Source of the DNA: a virus
Direction: 5' to 3' (one strand)
DNA: 64,000 nucleotides
IMG/VR virus record: IMGVR_UViG_3300044712_001906
Coordinates: 1 to 64,000 of that record
The notes beneath the pieces are model-generated. The model did not search any database, had not been told where the DNA came from, and was given only the letters and a program-made list of their open reading frames with translations. Positions 1 to 64,000 of the stretch are shown here, in pieces (position 1 is the stretch's first letter; the number at the start of each line of letters is the position of its first letter). Both the position numbers and the translations under genes were made by a program.

Positions 1-299
1 GCCGCGAGCGCCCATGGCACGCCCGAAAGGAAGACCCGCACGACGCCGTCCGGGGTGTCGGTCACGAGCACGACGCCAACGGGCGCGGCGACGATGACGC
101 GGAAGCGCTCGGGGCGGTCCTCCCGCACCCACCGAGCGGCGGCGATGAGCGCGCGAAGGGTGTGGGCCTCCCAGCGCCGCGGAACGCCGTCGCCCGACTC
201 GGCGAGCAGTCGCGCCACGTCAGAGCAGGTGATGCCCTGCTCGCGCAGCCACTTCCGTGCCCTCGTGCGGTACTTCCAGACGTCGCCGTTGCTCAGCAC
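1..299 (-). CDS. Hypothetical early phage protein, cut by the window edge
   Basis: The frame is open for 99 codons from a GTG at 299 to the left edge, so the C-terminus is missing. The GTG overlaps the stop of the preceding gene (293..523) by seven bases, in line with the tight packing of this operon. The visible part is Arg/Ala-rich with two predicted helices followed by a beta-rich segment (residues about 65 to 95). I recognise no domain. It continues the leftward early operon that starts at 3953. The start is inferred from the overlap. Confidence 0.55.
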   Translation of the reverse strand, partial: MLSNGDVWKYRTRARKWLREQGITCSDVARLLAESGDGVPRRWEAHTLRALIAAARWVREDRPERFRVIVAAPVGVVLVTDTPDGVVRVFLSGVPWALA

Positions 300-523
300 A
301 CCACCACCTCCGGCGCCACAGGCTTCGCTGACTCCGCGAACCGACACAGGCCGTCTGCAAGGTCGTCGTCGCCGATGAAGGCCAGCATCGACCCGCGAGC
401 GGGCGTGCCGACGCTCATCCATCCGCGAATCACCAGCTCCCCGAGCCGCAGGCCCGGATGCGCCTCGCAGGCGTCGACGAGGGCTCCCAGGACGCGCATG
501 CGCTTGTCGACGTGGTCGCTCAT
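293..523 (-). CDS. Hypothetical small phage protein (76 aa)
   Basis: The ATG at 523 follows the stop of the replication gene by two bases, which points to translational coupling. The 76-residue product is acidic toward the C-terminus and has no recognisable domain, signal peptide or membrane segment. A longer reading of this frame begins inside the upstream gene, but that extension is Arg/Gly-rich and looks like a frame shadow, so the internal ATG is preferred. Its position after a replication initiator suggests an early accessory role, which is inference only. Confidence 0.55.
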   Translation of the reverse strand: MSDHVDKRMRVLGALVDACEAHPGLRLGELVIRGWMSVGTPARGSMLAFIGDDDLADGLCRFAESAKPVAPEVVVC

Positions 524-525
524 GG

Positions 526-1713
526 TCACTCCGACACGCATCCAGGCACTACCGATGGCCGCTTGGATGGCGGTACGCGCGTCTCTCGACCACCGCGCAG
601 CGTCCAGACTGGGCGACCGAGCCCATCGAGCATGTCGGGGCAGCCCATCGCCTCCCAGTCCGCCACGGCCTGCGAGTGCTCGGCCTGTCCCGCGTCCGGG
701 TACGCCTCGGAGTGCTCGCCCCACGCAAACCAGCCGAGGGGCACGCGCCGCTCGTCCTCGGGACCCTGTGGCTTCGGAGGCGACGACGTTGGCAGGTGGT
801 CGACGCGGGCCTTTCCCTCGCCCTGGATGCGCAGCGCGATGGCCTCGAGGAAGCGGTACGGGCTTCCGTGTCGCGCGTCGAGCGCCTTGCCCTCGCCGAT
901 GTGCGTCTCCACCGCCTGGGCAAATGCGACAGCGCCGACCTTGCGTGCCAGGCTGTTGATGCTCGCACCGAAGCGCGTCACGATGCGGGCCGGATCCGAG
1001 CCTGAGCGCTCTGCGACCGCAATCACCCATGCCCCGATGGCGCGTCCTGCCGCCGGGTCTGGCGCCTTGGGGGTTCCCTCGGTCAGCCCCCACTGCGCAG
1101 CGAAGGCGTCGCTACCGTCGCTCGGTCGGTCCGTCGCCTTGGTCGGCTCCTGGGTCTCGGAAGGCGGAGCCTCGTGCGCGCGTGTGCGCGAGTCACGCTC
1201 CGAAGGAGCGTTTCTCTTCTCTTCTCTTCTCTTCTCTACTGTCCGGACAGGGGTGGACACGTCCGACGCGTCCGCGCTGTCCGTCGCGTCCGGATTTGTC
1301 GGGTTTTGTCCGGCGGACATTTCCGGACAGTCCTGGCGCGACTTGGCGGAACGACGACGTTCGGCCTTGTCGAGCCTGTCCGCTTCACGCTCGGCGATGA
1401 AGCTGCCTGCATGCTCGGCCCAATCGTGGACGGTGAGCAGGTCGCCGTCGTAGTCGAGCCAGCCGTGGCACACAAGGGCGTTCACGAACACGTCCGCGTC
1501 GCCGGACCATCCGGCTGCCTCGGCAACGTCCTCGTTCGCCCACCCAGGCAGCGTCCCATCCTCGGCGACGGTCAGCACGCGAGCCCACAGGCAGACGAGC
1601 GACCCGACTACGTCCCTCGGACTCGAGCCGAGCGCGCGAACGAGCCGCAGGAACTTCGGCAAGCCGAAGATCCGCAGTTCGATCGGCAGATACCGACCTC
1701 GGCGTTTGGTCAT
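526..1713 (-). CDS. Phage replication initiation protein (DnaD/replisome-organiser-like)
   Basis: This 395-residue protein has an N-terminal winged-helix-like region (about residues 1 to 110) with the Trp/Leu-rich pattern LVCHGWLDYDGDLLTVHDW. That pattern is typical of phage replication-initiation or replisome-organiser proteins. A charged, Ser/Thr-rich linker (about 115 to 220) leads into a helical C-terminal region. Such proteins bind the phage origin and recruit the host helicase; that role comes from family knowledge. Its ATG overlaps the stop of the upstream gene as ATGA. A perfect run of five TTCTC pentamers lies in the linker and encodes Glu-Lys-Arg-rich residues 160 to 168. A change in unit number would shift the frame. 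No helicase gene is visible, so one may lie beyond the left edge. Confidence 0.75.
   Translation of the reverse strand: MTKRRGRYLPIELRIFGLPKFLRLVRALGSSPRDVVGSLVCLWARVLTVAEDGTLPGWANEDVAEAAGWSGDADVFVNALVCHGWLDYDGDLLTVHDWAEHAGSFIAEREADRLDKAERRRSAKSRQDCPEMSAGQNPTNPDATDSADASDVSTPVRTVEKRREEKRNAPSERDSRTRAHEAPPSETQEPTKATDRPSDGSDAFAAQWGLTEGTPKAPDPAAGRAIGAWVIAVAERSGSDPARIVTRFGASINSLARKVGAVAFAQAVETHIGEGKALDARHGSPYRFLEAIALRIQGEGKARVDHLPTSSPPKPQGPEDERRVPLGWFAWGEHSEAYPDAGQAEHSQAVADWEAMGCPDMLDGLGRPVWTLRGGRETRVPPSKRPSVVPGCVSE
1212..1236. repeat. Pentanucleotide tandem repeat (TTCTC)x5
   Basis: Five perfect copies of TTCTC (GAGAA on the coding strand) lie inside the replication-protein gene, in its low-complexity linker. 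The unit length is not a multiple of three, so gain or loss of one unit would cause a frameshift. Such tracts are known substrates for slipped-strand mispairing. Confidence 0.9.
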
Positions 1714-1961
1714 GGCTTGCGTGCCGCCTTCCAGAAGCCGCGCAGGTCATCCCAGCGCGTCTCCACTGGCTCTTTCGGCAGCGGTCCCTGCCACGACCAA
1801 CCGAGGCGGGTGAGCGTGACGAGTTCGCCGTCCGTGAACGACGACGGCTCCAGGCCGCAACCGGACAGCCAGCAGTCGCTGGGGTCGTCTTCGTACATCT
1901 CCTGGTCAGCGTCGACGCCGGCAAAGATGAGCGCCGCCTGAGCGATATCCGTGCACTTCAC
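1710..1961 (-). CDS. Hypothetical phage protein (83 aa)
   Basis: The GTG start at 1961 overlaps the stop of the upstream gene (GTGA), and the stop overlaps the next ATG (ATGA), so the gene is coupled on both sides. The product is acidic and Trp/Cys-containing (a DDPSDCWLSGCG stretch near residue 24). It has no recognised domain. A longer frame starting at 2015 would overlap the upstream gene by about 58 bases and is less likely. The function is unknown; the neighbours place it in the replication operon. Confidence 0.65.
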   Translation of the reverse strand: MKCTDIAQAALIFAGVDADQEMYEDDPSDCWLSGCGLEPSSFTDGELVTLTRLGWSWQGPLPKEPVETRWDDLRGFWKAARKP

Positions 1962-2197
1962 TTCTGTGCCCTCCACCGTTCGCGTCCCTGGACGCGCTTC
2001 CTCGTCTCGCGCCACTCCGCCATCAGCGCGCAGGCCATCTCGTCGAGCAGCTCGTCAGGCGACACGTGGCACCCGTCCTCGCGGCACTCGGCCGCGAGCT
2101 GCTCGAGGTCACGTACCGTCGCGCGCGGGAGGTACACGGCCTCGCGGTCGGTCGGCGCCTGCTTCGGGCGCTCGGGTGCCGGGGCGATGGTCGTCAC
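1958..2197 (-). CDS. Hypothetical phage protein (79 aa)
   Basis: A 79-residue protein with a Pro-rich N-terminus, a short segment of the form REAVYLPRATVRDLEQLA and a basic C-terminus. The centre could form a ribbon-helix-helix or a short coiled coil, but no family is recognised with confidence. The start ATG overlaps the stop of the preceding gene (2194..2197) and its own stop overlaps the next GTG. A small DNA-binding accessory protein is possible but unproven. Confidence 0.6.
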   Translation of the reverse strand: MTTIAPAPERPKQAPTDREAVYLPRATVRDLEQLAAECREDGCHVSPDELLDEMACALMAEWRETRKRVQGRERWRAQK

Positions 2198-2502
2198 GGC
2201 CGCACGCCCTTGCTGGCGAGGCGCGCACGCACGCGCTCCATGCGAGCACGGCGGTCCGCCTCGGAGTCGGGGCGTTCCGCTGCGACCCGAAGCGCCTCAC
2301 GCCTCCGTGCGAGCTCTGGGTCTGCCGGCTCGTCGGTGCCGTCCTCGTCGTCAGGACCGGACAGCACCTGCCCGACCGCGCCGATGGTGCCGAGCGTCTC
2401 GACTCCGCGCCCGTCGACGACCTGCAGCGTCATCGTCACGCCGGCAGCCTGGAGCTTTCGGCGCAGCTCACGCGCCACATCGGCGTCCGTCACGCGTCCC
2501 AT
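2194..2502 (-). CDS. Hypothetical phage protein (102 aa)
   Basis: The ATG at 2502 is chosen because GGGAGGTGG lies just upstream as a strong ribosome binding site. The longer frame upstream of it is a shadow of neighbouring genes. The protein begins MGRVTDADVARELRRKL, a helical start, has an acidic Asp/Glu-rich middle and ends in an Arg-rich helix. No domain is recognised. It is the fourth gene of the leftward operon and is coupled to the next gene by a four-base overlap. Confidence 0.65.
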   Translation of the reverse strand: MGRVTDADVARELRRKLQAAGVTMTLQVVDGRGVETLGTIGAVGQVLSGPDDEDGTDEPADPELARRREALRVAAERPDSEADRRARMERVRARLASKGVRP

Positions 2503-2741
2503 GGGCCACCTCCCAAGGAGCCCGAGGCGTGCGGTACGCCCCGGGCTCCGCATCCGGAATGGCTCCGGTCGCCAGCATGGCCCGTGACCCCAGCACGGCG
2601 CACGACGACCTGAGCCGCCGAAGTGGACTCGGACGCGACGAGGCCGCCGTCCGTGCGGAGTGCCTGCGCCGCCCACGAGAGCGCAGCCCGAGCGGCGACC
2701 GCGAGCGCCGCCAAGAGGAGGAGAAGGAAGAGCAGGATCAT
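2490..2741 (-). CDS. Small single-span membrane protein (83 aa)
   Basis: The ATG at 2741 overlaps the stop of the VRR-NUC gene as ATGA. The product begins with a long hydrophobic segment (MILLFLLLLLAALAVAARAA, residues 1 to 20), consistent with an N-terminal membrane anchor, followed by a soluble basic tail. The last 13 bases overlap the start of the next gene. The gene fills what would otherwise be a gap in a gap-free operon, which supports it. The tail has low coding character, so the true C-terminus is less sure. Function unknown. Confidence 0.5.
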   Translation of the reverse strand: MILLFLLLLLAALAVAARAALSWAAQALRTDGGLVASESTSAAQVVVRRAGVTGHAGDRSHSGCGARGVPHASGSLGGGPWDA

Positions 2742-3175
2742 CTCCCGAACCCCAACGCCATGAGGCGTTCGCGCGCCTCGGTCCACCCGTCGGCCACGAA
2801 CGCGATCCACCCGTCCGCCTCGAGCTCCGCGATCCAGGCCTTCTGCTCGGCCGACGTCCGTCCGCCCTTCTCGCGCTTGAGCTCGACGGCGACGCCGCGG
2901 GCCTCCGGAGCGCGCGGGGCACGGCGCGTGATGATGATGTCCGGCACGCCAGGCTTGACCCCGAGCGCCTTCATGATCGCGGCCGTGGCCTTTCTGCGCC
3001 AGCCGCCGTTGGGGACGTGGAACCAGCCATAGTGCCCGAGCGCCGTGAAGAGCCAGCGGCACAGCCAGCGCTGCTGGTCGTCCTCGCTCGGCTCCGCGTT
3101 CGGCTTGGCGTGCAAACGCGGTGCGTTGCGCGACCTGCCGTTGCCACGGCTCCCGAGTGACGCAAGCCAGGTCAT
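2738..3175 (-). CDS. VRR-NUC domain nuclease
   Basis: A 145-residue protein of the VRR-NUC (PD-(D/E)XK) family, a compact nuclease domain common in phage replication/recombination modules. The motif line is visible: Glu31 in the first helix, GVPD at 76 to 79, ELK at 98 to 100 and Gln111 in the following helix. Together these give the expected E...GxPD...(D/E)xK...Q active site. The length matches stand-alone phage members, which are thought to resolve branched DNA. ATG at 3175 overlaps the CII-like gene stop (ATGA). Confidence 0.88.
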   Translation of the reverse strand: MTWLASLGSRGNGRSRNAPRLHAKPNAEPSEDDQQRWLCRWLFTALGHYGWFHVPNGGWRRKATAAIMKALGVKPGVPDIIITRRAPRAPEARGVAVELKREKGGRTSAEQKAWIAELEADGWIAFVADGWTEARERLMALGFGR

Positions 3176-3711
3176 CGCCGCGACTCCGCAAGGTGCACCG
3201 GTCGGCGGTCGTTGACGACGCGACGAAGAGTGACGCGGATGGACTCGACCTTCACGGCCACCGAGGCAAGCTCATCGAGGAGCGACTGGGCTTCGCAAGC
3301 GTCGATGGATCCGTCGGCCGCCGCGCGGGCCAATGCGCCGTCGAAGGCGCCGATCGTCGCGTGCAGCTCGAGGGCGCCGACGATGATCGTGCCGTCCTCG
3401 GCGGGGTGCTGCGGGGAGACGTCGTAGCCGCAGAAGCCGACGAGTTCGCGCAGGAAGCGCTCGCCGCCCTCCGGGCCGAGCGCGCGTACGATGTCGGGGA
3501 GGCAGCTCGCCGGGAGGTGCGGAGGGTAGTCGCCTGGCCTCGGGTGGAGCATCCGCGACACCCAGGTCTCCGAACGGCGGATCGCTGCGGCCAGGACGTA
3601 CTGGTGAGACTCGCCCCGCAGCTCGTGCCCGAGAAGGGTCTCAGCGAGACGCGGAAAGGGCGCGCTGTCGTTCTTGCTACATCCATGGCGGGCGTTGGTC
3701 GCACCGTTCAC
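3172..3711 (-). CDS. CII-like phage regulatory protein
   Basis: A 179-residue protein with an N-terminal helix-turn-helix-like region (about residues 20 to 60, containing YVLAAAIRRSETWVSRML). A helical C-terminal half follows with an acidic segment. The layout resembles the phage CII/CP76 regulatory family, which binds promoter DNA as an oligomer and influences the lysis-lysogeny choice; that assignment is by recall. It is the second gene after the divergent promoter, the usual place for CII, and it is coupled to both neighbours by ATGA overlaps. Confidence 0.65.
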   Translation of the reverse strand: MNGATNARHGCSKNDSAPFPRLAETLLGHELRGESHQYVLAAAIRRSETWVSRMLHPRPGDYPPHLPASCLPDIVRALGPEGGERFLRELVGFCGYDVSPQHPAEDGTIIVGALELHATIGAFDGALARAAADGSIDACEAQSLLDELASVAVKVESIRVTLRRVVNDRRPVHLAESRR

Positions 3712-3953
3712 GGAGCGGGCTCCGGTGCCGGGGCCGCGGGGGTGCGCCGATGGTCAGCGTCCTCGAACTCGCGGATCGTCCCCGCCGCGTCGAAGTCCGG
3801 GATCGCTCGCGCACAGCGGGCAAGCAGGCCGGCAGACGGAAGACGGCGGCCGTCGCGCAGCAAGATGCCGGTGACGCGGTGGATCCCGAGGAGACGGGCC
3901 TTCTCGGGCATCTTGGGTTCGGGGGCGCTGAGCCACGCTCGGAGGGTCGTCAT
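3708..3953 (-). CDS. Cro-position small regulator (81 aa)
   Basis: This is the first leftward gene facing the cI-like repressor across a 102-base intergenic region, the classic Cro position. The 81 residues include a possible helix-turn-helix (LGIHRVTGILLRDGRRLPSA, about residues 22 to 41) followed by a helix and a Pro/Ala-rich tail. The order fits a minimal Cro-like or DNA-binding antirepressor, but similarity to a named family is weak. Its stop overlaps the next ATG. The predicted role is turning off repressor transcription and shaping early expression. Confidence 0.6.
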   Translation of the reverse strand: MTTLRAWLSAPEPKMPEKARLLGIHRVTGILLRDGRRLPSAGLLARCARAIPDFDAAGTIREFEDADHRRTPAAPAPEPAP

Positions 3954-4055
3954 GGGGATCTAGGTAGCATGGAGCTGCCTGCGGAGTCAAGGCCTGCCTG
4001 TAGCTGCCAGGTACAGGCCTTGCGCCATGCGCCCGACCGACCCTATTGGGTGATC
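3954..4055. promoter_or_regulatory. Divergent early promoter/operator region
   Basis: The space between the Cro-position gene and the repressor holds a perfect 9-bp inverted repeat, CAAGGCCTG at 3988..3996 and CAGGCCTTG at 4014..4022. Nested within it is CCTG (3997..4000) with CAGG (4008..4011). The whole element is symmetric over about 35 bases, as expected for operators bound by dimeric repressors. No strong sigma70 boxes are obvious. The repressor start is preceded by only a weak ribosome binding site. Confidence 0.65.
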
Positions 4056-4742
4056 ATGTCGATGGGTCAACGACTCAGGGCCGCGCGGGACAGGCTGGGT
4101 CTGACGGCGGCGCAGGTGGCGTCAGCAATGGGTGTGAGCCGTCCGTTCTTGACGCAGATCGAGAACGACGAGGACCGCGTGCTGGGCACCGAAAACCTCG
4201 CGAAGGCCGCCGACGTCCTCGGCGTCTCGACCGACTACCTCCTCGGCCGCGCCACCGAGGAGACCTCCTCGAGCTCGGCGAGCACGAGCATCCCGCTCAC
4301 CGGCGAGGTGACCGCTCGCGGGACCGTGAAGAGTGAAGCGCTGGTGCACAACCGAGGCGGGCTACCGCGCGCGGCAGCGGACGCCTTCACCTACCCGGAG
4401 CGCATCCAAGTCGCAGGCGCTGGCCCGCGTTGGTACGCCGTGACGAGCGCCATTGACGCGCGGAGCACGCCGCTCGGAGACCTTCGCGTCGGCGACATCC
4501 TCGTGCTCGACCCGACGAGGCCGCCCAAGGTCGGTGACCTCGTCGTCGGCAGCTGGTCCATCGAGGAAACCGAGCAGGTCGACCGCCGGTTGACCCGTCT
4601 CCGCCGCATCCGCGAGGTCGAGGGCGTCCTCGAACTCGTGCCCGTCGCCGAGGACGACCCCTCGGGGATCCTGCGCATCGGCAGCCCGGGCGTCGAGGTC
4701 CTCGCCGTGGTCGTGGAGCTCCGGCGCAAGGCGCAGACGTGA
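4056..4742 (+). CDS. cI-like phage repressor with degenerate S24-like C-terminal domain
   Basis: Residues 1 to 60 form a Xre/cI helix-turn-helix (GLTAAQVASAMGVSRPFLTQ and the following LGVSTDYLLGR end). The C-terminal half, with VGDILVLDP and KVGDLVVGSW, matches the beta framework of S24 (LexA/cI) domains. The expected G-D-S-M segment with the nucleophilic Ser is replaced by a divergent stretch around SAIDARSTPL, so RecA-stimulated self-cleavage is doubtful. Two in-frame ATGs lie at 4056 and 4062. The gene is divergent from the Cro-position gene and overlaps the downstream ART gene as GTGA, so both would be expressed in the lysogen. An ImmA-type protease lies 0.9 kb downstream and could be the alternative inactivator. 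Confidence 0.85.
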   Translation: MSMGQRLRAARDRLGLTAAQVASAMGVSRPFLTQIENDEDRVLGTENLAKAADVLGVSTDYLLGRATEETSSSSASTSIPLTGEVTARGTVKSEALVHNRGGLPRAAADAFTYPERIQVAGAGPRWYAVTSAIDARSTPLGDLRVGDILVLDPTRPPKVGDLVVGSWSIEETEQVDRRLTRLRRIREVEGVLELVPVAEDDPSGILRIGSPGVEVLAVVVELRRKAQT

Positions 4743-5311
4743 ACGACTTCGCGCGCATCGTGGTCGGGTACCATGGGTGCCGCCAATCGTTCGCGTCTGA
4801 GGTGTTGTCCGGCTCGCTCCCTCGCTCGCGATGGCCTGCGAGCGACAAGAAGTGGGACTGGCTCGGGCGAGGTATCTACTTCTGGGAGCATGACCCTGAG
4901 CGAGCGTTGCAGTGGGCGACGGAGCGGTACGGAGGCCAGGCCGATGGTCCAGATGTTGTCGGGGCCATCATCCAGCTGGGGTCGTGTCTTGACCTGTCGC
5001 GGGTCGGGCACACCAGGCTTCTTGACGTGGCGCATCGGTTCGTATCGGCCACATACGCGGGGCAAGGCCAACCGCTGCCGGTGAACAAGCCAGGCAGCAA
5101 GGGAGACAGCGAGCTCCAACGACGCGAACTCGACTGCCTTATCGTCAACGAGTGCGTCCGCGTGCTACTGCCGAAGATACAGACGATCAGGTGTCCGTTC
5201 ACTGAGGGACCCGAGGCCTATCCCGGAGCCATGTTTCGCACCAAGACGCACGTCCAGCTTGCGGTCCGAGATCCGGCTTGTATCTTGGGAGTTTTCAGGT
5301 CAACGCTATAG
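4739..5311 (+). CDS. PARP-like ADP-ribosyltransferase-fold protein, candidate toxin
   Basis: The 190 residues begin with YHGC (residues 11 to 14), then DWLGRGIYFWEHDPERALQW. This is the H-G ... G-x-G-I-Y-F pattern of the PARP/Tpt1-type ART fold, where the His and Tyr contact NAD. A Glu at the GIYFWE position or further on could complete the triad. Such domains modify proteins, tRNA or DNA as toxins. The GTG start overlaps the repressor stop, so the gene is made with the repressor in the lysogen, as expected for a prophage-encoded defence or addiction gene. Its base composition looks less GC-rich than that of its neighbours. A 59-aa gene follows directly. Confidence 0.6.
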   Translation: MNDFARIVVGYHGCRQSFASEVLSGSLPRSRWPASDKKWDWLGRGIYFWEHDPERALQWATERYGGQADGPDVVGAIIQLGSCLDLSRVGHTRLLDVAHRFVSATYAGQGQPLPVNKPGSKGDSELQRRELDCLIVNECVRVLLPKIQTIRCPFTEGPEAYPGAMFRTKTHVQLAVRDPACILGVFRSTL

Positions 5312-5312
5312 T
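5285..5312 (+). promoter_or_regulatory. Candidate sigma70 promoter for the 59-aa partner gene
   Basis: TTGGGA (5285..5290) and TATAGT (5307..5312) are spaced by 16 bases and lie at the very end of the ART gene. An A/T-rich -10 is uncommon in this window. It would give the downstream small gene its own transcript, a layout seen when an antitoxin needs independent expression. Confidence 0.45.
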
Positions 5313-5332
5313 TGAAGTCGTCGGAGGCGAGC

Positions 5333-5512
5333 ATGAACAGCAAGACCGTCGAGGAGATGGCCGCGGAAAACCTCGAGAAGCTCAAGGACCTGGACCCGAA
5401 GCAGCACTGGGCCGACATGGTGAGCTCTGGCCTGATCGATGAAGACGGCCGCGTGGTCTGCCGAGAGCCGGCAGAAGTCCGGACGGGCCGCGACGGTGCG
5501 CGCTTCGACTGA
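5333..5512 (+). CDS. Small acidic protein, candidate antitoxin (59 aa)
   Basis: The ATG at 5333 has GGAGGCGAGC just upstream, which decides the start over an upstream TTG. The product is charged and helical in its first half (KTVEEMAAENLEKLKDLD) with a short HWADMVSSGLID segment. Its size and its place 21 bases after the ART-like gene suggest a cognate antitoxin, but no family is recognised. A candidate promoter sits just upstream inside the ART gene. The pair would be lysogen-expressed. Confidence 0.55.
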   Translation: MNSKTVEEMAAENLEKLKDLDPKQHWADMVSSGLIDEDGRVVCREPAEVRTGRDGARFD

Positions 5513-5539
5513 CCACCATGGCGTCAGGGTACTGAACGC

Positions 5540-5569
5540 TTGATCAGTATATCGCTCCCGATCTATCCT
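5540..5569 (+). promoter_or_regulatory. Candidate promoter of the ImmA/IrrE gene
   Basis: TTGATC (5540..5545) and TATCCT (5564..5569) are separated by 18 bases, 28 bases before the GTG start at 5598. A GGAGGGG ribosome binding site lies between. The short intergenic region is richer in A/T than its flanks. Confidence 0.5.
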
Positions 5570-5597
5570 CCTGGCCTGGTCGGCTTCGGAGGGGTTC

Positions 5598-6179
5598 GTG
5601 GGGCAGGGGACGCTGCGGGACCGCTTCTGCGCGCTGCAGGCAAGGGGCGGCGTCGACCTCGAGGCTGACGCGTCCCGGGTGCGCGCCGAGATCTGCGACC
5701 CCACCGAGGCGTTGCCCGCCGCTGCCCTGGCGACGGCCCGCAGGATCGGCCCCGTCGTGTGGCGCCTCCAGGTCGCCGAAGAGCTACCCGAGTCGGTGTG
5801 GGCGGTGACCTACGCGGCCGGCCTGGGCGGGCTTGTGACTTCGGTCTGCGAGACGGCCTGGAGGGAGCTCATCGCCGACGTGCCTCGGAGCAGGTTCAGC
5901 CTCGCCCACGAGCTCGCCCACGTGCACCTGCATCACGAGGAGATCCTCGAGGTCGGCTACCTGCCGCACACCGCGCCCGGGGACGAGACCGCGGGGCTGC
6001 CCGAGGCCTGGGACACCGAGCGCCAGGCGAACCGATGGGCGGGCGCTCTCCTGGTCCCTGCTGTCGGTCTCGAGCGCCTGGCGGGGATCGGGCTCCTGAC
6101 CGTCGCCGAGGTCGCCAGGCGCTACCAGGTTGCCGAGAGGGTGGCGGAGCGGAGGATCGGGGAGGTCTGCTACGGGTAG
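5598..6179 (+). CDS. ImmA/IrrE-family metallopeptidase
   Basis: The 193-residue protein has the zinc-protease motif HELAH at residues 104 to 108 and a downstream ERQANRWAG at about 141 to 149, the E-x-x-A-N helix typical of ImmA/IrrE peptidases. Family members cleave Xre-type repressors (ImmA on ImmR in ICEBs1, IrrE/PprI on DdrO). The gene lies in the lysogeny region near a cI-like repressor that seems to lack a self-cleavage centre, so repressor cleavage on induction is a reasonable inference. GTG start with GGAGGGG upstream. Its 3' end overlaps the convergent aspartic protease gene by ten bases. Confidence 0.88.
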   Translation: MGQGTLRDRFCALQARGGVDLEADASRVRAEICDPTEALPAAALATARRIGPVVWRLQVAEELPESVWAVTYAAGLGGLVTSVCETAWRELIADVPRSRFSLAHELAHVHLHHEEILEVGYLPHTAPGDETAGLPEAWDTERQANRWAGALLVPAVGLERLAGIGLLTVAEVARRYQVAERVAERRIGEVCYG

Positions 6180-6727
6180 CAGCAGCGCTTGGCCTTCTTC
6201 CCGCTGCCGCACGGGCACAGCGCGTTGCGGGCTGGATGTCCCGGCGAGGGCGACTTCGCCGGGATCGCTTGCACCTGCTGGACGAAGTCGATCGGTCCCG
6301 CCGACGGCATCTGAAACGAGAAGACGGTCTTGCCGTTGTCGCTCGACACCGCCAGGTCGCCCAGGCCGATGATGTCCATGCCGACCAGGACGTCGCATCC
6401 GACGATGCTTCCGGTCGTGACGAGAAGCGACGGGAACCCAACACCGTGCGGGAAAGCCATGCTCACCACGTGGGTGCTGCACGTCCTTGGACCGTTCGCA
6501 GTCTGACTTACGGCCTGGCCAACTGGTGGGCATCCGAGCTGTGCGGCGAGGCGGTCGCTGATGACCGTGTTGGTCGCTCCCGTGTCCCAAACGCCGTCGA
6601 CCTCGATGGCCGCCGGCGGCGGCTGCGTTGCCGGGTCGAACGGCAGGCCAACCTTGACCTTGGTGACAAGGACGTTGCGGCGGCCGCTGTGTCGAACGGT
6701 GAAGCTACGCGATGCCGGCGGGCTCAA
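6170..6727 (-). CDS. Retropepsin-like aspartic protease with C-terminal SEC-C zinc motif
   Basis: Residues 48 to 51 are DTGA in the setting VDGVWDTGATNTVIS, the catalytic signature of retropepsin-type proteases. DVLVGMDIIG at 112 to 121 is the conserved second hydrophobic motif. The C-terminus (171 to 184, CPCGSGKKAKRCC) is a SEC-C zinc-binding motif, as in SecA and many accessory proteins. Retropepsin domains work as dimers; cytoplasmic location is expected because no signal peptide is seen. The ATG overlaps the upstream DUF5678-like gene (ATGA). The substrate is unknown. Confidence 0.8.
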   Translation of the reverse strand: MSPPASRSFTVRHSGRRNVLVTKVKVGLPFDPATQPPPAAIEVDGVWDTGATNTVISDRLAAQLGCPPVGQAVSQTANGPRTCSTHVVSMAFPHGVGFPSLLVTTGSIVGCDVLVGMDIIGLGDLAVSSDNGKTVFSFQMPSAGPIDFVQQVQAIPAKSPSPGHPARNALCPCGSGKKAKRCCYP

Positions 6728-6972
6728 CGCGCGAAGCTCACGCGCGAGTGGAACGTGGCGGTGTACTTGGCCTCGCCCTCATCGCACTCCTGCAAGAAGA
6801 ACGTGCCGGCACCGCAAACCTCCACCCCGAACGTGTAGGCCGCGATCAAGGTGTCGAACGCTCCGGCCACGGAGGCGTCCTTGATCACCAAGAACTTGCC
6901 CCGGTGCTGCGCGACCAGCTCGGCCTGGTGCTCTCGATACCAGGCGAACTCGTCCTGAAGGGTGCGTGCCAT
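6724..6972 (-). CDS. DUF5678-like protein (82 aa)
   Basis: The ATG at 6972 is chosen over an upstream one because the first 22 residues of the longer frame are Arg/Gly-rich and lack the family pattern. The sequence WYREHQAELVAQHRGKFLVI followed by a helix resembles the small DUF5678 family, recalled as a frequent neighbour of aspartic proteases. The gene is coupled to the retropepsin gene by ATGA and divergent from the early operon at 7251. The two products may act together, for example as substrate or regulator and protease; this is inference. Confidence 0.65.
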   Translation of the reverse strand: MARTLQDEFAWYREHQAELVAQHRGKFLVIKDASVAGAFDTLIAAYTFGVEVCGAGTFFLQECDEGEAKYTATFHSRVSFAR

Positions 6973-7155
6973 CGCTACTCCTGACCGCGAGCGGCAGCGG
7001 TCCATTTGAAGATGGCGCCCTAAGCATCGCCCTGTCAAGGCACCATCCGGCTACTCCCGCCCGCCAGCCACGCCAATCGGTGAGTCCACGCTGACCTCCG
7101 TGGCCGCCGAGCCTAACACCCGCCGCCAGCCCGGAGCGAGGCGATCTGCGGCGGG

Positions 7156-7207
7156 GTAGCTGGCCGCTACTTTTCTTGTTGACATAGCCACGGGCTACAT
7201 GCACACT
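7156..7207 (+). promoter_or_regulatory. Early rightward promoter region with two inverted repeats
   Basis: A perfect -35 TTGACA lies at 7179..7184; the -10 at 17-base spacing (7202..7207, CACACT) is weak. Two perfect short palindromes flank it: GTAGC-N5-GCTAC at 7156..7170 and TAGCC-N3-GGCTA at 7185..7197. The arrangement suggests repressor control of the long rightward operon. The rest of 6973..7250 shows no gene. A GTAGC hairpin followed by TTTTCTT could alternatively act as a weak terminator. Confidence 0.5.
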
Positions 7208-7250
7208 CCCCCTCAGGTCGCCCATCCCGGGCGCCACGGGAGACGCAGCC

Positions 7251-7475
7251 ATGCCCAGCACCCCGACCACCGCGCAGCTCGTCGCGGGCCTCCACGGCTC
7301 CGACCTGGCGCGCAGCATCCGAGCTCCGCGCCGCGCTGACCTGCGCTCGGCCCTCGCCGAAGCCGCCTCCATCTTCCAGGACCACCTCGACCATCCGGGC
7401 CAGTACCCGCTGCTCCATGCGAGCACGCGCGTCGCCGCTGGATGCTTCGGGCCGGCGTTCGGGGGTGCGCGGTGA
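7251..7475 (+). CDS. Hypothetical early protein (74 aa)
   Basis: This is the first gene of the rightward early operon, with a GGGAGAC ribosome binding site before the ATG. The product is 74 residues, helical (DLRSALAEAASIFQDHLDHP) and without a recognised domain. Its stop overlaps the next GTG as GTGA. The leading position of such genes often marks host-takeover or regulatory proteins, but nothing here shows which. Confidence 0.6.
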   Translation: MPSTPTTAQLVAGLHGSDLARSIRAPRRADLRSALAEAASIFQDHLDHPGQYPLLHASTRVAAGCFGPAFGGAR

Positions 7476-7897
7476 ACGCTGCTCTCGAGGTTCAGGCCAA
7501 CCGCTACCGACGCTACTGGTCCGCTGACGACGTGGAGGAGCTTGTGTCTGCCATCGGCCATGCCCTGGCGCATCACCAGCTCGCACAGCAGTCCGACCTC
7601 GGAAACCCGGGCGCCGGAGGCGTCGCGCTCGCCAGGTGGTCGGTCCTCGGCGGACACATCGGACGCACGCCGAAGGGCGCCTACGACAAGGCGTGCCAGG
7701 GCAGGCGCTTCGCACCAAACTGGGACGAGCGCGTTGAGGCCGCGCGCCTCGCCGAGCTCGAGCGCATCGCTCTTCGGGCCGCGATTCCGGCGGTGCCTCT
7801 TCCGACAGTGACGCCGAACGTCGCCAGCGCGCTCGCTGACCTTCGTCAGGCCAAGGTGCTCGTCGCCAGGGCGCTCGCCGCGCTGGGTGCCGAGTGA
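7472..7897 (+). CDS. Hypothetical early protein (141 aa)
   Basis: The GTG at 7472 overlaps the preceding stop. The 141 residues start with RYRRYWSADDVEELVSAIGH, a helical segment, and contain YDKACQGRRFAPNWDERVEA followed by a long Ala/Leu-rich helix that may form a coiled coil (about 85 to 141). No named domain is evident. Coupled downstream to 7894..8091 by GTGA. Confidence 0.6.
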   Translation: MNAALEVQANRYRRYWSADDVEELVSAIGHALAHHQLAQQSDLGNPGAGGVALARWSVLGGHIGRTPKGAYDKACQGRRFAPNWDERVEAARLAELERIALRAAIPAVPLPTVTPNVASALADLRQAKVLVARALAALGAE

Positions 7898-8091
7898 ACG
7901 CCCCTCGGTACGCCAATCCCATCACCAGCGCCGAGCAGCGGATGCTGGACGTTTTCCACGCCGCCGACTGCGCGCGCTTCCACGTGCACGAGCTCTCCAA
8001 CCTGCAGCGCATCTTCGTCGACGGCTTCCGGAACGACGTCAGGCTCGCCACGGAGCTGCCCATCATGCAGCTCACAGCGGACACCAAGTAG
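7894..8091 (+). CDS. Hypothetical early protein (65 aa)
   Basis: A 65-residue product, GTG start overlapping the previous stop. It is rich in aromatic and charged residues (MLDVFHAADCARFHVHELSN). No domain is recognised. The 167 bases that follow hold no gene; they contain a GC-rich inverted repeat (GGCCCCGG / CCGGGGCC) and end in AGGAGACACC before the next ATG, so a fresh transcript or an attenuator there is possible. Confidence 0.55.
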   Translation: MNAPRYANPITSAEQRMLDVFHAADCARFHVHELSNLQRIFVDGFRNDVRLATELPIMQLTADTK

Positions 8092-8258
8092 CAGGCCCCG
8101 GCTTCCTCTCCATGGGCCGCGTCGTCGGCCCCAAGCCCTCTCCCGGGGCCTCGCAAGGTGGACAGGGAGGAGAGGGCAACGACCGGCGCCGCGGCGTCGC
8201 CGAAAGTGCCACCCTGTAGAGAGGGGGCACGCCGATCCTTCACCACGCAGGAGACACC

Positions 8259-9260
8259 ATGAGCACCGAGATTGCCACCGGAACTGTCATGCGAGGCTTC
8301 GGCGGGACCGAGATGGCCCGCACCGCCGAGACCGCGATTTCTGCCGCGGCTGCCGCAGCGAAGGCGGCCGTCGAGGCGCGCTACGCCGTCGCCATCGCTC
8401 GTCCCCGCGACGTCGACCAGGCGCGCGTCAAGCTCCTCGCCGCGTGCGCTCGGCCTCACTTCGCGAAGGCGGCGGAATATGCTGTCCCGCGCGGTGGGAA
8501 GACGATCACCGGCGCCACGGTGCGTTTCATCGAGGCTGCCATCGGCGCGCTCGGCAACATCAGCGTCGAGTCGACGGTCCTCTATGAGGACGACACCAAG
8601 CGGATCGTCCGCGTCACGGCGACCGACCTCGAGACCAACATCGCATGGTCCTCTGAGGCCGCGGTGTCCAAGACGGTCGAGCGCAAGGCCCGAAAGAACA
8701 ACAAGACGCAGCAGTGGGAGGCGCCTGCGGGCGACGTGCTCGGCGAGAGGCTGAACTCCTACGGCGACACCGTCTACATCATGCGGGCCACGGACGAGGA
8801 GGTCGAGATGGCCGTTGCCGCTCGGGTCGCTCGCGTCGGGCGATCGCTCGCGACCAAGCTCATCCCCGCCGACCTCATCGACGAGGGCCTCGAGAAGTGC
8901 CGCGCGGTGCTGCACGCCGACGACGCCCAGGACCCCGCCCAGGCGCGGAACAAGCTCGTCGACGCCTTCGCTGGCATCGGAGTCCAGCCGGCCGACCTCG
9001 CGCGCTACCTCGGGCACCCGCTCGCCTCGGCGTCGCCCGCCGAGCTGCGGGAGCTGCGTCCGCTCTACGCCGCGATCCGCGACGGAGAGACGACGATCGC
9101 CGCTGCCATCGCTGGGCGCAACGCCGACGTGATCGACGTCGAGCCCGAGTCCGGTCCGCAGGCCAGCGCGCAGACCGCTCCTCCCCAGGCTGGACAGCGC
9201 GCCCGCCGCCAGCCCGCCCCGGCGCCTCAGGCCATGGCGGACGCCGAGGAGGCGCCGTGA
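8259..9260 (+). CDS. Phage conserved protein, putative recombinase / single-strand annealing type
   Basis: This 333-residue protein has an Ala-rich N-terminal helix (ETAISAAAAAAKAAVEARYA) and the phage-conserved segments IARPRDVDQARVKLLAACAR, GATVRFIEAAIGALGNI and GDTVYIMRATDEEVE. I recall these from uncharacterised recombination-region phage proteins. The C-terminal QARNKLVDAFAGIGVQPADL and the helix after it resemble the end region of RecT-like annealing proteins. A disordered Gln/Pro/Ala tail follows. A role in strand annealing or recombination is inferred from this pattern and from the adjacent SbcC-like ATPase. ATG with an AGGAGACACC ribosome binding site; its stop is overlapped by the next gene (GTGA). 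Confidence 0.6.
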   Translation: MSTEIATGTVMRGFGGTEMARTAETAISAAAAAAKAAVEARYAVAIARPRDVDQARVKLLAACARPHFAKAAEYAVPRGGKTITGATVRFIEAAIGALGNISVESTVLYEDDTKRIVRVTATDLETNIAWSSEAAVSKTVERKARKNNKTQQWEAPAGDVLGERLNSYGDTVYIMRATDEEVEMAVAARVARVGRSLATKLIPADLIDEGLEKCRAVLHADDAQDPAQARNKLVDAFAGIGVQPADLARYLGHPLASASPAELRELRPLYAAIRDGETTIAAAIAGRNADVIDVEPESGPQASAQTAPPQAGQRARRQPAPAPQAMADAEEAP

Positions 9261-10966
9261 ACGCGCCCTCCGTCAGCACGCGCTCGATGATCTCCGAGGT
9301 CACCATTGAGGGCCTCGGACCGACCGAGGCTGCCGTGCTCCAGCTCGGCCAGTCCGATCTGATGGTCGTCTCGGGTGAGAGCGAGTGCGGCAAGTCGACG
9401 CTCCTCGAGGCGATCTGTTTCTGCCTCTGGGGCCGCTCCTCCGACGGCTCGGCCTTCCCAGTCGAGGCCGTGCGCGACGGGTGGGAAGCGGCGACCGTCA
9501 TCGTGCGCACCGCCAAGGGCACCGAGTTCAAGCGCGTGCTCTCGAGGAGCCGCGCCATCACCCGCGAGTGCCAGAAGGGCGGCGAGACGCACCGCCCGAC
9601 CCGCGAGGACGACTGGCGCGCACTCCTCGGCCCGCTGTCAGACGACGTGCTCGGCCGCGCGATCCTCGTGCCGTTCGCGTGGCAGGCGCTGGCAAACGGG
9701 CCGGGCGGAGGGCGACCGCTGCGCGACCTCCTCGCTCGGCTGCTCCCTCCGGTCGACCTCCGAGCGATCGTGGCCGAGCAGGTCGAGGTCCACGACGGCG
9801 ACAGCGTCGACGAGAAAGGCGTGTCGGCCCAGCGCGCCGAGGAGCGAAAGCACGCCGAGCAGTGCCGCGGCAAGGTGAGCCACCTGCGCGGCGAGCGTGA
9901 CGCCGCCGCGTGCGCGGTGCCTGTCGGCCCGTCCCACGCCGAGGTCGACGAGGCGCGGACGCTTCTCGCGGTCGCCGAGGCATGGCGCGAGCACGATGCC
10001 GCGAAGAAGCTCGGCGCCGCCGCCGAGCGCTGGGACGCGCAGCTCGCCGCGCTCGGACCCGAGACGCCCGAGCCGCCGGTCGCGTCGCCCGCTGAGGCGG
10101 ACGCAGCACACCGGGCCTTCGAGGCGTCGGGCATCCGGCTGGCCGCGGCCGAGACCGCGCTGCAGCGCGCCAGCAAGGCCTTCGACAAGGCGCAGGCAGG
10201 GACGTGCCACGCCTGCGGCCAGTCGCTCCCCGAGGGTGCGATCGGGGCCGCAGCCGACGCGCTCCGCGCTGCCGAGCTCGCGGTCGCGTCCGCCAAGGAA
10301 GCCCACGGCGCCGCCGGTGACGCCCGCACCCGCACGCGCCTCGCCTATGAGGCCGCGTGCGTGACCTCGCGAGCGTGGGCTGACACCGCCCGCCGCCGCA
10401 AGTCGCTCGGGCAGCGCCCCGAGGCGCCCGCGGTGGTCGAGCCGGACCTGCCGCAGCCGACGGCCGCCCAGGTCGCGGCGGCGAAGGCGACGATCTCCGA
10501 CGCGGAGCGGGCGGTCGGCGCCGCCGGCGAGCAGGACCGCCGCCGCGCTCGGGTGGCGGAGCAACTCGCGCAGGCGGAGCGCGACCTCTCCGACTCCGAG
10601 GGCGAGCTGCGCCGCCTCGAGCTGCTCCTCGACGCGGTTCGCCGCGCGCCGTCGGTCGCAGCCAGACGCCAGCTCGACGCGATCGGCGACCTTGGCCCCG
10701 TGCGCATCGAGTTCCCCGAGGGGGACAAGGCGGACGCCATCCGCGTGCTCCTCGACGGCCGCCCCTGGTGGCTTGCGTCAACTGGCCGGCAGATCGTCGG
10801 CGACGTGTGGCTTCGTGCCTGCATCCGGCGCCTCGCGCGCTGGCCGTGGATGCCGATCGTCGTCGACCGCGTGCAGGACGTGGCCGGGCAGGACGTGCCG
10901 GAGTGCCGGCCGGCGATCTGGCTGCGCACGTGCGAGGGGCCTCTGACGGTGGAGGACATGCCATGA
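9257..10966 (+). CDS. SbcC/Rad50-like AAA ATPase with zinc hook
   Basis: A 569-residue protein with Walker A GESECGKST at 40 to 48, two Ala/Glu/Arg-rich coiled-coil arms and a CHAC (C317-x-x-C320) zinc-hook at the apex. A C-terminal ATPase lobe ends in PIVVDRVQDV, the Walker B position. In the family the Walker B Asp is followed by a catalytic Glu; here Arg follows, so hydrolysis may be slow or lost. The coiled coil is short for Rad50. No SbcD/Mre11 nuclease is adjacent, but a phosphoesterase lies in the late region. It probably organises or processes DNA ends with the upstream annealing-like protein. The GTG start overlaps the previous stop. Confidence 0.8.
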   Translation: MNAPSVSTRSMISEVTIEGLGPTEAAVLQLGQSDLMVVSGESECGKSTLLEAICFCLWGRSSDGSAFPVEAVRDGWEAATVIVRTAKGTEFKRVLSRSRAITRECQKGGETHRPTREDDWRALLGPLSDDVLGRAILVPFAWQALANGPGGGRPLRDLLARLLPPVDLRAIVAEQVEVHDGDSVDEKGVSAQRAEERKHAEQCRGKVSHLRGERDAAACAVPVGPSHAEVDEARTLLAVAEAWREHDAAKKLGAAAERWDAQLAALGPETPEPPVASPAEADAAHRAFEASGIRLAAAETALQRASKAFDKAQAGTCHACGQSLPEGAIGAAADALRAAELAVASAKEAHGAAGDARTRTRLAYEAACVTSRAWADTARRRKSLGQRPEAPAVVEPDLPQPTAAQVAAAKATISDAERAVGAAGEQDRRRARVAEQLAQAERDLSDSEGELRRLELLLDAVRRAPSVAARRQLDAIGDLGPVRIEFPEGDKADAIRVLLDGRPWWLASTGRQIVGDVWLRACIRRLARWPWMPIVVDRVQDVAGQDVPECRPAIWLRTCEGPLTVEDMP

Positions 10967-11250
10967 CCAACGCCCGCAACATCAAGTGCGGCTGCATCGG
11001 CGGATGCGGGTGCACGTGGCGGATGGCGCGGGAGTGGATCCGCCGCGCGCGCGCCTCCTACCTGACCTGCCCGAGCTGCCACGGGCTCGCTCGGGAGGGT
11101 GAGCCGGCCAAGACGATCGACCCGCAGACGAAGGCGCTCATCGGGCGGATCTGCGAGCGCGTGGCGGAGGACTGCGCGCGGCTCCTCAATCCGGACCGGC
11201 AGGCGGAGCGTGACGCGCTGAGGGCGCGGTTCATGGGGGTGAGGGCGTGA
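10963..11250 (+). CDS. Cys-rich small protein (95 aa)
   Basis: The ATG overlaps the ATPase stop (ATGA). The N-terminal half is Cys-rich: IKCGCIGGCGCTW, then LTCPSCHG, giving several C-x-C/C-x-x-C pairs suited to zinc or another metal. A helical C-terminal half follows (IGRICERVAEDCARLL). It may be a zinc-ribbon accessory to the ATPase, but this rests only on the coupling. Confidence 0.6.
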   Translation: MTNARNIKCGCIGGCGCTWRMAREWIRRARASYLTCPSCHGLAREGEPAKTIDPQTKALIGRICERVAEDCARLLNPDRQAERDALRARFMGVRA

Positions 11251-11813
11251 AGCCTTCGCTGCTCACCATCATCGAGCCCGTCCTCGAGAGCGGTCCGATC
11301 CTCGCGTGGTACCTGCGTGCCGAAGCTGGCAGACGGAGCCACTCCGTCATGCTGACCTTCGGGCCAGAGGGGACCACGATCGCGGGCGACCTCGTCAGCA
11401 CGGGCTGGACGTACCGCGGCGGAAGCCTCCGATGGTTCGCCGCCGACATGGCTCCGAGCTACCTCGCGGGGAAGTTCCTGCCCCGGGTCTGGTCGAAGAA
11501 GGCCGCCGAGGACTACTGCGCCGACCTGCTGGGCCGTCAGGGCGAAGATGCGTTGCCGTATGACGCCCGGATGGCCCTCGAGGATGCCAAGGCGGATGGC
11601 GACTGGTCAGAAGTGGCATGGGTGCCCGTTGCGACGGCCCTTCGAGACATCGGCTTCGACTGCGAGGAAGTGGCTCCGTCGTACCGACCGGACGAGTGCG
11701 ACTCGGAGACGCTCGCCGCGATCCATGGAGCGTTCAGGTGCCTCTTCTGGGAGCGGTGGGCGAGCATCGACGCGGCGGGGCAGCCGAGCAGGCGCATCGG
11801 GGGTGTGGCATGA
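11247..11813 (+). CDS. Hypothetical early protein (188 aa)
   Basis: GTG start overlapping the previous stop. The protein looks alpha/beta with WYLRAEAGRRSHSVMLTFGP early on, a Trp-rich middle (GWTYRGGSLRWFAADMAPSY) and an acidic C-terminal half. I recognise no family, signal peptide or membrane span. Coupled to the Xre regulator by ATGA. Expression with the recombination genes suggests a DNA-metabolism or host-interaction role, without direct evidence. Confidence 0.6.
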   Translation: MKPSLLTIIEPVLESGPILAWYLRAEAGRRSHSVMLTFGPEGTTIAGDLVSTGWTYRGGSLRWFAADMAPSYLAGKFLPRVWSKKAAEDYCADLLGRQGEDALPYDARMALEDAKADGDWSEVAWVPVATALRDIGFDCEEVAPSYRPDECDSETLAAIHGAFRCLFWERWASIDAAGQPSRRIGGVA

Positions 11814-12208
11814 ACCTCGGCGAGAACGTGAAGCGCCTGCGGGAGCGGGCGGGGATGACGCAGACTGACCTGTCGAAGCGCTCAGGGCTCGACCGAGCGC
11901 ACATCTCGAAGATTGAGTCCGGCGATCGCGGAGCGTCCGTGCTCGCGCTCATCGCCCTCGCCGACATCTTCGACGTCTCCCTCGACGAGCTCGTCGGCCG
12001 CACCCACGTCCCCGTCCGCCATGCCGTTGTCACGCTCGAGGGGGTGGTGACGAGCGTTGGCACGTTCGACCGCGCGAAGGCCCCCGGCATGGAGCTCGAC
12101 ACCGCCGAGGGGAGCTTGACGCTGGATCTGCCAGAGGACTCGGTCCGAGCCATCGCGACGCAGCTCTACCGGCGCGTGCGGCTCACGGTGGAGGTGCTCG
12201 ATGGCTGA
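11810..12208 (+). CDS. Xre-family regulator with C-terminal domain (132 aa)
   Basis: Residues 1 to 62 form a clear helix-turn-helix (RLRERAGMTQTDLSKRSGLD, then RAHISKIESGDRG and a SLDELVGR end). The remaining 70 residues are beta-rich and may bind a ligand or oligomerise. It has no S24 or protease domain. It could regulate the rightward operon from within, for example at the palindromes near 7156..7197. ATG overlaps the upstream stop; eight bases overlap the DUF5131 remnant downstream. Confidence 0.8.
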   Translation: MNLGENVKRLRERAGMTQTDLSKRSGLDRAHISKIESGDRGASVLALIALADIFDVSLDELVGRTHVPVRHAVVTLEGVVTSVGTFDRAKAPGMELDTAEGSLTLDLPEDSVRAIATQLYRRVRLTVEVLDG

Positions 12209-13001
12209 CACCGCGATCGCTTGGACGGACCGCGTCTGGAACCCCACCGTGGGCTGCGCAAACGTGCGTGATTTGGTGTGCAATGCAATGCGTGAACAGA
12301 GAGCAAATCATCCTGTCAATCGTGGCCGCTGGGGAACTGGAGATCGACCCTCAGGGCAGGATCTGGCGCGTAGCGAAGCGGGGAGGCCGGCCGGATCGCG
12401 GCTCCTACGCGACGAGGTCGTGCACACGAGTGCGCGGAGAGTACCCGGCGAGGGGCGGCTACCTCTTGGTGACGACGACGATTTGCGGCGTCAAGACCAT
12501 TGCGAGCGCGCATCGAGTAGTCTGGACACACCTGTACGGCCCGATTCCGGAAGGACTGACGATCAACCACAAGAACGGCGTGAAGGACGACAACCGCCCC
12601 GAGAACTTGGAACTGGCGACCTACTCGGATCAGCGGCGGCACGCGATCGATGTACTGAACGTGCAGCGCAACCACCCTATCGGGGTCAAGAACCCCAAGA
12701 CGCATCTGACAGAGGAGGATGTGCGGCGGATTCGTCAGTTGCGAGCGGCGGGAGTGCTGGCGAAGGAACTGGCACAACAGTACGGCCTTTGCGCCCAAGC
12801 GGTCTCCGCGATCTGCACAGGGCGCACCTGGGCGCACGTCTGACCTGGCTCGCGCGCATCGTCTGGCAGTGCCAGGACGCCGGAGTGCCGGTCTTCGTGA
12901 AGCAGGACAGCGGCCCTCGCCCCGGGATGCAGGGACGCATTCCCGACGAGCTCTGGGCGCTCAAGCAGTTCCCGGTGACCGAGATGGAGGTGCCGTTTTG
13001 A
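12201..13001 (+). pseudogene. DUF5131 (phage Gp37/Gp68-like) gene, disrupted and internally replaced
   Basis: The first 22 residues (MADTAIAWTDRVWNPTVGCA) match the start of DUF5131 proteins. The last 50 or so (QDAGVPVFVKQDSGPRPG to the end) match the C-terminal end, where intact members have a G-V-P-F-F-x-K-Q segment. The roughly 150 residues expected between, with the Cys cluster after the N-P-x-x-G-C start, are absent. In their place lies an HNH endonuclease gene in another frame. By chance or selection this frame stays open through the insert, so a 266-residue hybrid with a low-complexity Arg/Gly/Ser middle could be made. It is unlikely to keep the family function. Confidence 0.7.
12283..12843 (+). 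CDS. HNH homing endonuclease
   Basis: The protein (about 186 residues) contains VVWTHLYGPIPEGLTINHKN followed by DDNRPENLELAT, the His-Asn-His catalytic core of HNH_3 endonucleases. A C-terminal helix-turn-helix (HLTEEDVRRIRQLRAAGVLA, then QAVSAICTG) resembles the DNA-recognition modules of homing enzymes. The start is uncertain: GTG 12268, ATG 12283 and GTG 12292 are all in frame and none has a good ribosome binding site. The DNA is visibly less GC-rich than its flanks, fitting recent transfer. It sits inside a DUF5131 gene and appears to have replaced the middle of it. Confidence 0.85.
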   Translation: MQCVNREQIILSIVAAGELEIDPQGRIWRVAKRGGRPDRGSYATRSCTRVRGEYPARGGYLLVTTTICGVKTIASAHRVVWTHLYGPIPEGLTINHKNGVKDDNRPENLELATYSDQRRHAIDVLNVQRNHPIGVKNPKTHLTEEDVRRIRQLRAAGVLAKELAQQYGLCAQAVSAICTGRTWAHV

Positions 13002-13459
13002 CCACCGACTGCAAGTGCATCCTCATCATCGGAGACGACACCGACGCCGAGGCCAACATCCTCCACCGCGCGGGCCACGGCGTCATCCAGTCCGCCCTCC
13101 GCGACAACACGTGGCAGGGCTCGCTCAAGGACGTGGACGTCGTCGTGGCGGTCGACGCCTACAACGGCGACGCGCGCGTGTGGTGGATCGCGGGCTATGT
13201 CAGTGGGCGCACCGGATGCCCCGCCATCGCGGTCTCCACCCTCAAGACCGTGCCGTTCGGGTGGATCCACGTGAGCCAGTCCGGCCTGGCAGAAGCGGTC
13301 GACAAGTCCCGCTTCGCCGAGCCCCCGAGGCGGCGCATCATCGACGCTCGGAGGGCCATCGACGACGCGATCCGCGAGGCAGAGCGAGCCATCGGAGTCG
13401 CGCACCGCATCGCGGGTGACGCGCTCGACGAGCTCCTCGACGGTGAGGGCGGCAAGTGA
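12998..13459 (+). CDS. Hypothetical early protein, TIR-like or nucleotide-fold sized (153 aa)
   Basis: The start is a TTG overlapping the preceding stop (TTGA), the only start that keeps the coupling. The sequence CILIIGDDTDAEANILHRAG, then VDVVVAVDAYNGDARVWWIAG and FGWIHVS, looks like alternating strands and helices of a Rossmann-like fold, but no family is identified. The C-terminal third is a long Arg/Ala/Glu helix. Coupled to a 37-aa ORF by GTGA. Confidence 0.6.
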   Translation: MTTDCKCILIIGDDTDAEANILHRAGHGVIQSALRDNTWQGSLKDVDVVVAVDAYNGDARVWWIAGYVSGRTGCPAIAVSTLKTVPFGWIHVSQSGLAEAVDKSRFAEPPRRRIIDARRAIDDAIREAERAIGVAHRIAGDALDELLDGEGGK

Positions 13460-13569
13460 CCTGCGCCTGTACCATCATCGCGCTCGGCCGCGACCTCGTC
13501 GGGCTCGTTGCGCTCGGGATCTACCTCTCAGCCGTGGCCCTCGAGGCTGCGATCGGAGGTGACCAGTGA
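13456..13569 (+). CDS. 37-residue single-span membrane peptide
   Basis: A short frame opens with a GTG that overlaps the previous stop (GTGA) and ends in a TGA overlapped by the next GTG, so it fits exactly into the coupled operon. The peptide is hydrophobic in its centre (DLVGLVAL and IYLSAVAL), predicting one membrane span. The perfect double overlap is the main evidence. Confidence 0.5.
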   Translation: MTCACTIIALGRDLVGLVALGIYLSAVALEAAIGGDQ

Positions 13570-14114
13570 ACTCCCAGAGCTTCGCAGGCCTGGCGCTGCA
13601 GGCCTCCATCCACGCCGGGGGGCAGCGCGCCCTCGCCCGCCAGATCATGCGCGACGCGTCGAGTGTCTCGCGCTGGATGAAGGGCAAGGAGTGCGTCCCG
13701 CGCTGCGTCGTCATGGCGCTTCAATCCGTTCTCGCTGGTCCTGAGCGCGTCTGCGCGGCGTCGCGTGACATCTCCGCTTGTGGCAAGTTGGAGACGCGAG
13801 AGTCGACAATCGGCGACCTCGAGTCGGCTCTCGGGCACTACGACGCGGCGAACTGCCGAGGGGCGCAGGCCCGACGCGCCATCGTCCGCGCGTGCCTGGT
13901 CGACTTCACGCCCAAGACGCTCGTGCGAGCCGTCATGCACGACGGCACCAAGGCATCATGGCTGCGGCTCAAGGCGGGCGACCTGACGCCAGACCAGCTC
14001 GCGCGGCTCGTGAGCATTGGCCGCGACGTGCTTCCCCGCATGCGCGACGCGCTCCAGGCGCCGCCGATCGATCCGTGGGTGCGTCCGTCCGACGCGCGGG
14101 AGGGGATGGTATGA
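13566..14114 (+). CDS. Putative helix-turn-helix protein (182 aa)
   Basis: Residues 12 to 45 (GGQRALARQIMRDASSVSRW and the following MKGKECVP) look like a helix-turn-helix of Cro/YdaS type. A repeated, related segment around 120 to 160 (WLRLKAGDLTPDQLARLVSI) may be a second DNA-binding unit. Family assignment is weak. The GTG overlaps the 37-aa ORF stop and its own stop overlaps the next ATG. Likely an early regulator. Confidence 0.55.
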   Translation: MNSQSFAGLALQASIHAGGQRALARQIMRDASSVSRWMKGKECVPRCVVMALQSVLAGPERVCAASRDISACGKLETRESTIGDLESALGHYDAANCRGAQARRAIVRACLVDFTPKTLVRAVMHDGTKASWLRLKAGDLTPDQLARLVSIGRDVLPRMRDALQAPPIDPWVRPSDAREGMV

Positions 14115-14470
14115 ACGACCGCGCCGAGGTGGCGTGCCCTTCGGGAGCTGCGCCTCAGGTTCTTGCCGACCAGCCCTCGGCGCGGTCGGCGCTTCTGCGG
14201 GTCCTGCGGGTCCGCCCCTGCACGCTCGGCCAGCTCCGGCACCTCCTCGGCGACGCGGCGGTCGCGGCCTTCGCTGAGGCCGAGGCGCGGGGCGAGGTCG
14301 CGGTGCGGGTCGACACGAGCGGCGGCGGGCTCTGGCGGGTGCCGGTGCTCGTGCTGACGGGTGCGGGCTACCGGGCCTCGGACGTGGCGAGACGAGAGGC
14401 CAGCGGCGAGCCGGTGTGGCTCGTGCGGGCGGAGAGAGCAGACGTGAAGGGGCAGGGGAGGTTGTTGTGA
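14111..14470 (+). CDS. Hypothetical winged-helix-like protein (119 aa)
   Basis: ATG overlaps the previous stop (ATGA). Residues 25 to 70 (RSALLRVLRVRPCTLGQLRH and following) have the helix-helix-strand pattern of a winged helix, ending in GGLWRVPVLVLTGAGYRASD. No named family is certain. Coupled to the zinc-ribbon gene by GTGA. Confidence 0.55.
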   Translation: MNDRAEVACPSGAAPQVLADQPSARSALLRVLRVRPCTLGQLRHLLGDAAVAAFAEAEARGEVAVRVDTSGGGLWRVPVLVLTGAGYRASDVARREASGEPVWLVRAERADVKGQGRLL

Positions 14471-14664
14471 CCCCCTGCCGCCACCCGACGACAGACGCCG
14501 TGGCCTACTCCTGCCGCGTCTGCGGCGCCTTCCTCTGGGACTGCCCGTCATGCGTCGCGCTAGGTGAGCGCGGCGCCGTCGTCTGCCGCCGATGCGGGCA
14601 AGACCCGCACTTTGCGCCGCCCGTTGCGCCACCCGCGGACGAGCGACAAGGGAGGCTGCTGTGA
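14467..14664 (+). CDS. Zinc-ribbon protein (65 aa)
   Basis: The 65 residues contain CRVCGAF, WDCPSC and CRRCGQD, three C-x-x-C pairs in the first 50 residues, consistent with one or two zinc-binding ribbons. It starts at a GTG overlapping the upstream stop. Small zinc ribbons of this kind are common in phage early operons and may bind nucleic acid or host RNA polymerase; the target is unknown. Confidence 0.65.
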   Translation: MTPCRHPTTDAVAYSCRVCGAFLWDCPSCVALGERGAVVCRRCGQDPHFAPPVAPPADERQGRLL

Positions 14665-15011
14665 TGCCCTCGCACCGCTCCTACCTCGTCCCCTTCCCGG
14701 TCGACGACGGCGAGCCACTGACCCTCGCCCTTCACCTGATCCCCGAGGGCTCCCACGTCTGGCTGACCTGGACCGCCGTGAGCCCCGCGGGCGACCTCAT
14801 GCACCGCGCCGCCAAGCGCCCGACCGACACGGAGAAGCTCAAGGCGTCGCCACTCGAGGAGACGATCGTCAGCTACCTCCTCGCCGGGCGCCTGGTAGAT
14901 CCGCCCTTCGTCGTCGCGCTGCTCCTCGGTCTCGGCGAGCGCTCGCCAGACGCGCGGCGGGGGCTTGAGGACGCGCTCGGGGACGCGGCGAGGATGCGAG
15001 GTGAGCCATGA
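14664..15011 (+). CDS. Hypothetical early protein (115 aa)
   Basis: Start at ATG 14664, which overlaps the previous stop by one base; the adjacent GTG 14661 is also possible. The product has a strand-rich beginning (SYLVPFPVDDGEPLTLAL) and helical C-terminal half. No domain, signal or membrane segment is seen. Coupled to the next gene by ATGA. Confidence 0.6.
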   Translation: MPSHRSYLVPFPVDDGEPLTLALHLIPEGSHVWLTWTAVSPAGDLMHRAAKRPTDTEKLKASPLEETIVSYLLAGRLVDPPFVVALLLGLGERSPDARRGLEDALGDAARMRGEP

Positions 15012-15232
15012 CCCACGAAGACCTGCGCCACGCCATCCTCGAGGATCTCGCCGACGCCGCCTCCGAAGCTGCGAAGGCGGGCCGCACGCGACGGAGCACG
15101 AGGCTCCGGCTCCTACTCGGAGGCGCCGAGGAGGCGCTCTGCGGTCCCGTGCCGTCGACCACCGCGGCGCTCACGGTCGCCGCCGCGCTCGCGCGGGTCG
15201 TGCGGCTCCTCGCGGACGGAGGGGAACCGTGA
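15008..15232 (+). CDS. Hypothetical helical protein (74 aa)
   Basis: A 74-residue, Ala/Arg/Leu-rich, fully helical product (HEDLRHAILEDLADAASEAA). ATG overlaps the upstream stop and its TGA is overlapped by the GTG of the excisionase-like gene. Function unknown. Confidence 0.55.
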   Translation: MTHEDLRHAILEDLADAASEAAKAGRTRRSTRLRLLLGGAEEALCGPVPSTTAALTVAAALARVVRLLADGGEP

Positions 15233-15627
15233 CCCCGGCCTATCTCACCCACCGCGAGGCGTGCGAGCACCTCCGCGTCCACCCGGAGACGCTCAAGGCC
15301 CGCATGGCCGTGACCCCCGAGCACGTCGCGCGCGCCTGGGTTGACTTCTCCGCCGGCGGGCGACCACGCTACCGCTGGCTCGCGTCCGAGATCGATCGCT
15401 GGTGGGCGGAGGTGTGCGCATGGCTACGATCGAGCAACGGGGCAGCACGTGGCGCGTCCGGTGGCGCGATCCAGACGGGCGGCAGAGGTCGCGGGCGTGC
15501 CCAGACCACCGGACCGCGAAACGGCTCGCCCTCGACGTCGCGGGCGAGGTCGCGGAGGGCCGACGGTGGTCCCCTCGCGACGCGGCGCCGGTCCCGCTCC
15601 TCGTCGACGTCCTCGACGCCTACCTGA
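15229..15627 (+). CDS. Excisionase / helix-turn-helix protein overlapping the integrase
   Basis: Residues 1 to 63 read as a winged-helix excisionase-type domain: YLTHREACEHLRVHPETLKA, followed by a wing rich in Arg/Tyr/Trp and a final helix (ASEIDRWWAEV). Such proteins bend attachment-site DNA and direct the integrase toward excision. The GTG start overlaps the previous stop. From about residue 64 on, the frame runs over the integrase start (15420) for about 200 bases and becomes Arg/Ser/Gly-rich shadow sequence. The functional protein may thus end in a non-conserved tail, or ribosomes may shift into the integrase frame. Confidence 0.65.
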   Translation: MTPAYLTHREACEHLRVHPETLKARMAVTPEHVARAWVDFSAGGRPRYRWLASEIDRWWAEVCAWLRSSNGAARGASGGAIQTGGRGRGRAQTTGPRNGSPSTSRARSRRADGGPLATRRRSRSSSTSSTPT

Positions 15628-16499
15628 CCGACGTGCGCCGACTGCGCTCGGCCGGCACAGCGCGCGTCTACGAGAGCCGCCTCGACGGCTTCCTACTCTG
15701 GGCGGGCGAGGACGCGACGGTCGACGCCCTCTCGCGCCAGCTCCTCGCCGACTATTACGCGAGCCTCGCCCCCGGCCTCGCCACCCGCAGGCAGCTCGTG
15801 GCCGCGGTCGAGCGGGCGTGGCGCTGGGCGGCCGAGTCCGACGCCTACTGCGACGACGTGCCTCGCCCACGCCACCTCGAGGTGCCAGCGCCGCCCGGGC
15901 GCCCGACCGTGGCGCCCACGTGGGCCGAGGTCGACGCGGTCATCGCCCATGCGAAGGGAGAGCCCCACCGGCGGCTCCTCGCACTGCTCCGCTGCACTGG
16001 GCTTCGCGTCCACCAGGCGCTCGGCCTCGCCTGGTCCGACGTCGACCTGGAGCGCGGAACGCTCCGGGTACGCGGCGAGCTCGGCAAGACCTCGGTCGAG
16101 CGTCAGGGCCGAGTCGTGCCTCTAGCCCCGGTGCTCCTCGAGGAGTTGGCCGGCTGGGGCGTGCGCGAGGGCGCGCTCGTCGCGGGCCTGAAGGACGAGC
16201 AGGCGGCGCGCCTGCGGACGGTAGCTGCGTGGCAGGCGTCAGGCCAGCGGGCCGAGCTCTGGCAGAGACGCCCGCACCACGCCTTCCGTCGGGCCTTCGT
16301 GACTGGACTACGCCGCGCGGGGGCTGACCCGGACGCCGTCGAGGTCCTGGTCGGCCACTCGCTCGGGCTCCGCGGGGTCTACACGGACCCGGAGGCGCTC
16401 GGTCTGCGAGATGTCGTGGCCCTCGTGCCGAAGATCGTGTCGGGGGTCGTCTCGATTGGCTCCCGTGTCCGTAGCGTGTCCGCGCGAGCGAGGCGATGA
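15420..16499 (+). CDS. int: Tyrosine integrase
   Basis: A 359-residue site-specific recombinase. The N-terminal arm-binding domain (residues 1 to 50, STWRVRWRDPDGRQRSRAC) and the core-binding SAM-like domain (57 to 150) precede the catalytic domain. Catalytic residues visible are R196 in CTGLRVHQALGL, H287-x-x-R290 in HHAFRR, H313 in LVGHS and nucleophile Y321 in VYTDPEAL. GTGs lie upstream, but ATG 15420 after GGAGG is the best start. It is the last gene of the rightward operon, and the non-coding region after it is the natural place for attP. Confidence 0.9.
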   Translation: MATIEQRGSTWRVRWRDPDGRQRSRACPDHRTAKRLALDVAGEVAEGRRWSPRDAAPVPLLVDVLDAYLTDVRRLRSAGTARVYESRLDGFLLWAGEDATVDALSRQLLADYYASLAPGLATRRQLVAAVERAWRWAAESDAYCDDVPRPRHLEVPAPPGRPTVAPTWAEVDAVIAHAKGEPHRRLLALLRCTGLRVHQALGLAWSDVDLERGTLRVRGELGKTSVERQGRVVPLAPVLLEELAGWGVREGALVAGLKDEQAARLRTVAAWQASGQRAELWQRRPHHAFRRAFVTGLRRAGADPDAVEVLVGHSLGLRGVYTDPEALGLRDVVALVPKIVSGVVSIGSRVRSVSARARR

Positions 16500-16882
16500 G
16501 CGTTCACCAGCATAGATGGCCGACGCGCTCGACATGGCAACAGAAACCTCAGGTTACGTCTGGCGACCGATGCAGGTCTAGGTGGAATGCGGGTGAGGCG
16601 CAAGAAACGCCGTCGAGACGGGCCTTCGCGAGATCGACGGTGAGCGGTCGAGATCGGTCGATCCTGCTGCTCGTGTGCCCGTGGTGTGTCCGCGTTGGCG
16701 CCGGAAGGCCGGCGCGAGACGGGTCCTCGCCGGCCCACACCAAGGCGCGCGGAGCCACTGGACGGGCATGGCTGTCATCGACGGCACCAATGCCGGGGAC
16801 GTCGTCGGTGTTTCCGGGCGGCCATCGCGCCTTGCATGACCCGCTCCCCGGCCGTAGCCTCGATCCGCAAGAGGAGGTCGCC
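16500..16882. other. Non-coding region after the integrase, candidate attP with stem-loops
   Basis: No gene is seen in these 383 bases. They hold a nested structure: outer repeat TGGTGTG (16682..16688) with CACACCA (16736..16742), and an inner hairpin GCGCCGG (16698..16704), AAGG loop, CCGGCGC (16709..16715). A further repeat GATCGAC (16632..16638) pairs with GTCGATC (16657..16663). Such repeats fit integrase/excisionase arm sites or a terminator. A tRNA was considered and not supported. The core crossover sequence cannot be defined without the host site. Confidence 0.45.
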
Positions 16883-18073
16883 ATGCGGTACGTTCTCGGG
16901 TTGGCGCTCGTCCTCGCCCTGGCCAACGTGACTGCGAGCTGCAGCTCGCCAGCTTCGTGCGTGCCAGGGCGCTCGGAGCAGTGCTTCTGCGGGTCGAAGT
17001 ACGGCGCCCAGGTGTGCCGGAATGACGGAACGTGGGGCACGTGCTTCTGCGGGGCCGGAGGCGAACCCGACGCCCTGGCCATCGGCCACGACGCCCACGG
17101 CGAGGCGGATGCTGCGCCATCGGACGACCCGGGGACGCCGCCCGGCGAGGCGGATGGCGCCGGCGGGGAGCTGCCACCCGTGGACGCGGCGAAGACCGAC
17201 GCCGGGTTCCCTGACGTCCCAGCCGATCACAAGCCTCCCACGGCGATCGCCTCCGTCCTTGAGGGCCTCGAGGTCGTCCCGCAGACGAAGCTCCACTTGA
17301 AGGGGAGTTCGAGCACCGCCGACGGCGGCCCGATCGTGAGCTGGCACTGGACGGTGACGCAGCCGGCCGGGTCGAAGTCGATCTTCATGGCGACCAACAC
17401 GGCTCCGGACCCGACCTTCGAGGTCAACGTGGCCGGGCTCTACGTCTTCGTGCTGACGATCAGGGACTGGGCGGGTGCGACATCCACCTCGGCTCCCGTC
17501 AGCGTCTCCGTCGTGCCGGACGAAGCGATCCACGTTGAGCTGCTCTGGGATACGCCGGCCGACCCAGACGAGACCGACGAGGGGCCCGAGGCCGGCGCCG
17601 ACCTCGACCTCCACTTCATGCACCCCTACGCCAAGACCGGGAGCGATTGCGACGGCGACGGCGTCGGGGATCCATGGTTCGACGGGCACTTCGACTGCTT
17701 CTGGTTCAATCCGAACCCCGACTGGGCCTCGAGCGACCAGATGGTCGACGATGACCCAGGCCTCGACCTCGCCGATACGGACGGGGCGGGGCCAGAGATT
17801 GTGAACCTGAACGCTCCCGAGATGAGCACGACCTATCTGATCGCCGCCCACTACCCGGACGATCATGGCTTCGGACCGAGTCAGGTCGAGGTTCGCATCT
17901 ACGTCTACGGCGCGCTGACCTACCAGGGTAATGCGGTCGAGTTGACGGAGGGCGACCTGTGGGAGGTCGTCACGATCGACTGGCCCACGGGCATCGTGGC
18001 CTTCATCCCCACGCCCGACGGCAAGCCAGCGATCGCGCATGGGTGCAGCAATCAGCCCTTACTCGGTCCGTAG
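16883..18073 (+). CDS. Secreted lipoprotein with Cys-rich head and PKD-like domain
   Basis: The ATG follows GAGGAGGTCGCC. A signal peptide (residues 1 to 19) ends in a lipobox-like TASC, predicting lipid attachment. Next comes a Cys-rich segment (CVPGRSEQCFCGSKYGAQVC), an Asp/Pro/Ala-rich linker, a PKD-like beta-sandwich (about 110 to 215, with GPIVSWHWTVTQPAGS and VAGLYVFVLTIRDWAG), and a C-terminal Asp-rich domain around the GADLDLHFMHP stretch. This architecture is typical of surface lipoproteins of Myxococcota. It is either a lysogenic-conversion gene or host DNA next to the attachment site. Confidence 0.75.
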   Translation: MRYVLGLALVLALANVTASCSSPASCVPGRSEQCFCGSKYGAQVCRNDGTWGTCFCGAGGEPDALAIGHDAHGEADAAPSDDPGTPPGEADGAGGELPPVDAAKTDAGFPDVPADHKPPTAIASVLEGLEVVPQTKLHLKGSSSTADGGPIVSWHWTVTQPAGSKSIFMATNTAPDPTFEVNVAGLYVFVLTIRDWAGATSTSAPVSVSVVPDEAIHVELLWDTPADPDETDEGPEAGADLDLHFMHPYAKTGSDCDGDGVGDPWFDGHFDCFWFNPNPDWASSDQMVDDDPGLDLADTDGAGPEIVNLNAPEMSTTYLIAAHYPDDHGFGPSQVEVRIYVYGALTYQGNAVELTEGDLWEVVTIDWPTGIVAFIPTPDGKPAIAHGCSNQPLLGP

Positions 18074-18251
18074 CTGGCGGTCCATCGGAACTCGAAGAGG
18101 CAGATGTGTTCGAGGGGGCTCCTTGGCGCGGCACCTCGCCATGAAGTAGCATGCGGGAGCCTCGCGGTGGTCGCCAGGAAGTTTCGTGAAGGCGGCATGC
18201 CGTAGGCAGGGCATCCATGGACGCGCGTCGTGACATCCGGAGGAGCCTGTG

Positions 18252-18440
18252 ATGGTGAGAATCGTGTGCGGCAACTGTGGAGGTGCGTTCACGCGCGAAC
18301 AGGTTCTGAACGGCAAGCCGCCGGATCCACCGAAGCCTCTCACGCCGGCAGGCGAGGCCGCCAAGTTCGACAACGAGACGCTTGGGGGCAAGCACCATCG
18401 ATGCCCAAGCTGCGGGAATCCCACCCTGAAGGTGGGATAG
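18252..18440 (+). CDS. Zinc-ribbon protein (62 aa)
   Basis: The ATG at 18252 (or the GTG just before) follows GGAGCC. Two knuckles, IVCGNCGG at residues 4 to 11 and HRCPSCGN near the C-terminus, make a classic four-Cys zinc ribbon with a 40-residue Pro-rich insertion. Function unknown. It stands alone between the lipoprotein and the DUF6173-like gene and has convergent weak coding on the other strand. Confidence 0.65.
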   Translation: MVRIVCGNCGGAFTREQVLNGKPPDPPKPLTPAGEAAKFDNETLGGKHHRCPSCGNPTLKVG

Positions 18441-18623
18441 CTCGGCGCGGCCGGCGTCCTCGAGGAGTCCTGCGGCGTGCGCCTCGGCGACTGCCGCATC
18501 GGTGCTCTTGCCGAGGATGGCCCCCCAGTGCGCGTCGCTGTCCTTCTCGTCGGCCCACTTCGCCCTCGAGAACTTCGCGAGGAAGAGCGCGCGGGCACGC
18601 TCCGCGACTGCAGGCGGTGGCAT
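18441..18623 (-). pseudogene. Possible gene fragment antisense to the zinc-ribbon region
   Basis: A frame opening at 18623 reads convincingly for about 60 residues (ERARALFLAKFSRAKWADEK, then GAILGKSTDAAVAEAHAAGL) and then degrades into shadow sequence where it meets the plus-strand zinc-ribbon gene; formally the frame runs on to 18003. It resembles the N-terminus of a small helical protein that has lost its end. Apart from this fragment, the space 18441..18762 holds nothing I can support. Confidence 0.3.
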
Positions 18624-18762
18624 CGATGAGCGGCCTGATGCGCCTGGCCTGGCGTGCTCAGCGCCCGGCTCCGGAGCTCGGTCGCGTGCCAGCCAGAGGC
18701 CAAGTCCAATGGCGCGCCCATCGCGGTGACAAGCCAGCAGGGCCTTGCCGCCATGCGATAGG

Positions 18763-19350
18763 CTATGGCTCGGCGACCCCTGGACTGTCGTGGCTCGCGT
18801 TCTCGGAAGGCTCTTTCAGGAAGCCGATCCTCCGCGCCTTCTCGCCGGATTTCTTCATCGCGACCAGCAGGACGCTCAGTTGGGTCACGTGTTGGATGAG
18901 CTGAACGCGCGCGCCATCAGAGTTGACGCCGTGGAACGTAATGATGTCCGGACCCCAGAAGTCCATGTCCTCAATGTGGAACGTGACCTCGCTTCCGAAC
19001 GAGACGAGCCGCGCACCGACCTCGTGGTCTTCGTCGAGGCGCTCCTCGAAGCGATAGATGTACTCGCCGAGGCGCTCATGGGTCCACTTGGCGGGGTTGT
19101 TGGTCGGGTTGTTGACTATCGTCTGAAGGACGTCTGGCATGGGTGGCCCCATTGTCGGTCGCAGATCTGTTAGGAATCCCGGCATCTTGGCGAGTCCCGT
19201 CATGCGATCGATCTCGTCCTTGATGCGCGTCGCCGACTCGACGTTGGGCAACATGCCGTGGAACTGTCTGATTGCCTCAGATGCCTTCTCGCGCTTGTGG
19301 ATCTTCGTGATGTCGTCTTCTGACACAGCGCCCCTCGCGGATCGTCGCAT
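18763..19350 (-). CDS. DUF6173-like protein
   Basis: About 195 residues. The C-terminal half carries RLGEYIYRFEERLDEDHEVG, SFGSEVTFHIEDMDFWGPDI, LIQHVTQLSVLLVAMKK and RRIGF, the conserved run I associate with the DUF6173 family of unknown function. The N-terminal third is helical and Met/Pro-rich. Start 19350 is preceded by GGTGGGTGGCC and preferred over ATG 19371. It is a single-gene unit with its own promoter, lying between tail genes and the attachment zone, where lysogeny-expressed accessory genes are common. Confidence 0.65.
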   Translation of the reverse strand: MRRSARGAVSEDDITKIHKREKASEAIRQFHGMLPNVESATRIKDEIDRMTGLAKMPGFLTDLRPTMGPPMPDVLQTIVNNPTNNPAKWTHERLGEYIYRFEERLDEDHEVGARLVSFGSEVTFHIEDMDFWGPDIITFHGVNSDGARVQLIQHVTQLSVLLVAMKKSGEKARRIGFLKEPSENASHDSPGVAEP

Positions 19351-19384
19351 GGCCACCCACCGTGGACCCATCCGCTATCTGGTC

Positions 19385-19414
19385 CATAGAGGCGCCTCGC
19401 AGACGCCTGGTCAA
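19385..19414 (-). promoter_or_regulatory. Candidate promoter of the DUF6173-like gene
   Basis: Read on the minus strand, TTGACC (19414..19409) and TCTATG (19390..19385) are spaced by 18 bases, about 35 bases upstream of the ATG at 19350. Confidence 0.45.
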
Positions 19415-19739
19415 TGTTGGTGGGGACGGATGTTCAGCGTCAGCGCCGCATCGGCGCAATGCCTCTGCACGTGAGCGCTGCGGGACGACCGAGCGATTAG
19501 CAGCGCTTCCGACGTCTCGTACCATAGACCTCGATCAGCCGCCACTACACGAACCAGCAAGCGATCAAGCGCTGGAGCAAGCCCCGCGCTCGCATCATCC
19601 TTGGGTCCTGTGCTCCTGTCGATGTTGATGCTCGGGAAGAGCCTCAGGCGCATGGCCGGTCCCGACGTGGGAGCGGATGGGTGGGGTCTCCGCGGACTCG
19701 AGCCGTCGGAGCTCAGCGCTGGGGCGCCATGGCGATCTG
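19415..19739. other. Non-coding gap between tail operon end and accessory gene
   Basis: About 325 bases follow the stop of the last leftward tail gene. I see no coding frame with a plausible start. A GAGCTCAGCGCTGGGGCGCC stretch near 19710 contains the palindrome CAGCGCTG but no U-tract, so a rho-independent terminator for the late operon is not clear. Confidence 0.5.
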
Positions 19740-20543
19740 TCACCGCCTCACAACCTCGACCGCGATCCCCGGAGGCACCATCGCCTTCAGCGCGAGCCGG
19801 AGGCCGCCGAAGACCGCGCGCCCGGACAGGTAGAGCGCGTGCGGCCCGGCGGTCGTGTCGGTCCGCTGCCACGCGTCCGTCTGAACGTGACCGCCGTAGG
19901 GCTGTCCGACCGGGCGGGCCTCGCCGCTGCTCTGCAGGTAGGTCGGCGGCGCCGAGCTGACGGCGTCCGCGAACACGACCACGCGGAGCGTGCCCGGCTC
20001 GCCCGGTGACGTCGTCTCGGCGCCGTTCGGCCAGTCGATCGGCCCCGGGGTGGGCTCCTCGATCCAGAAGGGCAGGATCTCGGCGTCGTGCGAGGCGCTC
20101 CCCAGGAACGTCGCTCCCGTCCATGCCGGCGTCCCGAGCGCCGCGAGCTCAAGGTAGGTCCCTCCGGCCCCGGCGACGTCCTCTGGCCCCACAACGAGAT
20201 GTACGACGTCGCCGAGGACCACCCAGCGTCCGACGTGCCGCTGCTCGAACGGCGTTCCGGACACGGCCGTGATGCGCTGCGGGTTCGCCGCGGCGACGGT
20301 GACGGGCACAACCTCGGACCGGTCGGAGAAGACGCCGCGCAGGAAGGCGAACATGCCGCCCGGGCGCCCTCGGTATCCGAGCGCGACCTCGCGCAGGCCC
20401 CGCCTCCATGCTGCAACCGAGAACCCGGCAGGCCTCGGCAGGCCGTAGAACCTCGCGACGCGGTCGAAGTCAGCGCCCTCGGCGCCGGCGACCATCGTCG
20501 ACCGCGCCGCCTGTGCCACCTGCGAGAGAGGTTGGAGCAGCAT
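19740..20543 (-). CDS. Tail-associated protein, last gene of the late operon (267 aa)
   Basis: A 267-residue protein with a helical N-terminus (RSTMVAGAEGADFDRVARFY, then VAAWRRGLREVALGYRGRPG) and a beta-rich remainder. The first 80 residues resemble the region by which small baseplate or tail proteins such as DUF2313-type ones attach, but the match is weak. It follows the tail-spike gene by three bases. A receptor-binding or tail-tip accessory role is inferred from position. Confidence 0.5.
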   Translation of the reverse strand: MLLQPLSQVAQAARSTMVAGAEGADFDRVARFYGLPRPAGFSVAAWRRGLREVALGYRGRPGGMFAFLRGVFSDRSEVVPVTVAAANPQRITAVSGTPFEQRHVGRWVVLGDVVHLVVGPEDVAGAGGTYLELAALGTPAWTGATFLGSASHDAEILPFWIEEPTPGPIDWPNGAETTSPGEPGTLRVVVFADAVSSAPPTYLQSSGEARPVGQPYGGHVQTDAWQRTDTTAGPHALYLSGRAVFGGLRLALKAMVPPGIAVEVVRR

Positions 20544-20546
20544 CGG

Positions 20547-22103
20547 TCAGCCCTCGGCCGGCGGAAGAGCGTCGACGGACGCGTCGAGCCGCACGGGAGC
20601 CCCTCGAGGGATCCACGTGACCCGGGAGTCCTCGCCGTCGATGCCGGTCAACGCGCCGTCGGACCGACCGGAGTAGGCGAAGCGCCAGCCGCCGACGAAG
20701 AAGGCCCCCTCGTCTGGCCAGCCGAACGTGCTCTCGACGAGAGCGACGGAGGCCGACGGGTCGAGGTCTGCCACGAGACGTGTGACGATGCCGCCCATCA
20801 TCACCTGCACCTCCTGGCCGACGGCGTGCGTGATGGTCTCGAGCAGGCCGATCGGGAACTCGTCGAACACGTCGCCAGCGACCACGACGAGCGCCGAAGG
20901 CACGTCCAGATCCGCGGTGCGGACGGTGTCGCCGTCGTCGAAGGTCACGACGTAGCCGCCGCCTGCCGTGAGCCTGGGATGGACGGTCAGGACTGCGCTC
21001 AAGCCATCGTTCGCCGCGTCGGCGCCGGTCACGACGACGTCGGCCTCCGCTCCGTCCGGGGCGAGTGACCAGGCGCCAGCGTCGCCGAGGTCCGCGGGGT
21101 CAACGTAGGCGTCGAAGGTCGCCTCGACGTGGGTGAGGTCGGCCGGCGTCACGGAGGCGAGGAGCGGCGGCCACTCGTAGGCGCCGATCGACGGTGGCGC
21201 CGCCAGGTCGGCCCCGAGGTAGTCGGATGACGCCGCGGAGGGCGTGGTGCCGGCGTGGATGCCGGGGCTCGCGGTGCCGAGGCGGAAGTCGCCGCCCGCG
21301 CCGTCGACGAAGAGCGGGTTGGCCTCGATGCAGTCGGCGGCCTCGTAGAAACCAGGCGAGTTCCGGATGCTCGACGTCGTGTGGTAGAGGCCGGCGTCGC
21401 TCGTGTAGCCGAGGCAGTTGTAGGCGTGGCCCGCCGTCAGTCCGTAGGGGTCGGCGTTGTCGACGACGATGCAGTTGCGCGCCACGGACGAGTAGGACGG
21501 CGCATAGATCCCCTGCCCACCGTTGAAGGCGGCGACGCACTGCTCGGCGGTCGCGGCGCCGGTGAGCCAGATCCCCTGCCCAGCGTTGCCGTGCGCGATG
21601 ACCGCCTCGAGGCTGCCGGTGCCGGCGTACTTGATGCCCGCTCCGAGGGCGCCGGTCGCGTTGCGGACGAGCACGCGCTGAACGGGGCCGCCCGCGTTGC
21701 AGTGGATGCCGGTCGTGCCTCCGTCGACGTCGAGGTCGCGCAGCGTGGCGCCCGAAGTCGAGAGGATGCCGTAGCTGCCGCCGCCGATGACGGACAGGCG
21801 TTCGACGGTGCCGGTCGACACGCGAACCGTGTACGACCCGAGCCCCTCGCCGTCGACCACCGTGCGCAGCCAGCCGAAGGCGCCGGCGAGGACCTGTTGA
21901 CCGCGCAGAGACCATCCCGTGCCGGGCGCGGTCAAGTCGATGTCGTGCTCGACGAAGGGGCCGAAGTTCTGGAGCTCGAGCGTGACGTCGTCCTCGCCGA
22001 AGCGGTCCCCGATGGCGAAGGCGATCGTCTTGTAGGGGTTGCCCTGCGAGCCGTCGCCCGTGCCGTCGTCGCCATCGGTGGAGTGCACGTAGTAAGTGGC
22101 CAC
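20547..22103 (-). CDS. Tail spike with right-handed beta-helix
   Basis: A 518-residue protein. It opens with YYVHSTDGDDGTGDGSQGNP, the start of the DUF1565/pectate-lyase-like parallel beta-helix. A series of imperfect coils follows (GSYGILSTSGATLRDLDVDG, GTTGIHCNAGG, GQGIYAPSYSSVARNCIVVD) to about residue 290. A C-terminal region (about 320 to 515) is beta-rich with Ig-like features (ASVTPADLTHVEATFD). Beta-helix spikes bind and sometimes cleave cell-surface glycans; catalytic residues cannot be assigned here. It lies in the receptor-binding end of the tail operon. Confidence 0.78.
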   Translation of the reverse strand: MATYYVHSTDGDDGTGDGSQGNPYKTIAFAIGDRFGEDDVTLELQNFGPFVEHDIDLTAPGTGWSLRGQQVLAGAFGWLRTVVDGEGLGSYTVRVSTGTVERLSVIGGGSYGILSTSGATLRDLDVDGGTTGIHCNAGGPVQRVLVRNATGALGAGIKYAGTGSLEAVIAHGNAGQGIWLTGAATAEQCVAAFNGGQGIYAPSYSSVARNCIVVDNADPYGLTAGHAYNCLGYTSDAGLYHTTSSIRNSPGFYEAADCIEANPLFVDGAGGDFRLGTASPGIHAGTTPSAASSDYLGADLAAPPSIGAYEWPPLLASVTPADLTHVEATFDAYVDPADLGDAGAWSLAPDGAEADVVVTGADAANDGLSAVLTVHPRLTAGGGYVVTFDDGDTVRTADLDVPSALVVVAGDVFDEFPIGLLETITHAVGQEVQVMMGGIVTRLVADLDPSASVALVESTFGWPDEGAFFVGGWRFAYSGRSDGALTGIDGEDSRVTWIPRGAPVRLDASVDALPPAEG

Positions 22104-22106
22104 GCC

Positions 22107-22676
22107 CTACCCCTCCAAGAGCGGTGCGCGCTCGTGCGAGACAGGCCCCTTGACGAAGAGCGACTGGAAGCGCCTCCGCAGCCGGTACGTCTCGTCGCAG
22201 CGCCCGCGCCGGACGACGAGGAAGGCCTCCGACACCGCCTCATCGGCGAGCTCCGGCCCCCAGCGCGCGATCAGCGTGTAGCTCCCGGGCGGTAGCGGCG
22301 GGAGAGCGCAAAGGAGCTTGCGCTTGCTGCGGTCCGTGCGGCAGTCGTCGCCTGACCCGGGGCGGCACGAGTAGAACCCGCCGCTCGCCGGCCACTCGTT
22401 GCCGTCCGCGTCGACGGCGCGCACCTGGTACGGACCGGTGACGGGCCACGAGCTCAGGAGCTCGAGCGGGACGCCGCCCTCGTCGGGGTACGGGCCGAGC
22501 TGCCCGGCGACGCCGAACACGGCCGGAGGGGACGGCGAGCCCAGACCGAGATCGAACTCGCCGGCGTCGGCGTCAGGCGCCCACGCGGAGGGAGAGCCTA
22601 GGCCGGTGTCGGACGGACCAGCGTCAGCGTCAGGCGCCCACGTCGATGGCGAGCCAAGGCCGAGGTCGCCGGCCAT
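22107..22676 (-). CDS. Tail protein with N-terminal 19-residue repeats
   Basis: The 189 residues begin with two full 19-residue repeats (residues 5 to 23 and 24 to 42, each with GLGSPS and WAPDADAG) and a third partial copy. A beta-rich domain (about 60 to 130, with VTGPYQVRAVDADGNEW) and a C-terminal Arg-rich segment follow. A Cys pair lies in the middle. The repeats suggest a trimeric or elongated linker at the tail tip. It lies between the spike and the PKD fibre gene, with three-base gaps on both sides. Confidence 0.6.
   Translation of the reverse strand: MAGDLGLGSPSTWAPDADAGPSDTGLGSPSAWAPDADAGEFDLGLGSPSPPAVFGVAGQLGPYPDEGGVPLELLSSWPVTGPYQVRAVDADGNEWPASGGFYSCRPGSGDDCRTDRSKRKLLCALPPLPPGSYTLIARWGPELADEAVSEAFLVVRRGRCDETYRLRRRFQSLFVKGPVSHERAPLLEG
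22530..22664 (-). repeat. 57-bp in-frame tandem repeat, two copies and a partial third
   Basis: The repeat encodes the units GLGSPS(T/A)WAPDADAG plus three variable residues, at the N-terminus of the 22107..22676 protein. The 57-base unit keeps the frame, so copy-number change would alter length, not frame. Confidence 0.8.
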
Positions 22677-22679
22677 GGA

Positions 22680-23732
22680 CTAGTACGCCTTCTCGCCGTC
22701 GATGGAGATGCAGAGCCCGCCGCCTGGCGTTGGCGGCGCCCCGGTGATCCGCACGGCCAGGTACGAATTGGCCTCGGCGACGATGGGGTTCGCCGGCACG
22801 GCGCCGTTGACGGTCGGCTTGCCGGAGTCGGACGCCACGCTGATGGTCGCCAGCTTCCGGTTGGCCGCCGTCGCCGCGGCGAAGTCGTTGGTGGCGAATT
22901 CTGCCTGCAGGAGCTGATAGAACTCCACGGTGTACGCGCCACCGCCAGCGCCACCGTCGAGGAAGGCCGCCACGAAGAGGCTGGCCGTGTAGAGCGCCGG
23001 CACGACGCGCACCCAATGGCACTCGCTCCACGCCCCGCCGGTCTGCGGCTCGATGGTGCCCGGCTTCCAGCCGTCGCTGGTCATCGAGCCGTTGCAGACG
23101 GCCTCGATGGTGTACGGCTTTCGGGTCACGGCCCGTGGATTGCCCGCGTCGACCGGTGCGTCGGAGAGCTTCACCGTCCCGCGCGCGACCGTCGTCGCCG
23201 CCGGGACCGACGTCCCAGGATGGACGTGCAGCAAGGTCGACCCGCCACCCACAAGCTCATCGAGCTCCGCGCCGGTGGCGTTCGTGTCGTGGTCCTCGAT
23301 CTTCTGGGCGATGAAGTCGCCCCGCAGATCGTCGACGTGGTCGATGAGCCCGGTGATCGCGTCGATGTAGTCCTTCTCGTGCTCCGATGGCCGCCGGAGC
23401 GCCGCATGCTCTGTCGACACCCGGCAGGCCGTGTAGGCGGACACGGGCGCGAGCTGTCGCGTCGTCTCGCTCTTCACCGCGGCGTTGTCGGTCACGGCGA
23501 GGAAGAGGAGGTACGTGCCGGCGCGGTCGACGTTGAGCAGCTTCGGGTTCTGGAGGGTGCTGTCGTCCAGGGCGGCCGCCGAGCCTGACGGCTTGCCGAT
23601 CAGGTGCCACTTCCAGGACGAGTAGACGCCGGTGCCGCCGGTCGCGGACCCTGCGAGCTGAACCTCGGCGATCGGAAGGTCGCCGAAGACGTAGGAGCTG
23701 CTGGCGCCGGCGTTGGCTACGGGCTTGGCCAT
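22680..23732 (-). CDS. Tail fibre protein with PKD-like domain
   Basis: A 350-residue protein. Residues 1 to 95 form a PKD-like domain (VYSSWKWHLIGKPSGSAAAL, LLNVDRAGTYLLFLAVTDNA), followed by a helical linker with HEKDYIDAITGLIDHVDDLR. Next is a segment typical of tail fibres (TSVPAATTVARGTVKLSDAP) and a C-terminal beta domain. The PKD motif closely parallels the one in the lipoprotein at 16883..18073. PKD domains bind polysaccharide or protein surfaces, so host adsorption is the likely job. Confidence 0.68.
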   Translation of the reverse strand: MAKPVANAGASSSYVFGDLPIAEVQLAGSATGGTGVYSSWKWHLIGKPSGSAAALDDSTLQNPKLLNVDRAGTYLLFLAVTDNAAVKSETTRQLAPVSAYTACRVSTEHAALRRPSEHEKDYIDAITGLIDHVDDLRGDFIAQKIEDHDTNATGAELDELVGGGSTLLHVHPGTSVPAATTVARGTVKLSDAPVDAGNPRAVTRKPYTIEAVCNGSMTSDGWKPGTIEPQTGGAWSECHWVRVVPALYTASLFVAAFLDGGAGGGAYTVEFYQLLQAEFATNDFAAATAANRKLATISVASDSGKPTVNGAVPANPIVAEANSYLAVRITGAPPTPGGGLCISIDGEKAY

Positions 23733-23743
23733 CGTCTACCTCC

Positions 23744-24931
23744 TCATCCGAAGCTGCCGAGGAGCGTCACGAAGAAGCTCTGCTCGGCGAAGGCGCCGCC
23801 GGTGCTCTTGATGTTGACGTCCACGCGCGCGTTCTCCTGGTCGAGGCGCCCGGCGTAGATGTAGCAGGGCAGGTTGTTGCTCAGCGGCGCCTCGTTGGTG
23901 TGGGGCGTGAGCAGGACGCTCTGGATGTCGATGACCGCTCCGACGAGGGGAGCGGCCTGGAGGCGCACCACGCCGGCGGACTGTCTGGTCGCTGTGACGA
24001 CGATCGGGTTGGCGCCGTCGCTCGGCTTCGCCCCGACGCCGACCCACGTGTAGGTCACGTCGCCGTCCCAGTCGACGCGCCCGGCGGCGAGCACGCGGCA
24101 CGAGTCCGTCCGTCCCGCGAGGTCGGCGAGATCGCTCTCGGTGTCGTCGATGGCCTCCTCGAGCTGGACGAGCCCGCCGCGACCAGTCGATGGCGCCGCA
24201 GTCAGCGGGTAGTTCCCGAGCTTGTCGTTCATGCGCGTCACGACGTAGACGAGCATGGACAGCACCTCGGACAGCGAGGTGACCGGGCTGTTGCCGAGGC
24301 CGAGGTTGAAGAGCTGCGAGATGCGACCCCATTCGTGGTAGGCGCCTCCGACGAGCGGGGTCTCGAGGTCGTAGCTGTCGGGGTCCCACGCGTGCTTGGG
24401 ATCGATGAGGGGCAGCCCGCCGCTCCAGTCGACGACGCGGGCGAACTTGAACCACCCCGGATCCGCGTCCGGCACGTCGACGCCGACCTCGAACGCCACG
24501 CGCTCGACGAGCTTGGTCGACGGCGTGATCGATGCCTCGACGCCTCCGCCGACGTCCCACTGCCTGCGCGTCTCGACGTCGGAGGCCACCTGGATGCGCC
24601 GCGCCCAGAGCCACGGCGTGCCAGATCCGGCGACGTAGGCGGAAAGGTCGACGACTGAGGTCTGGCTCGGCAGCGTCGGATCGTGCCGGATGACGCGCCC
24701 GTCGGCGAGCTTGCCCTCGGTGCCGGCGGCGACGCCGCGCCAGAGTAGGCACTCGCCGATGCCGACCGCGGCCGGGTTGGCGGTGTCGAAGGCGATGGAG
24801 CTCAGGGTGCCCGACGCGAAGCCCACGATGCCGCCCAGCGCTCGGGCCATGTACTCGCCAACGAGCGTCTGCATGCGGGCGATGTCGACGAGGTCGAACC
24901 GCTCGTCGTCGAGTAGCTGGATCTCGTCCAT
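23744..24931 (-). CDS. Baseplate-associated tail protein (395 aa)
   Basis: The ATG at 24931 overlaps the stop of the baseplate J gene by one base (TGATG), which sets the start; the much longer frame upstream is a shadow. The protein has a helical N-terminus (FDLVDIARMQTLVGEYMARA), a beta-rich middle with repeated Trp, and a C-terminal jelly-roll-like end. It has no strong family match. The place directly after gpJ points to a tail-fibre attachment or gpI-like baseplate-wedge role. Confidence 0.6.
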   Translation of the reverse strand: MDEIQLLDDERFDLVDIARMQTLVGEYMARALGGIVGFASGTLSSIAFDTANPAAVGIGECLLWRGVAAGTEGKLADGRVIRHDPTLPSQTSVVDLSAYVAGSGTPWLWARRIQVASDVETRRQWDVGGGVEASITPSTKLVERVAFEVGVDVPDADPGWFKFARVVDWSGGLPLIDPKHAWDPDSYDLETPLVGGAYHEWGRISQLFNLGLGNSPVTSLSEVLSMLVYVVTRMNDKLGNYPLTAAPSTGRGGLVQLEEAIDDTESDLADLAGRTDSCRVLAAGRVDWDGDVTYTWVGVGAKPSDGANPIVVTATRQSAGVVRLQAAPLVGAVIDIQSVLLTPHTNEAPLSNNLPCYIYAGRLDQENARVDVNIKSTGGAFAEQSFFVTLLGSFG

Positions 24932-26325
24932 CAGACCACCTCGGCCAGTTCGGAGCGGGTGCGGAGCGCCGTGCGAGCGTCGACGGGGTACACGTCGCCC
25001 GAGGGCGTCTGGAAGACGTAGTTGTAGACGCCGGGGACGCGCATGAGCGCCCGCCCCAGGTGGGTCAGCAGCAGGGGCGCTCCCGGGGAGAGCCCCTGCA
25101 TGAAGGCGATGATCTCGTCGCGCACGGCGATACGCAGCGCGGCTAGGTCGTTGGTGCCGGCCTGGGCGATGATCGCCACGCGGATGGGGGTCCACTGCAC
25201 TCGCGGCGGCACCACGCGGAGACGGCACCCTGAGGACCGGTAGCCCGGGAGATCGAACGAGCTGGACGCGTGGCCCTCGATAATGGCCTGGAGCTCCCGG
25301 ATGATCCCCGTGTAGACCTTGTACCCGCGGATGCGCCACTGGTCGCCGGCGGCGAACGGGTTGAGCGCCGACCGGAGGTAGAACTGGCCGCGCTCCTCGA
25401 TCACCGTCCACGGGAGGTCGGCGTCGGGGCCGTACAGGAGCGACGCCCAGCCGCCGCCAGAGTCGCGCTCGACGATGAACGGCAGGCCCACCATGGGCGA
25501 CTCACACCACAGGAGCGACTGCCCGTTGGTCGGGATGGTCCCGCTCGAGGTGGCGCCGTTCGCCACGTCGGCCGTCAGGCCGGTGCCGTCGTCGACGACG
25601 AGCTCCGCGTAGGACGGCCGCTCGGGGTCCTCGAAGATGGAGACGTGCCGCAGGCGCCGACCGTCCGCGGCCTGATGGGACCGCGCCAGGAAGGCCACGG
25701 ATGCGGGCATGACGCCCGCCAGCCCGGCAAGGAAGTCCTGGACGCGGCGCCCGAGCTCGTCGTCGCTCTCGCGGTCGACGCCGCCCGTGATGGGGCCCGT
25801 GTTCGAGCAGGCAACGATGGCGCTCGGGACGGACAGCGGCAGGGTGACCGTGTTGGAGGACGCGTTGCCGGCGCTCCCTCGAGTCGCGCACGCGACGGGG
25901 ACGGCGGTCGCGGTCGTGAAGCCGTCGAGGATCGTGACGTCCGCGGTCTGGATGTAGACGAGCGACGGGTCATCACGGTGGCCGTAGACGGAGCCGGCCG
26001 GGACGACGAGGTTGCCCGAGGTCGTCAGCCGCTCCACCTGGAAGTCGCTGCCGGTCGCGGCCGACGCTCCGAGCCGCTTGCCGAAGCCCTTCGGCAGGTC
26101 GGTCAGGCGATCATCGAGGTCGGCCGACTTGCCGCGGAGGAAGAAGGCGTCCCGGATGGCCTTGAGGCGGAACTCGATCGCCTCGAAGTCCTCGGCGACC
26201 GAGCGCAGGATCGTCCGCGTGACTCCGCCCGGGGTGATGTCCGTGAGCCGTGGCTTCGCGCGCGCCACGGTGCGGGCCACAAGCCCGCGCTCGATCTCGT
26301 CGCGCACCCGTGGCTGATACGGCAC
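24931..26325 (-). CDS. Baseplate J-like wedge protein
   Basis: A 464-residue protein of the baseplate J/gp47 family. The N-terminal helices (GGVTRTILRSVAEDFEAIEF), the central core with VPVACATRGSAGNASSNTV and GPITGGVDRESDDELGRRVQ, and the C-terminal ELQAIIEGH... to RALMRVPGVYNYVF all fit gpJ. It forms the wedge of the contractile baseplate together with gp25- and gpI-like proteins. The start is a GTG preceded by GGGGTGA. A CTTAACGCC motif lies 48 bases upstream and may be its late promoter. Confidence 0.85.
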   Translation of the reverse strand: MPYQPRVRDEIERGLVARTVARAKPRLTDITPGGVTRTILRSVAEDFEAIEFRLKAIRDAFFLRGKSADLDDRLTDLPKGFGKRLGASAATGSDFQVERLTTSGNLVVPAGSVYGHRDDPSLVYIQTADVTILDGFTTATAVPVACATRGSAGNASSNTVTLPLSVPSAIVACSNTGPITGGVDRESDDELGRRVQDFLAGLAGVMPASVAFLARSHQAADGRRLRHVSIFEDPERPSYAELVVDDGTGLTADVANGATSSGTIPTNGQSLLWCESPMVGLPFIVERDSGGGWASLLYGPDADLPWTVIEERGQFYLRSALNPFAAGDQWRIRGYKVYTGIIRELQAIIEGHASSSFDLPGYRSSGCRLRVVPPRVQWTPIRVAIIAQAGTNDLAALRIAVRDEIIAFMQGLSPGAPLLLTHLGRALMRVPGVYNYVFQTPSGDVYPVDARTALRTRSELAEVV

Positions 26326-26328
26326 CGG

Positions 26329-26706
26329 TCACCCCGCCAGGTCTGCATGCCGAGCGTGGGGGCGTTCCGCGGAGGCGTTAAGGCGGGCGTTAGCGTCGCA
26401 CGTGGGCGGAATCCTGTACTTTGCTCGAACGACCTTCCGACTGGACGCATGGAGATTCGCTGCTCCGGTGCGGTCGGCGGGTGTGTCGGGCAAGCGTCCA
26501 TGGTCGTCCAGTACGGCCAGGCGTCCGGGTGGCGTCCAGGGTGCCCCGACGGTCGTGGCGAGCACGTAGCCGGTCCCATCGGCGACCTCACACGGGACTC
26601 CGGCGCCTGTCGACGCCGCGACCACGGGAAGGCCCCTTCCATGCGTCGGAGGATCTGGAGCCCATCCCGTTAGCGTCCGGAGCAGGATGGCGACCACCCG
26701 TCCCAT
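26329..26706 (-). CDS. Hypothetical protein upstream of baseplate J (125 aa)
   Basis: The ATG has GGAGGTGGAGC immediately upstream and the stop is three bases before the baseplate J start, which supports a real gene. The first half (ATTVGAPWTPPGRLAVLDDH) is plausible protein. The second half overlaps the late-promoter-like motif and has weak coding character. Function unknown; it could be a remnant. Confidence 0.4.
   Translation of the reverse strand: MGRVVAILLRTLTGWAPDPPTHGRGLPVVAASTGAGVPCEVADGTGYVLATTVGAPWTPPGRLAVLDDHGRLPDTPADRTGAANLHASSRKVVRAKYRIPPTCDANARLNASAERPHARHADLAG
26358..26391 (-). promoter_or_regulatory. Late-promoter-like motif, copy 3, upstream of baseplate J
   Basis: On the minus strand CTTAACGCC (26382..26374) is followed by seven bases, an A, four bases and CCCC (26361..26358). 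The same two-block pattern occurs before the portal and before the head protease genes. Here a second TAACGCC half-site lies 11 bases away (26391..26385). It sits between a plus-strand cassette and the baseplate genes. Confidence 0.5.
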
Positions 26707-26777
26707 GCTCCACCTCCACCACGAAGCTACCGCCGGGGGGGGGAGGTGGGGGCAACAGTCCGTGGCGGTGACTTACC

Positions 26778-26806
26778 TTGCCGCCCGATCGAGCCGAGGC
26801 TACCTT
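26778..26806 (+). promoter_or_regulatory. Candidate promoter of the PIN-nuclease cassette
   Basis: TTGCCG (26778..26783) and TACCTT (26801..26806) are 17 bases apart, 20 bases before the GTG at 26827. A GGGAGGCG ribosome binding site lies between. This would make the plus-strand cassette independent of the late operon running on the other strand. Confidence 0.5.
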
Positions 26807-26826
26807 GGCCTCGGGAGGCGTACCGC

Positions 26827-27624
26827 GTGACCCAACCCATCGCGAACGTTGGACTGGCCCAGGAGGCTCCCGCCACGCCTCGACGCGTTGCCGACCTGAT
26901 CGAAGCCCTGTCGTCGGCCTCGGCGGCGGCGGCGTCTTCTCCGCTAGGCGAGGACCTCACAGTGACAGTGTCGAACCGCAAGGTCAGGGTCGAGTTGCAT
27001 GCATGGTCCGAGGAGGCTGGACAGTCGTTGGCCATCGTCAACGGCCTCATGCGCGACCCGGTCGCCACGGCCGAGCGTATGCCCTATGGCGTCGTGGGCC
27101 GCGTGGCGAAGGCCCTCCGTCGTCACCTCGAAGAGGCTCTACCCGCGGGCGAGCTTCGGCTCGTCGGGTCCGATGAAGGTGACCGCGTCATCTCGCTGCC
27201 TATTATCGAGGCGTTGCGAGGCTTCGAGAGGCTGCACGACCAACGCACCGTGCTGCGAGGGAGCACGGTCCTGCTCACGCCCGTGTTGCGCGTCGGGCGG
27301 AGCCCTTCCGGCTCAGCGCGCTGGGCGGCGCGCGTGAGGGTCTACGGCAAGCTCGCGGAGCTCCCATTGCTCGATGCAGCTGCGGCCAGGGCAATCCGTG
27401 CGCTCGAACGCAAGACCGATGTCGAGGCGTGCGTCCATGCGGTATGGACGCGCTACGGTGACGGAGGCTGGGAGCTCGACGCGCGCGCCTCGCAGATCGT
27501 CGAGGTCCGGGAGTCGGGCTATCGTCCGCTTGCGCCAGGCGAGTGGAGCACGTTGCCTTCGTCCATGTCGGCCTCGCGGGTCGGCGCCCTGCTGAACGAG
27601 GAGGCTGACGAGTGGGCCGAGTAG
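26827..27624 (+). CDS. Unknown protein paired with a PIN nuclease (265 aa)
   Basis: The start GTG 26827 follows GGGAGGCG at good spacing. The 265-residue product begins VTQPIANVGLAQEAPATPRR and has alternating strands and helices (VSNRKVRVELHAWSEEAGQS, LVGSDEGDRVISLPIIEALR, TVLLTPVLRVGRSPSG). No named domain is recognised. It overlaps the PIN gene by 13 bases, so the pair is co-translated. It could be the antitoxin or a partner with its own activity, but it is much larger than usual VapB antitoxins. It is one of only two plus-strand genes within the 44-kb minus-strand late region. Confidence 0.6.
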   Translation: MTQPIANVGLAQEAPATPRRVADLIEALSSASAAAASSPLGEDLTVTVSNRKVRVELHAWSEEAGQSLAIVNGLMRDPVATAERMPYGVVGRVAKALRRHLEEALPAGELRLVGSDEGDRVISLPIIEALRGFERLHDQRTVLRGSTVLLTPVLRVGRSPSGSARWAARVRVYGKLAELPLLDAAAARAIRALERKTDVEACVHAVWTRYGDGGWELDARASQIVEVRESGYRPLAPGEWSTLPSSMSASRVGALLNEEADEWAE

Positions 27625-28160
27625 CCGTCGACACGAACGTCCTCATCGCATCCTTGCCAACGGTTGCCGACACGGCAGATCCCCGCTTCGCGCAGACCCG
27701 CGCTGCACAGCACCTCATGGACGAAGGTCAGGAGATCGTCGTGCCTGCGCCAGCGTGGTTCGAGATGCTGCGCAAGTGCACGAACCAGGAAGCCCAAGCC
27801 CTGGCGCCGCTTGCACAGAGGCTACGGATCGAGGCGGTCGACGCCGCCGCCGCCGAGCGCGCCGGCGAACTGGTCCGGGCGGCCGTGAAGACACCTCTCT
27901 GCGACGCCTGCTTGAACGAGATGCCGCCAGGTCTGTGCAACAAGTGCGGGGCAGCGCGTCCCAAGTCTGCGCTTCTGCTCGACGCGCTCATTGTGGCTGT
28001 GGCGGAGGTCCAGGGATGCTCGGCCTTCTACACGTTCGACGAGACCCTGGTGCGCGTCCTATCGCCGCTCGCGCGTGTTGCACTGCGAGTACCGAGGCCT
28101 CCTCCGCAAGGCGTGCTGCCGTTGGCTCCTCCGCGACGCGCGGCGGATGAAGCGCCGTAG
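27612..28160 (+). CDS. PIN-domain nuclease with inserted zinc knuckle
   Basis: The 182 residues carry the PIN acidic set: D7 in VDTNVLI, E51 in WFEML, D124 in LLLDALI and D143 in TFDETL, consistent with VapC-like RNases that cut tRNA or rRNA. Unlike standard members, a C97-x-x-C100...C109-x-x-C112 knuckle (CDACLNEMPPGLCNKC) is inserted before the third acidic residue. A Pro-rich tail (PRPPPQGVLPLAPP) follows the domain. The GTG start lies inside the preceding gene. The stop is only 11 bases from the convergent tail gene. Confidence 0.8.
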   Translation: MGRVAVDTNVLIASLPTVADTADPRFAQTRAAQHLMDEGQEIVVPAPAWFEMLRKCTNQEAQALAPLAQRLRIEAVDAAAAERAGELVRAAVKTPLCDACLNEMPPGLCNKCGAARPKSALLLDALIVAVAEVQGCSAFYTFDETLVRVLSPLARVALRVPRPPPQGVLPLAPPRRAADEAP

Positions 28161-28171
28161 AGCCTCGCGGA

Positions 28172-29695
28172 CTACCCCACGAACGGCACAAGCACCTGCA
28201 CCGAACCGCCGACAACCTCGACCTCGGCGTCTACCTCGAGCCGCTCCCCGTCCTCGACCACGCGCACGCCGCGCACGGCGACCACCCGGGGATCCGCTCC
28301 GAGCTGCGAGCTCGCGTGCGAAGCGACGAACCCGGCCTCCGTGGCATCGCCCGACTCTCCGACCAGGCGCGGGAGCCCGTAGTCCGACCAGACCGATTCG
28401 CCCTGCACCGTTCCGAGGCGAAGCTGGAAGGCCTGCTTGACGTTGTCCGGCCCCGAGACCGTTACGACGTCCGTGTCACCGAGCGCGACGAGGTCGCCGT
28501 CGACGAGGAACAGGTCCGAGCCGTAGGGGTCGCCGTCGAAGGTCGAGGCCGACGACGGAACGCCCGTGACCGGTACCTGGACGACGTCGCCGGGCTCGAG
28601 GGGGCTGCCGTCCGCCTTGCGGTCGGGCGCGGCCATCCCTGACGCCGTAGCGATCTCGACCCAGCGCGCGCGGTCGCCGAGCACGCGCCAGGCGATGTCG
28701 GTGAGGCTCTCGTTCGGGCGGATCGTGTAGGGCGCCGTGTCGACCTGCCCACCGGTGGGCGCGGTCATGGACGCGGCCCCTGGCGTGTCGTCGTCGACGC
28801 CACCGGCCACGCCATACCCGAACGATCCCAGGGCCTCGGCGACCGTCCGGCGGATCTCCGCGAGGCCCTCTAGGATGGAGTCGCGCGTGGGTCGTGCGTC
28901 CTCGGCGTTGTCGAGGCCGAGCGCGTCCCACGTGTCGAACACGGCCGTCGTGGCAGCCTCGGTCGCCTGGTAGACGTCCGCGAGGAGCTTCCCCGGGAAG
29001 GCCTTCAGGTCATCGACCTGTCCCGCCACTGCCTGCGCTTCCATGGCGATGCGCCCGACCGCTTGCACCGGCCCTCGCAGGTCGTCGAGGGTGCGGTTGA
29101 TGTTGGCGAGCTCCTCCTCGGCGCGCGCGACGTAGCCCGCGACAGCGTCCACCGCCTCGGTCGCGGACCGCGCCCAGCCAGAGATCGTGTCGAGGATGCC
29201 GCCCTTGCCGGCCTTCGCCTCGCCCATGCAGAGGAGCTCGAGGCTCCACGAGTACATGACGTTCGCCGAGGTCGTGTCCCTCTCGAGGGAGATCGTCGCG
29301 GGGTCGACGTCCCACGCCATGCCGTCGTCGATGGCGCGCAGCACGAGCCGCGGCTCGGGGCTGCCCGCCGCTTCGGCGGCGGCCGCGTCCTCCTCGAACT
29401 TCCGGAGGAAGGCCTTGAACTCCCGCGCGAGCTCGGGGCCGCCGGCGAACTTCCTGGTACCGGAGCGGTCTGACCCGAGGCGGTGCGCCCACCCCGAGAG
29501 GCCCCGGAACGAGACGCGCTCCTCGCGGAGCCCGGAGTGTTCCTTGACGGGGCGCTCACCCAGCGTCCACGAGACCTGCGAGGCGGACTGGTGCTGGATG
29601 GACGCGTTGGCCGTCGGCGGGAAGGCGATGGAGCGCGACAGGGCGCCTCGGCCATCGTAGACCTCGAGGAGGTATCGGATCTTCGCGCTGGCCAT
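28172..29695 (-). CDS. Tail/baseplate protein: LysM plus gp25-like fusion
   Basis: A 507-residue protein in three parts. Residues 1 to 160 form a beta-rich tail-protein domain (NASIQHQSASQVSWTLGERP). Residues about 170 to 300 are helical and probably coiled. A LysM domain at about 322 to 376 (YTIRPNESLTDIAWRVLGDR) joins to a gp25-like lysozyme-fold baseplate domain at about 405 to 505 (VSGPDNVKQAFQLRLGTVQG, LRLGTVQGESVW). LysM-containing proteins usually bridge tube and hub, and gp25 nucleates the sheath. In many phages these are separate genes; here they are joined. It lies between the fibre gene and the PIN cassette. Confidence 0.72.
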   Translation of the reverse strand: MASAKIRYLLEVYDGRGALSRSIAFPPTANASIQHQSASQVSWTLGERPVKEHSGLREERVSFRGLSGWAHRLGSDRSGTRKFAGGPELAREFKAFLRKFEEDAAAAEAAGSPEPRLVLRAIDDGMAWDVDPATISLERDTTSANVMYSWSLELLCMGEAKAGKGGILDTISGWARSATEAVDAVAGYVARAEEELANINRTLDDLRGPVQAVGRIAMEAQAVAGQVDDLKAFPGKLLADVYQATEAATTAVFDTWDALGLDNAEDARPTRDSILEGLAEIRRTVAEALGSFGYGVAGGVDDDTPGAASMTAPTGGQVDTAPYTIRPNESLTDIAWRVLGDRARWVEIATASGMAAPDRKADGSPLEPGDVVQVPVTGVPSSASTFDGDPYGSDLFLVDGDLVALGDTDVVTVSGPDNVKQAFQLRLGTVQGESVWSDYGLPRLVGESGDATEAGFVASHASSQLGADPRVVAVRGVRVVEDGERLEVDAEVEVVGGSVQVLVPFVG

Positions 29696-29704
29696 CGTTC
29701 CCTC

Positions 29705-32365
29705 CTAGGCGTTGGACGCGTCGAGCCAGAAGGCGGGCATGCCGCCGGACAATAGACCGCTCTGCCCCCAATAGCGGAGCGTCCCCGCAGGGTCCGGCAG
29801 GACGCCGTTGGTCACAACGAACTCGAAGAAGTAGCTGTCAAGGTACGCCGAGGCCGCCGCGAGATTGCCAGGCAGCGACGTCGGGACCGTCTTGATCTGC
29901 CCGGAGGTCTGCGTCACGGTGGCGCCGCAGGCCAGGATGCAGGCGTTCCCGAGCGTGGTGTCGACCGACATGGCTACGAAGTACGGCACGCCAGCCTCAA
30001 GCGTGCAGGAGAAGCTGCCGCTGCCCCATGTGTCGGCCGCCGTGTTGAAGTCAGCCAAGTAGGCCATCCTGGCCAGATCCGACAGGCGGTACACGGCGAC
30101 GTGGTGCGAGGTGTTCGCCGTGGTGTAGATGCCATACCAGCGGATCTTGGAGACCGTGATGGTCGTCCTGGGGATAAACAACGAGCAGCGCGCGGTCGAC
30201 GTGCCGATCTGCGTTGGCGTAGGCGAGACCACGCCGGACGCCTGGCACATGGCCATCAGCCGGCCCGGATCTCCGTCGCCCACGCATCCGATGATCTTGT
30301 CGCCCCAGGCAGAGGATGCGAAGGGCGGCGTGGCCCACGACGGATCTGCGCCCGCTCCGCCATCCCTGAGGTAGCTCCCGGCCGCGCTCGGCGAGAGCGC
30401 CGCCCACCCCGAGGCGCCGCGGTAGAGGATTTGCCCGCGCGTCGAGCCGACGAAGTCCAGGACCGCCGATGCGCTCAGCTCCTCACCCGTGCCTGCGCCG
30501 GACGCGCGCCCGAGGACGCGAGCCCCGGCCGCGAGCCCGAAGTCCGCCGCGACGTGCGAGTGCCCCGTCGCCGCCTTCTCCGTGTCGAGCTCGTCGATCG
30601 CCGCCTGCACGTTGGTTGCGGCGATGCCGCCCGCCGGCACGTTGACGACCTGCGCCGCCGTGAGCCCAGACACCGGCGAGATGCTCTGCTCGCGGTTCTG
30701 GAAGAGCCGCACGACCTCGCGGATACGGCTCTTGCCCGTGCCGCCGTAGGTCGACTTCGTGTCGAGGATGACCTTGAGCAGCGGCGTGAACTCGGAGAGC
30801 GGCAGCGTCGACAGGTCGAGGCTCCCGGTGGTCTCCGCGCGCGCGGCAGTCAGGCTGGTGTGCTGCGCCTGCCCCGGGATCCAGACCTGCCGGAGCGCCG
30901 TGTCGAGTGCGGGCATGCCGTAGCAGTAGTAGCAAACGAAGTTGGTCGTGTCTGCGTCGGTCAGTCCCAGGCCGGCGCCGTCGTACTGGAGCAGCGTGCC
31001 GTGCTTGTAGATGAGGCTCGCGCCCGTGCTCCAGACCCACTCGCCGGACGCGAGCCGGTAGAGGTGCGAGTAGGGGCCGCCGTCGGACTGCGCCGTGCAG
31101 GACGTCTTGAGGTCCTCGTCGTAGATGTCGACGGCCGTCACGGCCATCGTCGTCGCGGCGTCCGAGTCCGTGTCCGGCGTGTAGCCGCTCGGCACGGCGC
31201 CGGTGAGCGCGCGCATCGTGCCCAGGGTCGTGTGCAGCTCTCGGTGGGTCGCCGTGTCCATGGCGACGGTGTGCGGCTCGTGGAACCCGATCCCCGATGC
31301 GAGCGTGCCCGACCAGTACACCTCGCAGGTCGGCGCGTGGAGCATGATGTCCCACGGCGTGTTGACCGCCGACCACGTCCACGCGCTTCCGTCCCAGTAG
31401 TAGAACCACCGCCCGGTGCTCGCGGTGTGCGCAGTCGAAACGTGCGGCGACGGCTCCGTGTGCCGCACGCCGTTCACGTAGACGTTGAAGGTCCCGCCCG
31501 ACTTCGCGGTGACGGTGACTTTCCTGGTCCCCGCATCGTAGGCCACCGTGACCGCCGGCGTGCCGTCCGTGTGCAGCTCGTAGCCGTACGCTTTCTGGCG
31601 GCCCACGAGTCGCGAATCAGTCCCCTGGACGACGTCTGACGACTCCTCGCCATCCGCGGCGAGCCGCGAGATCCCGGCGTCGGAGGTCGATGCCGCGGGG
31701 AGGTCGCCCGCCGTGTGCGCGTGCGATGCAGCGGCGGCCCCGATGTCCCCCGGCGAGAGCGCGTCGCCGCCGAGGGTCGCGTGGCTCGCCTTGTGCGCCG
31801 TCGGCGTCCGAGCGTTGCTCAAGCGGCTGTCCGTCGAGTCGACTGCCTCGCCAGACGCGCTCTCACCGTCGGTCGCCAGGCGCACAAGGCCCTTCGTCGT
31901 CGTCGAGGCGTCCGAGATCCAACCGTCGAGCTTGCCTCCCGCGTCGGCCTTCGGGATGGCGTTGGCGCCTGGCGTCGCCGTGCCGACCTCGTCCCCGCCG
32001 CCATGCTGGTGCTGCGTCGCGTGATTCCCGCCGCCGCCCGGGGCGCCGCCGTCGATGACCTGGCCGTCCTCGTTGAAGACGGCCATGTTCCCGACGCCGG
32101 CCGTCGGGACGAGCTCCATGCCTCCGCCGGCAGGCTCCGCCCACATAGCCGCGTCCTCGCCGGTCGCCGTCAGAACGTCGCCGGCCTGCGGCTTGGACGC
32201 TGTGCTGACGACGACGACGACGCCCTCTGCGGTCCGGAGGCCGCTCGCCACGCGGTCGTCGCTCAGGCGCGCATCGTCCCCGGCGCACGCCTGATTGGCG
32301 CCCTCGCCGAGGGTGTGGTGGATGGATTCCGGGCTGCGGTCGGTGTCGGGGAAGCGCGGCGCCAC
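29705..32365 (-). CDS. Large tail fibre protein (886 aa)
   Basis: Start GTG 32365 lies one base after the upstream stop. The N-terminal 260 residues carry repeats typical of fibre shafts (TDSRLSNARTPTAHKASHAT, DSRLVG; SHAHTAGDLPAAS). The middle is a Tyr/Trp-rich beta domain, a second shaft repeat follows (VPAGGIAATNVQAAIDELDT) and the C-terminal 200 residues form a beta-rich tip with Cys residues. Predicted role: host recognition. No intramolecular chaperone or lyase motif is seen. Confidence 0.75.
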   Translation of the reverse strand: MAPRFPDTDRSPESIHHTLGEGANQACAGDDARLSDDRVASGLRTAEGVVVVVSTASKPQAGDVLTATGEDAAMWAEPAGGGMELVPTAGVGNMAVFNEDGQVIDGGAPGGGGNHATQHQHGGGDEVGTATPGANAIPKADAGGKLDGWISDASTTTKGLVRLATDGESASGEAVDSTDSRLSNARTPTAHKASHATLGGDALSPGDIGAAAASHAHTAGDLPAASTSDAGISRLAADGEESSDVVQGTDSRLVGRQKAYGYELHTDGTPAVTVAYDAGTRKVTVTAKSGGTFNVYVNGVRHTEPSPHVSTAHTASTGRWFYYWDGSAWTWSAVNTPWDIMLHAPTCEVYWSGTLASGIGFHEPHTVAMDTATHRELHTTLGTMRALTGAVPSGYTPDTDSDAATTMAVTAVDIYDEDLKTSCTAQSDGGPYSHLYRLASGEWVWSTGASLIYKHGTLLQYDGAGLGLTDADTTNFVCYYCYGMPALDTALRQVWIPGQAQHTSLTAARAETTGSLDLSTLPLSEFTPLLKVILDTKSTYGGTGKSRIREVVRLFQNREQSISPVSGLTAAQVVNVPAGGIAATNVQAAIDELDTEKAATGHSHVAADFGLAAGARVLGRASGAGTGEELSASAVLDFVGSTRGQILYRGASGWAALSPSAAGSYLRDGGAGADPSWATPPFASSAWGDKIIGCVGDGDPGRLMAMCQASGVVSPTPTQIGTSTARCSLFIPRTTITVSKIRWYGIYTTANTSHHVAVYRLSDLARMAYLADFNTAADTWGSGSFSCTLEAGVPYFVAMSVDTTLGNACILACGATVTQTSGQIKTVPTSLPGNLAAASAYLDSYFFEFVVTNGVLPDPAGTLRYWGQSGLLSGGMPAFWLDASNA

Positions 32366-32366
32366 G

Positions 32367-33113
32367 TCACACCCCCTGCTCGGCATCGGCCGAGACGTGG
32401 ATCGCTGCGGCCTTGAGCGCTTCTGGCGTCAGGGAGGGGAGGGAGCCAAAGAACTCCGGTACGCCGTGGCTCGCACCGAGCGCCGGTGCTGCGACAACGA
32501 GCCACGCATGCATCGCTTCCATGTAGCTCTGCGCCTGCTGCAAGTAGGCGAGAAGCGGACCGGCGAGCACGAGCCGCTCGGCAGCCTCTCCGCCGCGGGA
32601 GACGCGCAGGACGCCATCGTCCGGCAGCTGCACGCGGGCCGTCGGGTCCTCAGCGTCGCCGAGGTCGAGGGTCCACGCGCCCCTCGAGTCGAGGATCTGT
32701 CGCGTGCCCCCGTTGACCCGCGCGAAGTCGGCAGGCCCGACGTCCCCGGGGTGGTCCTCGGCTTGATCGACGACGGGCGTCCGCTCGGCGATGGTGGCTT
32801 GGGTGTTCTGGAGCGCTCCGACGATGACGGGCGGGTACTTCCCTCGCAGGACGAGCACGACCTGCGTTCCCTCCGGGGTGTCGGCCCCAATCGGCACGCT
32901 GTCGGCGATAGTCTGCGGGTCGGGCGTCGGAGGATCGTAGCCCCACGCGCTCGCGCCCCCGCCGGCGACGACGAAGGGCAGGTCGTTCCAGCGCTGGGGG
33001 CTGTTCGGCACGAAGACGTCAACGAACACGCGCCCGTTGCGGATGCGCACGCGACGCACGTTCGCGATGACGGCGGTCGGCGGGCTCAGGATGCCGGTGC
33101 CGTGCGGTCTCAT
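32367..33113 (-). CDS. Baseplate spike / gpV-like protein
   Basis: A 248-residue protein with an OB-fold-like start (VIANVRRVRIRNGRVFVDVF), then LRGKYPPVIVGALQNTQATI and a beta segment (DSRGAWTLDLGDAEDPTARV) that resemble gpV/gp45 baseplate spikes which puncture the cell surface. A helical tail (LAYLQQAQSYMEAMHAWLVV) follows. It is preceded by the hub gene with a four-base overlap, the usual gpD-gpV order. Confidence 0.68.
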   Translation of the reverse strand: MRPHGTGILSPPTAVIANVRRVRIRNGRVFVDVFVPNSPQRWNDLPFVVAGGGASAWGYDPPTPDPQTIADSVPIGADTPEGTQVVLVLRGKYPPVIVGALQNTQATIAERTPVVDQAEDHPGDVGPADFARVNGGTRQILDSRGAWTLDLGDAEDPTARVQLPDDGVLRVSRGGEAAERLVLAGPLLAYLQQAQSYMEAMHAWLVVAAPALGASHGVPEFFGSLPSLTPEALKAAAIHVSADAEQGV

Positions 33114-35014
33114 CCGATGTTCCAGGCCGGGCGGCGGAGGTTGAAGTCGCCCATCTCCGCGTCCTCGCGCGCGGTCCGCACGCCGCCGACACCGAGGCGG
33201 GGATCAGAGCGCGCCGACTCGTCGAAGAGCCCGCGCGAGTAGCTGACGGTGGTCGTCGAATGGATGGCCGACCCGACGACCGAGAACTGGTGGGTGACCT
33301 CCTCGACGTAGCAGGTCAGCTCCGGGCCCGGAGCGCCGGCAGGCATGCCAACGCGCAGCGGCTCGCCGTGCCGCACCTCCGGCGAGAAGCCCTTGATGAC
33401 GATGGTGCCCGACTCGAAGCGCTCGTTGGCGTACATGAACTGGTGCGCCTGAAGCGCGATGGTGCGGATGCCGGTGATGATGTCGGCGATGTCGCTCGCC
33501 TCGGGAGGCATGAAGGGCCACTGCGGCTGGAACATCCGGCAGCCGCGCGTCCAGAGCTGGTTGCCGCCGAAGATGGGCAGTCCGGCCTCCTTCAGGAAGC
33601 GGATCTCCGACTGCGGATCGGTCGGCAGCCCCATCGTGACGAGGGTCACCGAGTCGTCTTCCGACGAGCTGTAGGAGACCTCGGTGACGCGGTCGGCGAC
33701 GACGCGGGTCGCCCTGTCGATGTTCCAGGTGGGCTGCTCGAAGAGCGTCAGGTCGAGGTCGGTCGCGGACACGTTCCAGCGATGGGATCCGTCCTCGCGG
33801 AAGATGTTCATCCGGTCGCGGACCCACCGCGACAGCGGCATCGTCCGCCAGGGGCGCATCCGGTAGACGAGCACGGGGTTGCGCCCGAGCGCCGAGCCGA
33901 GCTTGGACGAGAAGGCCGCCCCGGCCGGCTGGCTCCGCAGCGCCTGCAGCCGCCGCTCACGCTCCTGTGCGACCTCGAGCTCCGACGGCTCGAGGAGGTC
34001 GCGAAGCGACGCGGCGAGGTCCGTGCTTGTTGCCGCCGTGCCAGCGAGGTTGGCGCCAGCGGTGGCGCCCACCGTCTCGGCCTGCCGCTTCTTCCGGAGC
34101 TCATCGCGCACCTGGGCCTCGAGACCGAGGGGCGACGCCTGCGACGGCACGCCGGGGGCCTCGAGGGATGCGAAGAGCTCCACCATGTTCGGATCGGCCC
34201 CGAAGGTGCCCATGATGATGCTCAGCGCCGTGGCACCGACGGGCCTCACGGCGTGCATGCCCGGGACGCCCCAGCCCGGCACCGCTTCGGCCGAGCGGTT
34301 CGCGGCGAAGGCCGTCGCCGTCGTCGGGTCGTGGACGACGGACACGGCGTGCCCGAGCTCCTCCTCGCCGAGCGACTTCGGCAGGACGATCGCGGCGAGG
34401 TGCGGTAGGATCTCGCGCAGCGACTCGCCGATGTCCCGGCGCTGGTAGGACGGGAGCGCCGGAACGCTCGCCAACGCCTCTCGCGGCTGGTCCTGGAACG
34501 GGTCAAGGTCGCCCAGGCGGCTCGCGAGCTGCGAGCCCGTCTGCTTGGCGATGGTCGGCATGAGCCGCTTCGTGTCGGCGACGGAGAGCAGCGCGTCGAG
34601 CCCTCCCTCCCACGCCTCGAGGCCCATCACGCCGCCGAAGCGCGTAGCGCCGAGCTGCGAGAGCACGTAGAGCTCGAGGCTCCCGAGCACCGCGAGCCAC
34701 GGCACGGCCTCGACCGTCGTCGGGCGCGAGACGATGGCGCCGGCGGGCCCGGACGCCGTGATGCCTCCGCCCCTGCGCTTCACGTACCCGAAGGCGAGCG
34801 CATCGCGGGTCACGCCGTCGCGCACGACGATCCAGTCGCCGTGACGCGGCCACACCTCGCGCTGCTGGCTCCGAGGCACCTGGAGCGTCAGGGAGATCTT
34901 GCCCCACGGCTGAGCCACCGCGTGCGACCAGCTGACCGACGTGCACCAGTCCGTCAACTGGATGACGCCGCGGGTGTGCGTGTGGAGCTCGATGGTCGGA
35001 GGCGTGGCGGCCAT
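33110..35014 (-). CDS. Baseplate hub protein (late control gpD-like)
   Basis: The ATG at 35014 overlaps the tape-measure stop (TGATG) and replaces a longer shadow frame. The 634-residue protein begins VIQLTDWCTSVSWSHAVAQP and GKISLTLQVPRSQQREVW, the fold-start of tail-hub proteins. It has a central helical Ala/Leu/Gln-rich insertion and ends with ELTCYVEEVTHQFSVVGSAI and STTTVSYSRG, the typical hub end. The hub joins tube and spike. It is longer than P2 gpD because of the insertion. Confidence 0.7.
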   Translation of the reverse strand: MAATPPTIELHTHTRGVIQLTDWCTSVSWSHAVAQPWGKISLTLQVPRSQQREVWPRHGDWIVVRDGVTRDALAFGYVKRRGGGITASGPAGAIVSRPTTVEAVPWLAVLGSLELYVLSQLGATRFGGVMGLEAWEGGLDALLSVADTKRLMPTIAKQTGSQLASRLGDLDPFQDQPREALASVPALPSYQRRDIGESLREILPHLAAIVLPKSLGEEELGHAVSVVHDPTTATAFAANRSAEAVPGWGVPGMHAVRPVGATALSIIMGTFGADPNMVELFASLEAPGVPSQASPLGLEAQVRDELRKKRQAETVGATAGANLAGTAATSTDLAASLRDLLEPSELEVAQERERRLQALRSQPAGAAFSSKLGSALGRNPVLVYRMRPWRTMPLSRWVRDRMNIFREDGSHRWNVSATDLDLTLFEQPTWNIDRATRVVADRVTEVSYSSSEDDSVTLVTMGLPTDPQSEIRFLKEAGLPIFGGNQLWTRGCRMFQPQWPFMPPEASDIADIITGIRTIALQAHQFMYANERFESGTIVIKGFSPEVRHGEPLRVGMPAGAPGPELTCYVEEVTHQFSVVGSAIHSTTTVSYSRGLFDESARSDPRLGVGGVRTAREDAEMGDFNLRRPAWNIG

Positions 35015-36516
35015 CAGTGCACCGCTCCCTTCACCGCGTCGATGACCGTGTCGAACCCGCTCTTGATGGAGTCGCGGACGCTGCCGACCGTGTCCTTCAC
35101 CGCATCGACCGCGATGGTCGAGACGAAGTCCGAGAGCTTCCCGCTCCGGATGGCGTCCGCGAGCTTGTTGACCGCATCGACCGATGCCGCGCCCAGAGCG
35201 GTCATCGCTCGGTTGACGCCGGCCTCGGCGACCACGACGTCGCCCCACTGCTTGTCGGAGGCGCTGTTGATCTTCGACCACTCGGCGGCTGCGATGGTGG
35301 TCGACAGGCCGTAGTTGGCGCCCGTGAACCGAGCCGACTTGCCGGCCGACGCCTCGCTCCCGGAGAGGTTGACGACGCCGCGAGCCGCGTCCGACCCGAT
35401 GCCGAGCGACGCCATCGCGGCGAACTGTCCGGCCGAGCCCGTGCCGGCGTAGGCCCCGAGCGCCAGGTTCGGGTCGGTCATCATCCGCTCGTAGCCCTGC
35501 ATGAGCCCGCCGAAGCCTGGCCCGCCGAGTCTCGCGGCGTTGCGGAGCATGTAGGCCTCGCTCAGGCTGCCGAAGCCGGCCAAGAGCCCCGCGCGGCCCT
35601 GCCCTGCAAGCCCGGTGGCGCGTGCTGCAAGCTGCGGCTGCAGCGTGCCCATGCCGGCGAGGCCCGGCGTGTTCTCCATGCGTCCGGTCGCCCGGTTGAA
35701 GGCGTCGAGGTCCATCTTGAGGCCCTGGGACGCCATCTGGGACGTGGCGCCAGCGATGGTGGCAAGCCATCGATCCAGCGACGAGCCGCGAAGCCCCTGC
35801 GAGAAGGCCTGACGCAGCGCGGCCTGCGCGTCTCCGTTCTTCCCGCCGCCGCCGGCGCCCATGGAGCCCGCGTAGCCAGCGATGGCGCCCATGGACGCGC
35901 CAGAGAAGCCAGCGAGGTGGAGCGGGTTCATCCCGCCCATGCCGATGTCGGACGCGCCCACCATGCCCCGGGAGCGCGCGAACTGGAGCTGCATCGCCGA
36001 CGACTCGCCCGGCGTGAGGCCGAACTGCGTGCCGATGGCGCCCATGCCGGCGCCGCTGAGGCCCGCTACCTGGGCGTTGGCGATGTTCTTCTGGACGCTC
36101 GCGCGGTTGACGGCGTTCTGGTAGCCGGTCGCGATGGCGTTCGGGATGAGGCCGCCGGCGAGCCCGAGGATGCCCCCGAGCCCGCGGAGAGCGGTCCCGC
36201 CAGCGCCACCCACGCGGTCGGCCAGCTTGTTCGCGCCGTAGCTGCCGGCGAGGAGAGCGCCCCCGGCGACCGCGCCGTAGGGGTTCGACGCAAGGTGACC
36301 AGCGAGATAGCCGGCGCCGGCCATCATCGCCGTGCCGATGCCTCCGCGCCCCGCCTGTCCGGCCCGTCCGCCTCCGGCCGACCCGCCGCCTCCGAGCGCC
36401 TTCCCTGCCGCGTCCGCGGCACGGTCAAGCGACCGCTCGACGCCTTGGATCGCCTGCTGCGCCTTTCGGGTGTCGGCGTTGACCTCGAGCGTTACCTTGT
36501 GGCGGGTCTCACCCAC
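35014..36516 (-). CDS. Tail tape measure protein (500 aa)
   Basis: The protein is Gly/Ala-rich and helical, begins with an amphipathic helix (KAQQAIQGVERSLDRAADAA) and has hydrophobic spans (GIGTAMMAGAGYLAGHLASN, ALRGLGGILGLAGGLIPNAI) typical of tape measures. It lies directly after the chaperone pair, as in most tailed phages. At 500 residues it implies a short tail, roughly 75 nm by the usual 0.15 nm per residue. No lysozyme or peptidase domain is visible. The ATG overlaps the upstream gene by eight bases. Confidence 0.82.
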   Translation of the reverse strand: MGETRHKVTLEVNADTRKAQQAIQGVERSLDRAADAAGKALGGGGSAGGGRAGQAGRGGIGTAMMAGAGYLAGHLASNPYGAVAGGALLAGSYGANKLADRVGGAGGTALRGLGGILGLAGGLIPNAIATGYQNAVNRASVQKNIANAQVAGLSGAGMGAIGTQFGLTPGESSAMQLQFARSRGMVGASDIGMGGMNPLHLAGFSGASMGAIAGYAGSMGAGGGGKNGDAQAALRQAFSQGLRGSSLDRWLATIAGATSQMASQGLKMDLDAFNRATGRMENTPGLAGMGTLQPQLAARATGLAGQGRAGLLAGFGSLSEAYMLRNAARLGGPGFGGLMQGYERMMTDPNLALGAYAGTGSAGQFAAMASLGIGSDAARGVVNLSGSEASAGKSARFTGANYGLSTTIAAAEWSKINSASDKQWGDVVVAEAGVNRAMTALGAASVDAVNKLADAIRSGKLSDFVSTIAVDAVKDTVGSVRDSIKSGFDTVIDAVKGAVH

Positions 36517-36745
36517 GGCGCTCCTCCTCCCACGCCTCGCGTTCGAGCGCGTCCCACTGCGGATCCCCGAGGAGCACCGGCCCCTTGTCGGCCTGCGACT
36601 TCGCCGCGGCCGTCATCCGGGCCTTCTCCATCGCGGACCACTCCGCGTCGGAGAGCCGCATGAGCACCGCTTCGGCCTCGTCGGCTGCGGCGAGGTCGGG
36701 CATCAAGGGGTGCGTCCGGCTACGCGGCGGCTCCGGCCAGGCCAT
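36509..36745 (-). CDS. Tail assembly chaperone, second frame (78 aa)
   Basis: A 78-residue acidic helical protein (ADEAEAVLMRLSDAEWSAME) directly before the tape measure. It overlaps the end of the first chaperone gene by 26 bases in the +1 (= -2) frame. Its own ATG has GGAGGTGG upstream, so independent translation is possible. In many phages this pair is joined by programmed frameshifting; no clear slippery run is seen in the overlap. Confidence 0.65.
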   Translation of the reverse strand: MAWPEPPRSRTHPLMPDLAAADEAEAVLMRLSDAEWSAMEKARMTAAAKSQADKGPVLLGDPQWDALEREAWEEERRG

Positions 36746-37208
36746 GCGCGACCACCTCCAGCCGGCGGCCGCCCGCGCCCTCCTGACCCGCTCCTCCGTC
36801 TCTGCGAAAGTAGCGGGCGGTGTGCGCCTCCGTGATGGCGAAGAGCCGGCCGAGTAGCTCCTCGTCCTCGCCGATGGCCTCGAGGAGCCAGTCAGGCACT
36901 TCGCGGAGCTGCGTCGCGACCGAGACCAGCGCCCAGATCTGGGACTGCGCCGCGGGCGGGAGATGCTCCCAGGGCATGCCGGCGCACGCCGCGGCCCATC
37001 GGTCGCGCTTCACGAGCTCGTCGCGCGTCATGATGCGCGAGACGACGGTCGCGCGGTGGAGCTCTCCCGACAGCGGGTGCTCCCAGGCGACAACGACGTC
37101 GAGGTCGCGCGGCACGAGCGGCTTCGTCTCCGGCACCTGCTCCGCCGGGGGCTCCCCGCGGTTCATGCGTCGGAGGTCGACAGTCCCGAGGCTCGGAGGC
37201 TTCGTCAT
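36720..37208 (-). CDS. Tail assembly chaperone, first frame (162 aa)
   Basis: A 162-residue protein (VVVAWEHPLSGELHRATVVS, then helical SQIWALVSVATQLREVPDWL and EDEELLGRLFAITEAHTARY), consistent with the conserved globular N-terminal chaperone that coats the tape measure during tail assembly. It lies between the tube and the second chaperone gene. The last 26 bases are shared with the second chaperone. Confidence 0.68.
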   Translation of the reverse strand: MTKPPSLGTVDLRRMNRGEPPAEQVPETKPLVPRDLDVVVAWEHPLSGELHRATVVSRIMTRDELVKRDRWAAACAGMPWEHLPPAAQSQIWALVSVATQLREVPDWLLEAIGEDEELLGRLFAITEAHTARYFRRDGGAGQEGAGGRRLEVVAHGLAGAAA

Positions 37209-37232
37209 GGTCTCGGCCCACCCCTTCCTGCG

Positions 37233-37661
37233 CTACGCCGTCTGCTCGTCGAACACGGTGATGCCGACGCCGCCGACGTCGGACATCAGCACGCCGCCGA
37301 GGCTCAGGTTCGTGCCGACGCTCTGGATGCGCGCGCCCTCGACCTTCAGGATCGGCGCGTCCTCCTTGCGGTTCCAGAGCTCGAGCGTCATCTTCGGGAA
37401 GCGCAGCACGTCGAGCGTGCCGCCCCGAGGCATGACGCCGAGCTCGCCGAACGAGCGCTTGTAGACGCGGACGAACCCGGCCGACCACGAGACGGAGCGC
37501 GCGTTGGGCACGTGCTCGATGGGGTCGATCTCTCCGAGCTCGCGCACCTCGGCGTGGTCGATCGTCTCGTTGACCGAGACGGACTGGCAGTGCCCGACCT
37601 TCCGGCCGTTGAACTTGAGCCAGGCGCCCGCCGAACCTACCGCACGTCCCTCGTCGGCCAT
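37233..37661 (-). CDS. Tail tube protein
   Basis: A 142-residue, beta-rich protein (GAWLKFNGRKVGHCQSVSVN, VSWSAGFVRVYKRSFGELGV, TLELWNRKEDAPILKVEGAR) with the size and strand pattern of myovirus tail tubes. It directly follows the sheath gene, which fits the universal sheath-tube order. It stacks as hexameric rings inside the sheath. Confidence 0.78.
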   Translation of the reverse strand: MADEGRAVGSAGAWLKFNGRKVGHCQSVSVNETIDHAEVRELGEIDPIEHVPNARSVSWSAGFVRVYKRSFGELGVMPRGGTLDVLRFPKMTLELWNRKEDAPILKVEGARIQSVGTNLSLGGVLMSDVGGVGITVFDEQTA

Positions 37662-37676
37662 GGTCTGACCTCCCTG

Positions 37677-39647
37677 CTACTGGATGACCGTCGTCGCGTG
37701 GACGGCGTGGCTGTTGAGCACGACGAACTTCTTCGTGATGCGCGGCGCGTAGTCCCAGTCGCCCACGAGCACTTCGCCCTCGTCGCGGATGGTCGCGGAG
37801 CGGTCGTCGAACGAGACGATCCGCCCGTCGGCCACCTGCTGACGGAGCACCTTCTTGAGCAGCGTGAGGGCGGCCGCGGCATCGGTGTCCTCGTCCGCCA
37901 CGAGGACGCGCATGGCCTCCCGGGTCTCGCGCACGTGTGTCAGGCAGCCCTCGACGGTTGCGCCGTCGCTGAGCGCCGGGTTGTCGTCCTCCTGCCAAGT
38001 CGTGAGGTCGTCCTCGACGCGCCAGCCGACCTCGTCCTCGGTCAGGATGACGGCGCGCATCTCGAGCATCTCCTCGACCTCGGACGCCGGCGTCCAGTCG
38101 GCGCCCTGCCGCACGCCGATGACGCGCGGGCGCTTCCAGGTGAGCGACGTGCCGACGTTGACCCCGGCCTGCATGCCGCAGAGCATGAGGGCGAGCCGAT
38201 TCGGCTCCACCCACGATCTGCGGCCGCGGTAGTCGACGAGCTCCACTTCCTGCGCCACGAGCTTCGCGTACTGCGAGTTGAGCCCGTTCAGGCGAGCGCG
38301 GATCTGGTCCCGGGTCTCGTCGGGCTCGGTGCCGAGCCAGGCCTGACGCTCCGAGCTGCCGGCGACGTCGACGCAGTGCGCGAGAGCCTTGGCGTGCACG
38401 GTCGAGTCCTGAGAGTCGAGCCAGAGCAGGTGGATGGGCAGGTTCTCGAGCGACGCGAGCGCGGTCTCGTAGTCGTCCGCGTCAGGAGCGGCGGCCGACC
38501 CGCCGGAAAGGTAGCTCGCCACCAGCGCCACCGGTGGCTTGGTCGCGTTCGCCGCCCGCTCCACCTCGACGAGCGAGGAGGCACCGAGGGCCGTCTCGAT
38601 CGCCCAGAGGTCAGCCTTGAGCGAGATCGTGGCGGCCTTGATGCTCCCTCCGGCCGTCTCGTCGAGCTCGTCGAGCCCGATGACGGCGGCCTTGGCGCTG
38701 ACGATGGTCGCGTCGAACCCCTTGCCGGAGTAGTGGTTGATGTGGTCGGCGGCATCCTTGGCCGTCGGGTACTGCGCGAGCTGCAGGTCGAACGCCCGGC
38801 CTTCGATGGTGAAGGTCGGCGCGGCGGCTCCTGTCTCGGCGAACACGATCGTCGTGACCGCGTTCCAGGACTTCGTCGACGTCTTGAAGACCGCGTCACC
38901 GGCAAGCCAGGTCAGCGTCTCCGTCTCCGGGGAGCCCGTGGCGCGGTTGATGCCGCTGATGACCGCCGTGAACTGCTTGTCGGCCGCGGGAGCGCCAGAC
39001 GGGGTGATCTTGATGGTCCCGTCGAACGCCATCTTGCTCGGCGTGTAGGTGCCGAGCGCGATGGTCGTCTTGGTGTAGCTGATGCGCAGGCCGGTCGAAG
39101 GCGCGTAGGTGAGCGCCATCGTCGTCGCCTCCGTCTCGTCGTAGGTGACCGACAGGACGAGGCCCGAGCCGATCTTGGTGAAGCGCTCCACCTTCGCGTC
39201 GCGCTCGAGGGTGTAGTCCCACTTCGTCGCGTCGCCGGTGTTGGCCGCGACCGTCACCTTGATGCGGTTGCCCGCGTAGCCCCATCGCTTCGCGTTGACG
39301 ACCAGGGATCCGGCGCCTCCGGCGTCGAGCAACGTCCTGGTCGCCTGCGTCGTGACGCCGGCGCCGACGAGGTAGACCCGCGACGGTGCGCCGCGCACGG
39401 CCTGGTCATTCGAGGGCGAGTAGATGATGTCGACGAGCTCCTTCAGGAGCTCGCTCCCGGGCTCGACGGCGAGGAGCGACGACGGGCTCATCGCCATGAC
39501 GGGCGCGGCCTGCTCGAGGAAGGGGAAGTCCCCCACGAGCGCCACAGACTTGCCTCCTGGCGACTGGCCGCCGAGGGCGGAGACGTCCGAGGTGCTGTAG
39601 ACGCCGGGGCGCCGGGTGACGCGACCGTTGACGTTGACCGAGCCCAT
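37677..39647 (-). CDS. Tail sheath protein (656 aa)
   Basis: The N-terminus has RRPGVYSTSDVSALGGQSPG and KSVALVGDFPFLEQAAPVMA, the usual start of sheath proteins. A large inserted variable domain occupies about residues 120 to 350. The conserved C-terminal region with SWVEPNRLALMLCGMQAGVN, KKVLRQQVADGRIVSFDDRS and the final strand completes the fold. The sheath contracts on infection. It identifies the phage as a myovirus. It is larger than P2 gpFI because of the insertion. Confidence 0.88.
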   Translation of the reverse strand: MGSVNVNGRVTRRPGVYSTSDVSALGGQSPGGKSVALVGDFPFLEQAAPVMAMSPSSLLAVEPGSELLKELVDIIYSPSNDQAVRGAPSRVYLVGAGVTTQATRTLLDAGGAGSLVVNAKRWGYAGNRIKVTVAANTGDATKWDYTLERDAKVERFTKIGSGLVLSVTYDETEATTMALTYAPSTGLRISYTKTTIALGTYTPSKMAFDGTIKITPSGAPAADKQFTAVISGINRATGSPETETLTWLAGDAVFKTSTKSWNAVTTIVFAETGAAAPTFTIEGRAFDLQLAQYPTAKDAADHINHYSGKGFDATIVSAKAAVIGLDELDETAGGSIKAATISLKADLWAIETALGASSLVEVERAANATKPPVALVASYLSGGSAAAPDADDYETALASLENLPIHLLWLDSQDSTVHAKALAHCVDVAGSSERQAWLGTEPDETRDQIRARLNGLNSQYAKLVAQEVELVDYRGRRSWVEPNRLALMLCGMQAGVNVGTSLTWKRPRVIGVRQGADWTPASEVEEMLEMRAVILTEDEVGWRVEDDLTTWQEDDNPALSDGATVEGCLTHVRETREAMRVLVADEDTDAAAALTLLKKVLRQQVADGRIVSFDDRSATIRDEGEVLVGDWDYAPRITKKFVVLNSHAVHATTVIQ

Positions 39648-40277
39648 CTAGCCCTCCGTGACCGGATTGGCGCCGCCCTCGACGCCGTTGATGCGCACGC
39701 CCCTCGCGGCGATGAGGAGCGGCCTGCGAATGGTGACCGTCTGCGACGGTGACTGCTCTTTGGCCGTGGCCCGCCAGCGCTGGGTGCGCGAGAAGGGGAT
39801 CTGCGCCTCGAGGTTCGCCTCGAGCGCGAGGTCTCCGCCGCCCTCGAAGTGGACGTTGTCGTAGCCCGCGGAGATGAGGCTGAGCGTCGCGCGCATCATC
39901 AGGTGCCGCACGATGGTGTGGAGCGCCCGCGCCTGCTCCTGGCTCTCGCCGATGACCATGATGACGGCCACCTGGTCGATGAGCATGGAGAGCCACGTCC
40001 GGCCGTCGTCGTCCTCCTCCTCTTCGGAGAAGCCGAGGGCCTGCGACCGGTCGGTGTCCTCTTGGAGCAGCACGAGGACCTTGGGCGGCCCCTCGGGGTC
40101 GAGCTGGAAGCCCGAGGAGAAGTTCAGGCGGCCGGAGAGCGACGCGTGCCACTCCGCGATGACGTCGTCTGGCACGCGGCCTGAGAAGAGCCGTGCGAGG
40201 TCGTCGACGTTCCGCGACACGTCCGCCCACTCCTGTTGGAGCGCGGTCAGCACGTGCAGGTCGAAGAAGGCCGACAT
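39648..40277 (-). CDS. Tail terminator-like protein (209 aa)
   Basis: A 209-residue alpha/beta protein (GRTWLSMLIDQVAVIMVIGE, ALHTIVRHLMMRATLSLISA) directly upstream of the sheath, the normal place of the tail terminator or tail-completion protein. It contains an acidic run (EEEEDDD). It caps the tail for joining to the head. The assignment is mainly positional. Confidence 0.5.
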   Translation of the reverse strand: MSAFFDLHVLTALQQEWADVSRNVDDLARLFSGRVPDDVIAEWHASLSGRLNFSSGFQLDPEGPPKVLVLLQEDTDRSQALGFSEEEEDDDGRTWLSMLIDQVAVIMVIGESQEQARALHTIVRHLMMRATLSLISAGYDNVHFEGGGDLALEANLEAQIPFSRTQRWRATAKEQSPSQTVTIRRPLLIAARGVRINGVEGGANPVTEG

Positions 40278-40940
40278 CTACGGGATCTCCGACAGGATCT
40301 GCGGGATCTTCGCCAAGACCGCGGCGGCGATGTTCCGCGCCTTCACGCCCTTGACGATCCAGGGCTTGCCGCCCTGGGACATCGTCCGCCAATTGCGGTA
40401 GGTCGACTGCGTGGCGCCGGCGTAGGTCTTCTGCATCCGGACGAGACCGGCGAGCTTGCCTCCGCCGCCGAGCCGCCCGCCCCAGATCGTAGGACTACCC
40501 GGGGCCGACGTGGACGGCTTGAGCGCCTGCGCCGCCTTCACGGCGCCCTTGCCGCCGACCGCCGCGATGGACTGCTCGGTGAAGCCCTGCGGGATGTTCA
40601 CGTAGAACCACCCGCCCTTGGACATCTTGAGCGACTTCGTCCCGGGCTTGAGCACGAACTTGCGCAGGTCGAACTGCCCCTGCGTACCGATGCCGCCGGG
40701 TCCCATGCCGAGCTCGACGAGGCTCGGGAGCATCCCGGTGAGCGCGATCACGGCCTTGCTGCCCTTGATCGACTCGATGTTGATGCCGCGCTGGTAGGCC
40801 GCCAGCGTCGTGCCGAGGACGCGCGCCGCCTCGCGCTGCCAGAGGCCCACGACGGCGTGGGCGAGAGTGCTGATGCGCGACTTCTGCCCGGACTGGTCGA
40901 GGCCGAGGATCTTCGCGAGGTCGATGCGGGGGACGCCCAC
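40278..40940 (-). CDS. Virion morphogenesis / tail-completion-like protein (220 aa)
   Basis: A basic 220-residue protein with a helical start (LAHAVVGLWQREAARVLGTT) and Gly/Lys-rich middle, ending in a helix (AAAVLAKIPQILSEI). Its position and basic nature fit phage virion-morphogenesis or head-closure proteins. It is immediately followed by the terminator-like gene. Confidence 0.5.
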   Translation of the reverse strand: MGVPRIDLAKILGLDQSGQKSRISTLAHAVVGLWQREAARVLGTTLAAYQRGINIESIKGSKAVIALTGMLPSLVELGMGPGGIGTQGQFDLRKFVLKPGTKSLKMSKGGWFYVNIPQGFTEQSIAAVGGKGAVKAAQALKPSTSAPGSPTIWGGRLGGGGKLAGLVRMQKTYAGATQSTYRNWRTMSQGGKPWIVKGVKARNIAAAVLAKIPQILSEIP

Positions 40941-40942
40941 GG

Positions 40943-41749
40943 CTACGCCCTCCCCGAGAAGTAGAAGTCGAGGCGCGCGTCGACCTGAACGGGGAGCATC
41001 GTCAGGAGGGGCTCAGGCGCCTTCGCGGCCACGCGCGTGACTCGCGTCACATGCGGGATGCTCTCGACGACGTACCTCGGATTCGTGAAGTAGGACGCGG
41101 CGAACCATCCGCCCACGGGAGGCGCGGTCCCGAGCGCGTCGCCCTTCGTCCAGTCGAGCTTGCCGTCGACGGTGACCTCGAAGTCCGTGCCGTCGGAGAG
41201 CTCTCCCGGCATCAGGACGCCGTCCTCGCCCGAGCGCCGGCAGTAGAGCACGGCGACGTCGAGGTTCTCCGGGACGGTCGGATCTGCCTCGGTCCCAACC
41301 TGGACGGTGTGCCGCACGATGGGCGCCCGCACCGCGTCGACGGTGCCCACGCGCTGGCGCACCTCGCGGTAGACCATGAAGTAGTCGAGGACCGTGAACC
41401 GGTCCTGGAAGCTCGGCAGATGCTCGCCGAGGAGCGTGATGCGCACCATCCCGTTCGCGTTGACGCCGTACTGCTCGATCTTGTCGTGCGTCTCCGCGCC
41501 CAGGACGACCGCGCGCACCTCGTTCGGCGAGTGGTAGATGAGGCCGCTCCCCTGGCACTCGATGCAGCCCTCGCGCGGCTCCGAGGTGGCCGCAGACCGT
41601 CCGGCCGACGAGAAGATGCGGCGGCAGGGGCACGCGGCGGCCTGCTCCCAGACGACGCGGAGCCCCTTCATCCAGATCTCGTCGCGGATCATCTTCGGAT
41701 CGATGTCGACCCGCATGGACTTGATGGGCTTGAGGCCGCGGAAGATCAC
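40943..41749 (-). CDS. Neck/connector protein with Cys cluster (268 aa)
   Basis: A 268-residue protein. Residues about 35 to 70 hold a Cys cluster (AAACPCRRIFSSA, then GCIECQGSGL), which could bind zinc. The remainder is beta-rich with repeated VRHTVQVGTEADP-like strands. Its place between the connector (41746..42504) and the tail-completion gene suggests a head-tail joining role. It overlaps the upstream gene by four bases. Confidence 0.55.
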   Translation of the reverse strand: MIFRGLKPIKSMRVDIDPKMIRDEIWMKGLRVVWEQAAACPCRRIFSSAGRSAATSEPREGCIECQGSGLIYHSPNEVRAVVLGAETHDKIEQYGVNANGMVRITLLGEHLPSFQDRFTVLDYFMVYREVRQRVGTVDAVRAPIVRHTVQVGTEADPTVPENLDVAVLYCRRSGEDGVLMPGELSDGTDFEVTVDGKLDWTKGDALGTAPPVGGWFAASYFTNPRYVVESIPHVTRVTRVAAKAPEPLLTMLPVQVDARLDFYFSGRA

Positions 41750-42504
41750 AGGATGCAGACCTCCATGCCGGTGTACTTGGCGCGGAGGGCGACGAGGACG
41801 TCCTCGAGGTGCTTGGCCTCCTGGATCATGCGGGCGCCGAAGCCCGCGTTGGTGCTGGAGTTGGCCGTCGTGATGTTCGTGCTCAGGCCGTCCATGCTGA
41901 CGGAGTAGGCCTGCAGTCCGGAGCCGGCCACGAGGTCGCCGGCGGTGTTCAGCACGAGGATGGAGGCCTTGATGCCGATGGCCCGCAGGATGAGCTCGTC
42001 GCGCTGCGCTGGGTCGTCCCAGTCGATGCCGGCGCGGTACTCGAACCCGACGAACTGCGGCGCGTAGCTCCGGCTCGTGAGGAAGGGTCCTGGACCGTAG
42101 GAGCTGAACCCGACGGCGGCCCCGGAGAACGACTGCTGTCCGGGGATGATCTGGAGCTGGCCCGCGATCGGGAACTGGACGTGGATCCAGCTGAGCGGCA
42201 GCTCCTGAGGCGCGGTGTCGCCGATCTGCAGGTACGCCCGGGTAACCTCGCGGACGGGCCGGTTGCGGAGCCTCGTGAGGTGGTAGGAGAGCTCGTCGCC
42301 GGCGAGGAGGTCGACGCGTTCGGTGAAGGCGTGGACGTCGTCGAGCACGATGCCGAGCCGGCTACCAACCTCGCTGATGGCCGACTCGATGCAGTGCGTG
42401 TAGTGGACGTCCGGATACTCCGTGCCGTCGTCGAGCGTCAGGTCGATGCCGACGAGGTGGGTGGCCTTCAGCCAGTCTGGCGTGACGATGTCGCGCAGGG
42501 CCAT
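41746..42504 (-). CDS. Head-tail connector protein (252 aa)
   Basis: A 252-residue protein. The N-terminal helices with CIESAISEVGSRLGIVLDDV and the following SYHLTRLRNRPVREVTRAYL form a pattern seen in head-completion or adaptor proteins. A C-terminal helix (GARMIQEAKHLEDVLVALRA) completes it. The gene lies between capsid genes and the tail genes. Confidence 0.58.
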   Translation of the reverse strand: MALRDIVTPDWLKATHLVGIDLTLDDGTEYPDVHYTHCIESAISEVGSRLGIVLDDVHAFTERVDLLAGDELSYHLTRLRNRPVREVTRAYLQIGDTAPQELPLSWIHVQFPIAGQLQIIPGQQSFSGAAVGFSSYGPGPFLTSRSYAPQFVGFEYRAGIDWDDPAQRDELILRAIGIKASILVLNTAGDLVAGSGLQAYSVSMDGLSTNITTANSSTNAGFGARMIQEAKHLEDVLVALRAKYTGMEVCIL

Positions 42505-42529
42505 CGGGCCACCCCCTCCACGGTCAGAC

Positions 42530-43438
42530 CTAGGCGGGCATCACTTCGGCGGTGAAGTCGGTCAGGGTCAGGGTGTTGCCGGCGTTGTTGCTCGAGGCGA
42601 GCGCCGTCACGACGACGTCCACCGTGCCGGTGGTGTCGATGGCCCCGGCGACGTTGAAGGTCGAGATGGGCGTGGCGCCATCGGGCACGGTGAGCCCGTA
42701 GCTGTTGAACTTGCCCCCGGCGCCGACGTCGGTGATCTGGGCGTCCGCCTCGAAGTAGATGGCCTCGCCCACGCCGGCGTTCGCCAGGGCGCCCGAGTCG
42801 ACGATCACCTCGCCCAGGAGGCCGCCGACGCGCACGCGGACGCGCCAGGTGTCGACTGCGTTGAAGCCGAGCGCGCCCACGTAGCCCTTGACCCGCACCT
42901 TCCGGCGGGCGGTGCCGACGGAGGCCGCCGTCAGCGTGAGCGTGGCGAGCACCTTCTCGGCGTCGAACCCGTCGTCGCCAGCGGCGTCCGCGTCCTCGGC
43001 CATCGCCAGCTTGAGGAGCGGCGTGTTGGTCGCGTAGACGGTGGAGTCCTTGCACTGCACGCCGTCTGCCGTCACGCCGGCGCCCGGCGTCTTCTCGATG
43101 AGCGTGTCGGTCTTGACCGTCGAGTCCTTGAGGAGCACGCCGTCGACGGTGACGCCCGCGGCGGGGGTGTGCTCGCCGATGGTGTCGGCCTTGACCGTCC
43201 CGGCGGAGTCGATGTTGCCGACGTCGTCGACGTTCTGCCCGTTCAGGTCGAGGGCCTCGTCGAGGGCCGCGAACACGGCCAGGATGGAGGCCTTCGTGAC
43301 GCCGGCGACGAGGGTGTCCATCTCCGCGCGGAGCTGCCGGACGCGCTCGAAGATGCGGAAGCGGCCGAAGAGGCCGTTGCTCCGGTCGAGCTCTTCCACC
43401 TGGTCGACGGTGAGGTTGGTTCCGGTGGGATCGGCCAT
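42530..43438 (-). CDS. Head decoration/fibre-like protein with repeats (302 aa)
   Basis: Residues 80 to 133 hold two imperfect copies of a phage-structural repeat (TVK(A/T)DT..E.TP.AGVT.DGV..KDS), common in head- or tail-decorating proteins. The N-terminal region is a helical coil (FGRFRIFERVRQLRAEMDTL) and the C-terminal half is a beta domain ending in NNAGNTLTLTDFTAEVM. Located just after the small capsid-associated protein; a surface decoration role is inferred. Confidence 0.58.
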   Translation of the reverse strand: MADPTGTNLTVDQVEELDRSNGLFGRFRIFERVRQLRAEMDTLVAGVTKASILAVFAALDEALDLNGQNVDDVGNIDSAGTVKADTIGEHTPAAGVTVDGVLLKDSTVKTDTLIEKTPGAGVTADGVQCKDSTVYATNTPLLKLAMAEDADAAGDDGFDAEKVLATLTLTAASVGTARRKVRVKGYVGALGFNAVDTWRVRVRVGGLLGEVIVDSGALANAGVGEAIYFEADAQITDVGAGGKFNSYGLTVPDGATPISTFNVAGAIDTTGTVDVVVTALASSNNAGNTLTLTDFTAEVMPA

Positions 43439-43453
43439 GTTCGTCGTCTCCTG

Positions 43454-43756
43454 CTACTGACGCCGCTTGCCGCGGCCTTGCTTGTGCGTGTTCGGGCTGA
43501 GGTGTGCGGAAGCGGAAAGGGGTGCCGCCACGGCCGCCGCCGGGGTGGGGGCGGAGGCGTTGCCGACGGCGGCATCCCGCTCGGTGTGGCTCGGCGCAGA
43601 GTCGACGAGCCGATAGTTGCGGTGCTCGGCGAGCTTCGCCCGCGTCGCCGCGTCGGGCTGCGGATCCAGGGTGCCGTCCGCACCGACGGAGTAGAGGAGC
43701 GAGCCGATCGTGATCGACCCGCTCCTCATCCTCACGTGCTGGACCAGCGTGGCCAC
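43454..43756 (-). CDS. Small head-associated protein (100 aa)
   Basis: The start is a GTG at 43756, 11 bases after the capsid stop; the longer frame is a capsid shadow. The product begins ATLVQHVRMRSGSITIGSLL, a beta hairpin of a type seen in small capsid proteins, and ends in an Ala/Pro-rich tail with a basic end (KQGRGKRRQ). It may bind DNA or capsid. Confidence 0.55.
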   Translation of the reverse strand: MATLVQHVRMRSGSITIGSLLYSVGADGTLDPQPDAATRAKLAEHRNYRLVDSAPSHTERDAAVGNASAPTPAAAVAAPLSASAHLSPNTHKQGRGKRRQ

Positions 43757-43767
43757 CCGGTCACTCC

Positions 43768-45252
43768 TCAGAGGGTGAGCGAGACGTTCGTCCAGACCTT
43801 GTGCTTGCGCGGCGCGCGGACGTGCGGCGCCTTGAAGAGCATGGTCATGAACGGCTTGCTCGTGGCGACCTCCGCCAGCGGGCGGCGGATGACCGGGAGC
43901 AGGTTCGCGACGTAGAGCGAGTCGGGGTTCGTCTCGAGCGCGTAGACGTCGCTCGTGCCCGGGATGGACCGGTTCTCGTCGTAGAAGCCCGTCGAGTCGC
44001 CGCCCGTGCCGAGGAGGTTGCGCGCGAAGCGGCCGATGTACTTGCACGTGCTCGCGTCGCCGTCCTTGGCCGACCGGTAGACCTCGTAGAAGCGGACCGA
44101 GTAGTCGCCCGAGGTCGGCGCGTCCGAGTCCTCGATGTCGATGAACACGCGGTCGCCGCTGGCCACCGTGACCGGACCCTTCGTGATGGGCGCCGCGCTG
44201 CCCTTGTCGCCCACGGCCACGATCTTGTAGTAGTAGTCGCCCAGGTCGGCGGCCTTGAAGTTCGTGTCCCCGCCCGCGTTCGGGCTGGTCAGCGTGATGT
44301 CCCCGCCGGCGACCACGGTCGGCGCCTTGCCGGAGGCGGTGGCCTTCGGGGTCTGCGCGTGGCGGATCATGGGGGTGGGCATGAGCGGGATGGCCTCGCC
44401 CGTCGGACCGACGATGGAGAGCCGCCCGGCGTTGAAGGTCAGCATCGTGCCCGGGCCGAGGTCCATGGTCTGGAGCCGCGCCGAGGACTGCGAGAAGAGG
44501 CCGAGCAGGTTGCCGATGAGGGTCGTCGGCATGAGGATGGTGTCGACGTGCCCGTAGTACGGGTCGTCGGCGAGCTCGAAGATGCCCGAGACGAAGTCCG
44601 CGAGCTGGAGCTTGCCGCCGTCGGCGTCCACGACGTTGCCGCCCGCCACGATCTGCTTGCGGATGCCGTCGAACTCGAGGGGGCTCATGGCGGTGTCGCC
44701 GTCGAAGAGCGACCGCTCGTACTTGCGCGAGAGGGACTGGACTGCCGCGCTCGTCTGGAAGTCGAGACCCGACTTGCTCACCTGCCCGCGGCCGAGGATG
44801 TCGGTGACCGCCGCGACGTCGGTGATGGACCGCTGGACGCCCAGGTACTTGATGCGGGCGATCTTGCGGTTGATCTCCGACTCCTCCTGCTCGGTCGTGC
44901 CGCCCTCGGCGAACGCCGCCGGGATGCCGTCGTCGCCGAACTGGGTCACGGTCGCGACCTCGTAGAGGGGCGAGCCGACGGCCTTCTCCTTCAGGAGCTT
45001 CTGCAGGACGAGGTCCTTGTCCTGGAAGGTCTCCGAGGTCCACTGCGTGTCGATCGCCTGCGTGACGAGCGGGGTGAAGGCGTCCGTGAACTCCTGACCC
45101 TGCAGGATGTTCGACACGTCGGCCTTGTAGAGCGGCTCGAGCTGCGGCAGCGCCTTCAGGAGCTGCTGCTGCGTCGGAGACGCCTTCGCCATGGCGACCG
45201 CGGCGCGGATCGCCTGGAACTCCTCGAAGCTGATGGTTCCGTGCCCTTCCAT
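43768..45252 (-). CDS. Major capsid protein (494 aa)
   Basis: A 494-residue protein placed right after the scaffold-like gene. An N-terminal helical region, an E-loop-like stretch (AFAEGGTTEQEESEINRKIA) and a P-domain follow the HK97 layout. Between about 300 and 430 it has a fibronectin- or Ig-like insertion (LGDYYYKIVAVGDKGSAAPI, YSVRFYEVYRSAKDG), which probably projects from the capsid surface. The C-terminal segment (PFMTMLFKAPHVRAPRKHKV) closes the fold. Confidence 0.8.
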   Translation of the reverse strand: MEGHGTISFEEFQAIRAAVAMAKASPTQQQLLKALPQLEPLYKADVSNILQGQEFTDAFTPLVTQAIDTQWTSETFQDKDLVLQKLLKEKAVGSPLYEVATVTQFGDDGIPAAFAEGGTTEQEESEINRKIARIKYLGVQRSITDVAAVTDILGRGQVSKSGLDFQTSAAVQSLSRKYERSLFDGDTAMSPLEFDGIRKQIVAGGNVVDADGGKLQLADFVSGIFELADDPYYGHVDTILMPTTLIGNLLGLFSQSSARLQTMDLGPGTMLTFNAGRLSIVGPTGEAIPLMPTPMIRHAQTPKATASGKAPTVVAGGDITLTSPNAGGDTNFKAADLGDYYYKIVAVGDKGSAAPITKGPVTVASGDRVFIDIEDSDAPTSGDYSVRFYEVYRSAKDGDASTCKYIGRFARNLLGTGGDSTGFYDENRSIPGTSDVYALETNPDSLYVANLLPVIRRPLAEVATSKPFMTMLFKAPHVRAPRKHKVWTNVSLTL

Positions 45253-45276
45253 GTTCCTGCGCTCCTTCTGCTCGGC

Positions 45277-46017
45277 CTAGAGGCCGTACTTGGTGATGAC
45301 GGCCGCCGGGTCCGAGCCCGGGCGATCGATGTCTCGCGCTGCCTTCTTGAGCTCCTCACGGCGCTCGCTGGTCGTGTCGCTCGCCTTGATGAGCGCCACG
45401 ATCTTGCTGGCCACCTTGTCGCGGTCCTCGTTGGTCGGGACCGTCTGGGCGGACGGAGCGGCCGGCGTCCCCTTCGCGATCTGCTCGCCCGGTGGCGGCT
45501 GGATGACGACGTCGGCGACGTTCACGACGGCCTTGCCCGGGCGGGGCTCGGCCACGGCCTTCTCGAGCTCCCCGACCTTCGCGTGCAGCGAAGTGACGGT
45601 CTGGATGCTCGTCGCGACGGCCTTCACGAGCTCGCGGTGCGTGGCGCCGACGATCTCGAGGGCCTTGAAGAGCCCGGCGGCGCGGAGCATGGACGCGCCC
45701 TTGGCGGCCTGCTCCTCTTCGTCCTCGTCGCCGTCGTCGTCGGACGTGGCCTTGCCGTCCTCGTCGACCTTGCCGCCGCACTTGCCGCAGCACTTCTCCT
45801 CGGCCTTGGCGAGGCGCGCGGCCTCGTTGGTCGAGTCGAGGGCCTTGGCGACCTCCTCGAGGTGCCGGTCGAGCGCGGCCGGGTCGAGGTCGTTGAGCGG
45901 GTCGGTCTCCGCCTTGCACAGCCCGGCGGTGATCTGGGTCTGGACGATGGAGTCGATGAGGTCGGCTGCGAGGCCGCCCTTGGCCAGCGACTCGCGAAGC
46001 TCCTTCTCGGTCGGCAT
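45277..46017 (-). CDS. Scaffold-like head protein with Cys knuckle (246 aa)
   Basis: A 246-residue acidic, helical protein (ALDRHLEEVAKALDSTNEAA, HAKVGELEKAV) between the head protease and the capsid gene, the place and character of a scaffold. An unusual KCCGKCGGK stretch near residue 80, followed by an Asp/Glu run, could bind metal. The Lys/Glu-rich C-terminus fits capsid binding. It overlaps the protease stop by one base (TGATG). Confidence 0.6.
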   Translation of the reverse strand: MPTEKELRESLAKGGLAADLIDSIVQTQITAGLCKAETDPLNDLDPAALDRHLEEVAKALDSTNEAARLAKAEEKCCGKCGGKVDEDGKATSDDDGDEDEEEQAAKGASMLRAAGLFKALEIVGATHRELVKAVATSIQTVTSLHAKVGELEKAVAEPRPGKAVVNVADVVIQPPPGEQIAKGTPAAPSAQTVPTNEDRDKVASKIVALIKASDTTSERREELKKAARDIDRPGSDPAAVITKYGL

Positions 46018-46844
46018 CAGCGGTACTCCTGCGCGTCGCGCAGCAACTGGATTGCCGCCTCGCGGTTGAATTCCTCCGGGAGCCGGCGGACCACGCGGGC
46101 GATGAGCACGTCGACCGGTTCGAGCCCCTTGCAGAGGCGCGCCCAGTCGATGCCTGCCCTGGCGGCCGCGGCCTTCGCGATCGCGTCAGCGGCAGGCGAC
46201 TCCTCGCGGAGCTGCGGCAGCGGACAGCCCGCCTTGGCCCACTCCTCGAGGCTCTGGTGACCCGTGCGCGCGAGGTGGGCCGTCATGCCGGCGGCCATCA
46301 CGTCGAGCCACGAGTCGAAGTTGCGCGGCGCGGGGTCCACGGCGACCGTCAGGACACGCGCCTTCGTGATGCGCTTGCGGTCCGATGGGTCGCGCTCGAG
46401 GATCTCGCCCTCGACGGAGAAGCCCAGGCGCGTCCTCGCGCCCGACTTCGCCATGCCCTTGGCCGTCTCCCAGGCCTTACGCCCGAGCGGGTTCCAGAGG
46501 AACAGCTGCCCGCGCATCTTCATCGCGGCGACGCCGTCGTCGGTCAGAGTCGGGCTGATGTCGAGGGGCTCGCCGCAGATGTTGTCGTTGCGGGCGGGGT
46601 GGCCGTAGGAGATCTTCCCGAACGACTTGAAGAACGACCAGTCGATCCCGGACTGCACGACGACCTCGTCGTCGGCGTCGCGGCGCTCCGAGGTGATGAT
46701 CCCCGACACGCGGCCGTGGTCCTCGTCACCGAGCGGCGACTGTGTGCCAGCCTTCTCGATGGGATCGCCGGCCTTCTCGAACGGCTCCGCGTCGAACGGG
46801 AGCCACGAGTAGAAGCGATCGGGCTGGGTGCGGAGGGTCGCCAT
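46017..46844 (-). CDS. Prohead protease-like protein
   Basis: The start ATG 46844 is preferred; a GTG at 46865 would add seven residues with no ribosome binding site. The 275-residue protein has a beta-rich N-terminal half (GRVSGIITSERRDADDEVVV, ISYGHPARNDNICGEPLDIS) and TRLGFSVEGEILERDPSDRK, features of phage-head maturation proteases (S78/gp21-like). A His in SYGHPAR and a Ser in GFSVEG are candidates for the catalytic pair. The gene is upstream of the scaffold and capsid, the normal order. Confidence 0.68.
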   Translation of the reverse strand: MATLRTQPDRFYSWLPFDAEPFEKAGDPIEKAGTQSPLGDEDHGRVSGIITSERRDADDEVVVQSGIDWSFFKSFGKISYGHPARNDNICGEPLDISPTLTDDGVAAMKMRGQLFLWNPLGRKAWETAKGMAKSGARTRLGFSVEGEILERDPSDRKRITKARVLTVAVDPAPRNFDSWLDVMAAGMTAHLARTGHQSLEEWAKAGCPLPQLREESPAADAIAKAAAARAGIDWARLCKGLEPVDVLIARVVRRLPEEFNREAAIQLLRDAQEYR

Positions 46845-46858
46845 GCCCCCCGATTCAG

Positions 46859-46883
46859 GGGGCACGTTTCAGGGGGCGTTAAG
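46859..46883 (-). promoter_or_regulatory. Late-promoter-like motif, copy 2, upstream of the head protease
   Basis: CTTAACGCC (46883..46875, minus strand) is followed by seven bases, A, four bases and CCCC (46862..46859), ending about 15 bases before the protease ATG. It lies in the 60-base gap after the giant polyvalent gene. Confidence 0.5.
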
Positions 46884-46904
46884 TCGACCCATCACCACCC
46901 GACG

Positions 46905-49900
46905 TCACGGGTACCAGTAGTCGTACTTCGCGCCGTTCTTCTTCCGCATGCCGCCCTTCGTGCCGCCCGGGATGGCCTGCCAGCCGGCGCCAGTCGGACG
47001 CTCGCCTCCGTGCGTCGTTGATGCGGCATCGGTCGCCTTCGCGTGCTCCGCCTCGAAGGCCTTGACCTGTTCGTGGATGCCCTGCGCGCGGGCGATCTCC
47101 TGAGCCGCGATCTTGGGCTTGATGCCCCACGACTCGAGGTGCTCCGCCGTGATGCTCCCGTCGGCGACGCCCCTGACGAACTCGAGGTACGCGGCGCGGC
47201 GCGCTTCCTTCGTCGCCGTCTTGTCGCCCAGGGTCGCCCGCAGCCTGTCGAACGTCGCCCGGCTCGTCTTCGCCGCGTCCGCCCGGCGACGGAGGAGGCC
47301 CATGCCGACCTCGCCAGCCTTGCGATCTGGAGCGGACACGGTCTCAGGCTTCGCGCGATCTTCCTCGGGAGCGGCTTCCTCGTTCGGCGTCGGGGCGTCT
47401 GGCTCCGCCGCTGGGGCCTTCTCGTCGCGCTCCTCCGGGGCCTTCGTCGGCTGCTCGCTCTTGGGCTCGGACTTCTCGGGCTCGGGCTCGGGTTCGGACT
47501 TCGGTGGCTCTGCCGACTTGGGCGTCCGCTTCTTCTTCGCCCTGGCCGGCTTGGTCTTCTCGGGCTCGGGCTTGCCCTTGCCCTTGGGCGCCTTCGCGCC
47601 GTCAGGGTTGGGGGCGGCACCCGCCTTGCCCTTGCGCGGCTTCCTGGGTGTCCTCTCCGGCGCTCCCTTCGGGGCGGGCTCGGGCGCCTTCGATCCCCCG
47701 GAGGTCTCATCGATGGCGGGGTGCGGGGCGGGCGCCGGACGTGGCTTGCCCTTCGGCTTGGGCGCCACCGCGGCCGGCGAGACCGGAGCGATCGGGTCGG
47801 CGCTGGGCGACACGAACGACGCGTCCGGCTTCTGGTAGCGCGCCTGATGCTCCGCGAGCGCGTCGACGAAGCCCTGATGCGACTCCGCGACCTCGCGCTT
47901 GACGTCCCCCACGCGACGCTTCTCTCCCCCGAGCTCGATCTCCGCGTCGTCGGGGAGCTTGGCGAGCTTCTCGTGGGTGCGCGCGGTCGCGTCGACGTAG
48001 GTGGCGAGGGCCTCGTGCCGCTGGTAGTGCTTGGGGTCGTTGTAGCCCGAGGCCTCGGACGCAGCCCTGAGGTCGGCCGCGCGCTTGCGTGCCTTCTTCG
48101 ACGCCGCCTTGATGAGGTCCGCGGCCCCGGCGCTCGCGCCAGCGAATAGGCCCGTCTGGCGCTTCCCGGCGTCTTTCTCGGACCCGAGCATGTCTGCGAG
48201 GACGTCGGCTGTGCTCTTCGCTGGCCCCATGAGCGTCGACTGTCCGGCCGGGTTGCGCTGGGCGTGCTGGGCGATCTTGCGGAAGGCGTCGCTCATCTGG
48301 ACGTGCCCAGTGCGTGTCGTGATGAGGTTCAGGACGTGCTTGCCCTCGGGCGAGAGCTTGGGCTTTGACCCGAAGCCGCCCGAGTCGCCTCCGAGGAGGT
48401 CGCCGAAGCCCTGATCGCGATCGAACTCGCTCACGCTCTTGATGTTGTGCTTGCGCATGTAGGCATGCGCCTGCACCGCCTCGACGAGCGGCGCCGAGAG
48501 GTCGTGCCCGGCCGAGCCCGACCGGACGATGTGCGGGACCGAGCGCGCGATCGCCTGGATCTGGCTCTGCGGCATGTCGCTCAGCGTGTCCGCGTGCGGG
48601 ACGACCTTGCCGACGAGGAGGCGCTCGACGAAGGTCTTGCCGTCCTCGTTCAGCGCCCCGTCCTTGCCGAGGTACTGCGAGCGGTTGCGCCGATCGATGA
48701 TGCCCGCGCGCTGCATCGCGTCGACGAAAGGCCGCGCGTCGGCCGACGACAGGTACGCGTTGAGCGTCGCGTGCTTGTCCTCGCCGTTGTCGGCCTTGGC
48801 CTCCATGCCCGTGGCGAGGGTCTGGAGCATCGCCGGGGTCACGAGGCGCGCCCGGGCGACCTGGTCCGTCCGCGGGTCCATCGACTGCGTGAAGGCCTCG
48901 TTGTAGCGGCGGACGAGCACGCCGAGGTTCTGCTTGCCCTGGTCCTCGACGTCGACCTGTCGCACCAGGACCGGCTGCTTGAACTGCGACACGTCCTCGG
49001 GCGCGAGACCCCACTGGTGGGCGTTGTCCTTCAGGTGCTTGACGTAGGCCGCCCTCGCGTCGCCTCCCTTCTCGTGCGCGAGCTGGATCGACATCGTGCG
49101 CGAGTTGCCGCCGAGCACGATGCCCTTGTCGGTCACGAGCGGAGGCCCGTTGACGGCGTCGGGGTTGGTGTTCGCCACGAGGTCGGGCTTGAGCTTCTGC
49201 GCGTTCCTGAGCACCTTCTCCTGCTCTGCCTTGTCGCGATGGTAGACGCGCTCCTGAACTCCCTCCGGGTACTCCTCGCGCTGCTTGAAGCCCTTGGTGG
49301 GATCGTGCGACGCGATGAGGTCGGACGCCTCCATGAGCTTGTACCGCGCCGCCTGAGGGGTCGGAGAGCCGTCGGCGTCGGCGACGTAGACGGTCGTGCT
49401 CGAACCCGTCCCGGGCGCGGTCTCATCGCCGGCGTGCTTGGTGAGCGCGTGCCACTTCCCTTGCAGCTCGCGGTAGCGCTCGAGCTCGTCGAGCTTGCCG
49501 AGGTCCGGGTAGGCCTCAGCGGCGGCCTGGAGGCGCGCGAGCGCTGGCGACTCGACGGACTGCTTGGCGTAGGCGAGGAGCTGCTTGACGGCGCTCTCGT
49601 TGCCCTTGACCGCTTCGACGGCGCCGAGGAGCCCTTCGAGCTTCCCGAGGTCTGCGGCTGCGGCTGGGCGAAGCTCGTCGATCGCCCGTCGCGACGACGC
49701 GGCCTCGACGACGTGGGCGGGTTCGACCTGCTTGGCGCCCGAGGTGCGCCGCAGGTTCTCCGCGCCGCGGGCGATCTGCCGCCCGGCTCCCGTGACCTCG
49801 CGCCCGGTCGCCTTGTGCGTGGCCAGCGCGAGGAGGACACCCTTCGCGTCGCCGGACCATCCGGGGCGCTGCGCGAGGAAGTCGACGAGGGCCTTGGCGT

Positions 49901-52900
49901 GCTTGAGGTCCACGCCCGCGGCCTGGAAGCGATCGCCGTAGGCCTTCCACATGGCGTCGGCGGTGTCGTGGGCGCCATCGGGGAGTTTGCCGACGGACGC
50001 GAGGAGCTGGCGCGCGATGGTCTCGGCGCCGCGCTCCATCCGCGCGCGGTAGACCGCGTGGAGCTCGTCATGGAGCGCCGACAGGGGCAGCGTGCGCTCC
50101 TTGCCGGTCTTGGGGTCGCGGAGCGTCACCGAGCCGTCCTCGCCGACCTTCACGACGTCGGCGACGCCGTGACGGCGGAGGTTGATGCGCTCGCCCTCGC
50201 GCGCTTCGTGGGCGGTGGCCGCGTCGTGGTAGTAGTAGCGCCAGCCTCCCCCGGGCTTGGGCACGCGGCGGATGTACTTGTGGGAGCCGGCCTTCCAGAG
50301 CGCCTTTCCGATCTGGGCCGGGAGCTCGTGGCCGTGGGCGATGGCGGCGGAGACGGCCTTGATCAGCGAGGCATGGCGGGTGCTCGTGTCCGATGTAGCG
50401 AAGGCTTTGGCGAGGTGCCCGCCGTTCTTGAGGACGTCCATGAGCTTGCCCATGGCCGCAACGATGCGCGTGCGCTCGTCGCCGCTCGGGTAGGGCTGCG
50501 CCTCGGCCACGGCGCCGTCGGACCGCATGACGGTGACGCCGGTCCCGAAGACCTTGTCGGTGCCCGCGACCAGGTAGCCGTTCTCGCGCCCTCCCGCCTT
50601 GAGCGTGTCGTGGACGTAGGTCTCGAAGGCGCGCGCGAACAGCTCATGTGGCGACGCCCAATAGCCCTCGCCGAGCCGGACCGCCGATTTCACGAAGTCG
50701 GTCGCGGTGGCGGGCGTGTCGCGCCAAATCTTCTCCAGGCTCTTCGCGCGGTTGATGCTCAGGCGCAGGCTCTCGACGTCGCGCTCCAGCTTCGCCATGC
50801 GGGCGGCGTCCTCTGGCGTTCGGACCCGCTTGCTCTTGACCGCCTCCTCCTCGCGCTGGATCCAGTAGCTCCGCGCCTGCGCGGCCATGAGGAAGTCCTG
50901 CACCCGCTTCGGCGCCAGGCCCGGCTCGGCCGCCATGCCCTGATACTTGTCGCGCTCGGCGGCCCACTTCGTCGTGTTGAGCGCGAGGATCTCGTGGGCG
51001 CGCTTGAGCGCCGCCTCGTCGGCGACGGTCGAGCCCTTGATCTTCTCGTGCTCGCTCACGAGGTCGTTGGACTGCTGGATGAGGGCGTTGGTGTTGTCGG
51101 CCAGCGTGCGCGCGTGCTTCCGATGCGACTCTCTGGCCGCGTCGGGGTTGGGGTGCGCGGTGATCGCGTGCATCGCGGCGGAGACGGCTGCGTTGACGTC
51201 CGGCGGCAGGTTCGATCGCCCGCTGGCGTGCGACAGGAACGTGCCCTGCAGCGAGGTCGCGCTCCCGAGGTAGTGCTCCGCGATCACGTTGTCGAGCGCG
51301 TGGCCCCACTCGTGAGCTACGGACCCGCCGCCGTTCAAGCGGGTGATGTTGATCTGCTTGCGCGACGGGGCGTAATGCGCCGCGGCCGCGCCTCGCCCGT
51401 CGGCGCCCAGCGCGATTCCGAGGCGCCCCTTGAACGAGACGACCGACGGGTCGATGCCCGTCACGTCGACGAAGTCGTGCATGGCCGCTTCGAGCGCCCT
51501 GGTGTGATAGGCGCGGTCGGCCTGCGTCATGTAGCCGTCCTTCCCGTAGTCGACCTCGCGCAGCCCGAAGGCCTCGCGCATCCGCTCGGGGGAGACCCCC
51601 TCGGGCATGGGGCGCCCGCCGACGCGCTTGAACTCGCCGTCGCTGCGCTTGGCGCCGCGCCACGAGAGGGCCTCTTGTGCCGACTGGCGCCCGGAGACCT
51701 TCGGCGCCTTCTCGCCTGCCTCCTTCGGCTTCTGGCTGTCCTCCATCCACGCCCAGCCCCTCGCCTGCGCGGCCTGCGCTTCGGCGGGCGGGAGCGGGGC
51801 GCCGCGAACGAGCCCGTCCAGCTCCTTCGCCTTCTCGGTCGTGGCGTACAGGTGGCGCCCCTTGTCGAGTAGGCGTGTGAAGTTGGCCCCCAGGGCGTCG
51901 TAGGGCCGCGGGACCTTGTGAACGATGGTGAAGGCGTAGACGTGGTGGTCGTAGACGAGGCGGTACTCCTCGCCCTTGTTCGCTGCCGCCAGCGCCCGCG
52001 CCTTGTCGGACGCCTCGCGGCTCGACGCGTACTCGCCAGTCCCCGGTACGCGGGCGTACTTGCTCGCGCTCTCGCGCCGGTGCTTCATCTCCAAGAGCAG
52101 ACGGCCAATGTCCCCGAGGTCGCGGACGTTCTTGAGCGCGCCGTGAAGCTGCCGTAGGTCTTCGGCATAGGCCATTTGCTCGGCCTTGTTCGCGCCCGGC
52201 TTCTCGCGCACGGCCGAGAGGATGGCGATCGCGCAGTAGGCCGTGCCAGGCGTCATCCCGGCCGCCTTCGCGTGCGCCAGATCGATCGGCTCGACGAGGC
52301 GGCTCTTGCGGACGATGTGCGCCGCGTCGTCGTATCCGAGGCGGCTGATGTCATCCAGGCTGACGGTCGCCAGCGCCGCGAGATCCTTGCGCGAGCCCCA
52401 GACGTGATCGCCCGTGGCTTCGATCTTGCCGTCGAGGCCCTTGACCCCCTCTGGCTTCTGCCGCGGCTTGCGGGGCATTTTCTCCACCGGAGGGGTAGGC
52501 GCCGGAGCCGGAGCGGGGTCGGGAGCCGGAGCAGGCGCCGGTGGCGGGGGCGCCGGGGCGGGCTTGGCCTCGGGGGCGTCGTCGCCCTCGGGGGCATCGT
52601 CGAGCTTCCGGAGGTGGCCTTCCATCCACTCGGCCGCGGAGAGCCACGCGTCGGCGTGGTAGGTGTTGCCGGGGAGGCGCCGTTCGATCTCGGTGAACAG
52701 GTCCTTCCGGGCGCGGATCTCGGCGATGGCGGCCTGCAGCTTGCCGCGCTCCGCCGCCGCCATGGGCGCCACGGTGTCGCGGGTCAAGGCGAGGAGGTGC
52801 TCCAGGCCTTCGACCTTCTGCCGCCAGATTTCCGTCGGCGTGTGCGGGTGCTCGGCGCCGTAGTAGCCGGCGAGGTCGTCGGTGCGCCCGTCGAAGAGCT

Positions 52901-54515
52901 GCTGCAGCTCCCTCTTCGCCGCGGTCATGCTCTGCGGCACGGTGCTCTTTGGCGCGTGCCCGCGCTCCCACATGAGGAGGGCCGTCGCCGAGCGGAGGCC
53001 TGGCATCCAGGCCTGCTTGTGGAGCGCCGAGAAGTCGTCCGCGATCTGGGCGCCGGTGCGCTCGGGGGCGGGCTCGGGCGCTGGGGCTACCGGAGGAGGC
53101 AGGGCCGGTTCCTTCGCCTTCCGGTTCTTCGCAGCCGCCTCCCTCCGCTGCTTCAGCTCCGCCTCCGAGAGCCCCGCGCGCTTGGCGAGCCCTTCGGCAC
53201 GCTCGACCTGCTTCAGCGTCCCGTGCGCGTGGGCCTCGTCGAGCACGGCGCTGGCCTTCTTCTTCGCCTCGTCCATCGCGGCCGCATGCTCGCTTCGGAG
53301 GAGCTCGGCGAGCCTCTGTTTCGTGATGACCTGTGTGGCGCCCGTCTCGTCGTGTTTGACGGTGACGTGGTCGCCCGGCGACGCCCCGATGATGTGGTAG
53401 TGGCCCTCGCCGACACGGAACGCTGCGCCCACGACGAAGTGCTTCTCGTCCGCGACGCCTCCGCCATGGTGGACGGCGTAGAAGTACCTGTACCCGCCAC
53501 CGCTCTTCGGGACGCGCTTGATGTACTTGTGCCCCGCGCCCTTGAAGAGCCGCTCGCCGACGTCAGCCGGTAGGGGAACCCAGAAGCTCACGCCGCGGCG
53601 CCCGGACATCGAAGCGGCCATGGGCTCGCGGCGGAAGATGTCGACCTGGCCAGTGCCCTGCCCGTGCATGGTGACCTCGTTGGCGTGATGGACCTTCGGC
53701 CCCTGCGGCGTGTGGACGAGGACAGCCATGCGTCCCGTCCGCTCGTGGACCCCGACCGCCTTGACCTCGTGGAGGTTGCCTTCGCGGTCTCGGATGATGG
53801 CTCCGCGCTGGAGCGCCCGGCCGTGCGGGTTCTCGTGGCGCCAGGCTATGTGGTGTGCCGGGTCGACGTACCTGCCGCCCTTCGGACCGATGAAGACCGC
53901 CTGCGGGCGCGGCTTCGCCGGTGCGGCGCCCGACTTCGCGGGCTCGCCGTCTGGCACGTGCTTCGGGGCCCCGAAGAGGTCGGCCTGCGCGGCCTTCTCG
54001 ACGGAGCTCGGCCCGCCAGTCATCGCTCGAGCGCGCTCACGCCCGTCCTCGGCGACGATCTCCTGCGGGTAAACGACGGCGGCGGCGTACTGGTAGCGCT
54101 TGGCGAAGCCGTCGACCTCGTCCTCGTCTGGGCGCAGCCGGTCGCCGGAGATCGACACCGTGAGGATGACAGGCCTGCCGCCGTGCTTGGCGACGGCGCC
54201 GAGGGCGTAGGACTCGGCCGATGCCGGGCCGGTTGGCTTGGCCGTCAAGTAGACGACTGGAGCGCGCTCGGAGTCCTCGCCCGTCAGGTTGGATCGCGCG
54301 TGACAAGCGCCCAGGCCTTCCTCGAGGATGCGCGGCAGCAGGGCGGAGCTCGTGCCGTGGAAGAGGCGCACGCCCGGTTGCCCGCGGAGCTCCTCGAACG
54401 GTGGCGGGGCCATCCAGTCGATGGTGCCGCGCCAGTCGAGGTCGCCGACGTTGCGGCCGTCCTGAGGAACGAGCGTCATGCCCATCTTCTCGGGCAGGTC
54501 GATGGGCAGCGTCAT
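46905..54515 (-). CDS. Giant polyvalent protein: ART, zincin protease and ParB-like domains
   Basis: At 2536 residues it is the largest gene here. Visible parts: a PARP-like ART domain (about 45 to 155, with H53-G54-T55 in LFHGTSSALLPRILEEGL). Next a first YIKRVPKSGGGYRYFY repeat (about 330). The metallopeptidase region has HEWGHALD near residue 1068, with the conserved approach GRLGIALGADGRGAAAAHYA. A second repeat (YIRRVPKPGGGWRYYY, about 1410). A DdrB-type ParB-like nuclease domain (about 1725 to 1900, with VLGGNSRTMSIQLAHE). A Lys/Pro/Glu-rich linker (about 2250 to 2400) and a C-terminal GAKYDYWYP end. This is the layout of polyvalent proteins, which are thought to be injected with DNA to block host defence. 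It lies between the minor head gene and the late promoter motif. Confidence 0.82.
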   Translation of the reverse strand: MTLPIDLPEKMGMTLVPQDGRNVGDLDWRGTIDWMAPPPFEELRGQPGVRLFHGTSSALLPRILEEGLGACHARSNLTGEDSERAPVVYLTAKPTGPASAESYALGAVAKHGGRPVILTVSISGDRLRPDEDEVDGFAKRYQYAAAVVYPQEIVAEDGRERARAMTGGPSSVEKAAQADLFGAPKHVPDGEPAKSGAAPAKPRPQAVFIGPKGGRYVDPAHHIAWRHENPHGRALQRGAIIRDREGNLHEVKAVGVHERTGRMAVLVHTPQGPKVHHANEVTMHGQGTGQVDIFRREPMAASMSGRRGVSFWVPLPADVGERLFKGAGHKYIKRVPKSGGGYRYFYAVHHGGGVADEKHFVVGAAFRVGEGHYHIIGASPGDHVTVKHDETGATQVITKQRLAELLRSEHAAAMDEAKKKASAVLDEAHAHGTLKQVERAEGLAKRAGLSEAELKQRREAAAKNRKAKEPALPPPVAPAPEPAPERTGAQIADDFSALHKQAWMPGLRSATALLMWERGHAPKSTVPQSMTAAKRELQQLFDGRTDDLAGYYGAEHPHTPTEIWRQKVEGLEHLLALTRDTVAPMAAAERGKLQAAIAEIRARKDLFTEIERRLPGNTYHADAWLSAAEWMEGHLRKLDDAPEGDDAPEAKPAPAPPPPAPAPAPDPAPAPAPTPPVEKMPRKPRQKPEGVKGLDGKIEATGDHVWGSRKDLAALATVSLDDISRLGYDDAAHIVRKSRLVEPIDLAHAKAAGMTPGTAYCAIAILSAVREKPGANKAEQMAYAEDLRQLHGALKNVRDLGDIGRLLLEMKHRRESASKYARVPGTGEYASSREASDKARALAAANKGEEYRLVYDHHVYAFTIVHKVPRPYDALGANFTRLLDKGRHLYATTEKAKELDGLVRGAPLPPAEAQAAQARGWAWMEDSQKPKEAGEKAPKVSGRQSAQEALSWRGAKRSDGEFKRVGGRPMPEGVSPERMREAFGLREVDYGKDGYMTQADRAYHTRALEAAMHDFVDVTGIDPSVVSFKGRLGIALGADGRGAAAAHYAPSRKQINITRLNGGGSVAHEWGHALDNVIAEHYLGSATSLQGTFLSHASGRSNLPPDVNAAVSAAMHAITAHPNPDAARESHRKHARTLADNTNALIQQSNDLVSEHEKIKGSTVADEAALKRAHEILALNTTKWAAERDKYQGMAAEPGLAPKRVQDFLMAAQARSYWIQREEEAVKSKRVRTPEDAARMAKLERDVESLRLSINRAKSLEKIWRDTPATATDFVKSAVRLGEGYWASPHELFARAFETYVHDTLKAGGRENGYLVAGTDKVFGTGVTVMRSDGAVAEAQPYPSGDERTRIVAAMGKLMDVLKNGGHLAKAFATSDTSTRHASLIKAVSAAIAHGHELPAQIGKALWKAGSHKYIRRVPKPGGGWRYYYHDAATAHEAREGERINLRRHGVADVVKVGEDGSVTLRDPKTGKERTLPLSALHDELHAVYRARMERGAETIARQLLASVGKLPDGAHDTADAMWKAYGDRFQAAGVDLKHAKALVDFLAQRPGWSGDAKGVLLALATHKATGREVTGAGRQIARGAENLRRTSGAKQVEPAHVVEAASSRRAIDELRPAAAADLGKLEGLLGAVEAVKGNESAVKQLLAYAKQSVESPALARLQAAAEAYPDLGKLDELERYRELQGKWHALTKHAGDETAPGTGSSTTVYVADADGSPTPQAARYKLMEASDLIASHDPTKGFKQREEYPEGVQERVYHRDKAEQEKVLRNAQKLKPDLVANTNPDAVNGPPLVTDKGIVLGGNSRTMSIQLAHEKGGDARAAYVKHLKDNAHQWGLAPEDVSQFKQPVLVRQVDVEDQGKQNLGVLVRRYNEAFTQSMDPRTDQVARARLVTPAMLQTLATGMEAKADNGEDKHATLNAYLSSADARPFVDAMQRAGIIDRRNRSQYLGKDGALNEDGKTFVERLLVGKVVPHADTLSDMPQSQIQAIARSVPHIVRSGSAGHDLSAPLVEAVQAHAYMRKHNIKSVSEFDRDQGFGDLLGGDSGGFGSKPKLSPEGKHVLNLITTRTGHVQMSDAFRKIAQHAQRNPAGQSTLMGPAKSTADVLADMLGSEKDAGKRQTGLFAGASAGAADLIKAASKKARKRAADLRAASEASGYNDPKHYQRHEALATYVDATARTHEKLAKLPDDAEIELGGEKRRVGDVKREVAESHQGFVDALAEHQARYQKPDASFVSPSADPIAPVSPAAVAPKPKGKPRPAPAPHPAIDETSGGSKAPEPAPKGAPERTPRKPRKGKAGAAPNPDGAKAPKGKGKPEPEKTKPARAKKKRTPKSAEPPKSEPEPEPEKSEPKSEQPTKAPEERDEKAPAAEPDAPTPNEEAAPEEDRAKPETVSAPDRKAGEVGMGLLRRRADAAKTSRATFDRLRATLGDKTATKEARRAAYLEFVRGVADGSITAEHLESWGIKPKIAAQEIARAQGIHEQVKAFEAEHAKATDAASTTHGGERPTGAGWQAIPGGTKGGMRKKNGAKYDYWYP

Positions 54516-55691
54516 CTAGTCCTCCGCGTCGACGGCGTGCGACGGACGCATGTTCCAGTGCTTGTCGAAGGCGAAGCCTGGCGGGACGACTTGCGTGGAG
54601 CAGCGACAGTTCGGGTGCCCGGGCCACAGCCCCGCCTGCTTGTCCTCGTCCTTCACGCCCACGCCCGTCCCGTTCTCGACGAGCCGCGCCACCGTCCAGA
54701 CCTTCGGCCGCCCGCCGCCGTCGAGGTAGAGCCTCCGGCAGAGCGCGCACGCCCCCGACTCGGGGATGCGTGCGACCTGGGCGTCCGGCCCGAAGTCCCT
54801 GACCGCGGTGATCGCCACGCCCTCGTTGTGCGTCGCCTGGAGCTCCGTGCGGGCGATGCGGAGCCAGTTGCGCGTCCAGTCGCCCGTTCGGTGCCCGAGG
54901 TCGCTCGCGAGGTCCTCGGCGGTCTGCCCGGTGGCGATGGCGTCGGCCACCTCCTCGCGGATGGCCTCGCGCGTGGCGATGCGCTGGTCCTGGTCGACCT
55001 CGCTCTGGATGTCCTCGCCCTGCCAGACCTCGCGCTCGCGCGTCGCCCACTCGGTCACGTCGTTCTCGACGCGGTTGCCGAGGCCGCGCACGTACTCGGC
55101 GCCGCGCGTCCGCGCCTGGATCCACGACTCCCGTTCCTGGGGCGTCAGGTACTCCGGGGGCGCGGGGATGGGCGGCTCTCCGCCTCCTCCTCCCCCGCTC
55201 CCCCCCGGAGGGGTAGGCGGCGCAGGCGCCGATGGTCCGCCACCGTCTGCGGCCGCTGCGGGACCTCCGAGCTCCGGCGGCGCTTGCACGCGCTCGCGTA
55301 GCGCTGCCTCCGTTTGCACGGCCTGCAGCTCGTCTTCCTCGCGCCGCCGCGCGATCTCGGCGCCGACGGCCGGGAGCCAGCGCGAGAGCGGCCAAGCCCG
55401 CATCTGCTTCACGAGCGACGGGGCCGCACCGGCCATGAGCGCGCCCATGAGCAGGGCGAGCGCCCACGGGTCCATCGCAAGCTGGCTCTTCGGACCGCCT
55501 GCGCGCGCGCCACGCGAAGGTGCCGGGGCTGGCACGGCAACGGCAACGTCCACGGGCGCCTCGAGGACGCCGGCGTCGATGAGCTCGCTCATGCGCTCGG
55601 GCGTGACCGCTGACGGCCCGAAGGCCTGCACGAGCCACGCGTCGTTGTGCGCCCTGGCGATGGCTGCGGGGTCGGTGAGGGGCTCGGCCAT
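54516..55691 (-). CDS. Minor head protein (Mu gpF / SPP1 gp7-like)
   Basis: The ATG 55691 follows GGGGAGGCC and overlaps the upstream stop (TGATG). Of 391 residues, the C-terminal half is the conserved head-morphogenesis domain: EWATREREVWQGEDIQSEVD, LRIARTELQATHNEGVAITA, SGACALCRRLYLDGG, and the final HPNCRC metal-binding end. The N-terminal half has an Ala/Pro/Gly-rich linker. Such proteins link portal and capsid and can enter the cell with the DNA. It is coupled to the giant polyvalent gene, a common partner. Confidence 0.8.
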   Translation of the reverse strand: MAEPLTDPAAIARAHNDAWLVQAFGPSAVTPERMSELIDAGVLEAPVDVAVAVPAPAPSRGARAGGPKSQLAMDPWALALLMGALMAGAAPSLVKQMRAWPLSRWLPAVGAEIARRREEDELQAVQTEAALRERVQAPPELGGPAAAADGGGPSAPAPPTPPGGSGGGGGGEPPIPAPPEYLTPQERESWIQARTRGAEYVRGLGNRVENDVTEWATREREVWQGEDIQSEVDQDQRIATREAIREEVADAIATGQTAEDLASDLGHRTGDWTRNWLRIARTELQATHNEGVAITAVRDFGPDAQVARIPESGACALCRRLYLDGGGRPKVWTVARLVENGTGVGVKDEDKQAGLWPGHPNCRCSTQVVPPGFAFDKHWNMRPSHAVDAED

Positions 55692-55945
55692 CACGGCCTC
55701 CCCGAGCACGCCTGCCTCGTCGCCAGGATGTCCGCGCGGAGCCGCTCGGCTCTGCGCTGGTAGGCTCGCGTCATCATCGCTGCGAGCTCGTCGAGGGCGG
55801 TCACTTCGCCGCCGGCAGGCGCGCCGACGCCCTTGGCGATCGCCTCGCGCGCCGTGTAGAACGCCTCGTCGAGACGCGCGGCGACCTCGGCGGCCGTCAG
55901 GCCGTCAAGCTCGCCAGGCCTCGACTCGACGATGGCGACGCGCAT
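55691..55945 (-). CDS. Small helical protein near portal (84 aa)
   Basis: An 84-residue helical protein (TAAEVAARLDEAFYTAREAI, ALDELAAMMTRAYQRRAERL). It overlaps the minor head gene by one base (TGATG). No domain is recognised. Its place between the small structural protein and the minor head gene suggests a head-assembly accessory role. Confidence 0.55.
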   Translation of the reverse strand: MRVAIVESRPGELDGLTAAEVAARLDEAFYTAREAIAKGVGAPAGGEVTALDELAAMMTRAYQRRAERLRADILATRQACSGRP

Positions 55946-55948
55946 GGG

Positions 55949-56344
55949 TCACGGCGCCGGCGGGGGCTCGGGGGCGTCGCCGAGCATGAGGATCGTGACC
56001 GCCGCGGCGGAGTCCTGCGTCGGGTTCTCGACGGTCAGCGCCTCGAAGTAGGTGGCCTCGAGGACCATCGTCGCGACGCCGCTCGCCGAGGGTCGGAGCC
56101 GGACGAGCCCTGCGTCCATGACCAGGTCGACGGCGCTGTCCGCCTCGACGAAGATCGCCTTGCAGACGCCGATGCCGCCGAGGTCGATGGTCTTGACGCC
56201 GTCCGTATCGGCGAGGTCGAGGCGCACCATCGTCGCCTCATCCCAGTCCGTGCCGGCGACGACGTCCTTGACCCGGTGGAAGATGAGGTCCTGGAAGTTC
56301 GCGTCCTGGGCGACCTTGAGGACGAGCTCGCGCCGGTAGTACAC
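55949..56344 (-). CDS. Beta-rich structural protein after the portal (131 aa)
   Basis: A 131-residue beta-rich protein (TMVRLDLADTDGVKTIDLGG, ATMVLEATYFEALTVENP) ending in Pro/Ala. The stop and start spacing (one base after the portal stop, three bases before the next gene) places it in the head operon. It could be a head-decoration or completion protein; no family recognised. Confidence 0.55.
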   Translation of the reverse strand: MYYRRELVLKVAQDANFQDLIFHRVKDVVAGTDWDEATMVRLDLADTDGVKTIDLGGIGVCKAIFVEADSAVDLVMDAGLVRLRPSASGVATMVLEATYFEALTVENPTQDSAAAVTILMLGDAPEPPPAP

Positions 56345-56345
56345 G

Positions 56346-57965
56346 TCAGACCTCCACCATCCACGCTCGCGCCTGCGGGCGCGTCACGGGCACGCGCCTG
56401 GCGGTTGCTCCCTTGCCGAACGCAGCAGCGAAGGCGTCCGCCGCGTCGTCCACCTGTCCGCCCGTCTCGTCGTCGAGCTGCGGCGCGCCGTCAGGCCCCT
56501 GCGGCCCGGCACCTTCCGCGTCGCCACCGTCGCCCGGCTGCCCGCCACCGTCCTGCGGCGCTGCGGCCGCCTGTGCCGCCTGGAGCCACGTGGCGTTCAG
56601 AATGACCTGCCCCTTGCCGTCCGGAAGGGGCTTCATGTCGTGCTCGGCGCGGATCTCGTCGACCATCATGAAGTGCTGGCAGCGCTTGACGTCGTTCTCG
56701 AGCTTCTCCGTCTCGCTCATCGAGTCCATGCCGGCGAACTCGAGCTCGAAGTCCTCGTTGATCGGCCAGACGATGTGCTCGTTCAGCGCGTTCTGCGCCG
56801 AGCGCACGAACGGGCGGATGCCGCCTTCCTTGGAGTTGGCAATCCGGTCGCGCGGGTTCGCGCTCGCCAGCGCGTTGGTCTGGTTCTCGTTGCCGTAGAC
56901 GTACCCGCTCTCGCTCGGGTCCATCAGGAACAAGGCGTGGATGATCTTGTTCAGGAAGCCGATCCAGACCGAGAACTCCATCTCGCGGTTGTTCGACGAG
57001 AGGTTGACGGCCTTCAGCTCCTCGTCCTTGCTCGGGTCGAGGCGGAGGATCGGGGTCTTCTTGGCGTTGCGCGGCCCCGAGAGCATCGCGCGCACGTACT
57101 GCGTGAACGCGGCGAAGTTCTTGGGATCCATCGCGCTCTTGAGCGTGAGGATCGTGCTGACGTGGACACCATTCGTGAAGTTCGCGTCGTTGTAGGCCGC
57201 CGCGTTCAGGTAGCTCTGGAGGACCTGCACGGCCTCGTCGAGCTCGGGGAAGCCGTAGCCGCAGACGTTGACGTCGGTCCGCGGGCGACGGACGCAGAAC
57301 GCGAGCTCGTCGCCGTCGAACTGCTGGACGATGCGCCCCTGGATGACCTGCGCGAACTGGCGCTCGGACGGCGGACGGCCCGTGCTCAGGTCCTTGGGCC
57401 GAGCGATCCGAATCGTCGACCCGTCCACGGCGCGGAAGCCAGCGGGGCGGTTGCCCTTGCTGTAGAGCTTCTCGAAGCAGGCCTGGTCGTAGATGAGCGC
57501 GTCACGGCCCCAGAGCCGGAGGAAGGTCTCGAGCGAGCCGTTGCCGTGCTTGCCGCCCGTCGTCAGGACGAGCTTCGTCAGGTCTCGGATGACCTTCTGC
57601 GCCGCCCGCGTCGGATGCGCCTTGGGGTCGCGCATCTTGATGACCGTGCCGATGCCGTACCGGTTGGGCTGCGGAACGGCGAACTCGGCGAGCTGATTGA
57701 TGCGCCTGGAGATGATCGGCGCGACGACCGGCACCCGGGCCATGCGGGCGAGCGCATCGTAGGTCAGACCGATCGTGCCGTGATGGGTCGGGTCCTGCGC
57801 GCCGAACCAGAACGCCATCTGCAGCGGGTCGAACGCCCATGCCTCGCCAGGCACGGTGGGCGGCGGCGGGACTGATGCGGATGCGGGCGCCACGTCGCCC
57901 GGGTCCTGCCTCCGTCTGGCCTTGCCGAGGCCGAAGGCCCGCTTCGTCGCGTCCCAGAAGCCCAC
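56346..57965 (-). CDS. Portal protein (539 aa)
   Basis: GTG 57965 begins GFWDATKRAFGLGKARRR and replaces a longer shadow frame. The 539-residue protein has the portal clip and wing pattern (ISRRINQLAEFAVPQPNRYG, WGRDALIYDQACFEKLYSKG, NAKKTPILRLDPSKDEELKA, FLNKIIHALFLMDPSESGYV) and an acidic Gln/Gly/Asp-rich C-terminus. It forms the dodecameric DNA-entry ring at one capsid vertex. A late-promoter-like motif precedes it. Terminase is not adjacent; the type IIG enzyme and phosphoesterase lie upstream instead. Confidence 0.82.
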   Translation of the reverse strand: MGFWDATKRAFGLGKARRRQDPGDVAPASASVPPPPTVPGEAWAFDPLQMAFWFGAQDPTHHGTIGLTYDALARMARVPVVAPIISRRINQLAEFAVPQPNRYGIGTVIKMRDPKAHPTRAAQKVIRDLTKLVLTTGGKHGNGSLETFLRLWGRDALIYDQACFEKLYSKGNRPAGFRAVDGSTIRIARPKDLSTGRPPSERQFAQVIQGRIVQQFDGDELAFCVRRPRTDVNVCGYGFPELDEAVQVLQSYLNAAAYNDANFTNGVHVSTILTLKSAMDPKNFAAFTQYVRAMLSGPRNAKKTPILRLDPSKDEELKAVNLSSNNREMEFSVWIGFLNKIIHALFLMDPSESGYVYGNENQTNALASANPRDRIANSKEGGIRPFVRSAQNALNEHIVWPINEDFELEFAGMDSMSETEKLENDVKRCQHFMMVDEIRAEHDMKPLPDGKGQVILNATWLQAAQAAAAPQDGGGQPGDGGDAEGAGPQGPDGAPQLDDETGGQVDDAADAFAAAFGKGATARRVPVTRPQARAWMVEV

Positions 57966-57976
57966 GCTACAACGGT

Positions 57977-58001
57977 GGGGCCGATGCGGCAGGGCGTTAA
58001 G
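57977..58001 (-). promoter_or_regulatory. Late-promoter-like motif, copy 1, upstream of portal
   Basis: CTTAACGCC (58001..57993, minus strand), then seven bases, A, four bases and CCCC (57980..57977), ending 11 bases before the portal GTG. A strong hairpin (GGCGGCC / GGCCGCC, 58001..58016) abuts it on the upstream side and may terminate the preceding RM transcript. Confidence 0.5.
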
Positions 58002-58137
58002 GCGGCCGGGGCCGCCGCGGTCGAGCTCGTTGCTGGTCTGCTTGCCGATGCCGACCGCTATGGATGGCCCGTGGACCTCCGAGAAGCAGTCACGTTGGAC
58101 GCCCGGAAGTCGTCTCGCGACGTTCCGGCTCCCGTCA

Positions 58138-61100
58138 TCACGTGGCGAAGCGCCCGTCGTCGAGCTGGCGGACCTGGCCGTTGTCGACAAGGACCGCCAG
58201 GATGTCGCCGACGTCGGCTGCGGGCGCCTGCGCGAAGGTGGCGGCCAGCGCTTCGAGCGTGAGCGGCGCGGCCGCCGTAGCTAGGACCGCTCGAACTGCG
58301 CGGACGCGCTCGAGGACGGACGACGGCCACGGTGCCGAGGACGCAGGGCTCGGTGCCGGCGCGGCCTCGTCGTCCTGGGTCTCTTCCTCAGCCGCGGGCG
58401 CTGCGTCCTCGGTGGCCGCGGCGCCGCGCTGGAAGTCGGGGCGCAGCCAGCGGACGAGGCCGCGCTTCTCCTCCTCGACCCGCTCGGCGTTCAGTGCCAC
58501 GAGGCGCTCGAGGATCTCCTCGCCGGTGAGCGTGGTCGGCCAGCCGTAGGCGTCGAAGACTGCGGCGTCGAGATCGTCGTGGAGCTTCAGCAGGATCGAG
58601 CAGAGGCCCTGCTCGTGGACCTTCTTCTCCTTGGCCGTCAGGGCTTCGCCGCTCCGGAGCTTCTCGAGCACGTTGTACATGTTGGTGAGGGTCAGGTCCG
58701 GGTGCGCGGCCTGCTGGCGCTTGCGGTGGGCGTCGAGGGCCTCGGCGAGCTCGCGGATTCGGGCCTGCTGGGGCTCGGTCGCGGCGGGGAAGGGGAAGGG
58801 GTCGAAGCAACGACTCTTGGCGTAGACAGGATCGTCGCCGACTCCCAGTCGGCCGCCTGCGGCGATCGACCAGAGTATGTGTGGTCGGCCGCACAGGTTG
58901 CCCAGCACGAAGGCGTCGTCGGAGGCGACGACAACGTTCTTGTGCACACAGAGATAGGCAGACTCAATGAACTGAAAGATGCGGTGCTTCGCGGTCTCGG
59001 TCGTGGCCATGTACCGCCGGAGGCCGGAGAGTGCCCGTCGGAGTTCGGGTCGTTCCCATCCAAAGCGCCACCATAACTCGCGAATCGTCTTGCGACGGTT
59101 CTCCTTGCGCTCCGGCAGGACGTGATCCACAAGATGCTGGAGTGCACTCGCGTTCGCCTGCCGCGCCGCGTTTTCGGACATCCCCGAGAAGTCGATCACA
59201 TACTGCTCGCGGCACTTCTGGAGGAGGTCCCGACCGCCAAGGAACGGTCGTATCACCCGGCCATCGCCCGCCGCTCGGAGGGCGCTGGCAACGCCAGGTT
59301 CAACGATGAATCCGGCGCCGTGCAACGCGACGCCGTTCGCCGCGCATCCCGAGTTGGCGCGAAGGGGCATCGCGGCAGCCACGTTGGCCCCCGCCGAGAG
59401 ATCAGCGTGGACGCAGTCGACCGCGCGCGGCTGAAGGATCACTGTGGATGCCCCTGCCTCGTCATGCTGTCTGCCCTCCGAGACGACCCGCAGCAGCATT
59501 GCTGGCCCGGTGTTGGCGTCGGCGCATGTCATGGCGACGCGCACATCGGCACCATCGGTGCTGTCGACCCAAGGATGGTTCGGGACGGCCCACGCAATCC
59601 TGACCCCTGCCTCGATCTGCCGCACCAACACGCGCCGGTTGAACGTCTGCGTGATGCTGTTGGTGGTGATGAAGCCGAACCGGCGGAGCTTGCCGGCCGA
59701 GACCAGGTTGCCGGCCTCGTTCCACCAGTACATGACGAAGTCGGCGTTGTCCTCGACCTCGCCTGACCACGCCCGACGGAGGGCGTCCACGTAGCCGTCC
59801 CCGAGCGCTGCTCGCATGCGCTTCGTGCCCAGGAACGGCGGGTTGCTGACGACGTAGGCCGCGTCTGGCCACTCCGCCTTTCTCGCGTTGACGTACCTGT
59901 AGAGCGGCTTCCGCGCCGTCTCGTCCGGCACCTGCTTGCCGGTCACGGGATGGGTCTTGGTGGTCTCGCCATCCCACACCGTGACCGGCTTCCCATCCTC
60001 CCCAACCACCACCTCCTCCGCGTCGTAGGCCAGCACGGCGTCCCTGCACTCGATGTTCTTGAAGTCTCGCAGCACCGGCTCGGTGACCTGGACGCGGCCG
60101 AGCGTGCGGAAGTGCCACTGCAGGTAGCCGATCCAGAGCACGAGCTCGGCGATCGCCGCCGCGCGGGGGTTCTTCTCGATGCCGAGGAACTGGTGCGGGT
60201 CGACCGTCTGGCCCCGCAGCTCAAGCGTCTCCTGGGCCGCATCGAGGTCAGCGAGCGCCTCGAGCACCTCGCCCTCGAGCCGCTTCATGTGCTCGAGGGT
60301 GACGTAGAGGAAGTTCCCCGTCCCGCAGGCCGGGTCGAGGACGCGGAGGCTCGTGAGCTCCCGGCGGAAGTCGGAGATGAGCTTGACCGCCTCCTCCTGC
60401 TTCTTCCCGGCGGCGCGAAACGTCTTAGCCTTCGTGCCCTTGAGCGCGAGCGCCGCCGCCTTGACGGACTGCCACTCCTCGCGCAGCGGCTCGATGACGG
60501 TCGGGAAGACGAGTCGCTCCACATACGCGCGCGGGGTGAAGTGGGCGCCGAGGGCGTGGCGCTCGGCCGGGTCGAGGGCGCGCTCGAGGAGCGTCCCGAA
60601 AATGGCCGGCTCGACATGGCTCCAGTCGGTCCGGGCCGCGTCGATGAGTAGATCGATCTGTGGGGTCGAGAGCTGGATGGCCGTCGCATCCTTGAAGAAG
60701 CGCCCGTTGAACCGCAGGAGCTTCGTCCGGAGGGACGGCGAGAAGCCGCCGCGATCCATCTCGTGCCAGAGCGACTCGAGCATGCTCGCGAGGGCCGCGG
60801 GCTCCGAGCGCATGTCCGTCAGGAGCTTGGTGAAGCTGTCCTTCGGGATGAGCCCGACGTCCTCGGCGAACATCGTGAAGAGGCACCGCATGAGGAAGTC
60901 GGCCACGAGCTGCGGGTGATGCCGCGCCGCCTCGAGCGACTTGGCGAGGGCCGCGAGGCGTGCGGCGATCTTCTGGGTCACCTCGGCGGCGTAGCGGCCC
61001 GGGTCGAGCGTCATCGGCTCGGTCCAGACGCGTCGCAGTCGGTTCGCGATGGCGGGGTCGGCGAGATCCTCGAGGGCGAAGCGGTGCGAGCGGGCGTCGG

Positions 61101-61644
61101 GGAAGGGGAGGTAGGCCTTCCCGTCGCGCGCGAAGTTCGCAAAGAGGGCGAACGAGTGCCCGACGTCGACGACGATCAAGAACGGCGGCCACTCCGGCAG
61201 CGCGCGGGCGTAGCGCTCGGCCTGGGCGCGGGCGCGGTCCATCGCGGCCGTCCACCACGCGGTGCCACGCACCGCGGTGCCGATGCGGCGGGTGCCTGCG
61301 GCCGGCGATGAGCCGCCGAGGAGATCGAGCTGCTCGGCGTCCTCGGCCTGGCCGGCCTGGGTCCCTTGCTTCGCCTCGAGCACGAAGCAGTCCGCCTTGT
61401 AGAGGTCGATCCAACCGCGGCTAGTGGTTCCGTCGCCGTTCTGGAAGGTCACCGCCTTCTCGAAGACGTACCGGTTCTTCGCCTCGTCCTGCTTGGTCGC
61501 GTCGGGGTGCGCGATGTCGAGGAGCGTGCAGAGCTCCGTGAGAAACGACACGTAGTTGGCCCGCTCGGCGCCGCCTGAGGCTCGCCATTTGGCGATGAAG
61601 GCGTCGATGGTCGCGCGTTGCCCTGCGGTGTCTGCCTCCGACAT
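58138..61644 (-). CDS. Type IIG restriction-modification enzyme (fused nuclease-methyltransferase)
   Basis: A single 1168-residue polypeptide. Residues 80 to 92 (IDLYKADCFVLEAKQ) give the D-X9-E-x-K pattern of an MmeI-type PD-(D/E)XK nuclease. A helical linker follows. The methyltransferase domain has motif I DPACGTGNFL near residue 435 and motif IV NPPF near 600. The C-terminal part (about 750 to 1000) should be target recognition, and a final helical region follows. A strong ribosome binding site (CAGGAGGA) and a candidate own promoter precede the ATG. It stands inside the late operon, between phosphoesterase and portal. It could modify phage DNA or act against rivals. Confidence 0.82.
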   Translation of the reverse strand: MSEADTAGQRATIDAFIAKWRASGGAERANYVSFLTELCTLLDIAHPDATKQDEAKNRYVFEKAVTFQNGDGTTSRGWIDLYKADCFVLEAKQGTQAGQAEDAEQLDLLGGSSPAAGTRRIGTAVRGTAWWTAAMDRARAQAERYARALPEWPPFLIVVDVGHSFALFANFARDGKAYLPFPDARSHRFALEDLADPAIANRLRRVWTEPMTLDPGRYAAEVTQKIAARLAALAKSLEAARHHPQLVADFLMRCLFTMFAEDVGLIPKDSFTKLLTDMRSEPAALASMLESLWHEMDRGGFSPSLRTKLLRFNGRFFKDATAIQLSTPQIDLLIDAARTDWSHVEPAIFGTLLERALDPAERHALGAHFTPRAYVERLVFPTVIEPLREEWQSVKAAALALKGTKAKTFRAAGKKQEEAVKLISDFRRELTSLRVLDPACGTGNFLYVTLEHMKRLEGEVLEALADLDAAQETLELRGQTVDPHQFLGIEKNPRAAAIAELVLWIGYLQWHFRTLGRVQVTEPVLRDFKNIECRDAVLAYDAEEVVVGEDGKPVTVWDGETTKTHPVTGKQVPDETARKPLYRYVNARKAEWPDAAYVVSNPPFLGTKRMRAALGDGYVDALRRAWSGEVEDNADFVMYWWNEAGNLVSAGKLRRFGFITTNSITQTFNRRVLVRQIEAGVRIAWAVPNHPWVDSTDGADVRVAMTCADANTGPAMLLRVVSEGRQHDEAGASTVILQPRAVDCVHADLSAGANVAAAMPLRANSGCAANGVALHGAGFIVEPGVASALRAAGDGRVIRPFLGGRDLLQKCREQYVIDFSGMSENAARQANASALQHLVDHVLPERKENRRKTIRELWWRFGWERPELRRALSGLRRYMATTETAKHRIFQFIESAYLCVHKNVVVASDDAFVLGNLCGRPHILWSIAAGGRLGVGDDPVYAKSRCFDPFPFPAATEPQQARIRELAEALDAHRKRQQAAHPDLTLTNMYNVLEKLRSGEALTAKEKKVHEQGLCSILLKLHDDLDAAVFDAYGWPTTLTGEEILERLVALNAERVEEEKRGLVRWLRPDFQRGAAATEDAAPAAEEETQDDEAAPAPSPASSAPWPSSVLERVRAVRAVLATAAAPLTLEALAATFAQAPAADVGDILAVLVDNGQVRQLDDGRFAT

Positions 61645-61668
61645 GTAGCGTCCTCCTGAGAGCGGAGA

Positions 61669-61698
61669 ACGCTAACCCGGCGTTCGATCGCCGCGCAA
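61669..61698 (-). promoter_or_regulatory. Weak candidate promoter of the type IIG gene
   Basis: On the minus strand TTGCGC (61698..61693) and TAGCGT (61674..61669) are 18 bases apart, in the 83-base gap before the ATG at 61644. The boxes are poor matches, so this is tentative. Confidence 0.3.
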
Positions 61699-61727
61699 GG
61701 GCTTGCAGGACTATCCCCCCAAGGCCG

Positions 61728-63176
61728 CTACGCCTCGAGCGGCGCGGCCAACGTGCCGACGTGCCCACGCGCGAGCGAGATACGCTCGGCCTGGAGTCCT
61801 CGCCAGCTACCCGCGAACCCGCGCGCCTTCGTCCACGCGCACGGAGCGACAGCGGTCGCCCAGCGGATGACGCGCAGCCCGCTCTTCGACGGAAGGTCGG
61901 CTGGGCTGTGCTGATGCCCGGTGCAGCAGAGGCGGTGCGTGGCCGCACCCCACTCGACCGGCCACTGCTTCGGCACGATGAGCCCGAGGTCCTTCACGGT
62001 GTGCTCGTCGCCATGGTGGAGGCAGAGGAGCGTGGAACCGACGAGGCCGCCGGGAAGGCGATCGTCGTCGAACCGATGCACGGTCACATCGTCGGCGTTG
62101 CGGTACCACGCGGCGAGCACCTCGCCGGCCCACGCCGTCGAGTGCCGGTCGTGGTTGCCCTCCCAGAGCCAGACGTCGACGGGGGCGACTTGGCGCGCGA
62201 GGTCGATCTGCTCGACCTTGTACGCGACCCATGAGCTCACTCCCTCGGCTGGCGGCGCCTCCGTGAAGAGCTGCGTGCCGGAGGTGGTAGTGCTGCCCGC
62301 CGAGTCGACGTGGATGCCATCGGAGCCGACGGGGAAGATGATGCGCTCGGGACGTCCGAAGAGCACGGCCTCGCTGAAGATCTGCCCCAGTAGGTCGAGG
62401 TAGACCCGCCGCTGAATGGCGCGGGACCACCCCGCGGCCTGCAGGTTCCAGTGCTCGTCGGTCAGCCCGAGAAGAAGTGCCCACGGGTCACGCGCCTCCC
62501 GGACCTGTAACTGCGGAGGCGCGTAGGTTGGCGCGTGCTCGGCGAGCCAGCCCAGAAGAGGCCGCACAAGCTCCTCGTGCGCGCGTCGCCACTTGTCCGC
62601 GTCCGCCTTGATCTGGTTCCACTTCTGGCGCTCGATCTGGGAGTAGATCCTGAGCTGCCTGAGCTGCCCCGCCTCCTCCAGAAGCTCCTCGTCGCCCTTC
62701 TCCGCGAGCGTCTCGGCCGACCACGGCAGCGCCTTGTGCGTGAGCCCCAGCGCGCGGCGGACGCCGTCCATGATCGCGTGCGGTAGGCCGAGCGTGCGCC
62801 CGACCTCCGTCAGCGTCGCGCCCTTCTCGGCGGCGACCTCCGAGTAGTCTCGGAAGACCTGATCCACCTGCGCGCGCGAGAGGTTGAAGGCCTTGGACAC
62901 GCCTGGCAAGCGGAAGGTGTAGGTGCCGGTGTCGGGGTCGTAGACGTAGTGCGGCGTCTCCTCGAGCACCGGAGGCGCCTCGGTGGGAGCTCCGCTTTCC
63001 CTTGTGCCGGCGCTTTGGTCACCCGGCTTTCCAGCCCCCCTGAGCTGCGGCGCGAGCGAGCGCGCCTCCTCGTAGCTGCACCCGAGCTCCCGCGCGACCT
63101 CAGCGACCCGGCGAGACCGGGCGTGACGGGCCGCCACTGCCGCTCGAGGGTGGGCGAGGGCCTCGTCGAGGGTCAC
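61728..63176 (-). CDS. Phage metallophosphoesterase with N-terminal DNA-binding-like region
   Basis: The GTG 63176 overlaps the upstream stop (GTGA) and replaces a long shadow frame. The C-terminal half (about 280 to 482) is calcineurin-like: a metal-site GNHDRH in WLWEGNHDRHSTAWAGEVLA, CLHHGDEH and GHQHSPADL. The N-terminal half has two helix-turn-helix-like stretches (SRRVAEVARELGCSYEEARS, LTEVGRTLGLPHAIM). Combined proteins of this kind are recalled from phage DNA-packaging neighbourhoods. Expected activity is on nucleic-acid ends or phosphodiesters. It could also pair with the SbcC-like ATPase as an Mre11-like partner, but that is speculative. Confidence 0.75.
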   Translation of the reverse strand: MTLDEALAHPRAAVAARHARSRRVAEVARELGCSYEEARSLAPQLRGAGKPGDQSAGTRESGAPTEAPPVLEETPHYVYDPDTGTYTFRLPGVSKAFNLSRAQVDQVFRDYSEVAAEKGATLTEVGRTLGLPHAIMDGVRRALGLTHKALPWSAETLAEKGDEELLEEAGQLRQLRIYSQIERQKWNQIKADADKWRRAHEELVRPLLGWLAEHAPTYAPPQLQVREARDPWALLLGLTDEHWNLQAAGWSRAIQRRVYLDLLGQIFSEAVLFGRPERIIFPVGSDGIHVDSAGSTTTSGTQLFTEAPPAEGVSSWVAYKVEQIDLARQVAPVDVWLWEGNHDRHSTAWAGEVLAAWYRNADDVTVHRFDDDRLPGGLVGSTLLCLHHGDEHTVKDLGLIVPKQWPVEWGAATHRLCCTGHQHSPADLPSKSGLRVIRWATAVAPCAWTKARGFAGSWRGLQAERISLARGHVGTLAAPLEA

Positions 63177-63523
63177 TCGCGCCGCTCCCACGCCTCGAGC
63201 ACCGCCTCGGTGATCTTCGCGGCCGCATCGGTGACGGCGCCCCTCGGCAGGCGGCCTCCGTGCGCGGTGAGCAGCGGCGCGAGCTCTGCTTCGGCTGCTC
63301 CGATCGCCGCGTCGAGTCGCTCCGCTCGGTCGCTTGCGGCCGCCGCGGCGTGCCGCGCGTCTTCCTCGGCGTCGGCCACGTAGGTCACCGGGCCGATGAG
63401 CCACTCCTCGCCGTCCATCGCTTCGACGCCATCGAAGTAGACCTGATCGTACCGTGGAGGGTGGCGCGTTCCTGCCGCTCGCTTGGCCGCTGGCGCGTAC
63501 TTCTCAGGGAAGCCGGGCTTCAT
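63173..63523 (-). CDS. Hypothetical phage protein (116 aa)
   Basis: The ATG 63523 overlaps the upstream stop (ATGA) and its stop overlaps the phosphoesterase GTG. The protein starts with a basic Pro-rich stretch (PGFPEKYAPAAKRAAGTRHP), then a helical Ala/Asp/Glu-rich segment (DARHAAAAASDRAERLDAAI). Its charge pattern and place ahead of the phosphoesterase recall small-terminase or accessory packaging proteins, but no family is identified. Confidence 0.55.
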   Translation of the reverse strand: MKPGFPEKYAPAAKRAAGTRHPPRYDQVYFDGVEAMDGEEWLIGPVTYVADAEEDARHAAAAASDRAERLDAAIGAAEAELAPLLTAHGGRLPRGAVTDAAAKITEAVLEAWERRE

Positions 63524-64000
63524 GGCGCCACCGCGTCCCGGACAGCGACAACGACGACAGCCACAGCCCCGGTGACGACGACGGACAGCGTCGCCACGAA
63601 CCACGGCCTCTCGACGAGCGGGACCTTCCTCGCCGGCGGCGCCTGTACCGTCCCGGGCAGCTTGAGCAGCTCGGCGATGGTGTCGTCGCGGGCCTCGAGC
63701 AGCGAGGCGCAGGTCTTGCGCTCGGCCGCCAGTTCGTCGCGGGCCACGCCCAGGTCGATGCGGCACCGCGGGAGCTCGGTGCGGACGCAGAACCCGCCGC
63801 GCACGGCCTCGGGGACGGGCACGAGGAGCCCATCGCAGACCGCGGGCTCGCCCATGCGAAGCTCGTGGGACTTCTGGCACGGCAGAGGTGCCGCCGACGG
63901 CTCCGCGGCCGATGCGCGCTTTGCCGACAGGACGATGACGAGGACGGCGAGGAGCACGGCCAGAAGCAGGAGCGCCTCGACGGCCGCGCCGTTCCGTCTC
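63520..64000 (-). CDS. Two-span membrane protein, cut by the right edge (possible lysis accessory)
   Basis: The frame is open to the edge and the hydrophobic N-terminus begins upstream of the first GTG (63957), so the true start lies beyond the window. An N-terminal signal/anchor (LLLLAVLLAVLVIVLSAK) leads to a Cys-containing periplasmic stretch, a helical part (RDELAAERKTCASLLEARDD) and a C-terminal membrane span (VATLSVVVTGAVAVVVVAV). This resembles phage spanin- or holin-type lysis proteins in layout. It would place lysis genes just before the head genes. Confidence 0.5.
   Translation of the reverse strand, partial: RRNGAAVEALLLLAVLLAVLVIVLSAKRASAAEPSAAPLPCQKSHELRMGEPAVCDGLLVPVPEAVRGGFCVRTELPRCRIDLGVARDELAAERKTCASLLEARDDTIAELLKLPGTVQAPPARKVPLVERPWFVATLSVVVTGAVAVVVVAVRDAVAP

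Follow-up and report, generated by a model that had tools for sequence, protein, structure and literature searches.

The late genes of phage P2 are served by four promoters, PP, PO, PV and PF, with one phage-specific upstream element for each late operon (PMC3931495). The middle promoters of phage T4 carry a MotA box at about -30 and keep the host -10 element, by a process described as sigma appropriation (PMC2988021), and in phages with Ltr or RinA proteins a small regulator gene situated before the packaging genes activates the late genes (PMC13123087). Repeated sites near gene starts have also been described in two further settings: the start-associated sequences (SAS) of Cluster K, which lie 3-7 bp from the start codon and contain AGGAG (PMC3203893), and the stoperators of phage L5, of which more than 20 are distributed over the early promoter and other intergenic gaps (PMC9283540). 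In mycobacterial leaderless genes, a -10 element is located near the start codon, a Shine-Dalgarno sequence is absent, and an RTG codon stands at the start of the transcript (PMC4633059).

The sequence considered here belongs to a phage represented by a 77,882-base IMG/VR record. The window, that is, the whole stretch of DNA that was analyzed, corresponds to bases 1-64,000 of that record, and the other 13.9 kb were used as held-out data. A preliminary description of the window had proposed that a two-block motif, CTTAACGCC followed by N7-A-N4-CCCC, recurs as a candidate phage late promoter or activator site. That exact pattern was indeed found at 26358-26382, 46859-46883 and 57977-58001, always on the minus strand (and in none of 100 dinucleotide shuffles), and the identities given to the neighboring genes (portal, MmeI-type IIG enzyme, head protease, baseplate J and PIN) were likewise borne out. 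A pattern search extended over the whole record uncovered one further CTTAACGCC, at 69067, again ahead of the opening gene of a late block; because this copy falls outside the 64-kb window, and hence had never been shown to the earlier reader, it provides an independent confirmation. The fourth copy retains the 9-mer and, from the second block, the A but not CCCC, so that the CCCC block is excluded from the constant signal, which is reduced to the 9-mer CTTAACGCC present in all four copies (minus-strand sites beginning at 26382, 46883, 58001 and 69067 for copies 1-4); CGCCTTAACG is common to three of them. The corresponding features are as follows, with gene starts called from GC frame and inspection, and with positions above 64,000 being those of the record.

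24931-26325, minus strand: baseplate J gene, opening the baseplate/tail block; GTG at 26325, with an in-frame TGA just upstream and a weak GGTG
About 26346, minus strand: predicted transcript start for copy 1, with a leader of about 20 nt
26374-26382, minus strand: CTTAACGCC copy 1; TTAACG at 26376-26381, 17-nt spacer, -10-like CACGCT at 26353-26358
45277-46017, then 43768-45252 (major capsid), then tail genes, minus strand: genes after the head protease
46017-46844, minus strand: head maturation protease, opening the head/tail block; ATG at 46844 picked by inspection
About 46846, minus strand: predicted transcript start for copy 2
46875-46883, minus strand: CTTAACGCC copy 2; TTAACG at 46877-46882, 18-nt spacer, -10-like CTGAAT at 46853-46858
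56346-57965, minus strand: portal gene, opening a late block; no Shine-Dalgarno sequence
57965, minus strand: predicted transcript start for copy 3, coinciding with the portal GTG
57993-58001, minus strand: CTTAACGCC copy 3; TTAACG at 57995-58000, 17-nt spacer, -10-like CACCGT at 57972-57977
68498-69031, minus strand: 177-aa gene without assigned function, opening a probable structural/lysis block
69031, minus strand: predicted transcript start for copy 4, identical to the ATG of the 177-aa gene
69059-69067, minus strand: CTTAACGCC copy 4; TTAACG at 69061-69066, -10-like CAGGCT at 69038-69043
69722-71470: terminase gene, upstream of copy 4
75455-75991, minus strand: P0002, a 178-aa stand-alone protein with a diverged, sigma-70-region-4-like helix-turn-helix; outside the window

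The phage is temperate, and encodes an integrase (15402-16499), two helix-turn-helix repressors (3750-4742 and 11618-12208) and a CII-like protein (3172-3711). Within the region 3172-6179 the CII-like gene and a helix-turn-helix repressor gene point apart across a 38-bp gap, and a gene for an IrrE-type peptidase, preceded by a promoter-like TTGATC-N18-TATCCT site, comes next. A two-gene cassette on the plus strand (26746-28160), encoding a 292-aa protein without a Pfam match and then a PIN-domain protein, is located within the leftward late region. On the minus strand, a 2536-aa reading frame (46905-54515) separates a minor head gene from the head protease, with the next block beginning 60 bp past its stop, and an MmeI-type IIG restriction-modification enzyme (58138-61644) is encoded immediately upstream of the portal gene. 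Further along the record, genes for an RNA ligase with a PHA02142 OB-fold domain and for a GroES-like co-chaperonin (71932-74705, minus strand; L004:13933-16706) lie near the SSB and terminase genes. Rfam and tRNA searches returned no match.

The tetranucleotide TTAA occurs four times in the whole record, each time inside CTTAACGCC and on the minus strand; its rarity, to which the preliminary description had drawn attention, is genuine and is due to base composition, not avoidance (about 0.5 occurrences are expected from trinucleotides, against the four observed). For CTTAACGCC itself, Markov models of order 0-3 predict 0.41, 0.11, 0.01 and 0.05 copies per record, again versus four. Two GC-rich genomes of 8.4 and 7.6 Mb contain 4 and 9 occurrences, or 0.5-1.2 per Mb, as compared with a density of 51 per Mb in the phage record, and those rates predict 0.04-0.09 copies per 78 kb, with a probability of 1e-7 to 3e-6 for at least four. 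Among 11,510 9-mers with at least four copies, CTTAACGCC is the sole one for which every copy lies 20-60 nt upstream of a start. A second k-mer scan of the record yielded the same k-mer family and no other, and an equivalent scan of a related phage contig found no such word. A second candidate signal word, GTGAACGT, was dropped, being a tandem repeat within the tail of the P0002 gene; a tandem GTGAAC repeat is found at the 3' end of that gene (record 75493-75518, minus strand; L004:17494-17519).

Each of the four copies precedes the gene that opens a late block, and early genes have no copy, the whole-record search having found no CTTAACGCC among the early rightward genes, and the original proposal of a late promoter or activator site is thereby well supported. 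Because there are exactly four copies, each approximately 35-56 nt ahead of a late block's opening gene, they would constitute a shared 'on' signal for late genes, and it is very likely that CTTAACGCC acts as a late promoter or activator element. In the block behind copy 4, the 177-aa gene is followed by genes for a GH25 endolysin and a holin-like membrane protein (holin-like as read by eye), and, judged from these neighbors, that block probably bursts the cell. The further suggestion, of a restart of late transcription behind every accessory insertion, is not needed for interpreting the four putative promoters; no relative close enough to reveal such insertions was found, and P2 too has four late promoters, for which no cause of this kind is known.

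The geometry of TTAACG appears to suit a -35 element much better than a -10 element. In all four copies the hexamer matches the -35 sequence TTGACA at four of six positions, and its first T precedes the start codon by 35 nt at the portal gene, 35 nt at the 177-aa gene, 38 nt at the protease gene and 56 nt at the baseplate J gene. With that T placed at -35, the portal and 177-aa transcripts would begin on the start codon; the portal GTG at 57965 is backed by SPO1-type portals that align from residue 1. The A at -11 and the T at -7, the positions that matter most in a -10 element, are captured by the pattern NANNNT, which is found 17 nt past TTAACG in copies 1, 3 and 4 (p about 3e-4 versus shuffles, with five spacers scanned and the test devised post hoc); copy 2, with CTGAAT at 18 nt, shows a poorer fit, and this, like the 56 nt that separate copy 1 from the baseplate J start, counts against the reading. 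Both this test and the recognition-helix comparison presented below were devised after the sequences had been inspected. A composite of TTRACN, followed after 16-18 nt by NANNNT and directly thereafter by ATG or GTG, has five matches in 78 kb, three of which are the motif sites. None of the four motif-led genes has a core Shine-Dalgarno sequence, which is present in 22 of the 34 remaining late genes (Fisher p 0.025). The copies, their position, orientation and spacing, and the missing core Shine-Dalgarno sequence are thus observed features, from which we infer the promoter role; a -35 geometry combined with a leaderless or near-leaderless start is judged probable. TTAACG would stand in for TTGACA, with a poor -10 element (NANNNT) about 17 nt further on, and transcription would begin at the start codon or at most about 20 nt from it, so that the late mRNAs would be leaderless or nearly so.

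A candidate reader of the motif, P0002, was found by a six-frame search as a weak match to Sigma70 region 4. Its Pfam Sigma70_r4 score of 14.9 bits is under the cut-off of 24.1, which two of its homologs exceed (38.5 and 25.8 bits); one homolog reads LTLEEVGEILNLTRERIRQVE, a stretch that differs very little from region 4.2 in primary sigma factors, and a three-sequence profile of P0002 and its homologs matches sigma region 4 structures (E 2e-6). The AlphaFold model of P0002 is poor (pLDDT 47), and no hit of that model in a Foldseek search was significant (best E 0.36, the top entries being mostly sigma factors); armadillo-repeat designs, the sole matches when P0002 alone was searched against solved structures, were judged spurious. 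Homologs of P0002 were found in a Myxococcales MAG (G025). One contig, C421, harbors a P0002 homolog along with proteins related to the portal (34% identity) and to baseplate J (25%), and for that reason the sigma-4-like gene appears to travel with the phage lineage; the recognition helix of the C421 homolog differs (ATDDVRE), and the contig does not contain CTTAACGCC.

In sigma70, R584 reads position -31, and E585 and R588 set specificity at -33 (PMC2613000). The recognition helix of P0002 still has R at the equivalent of R584, and has V and K at the equivalents of E585 and R588, while the motif, relative to TTGACA, keeps the C at -31 and has A in place of G at -33. The changes in the helix would agree with the change in the motif at -33, a post hoc argument that is suggestive. 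The closest motif copy lies 6 kb downstream of the P0002 gene. The dedicated phage factor envisaged in the preliminary description is plausible to the extent that a sigma-region-4-like gene is present; six-frame searches of the record detected no member of the Ogr, Mor or sigma region-4_2 families, and the Pfam scan of P0002 for a complete sigma factor (regions 2 and 4) gave region 4 only, weakly. That P0002 reads the motif is proposed tentatively, as a possibility somewhat short of even. Presumably produced ahead of the late genes, P0002 might steer the host RNA polymerase to TTAACG (the weaker part of the scheme), in a manner likened to the replacement of -35 recognition by T4 MotA or to the activation of late genes by Ltr/RinA proteins. 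The most specific version, in which its rewritten helix replaces the host sigma factor's reading of the -35 hexamer (TTGACA to TTAACG) and activates four leaderless late operons, with other helices paired to other motifs in relatives, is doubtful.

A less likely arrangement is that the motif is an activator site which lies ahead of a late promoter, or overlaps it, and that this promoter yields an ordinary leadered transcript; P0002 would then be unrelated and some other phage activator (for example, the CII-like product of 3172-3711 or another small protein) would bind. The phage encodes that CII-like protein and other helix-turn-helix proteins, and the P2 Ogr and Ltr systems illustrate how diverse late activators can be; however, a motif 35-38 nt from three of the starts leaves no space for a downstream -35/-10 pair and a leader, the four motif-led genes are devoid of core Shine-Dalgarno sequences, the sole CII-type box (TTGC-N6-TTGC) is at 27654, away from the motif sites, and the six-frame searches found neither Ogr nor Mor families. 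It is considerably more improbable that CTTAACGCC is an asymmetric operator or stoperator through which the immunity repressor silences late genes in the lysogen. Such a role would suit a temperate phage that encodes repressors, and the sites are asymmetric, in one orientation relative to transcription, and situated in short intergenic gaps, as are L5 stoperators (PMC9283540), but a repressor has to act on the early genes, and no exact copy is found near the divergent pair at 3711/3750 or elsewhere among them, and four copies contrast with more than 20 in L5.

A signal for translation near the start codons, whether a start-associated sequence or an RNA hairpin, has even less to recommend it. 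The read-through RNA at copy 2 would form a strong hairpin over the AUG (-21 kcal/mol, z -3.5), which is absent from a transcript begun at the predicted site; the other three copies give hairpins that exceed those of shuffled sequences by about 1 SD at most, so that the hairpin is kept as a lead. The motif ends at least 27 nt from the start codon, versus 3-7 nt for SAS, and contains no AGGAG. Chance is of negligible probability and is refuted by P values of about 1e-7 (position alone) and about 1e-6 (number alone): whole-collection IMG/VR scans returned 73 contigs for the earlier pattern and 47 for the motif with NANNNT and a start, all of them single exact matches to related patterns in unrelated contigs, set aside as background (1 of the 47 at an ORF start), whereas this record holds four copies, all upstream of late starts, against 0.01-0.4 expected.

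We return to CTTAACGCC as what is probably the -35-position specificity element of four coordinately switched late promoters in a distantly SPO1-like, contractile-tailed temperate phage. Its capsid and portal are 25-34% identical to SPO1-like and Thermus phage phiMa-like proteins, which indicates distant kinship. A portal profile search gave 461 relatives with a top identity of 46%, and in all of the best 80, which were examined, the motif is absent before the portal gene. The relatives found, with a portal identity of 46% or less, all lack the element, which therefore has no phylogenetic footprint; queries with the major capsid, baseplate J, sheath and terminase found no relatives, or 35% identity at best, and k-mer discovery in five relatives with loose start calls gave noise only. 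At least three portal relatives, each on its own contig, are found in Myxococcales MAG nzgw250 (L163, L164, L167, L174). The result would be a late regulon, derived purely from sequence, in a temperate phage that is GC-rich, uncultured and only remotely akin to SPO1 and the Thermus phages; its transcript starts are given as exact predictions, and a single candidate regulator is named. Should P0002 indeed read the motif, RNA polymerase would be re-programmed in a minimal way, by supplying the -35-reading domain alone.

Like P2, this phage is temperate, has a contractile tail, and distributes its late genes over four operons (portal, head, baseplate and others) with one element each. The P2 element itself, TGT-N12-ACA, is found in this record at 4995 and 58878 only, not at the four proposed promoters, the six-frame search for the Ogr/Delta zinc-finger family of its activator (PF04606) was negative, and the element described here would lie at -35, close to the start codon. 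As at T4 middle promoters, a phage element would take the place of the -35 sequence and a -10 type element would be retained; the sequence differs, and the candidate reader here is itself sigma-region-4-like. A small candidate regulator ahead of the late genes recalls the Ltr/RinA systems, but Ltr acts on a promoter beside its own gene, whereas the sites in this phage are four and dispersed, and Ltrs are described as basic, whereas P0002 is acidic (pI 5.5). With Cluster K SAS and L5 stoperators the motif shares the property of being a repeated asymmetric site near gene starts in a single orientation, but it is neither 3-7 bp from the start nor AGGAG-bearing, unlike SAS, and has no exact copy near 3711/3750, unlike stoperators. 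Compared with mycobacterial leaderless genes, the predicted architecture is common to the late operons of one phage. The element is therefore outside the P2/Ogr, Ltr, SAS and stoperator systems, since it departs from every one of them in a feature that was tested, and by analogy it appears to behave like one of a late promoter set.
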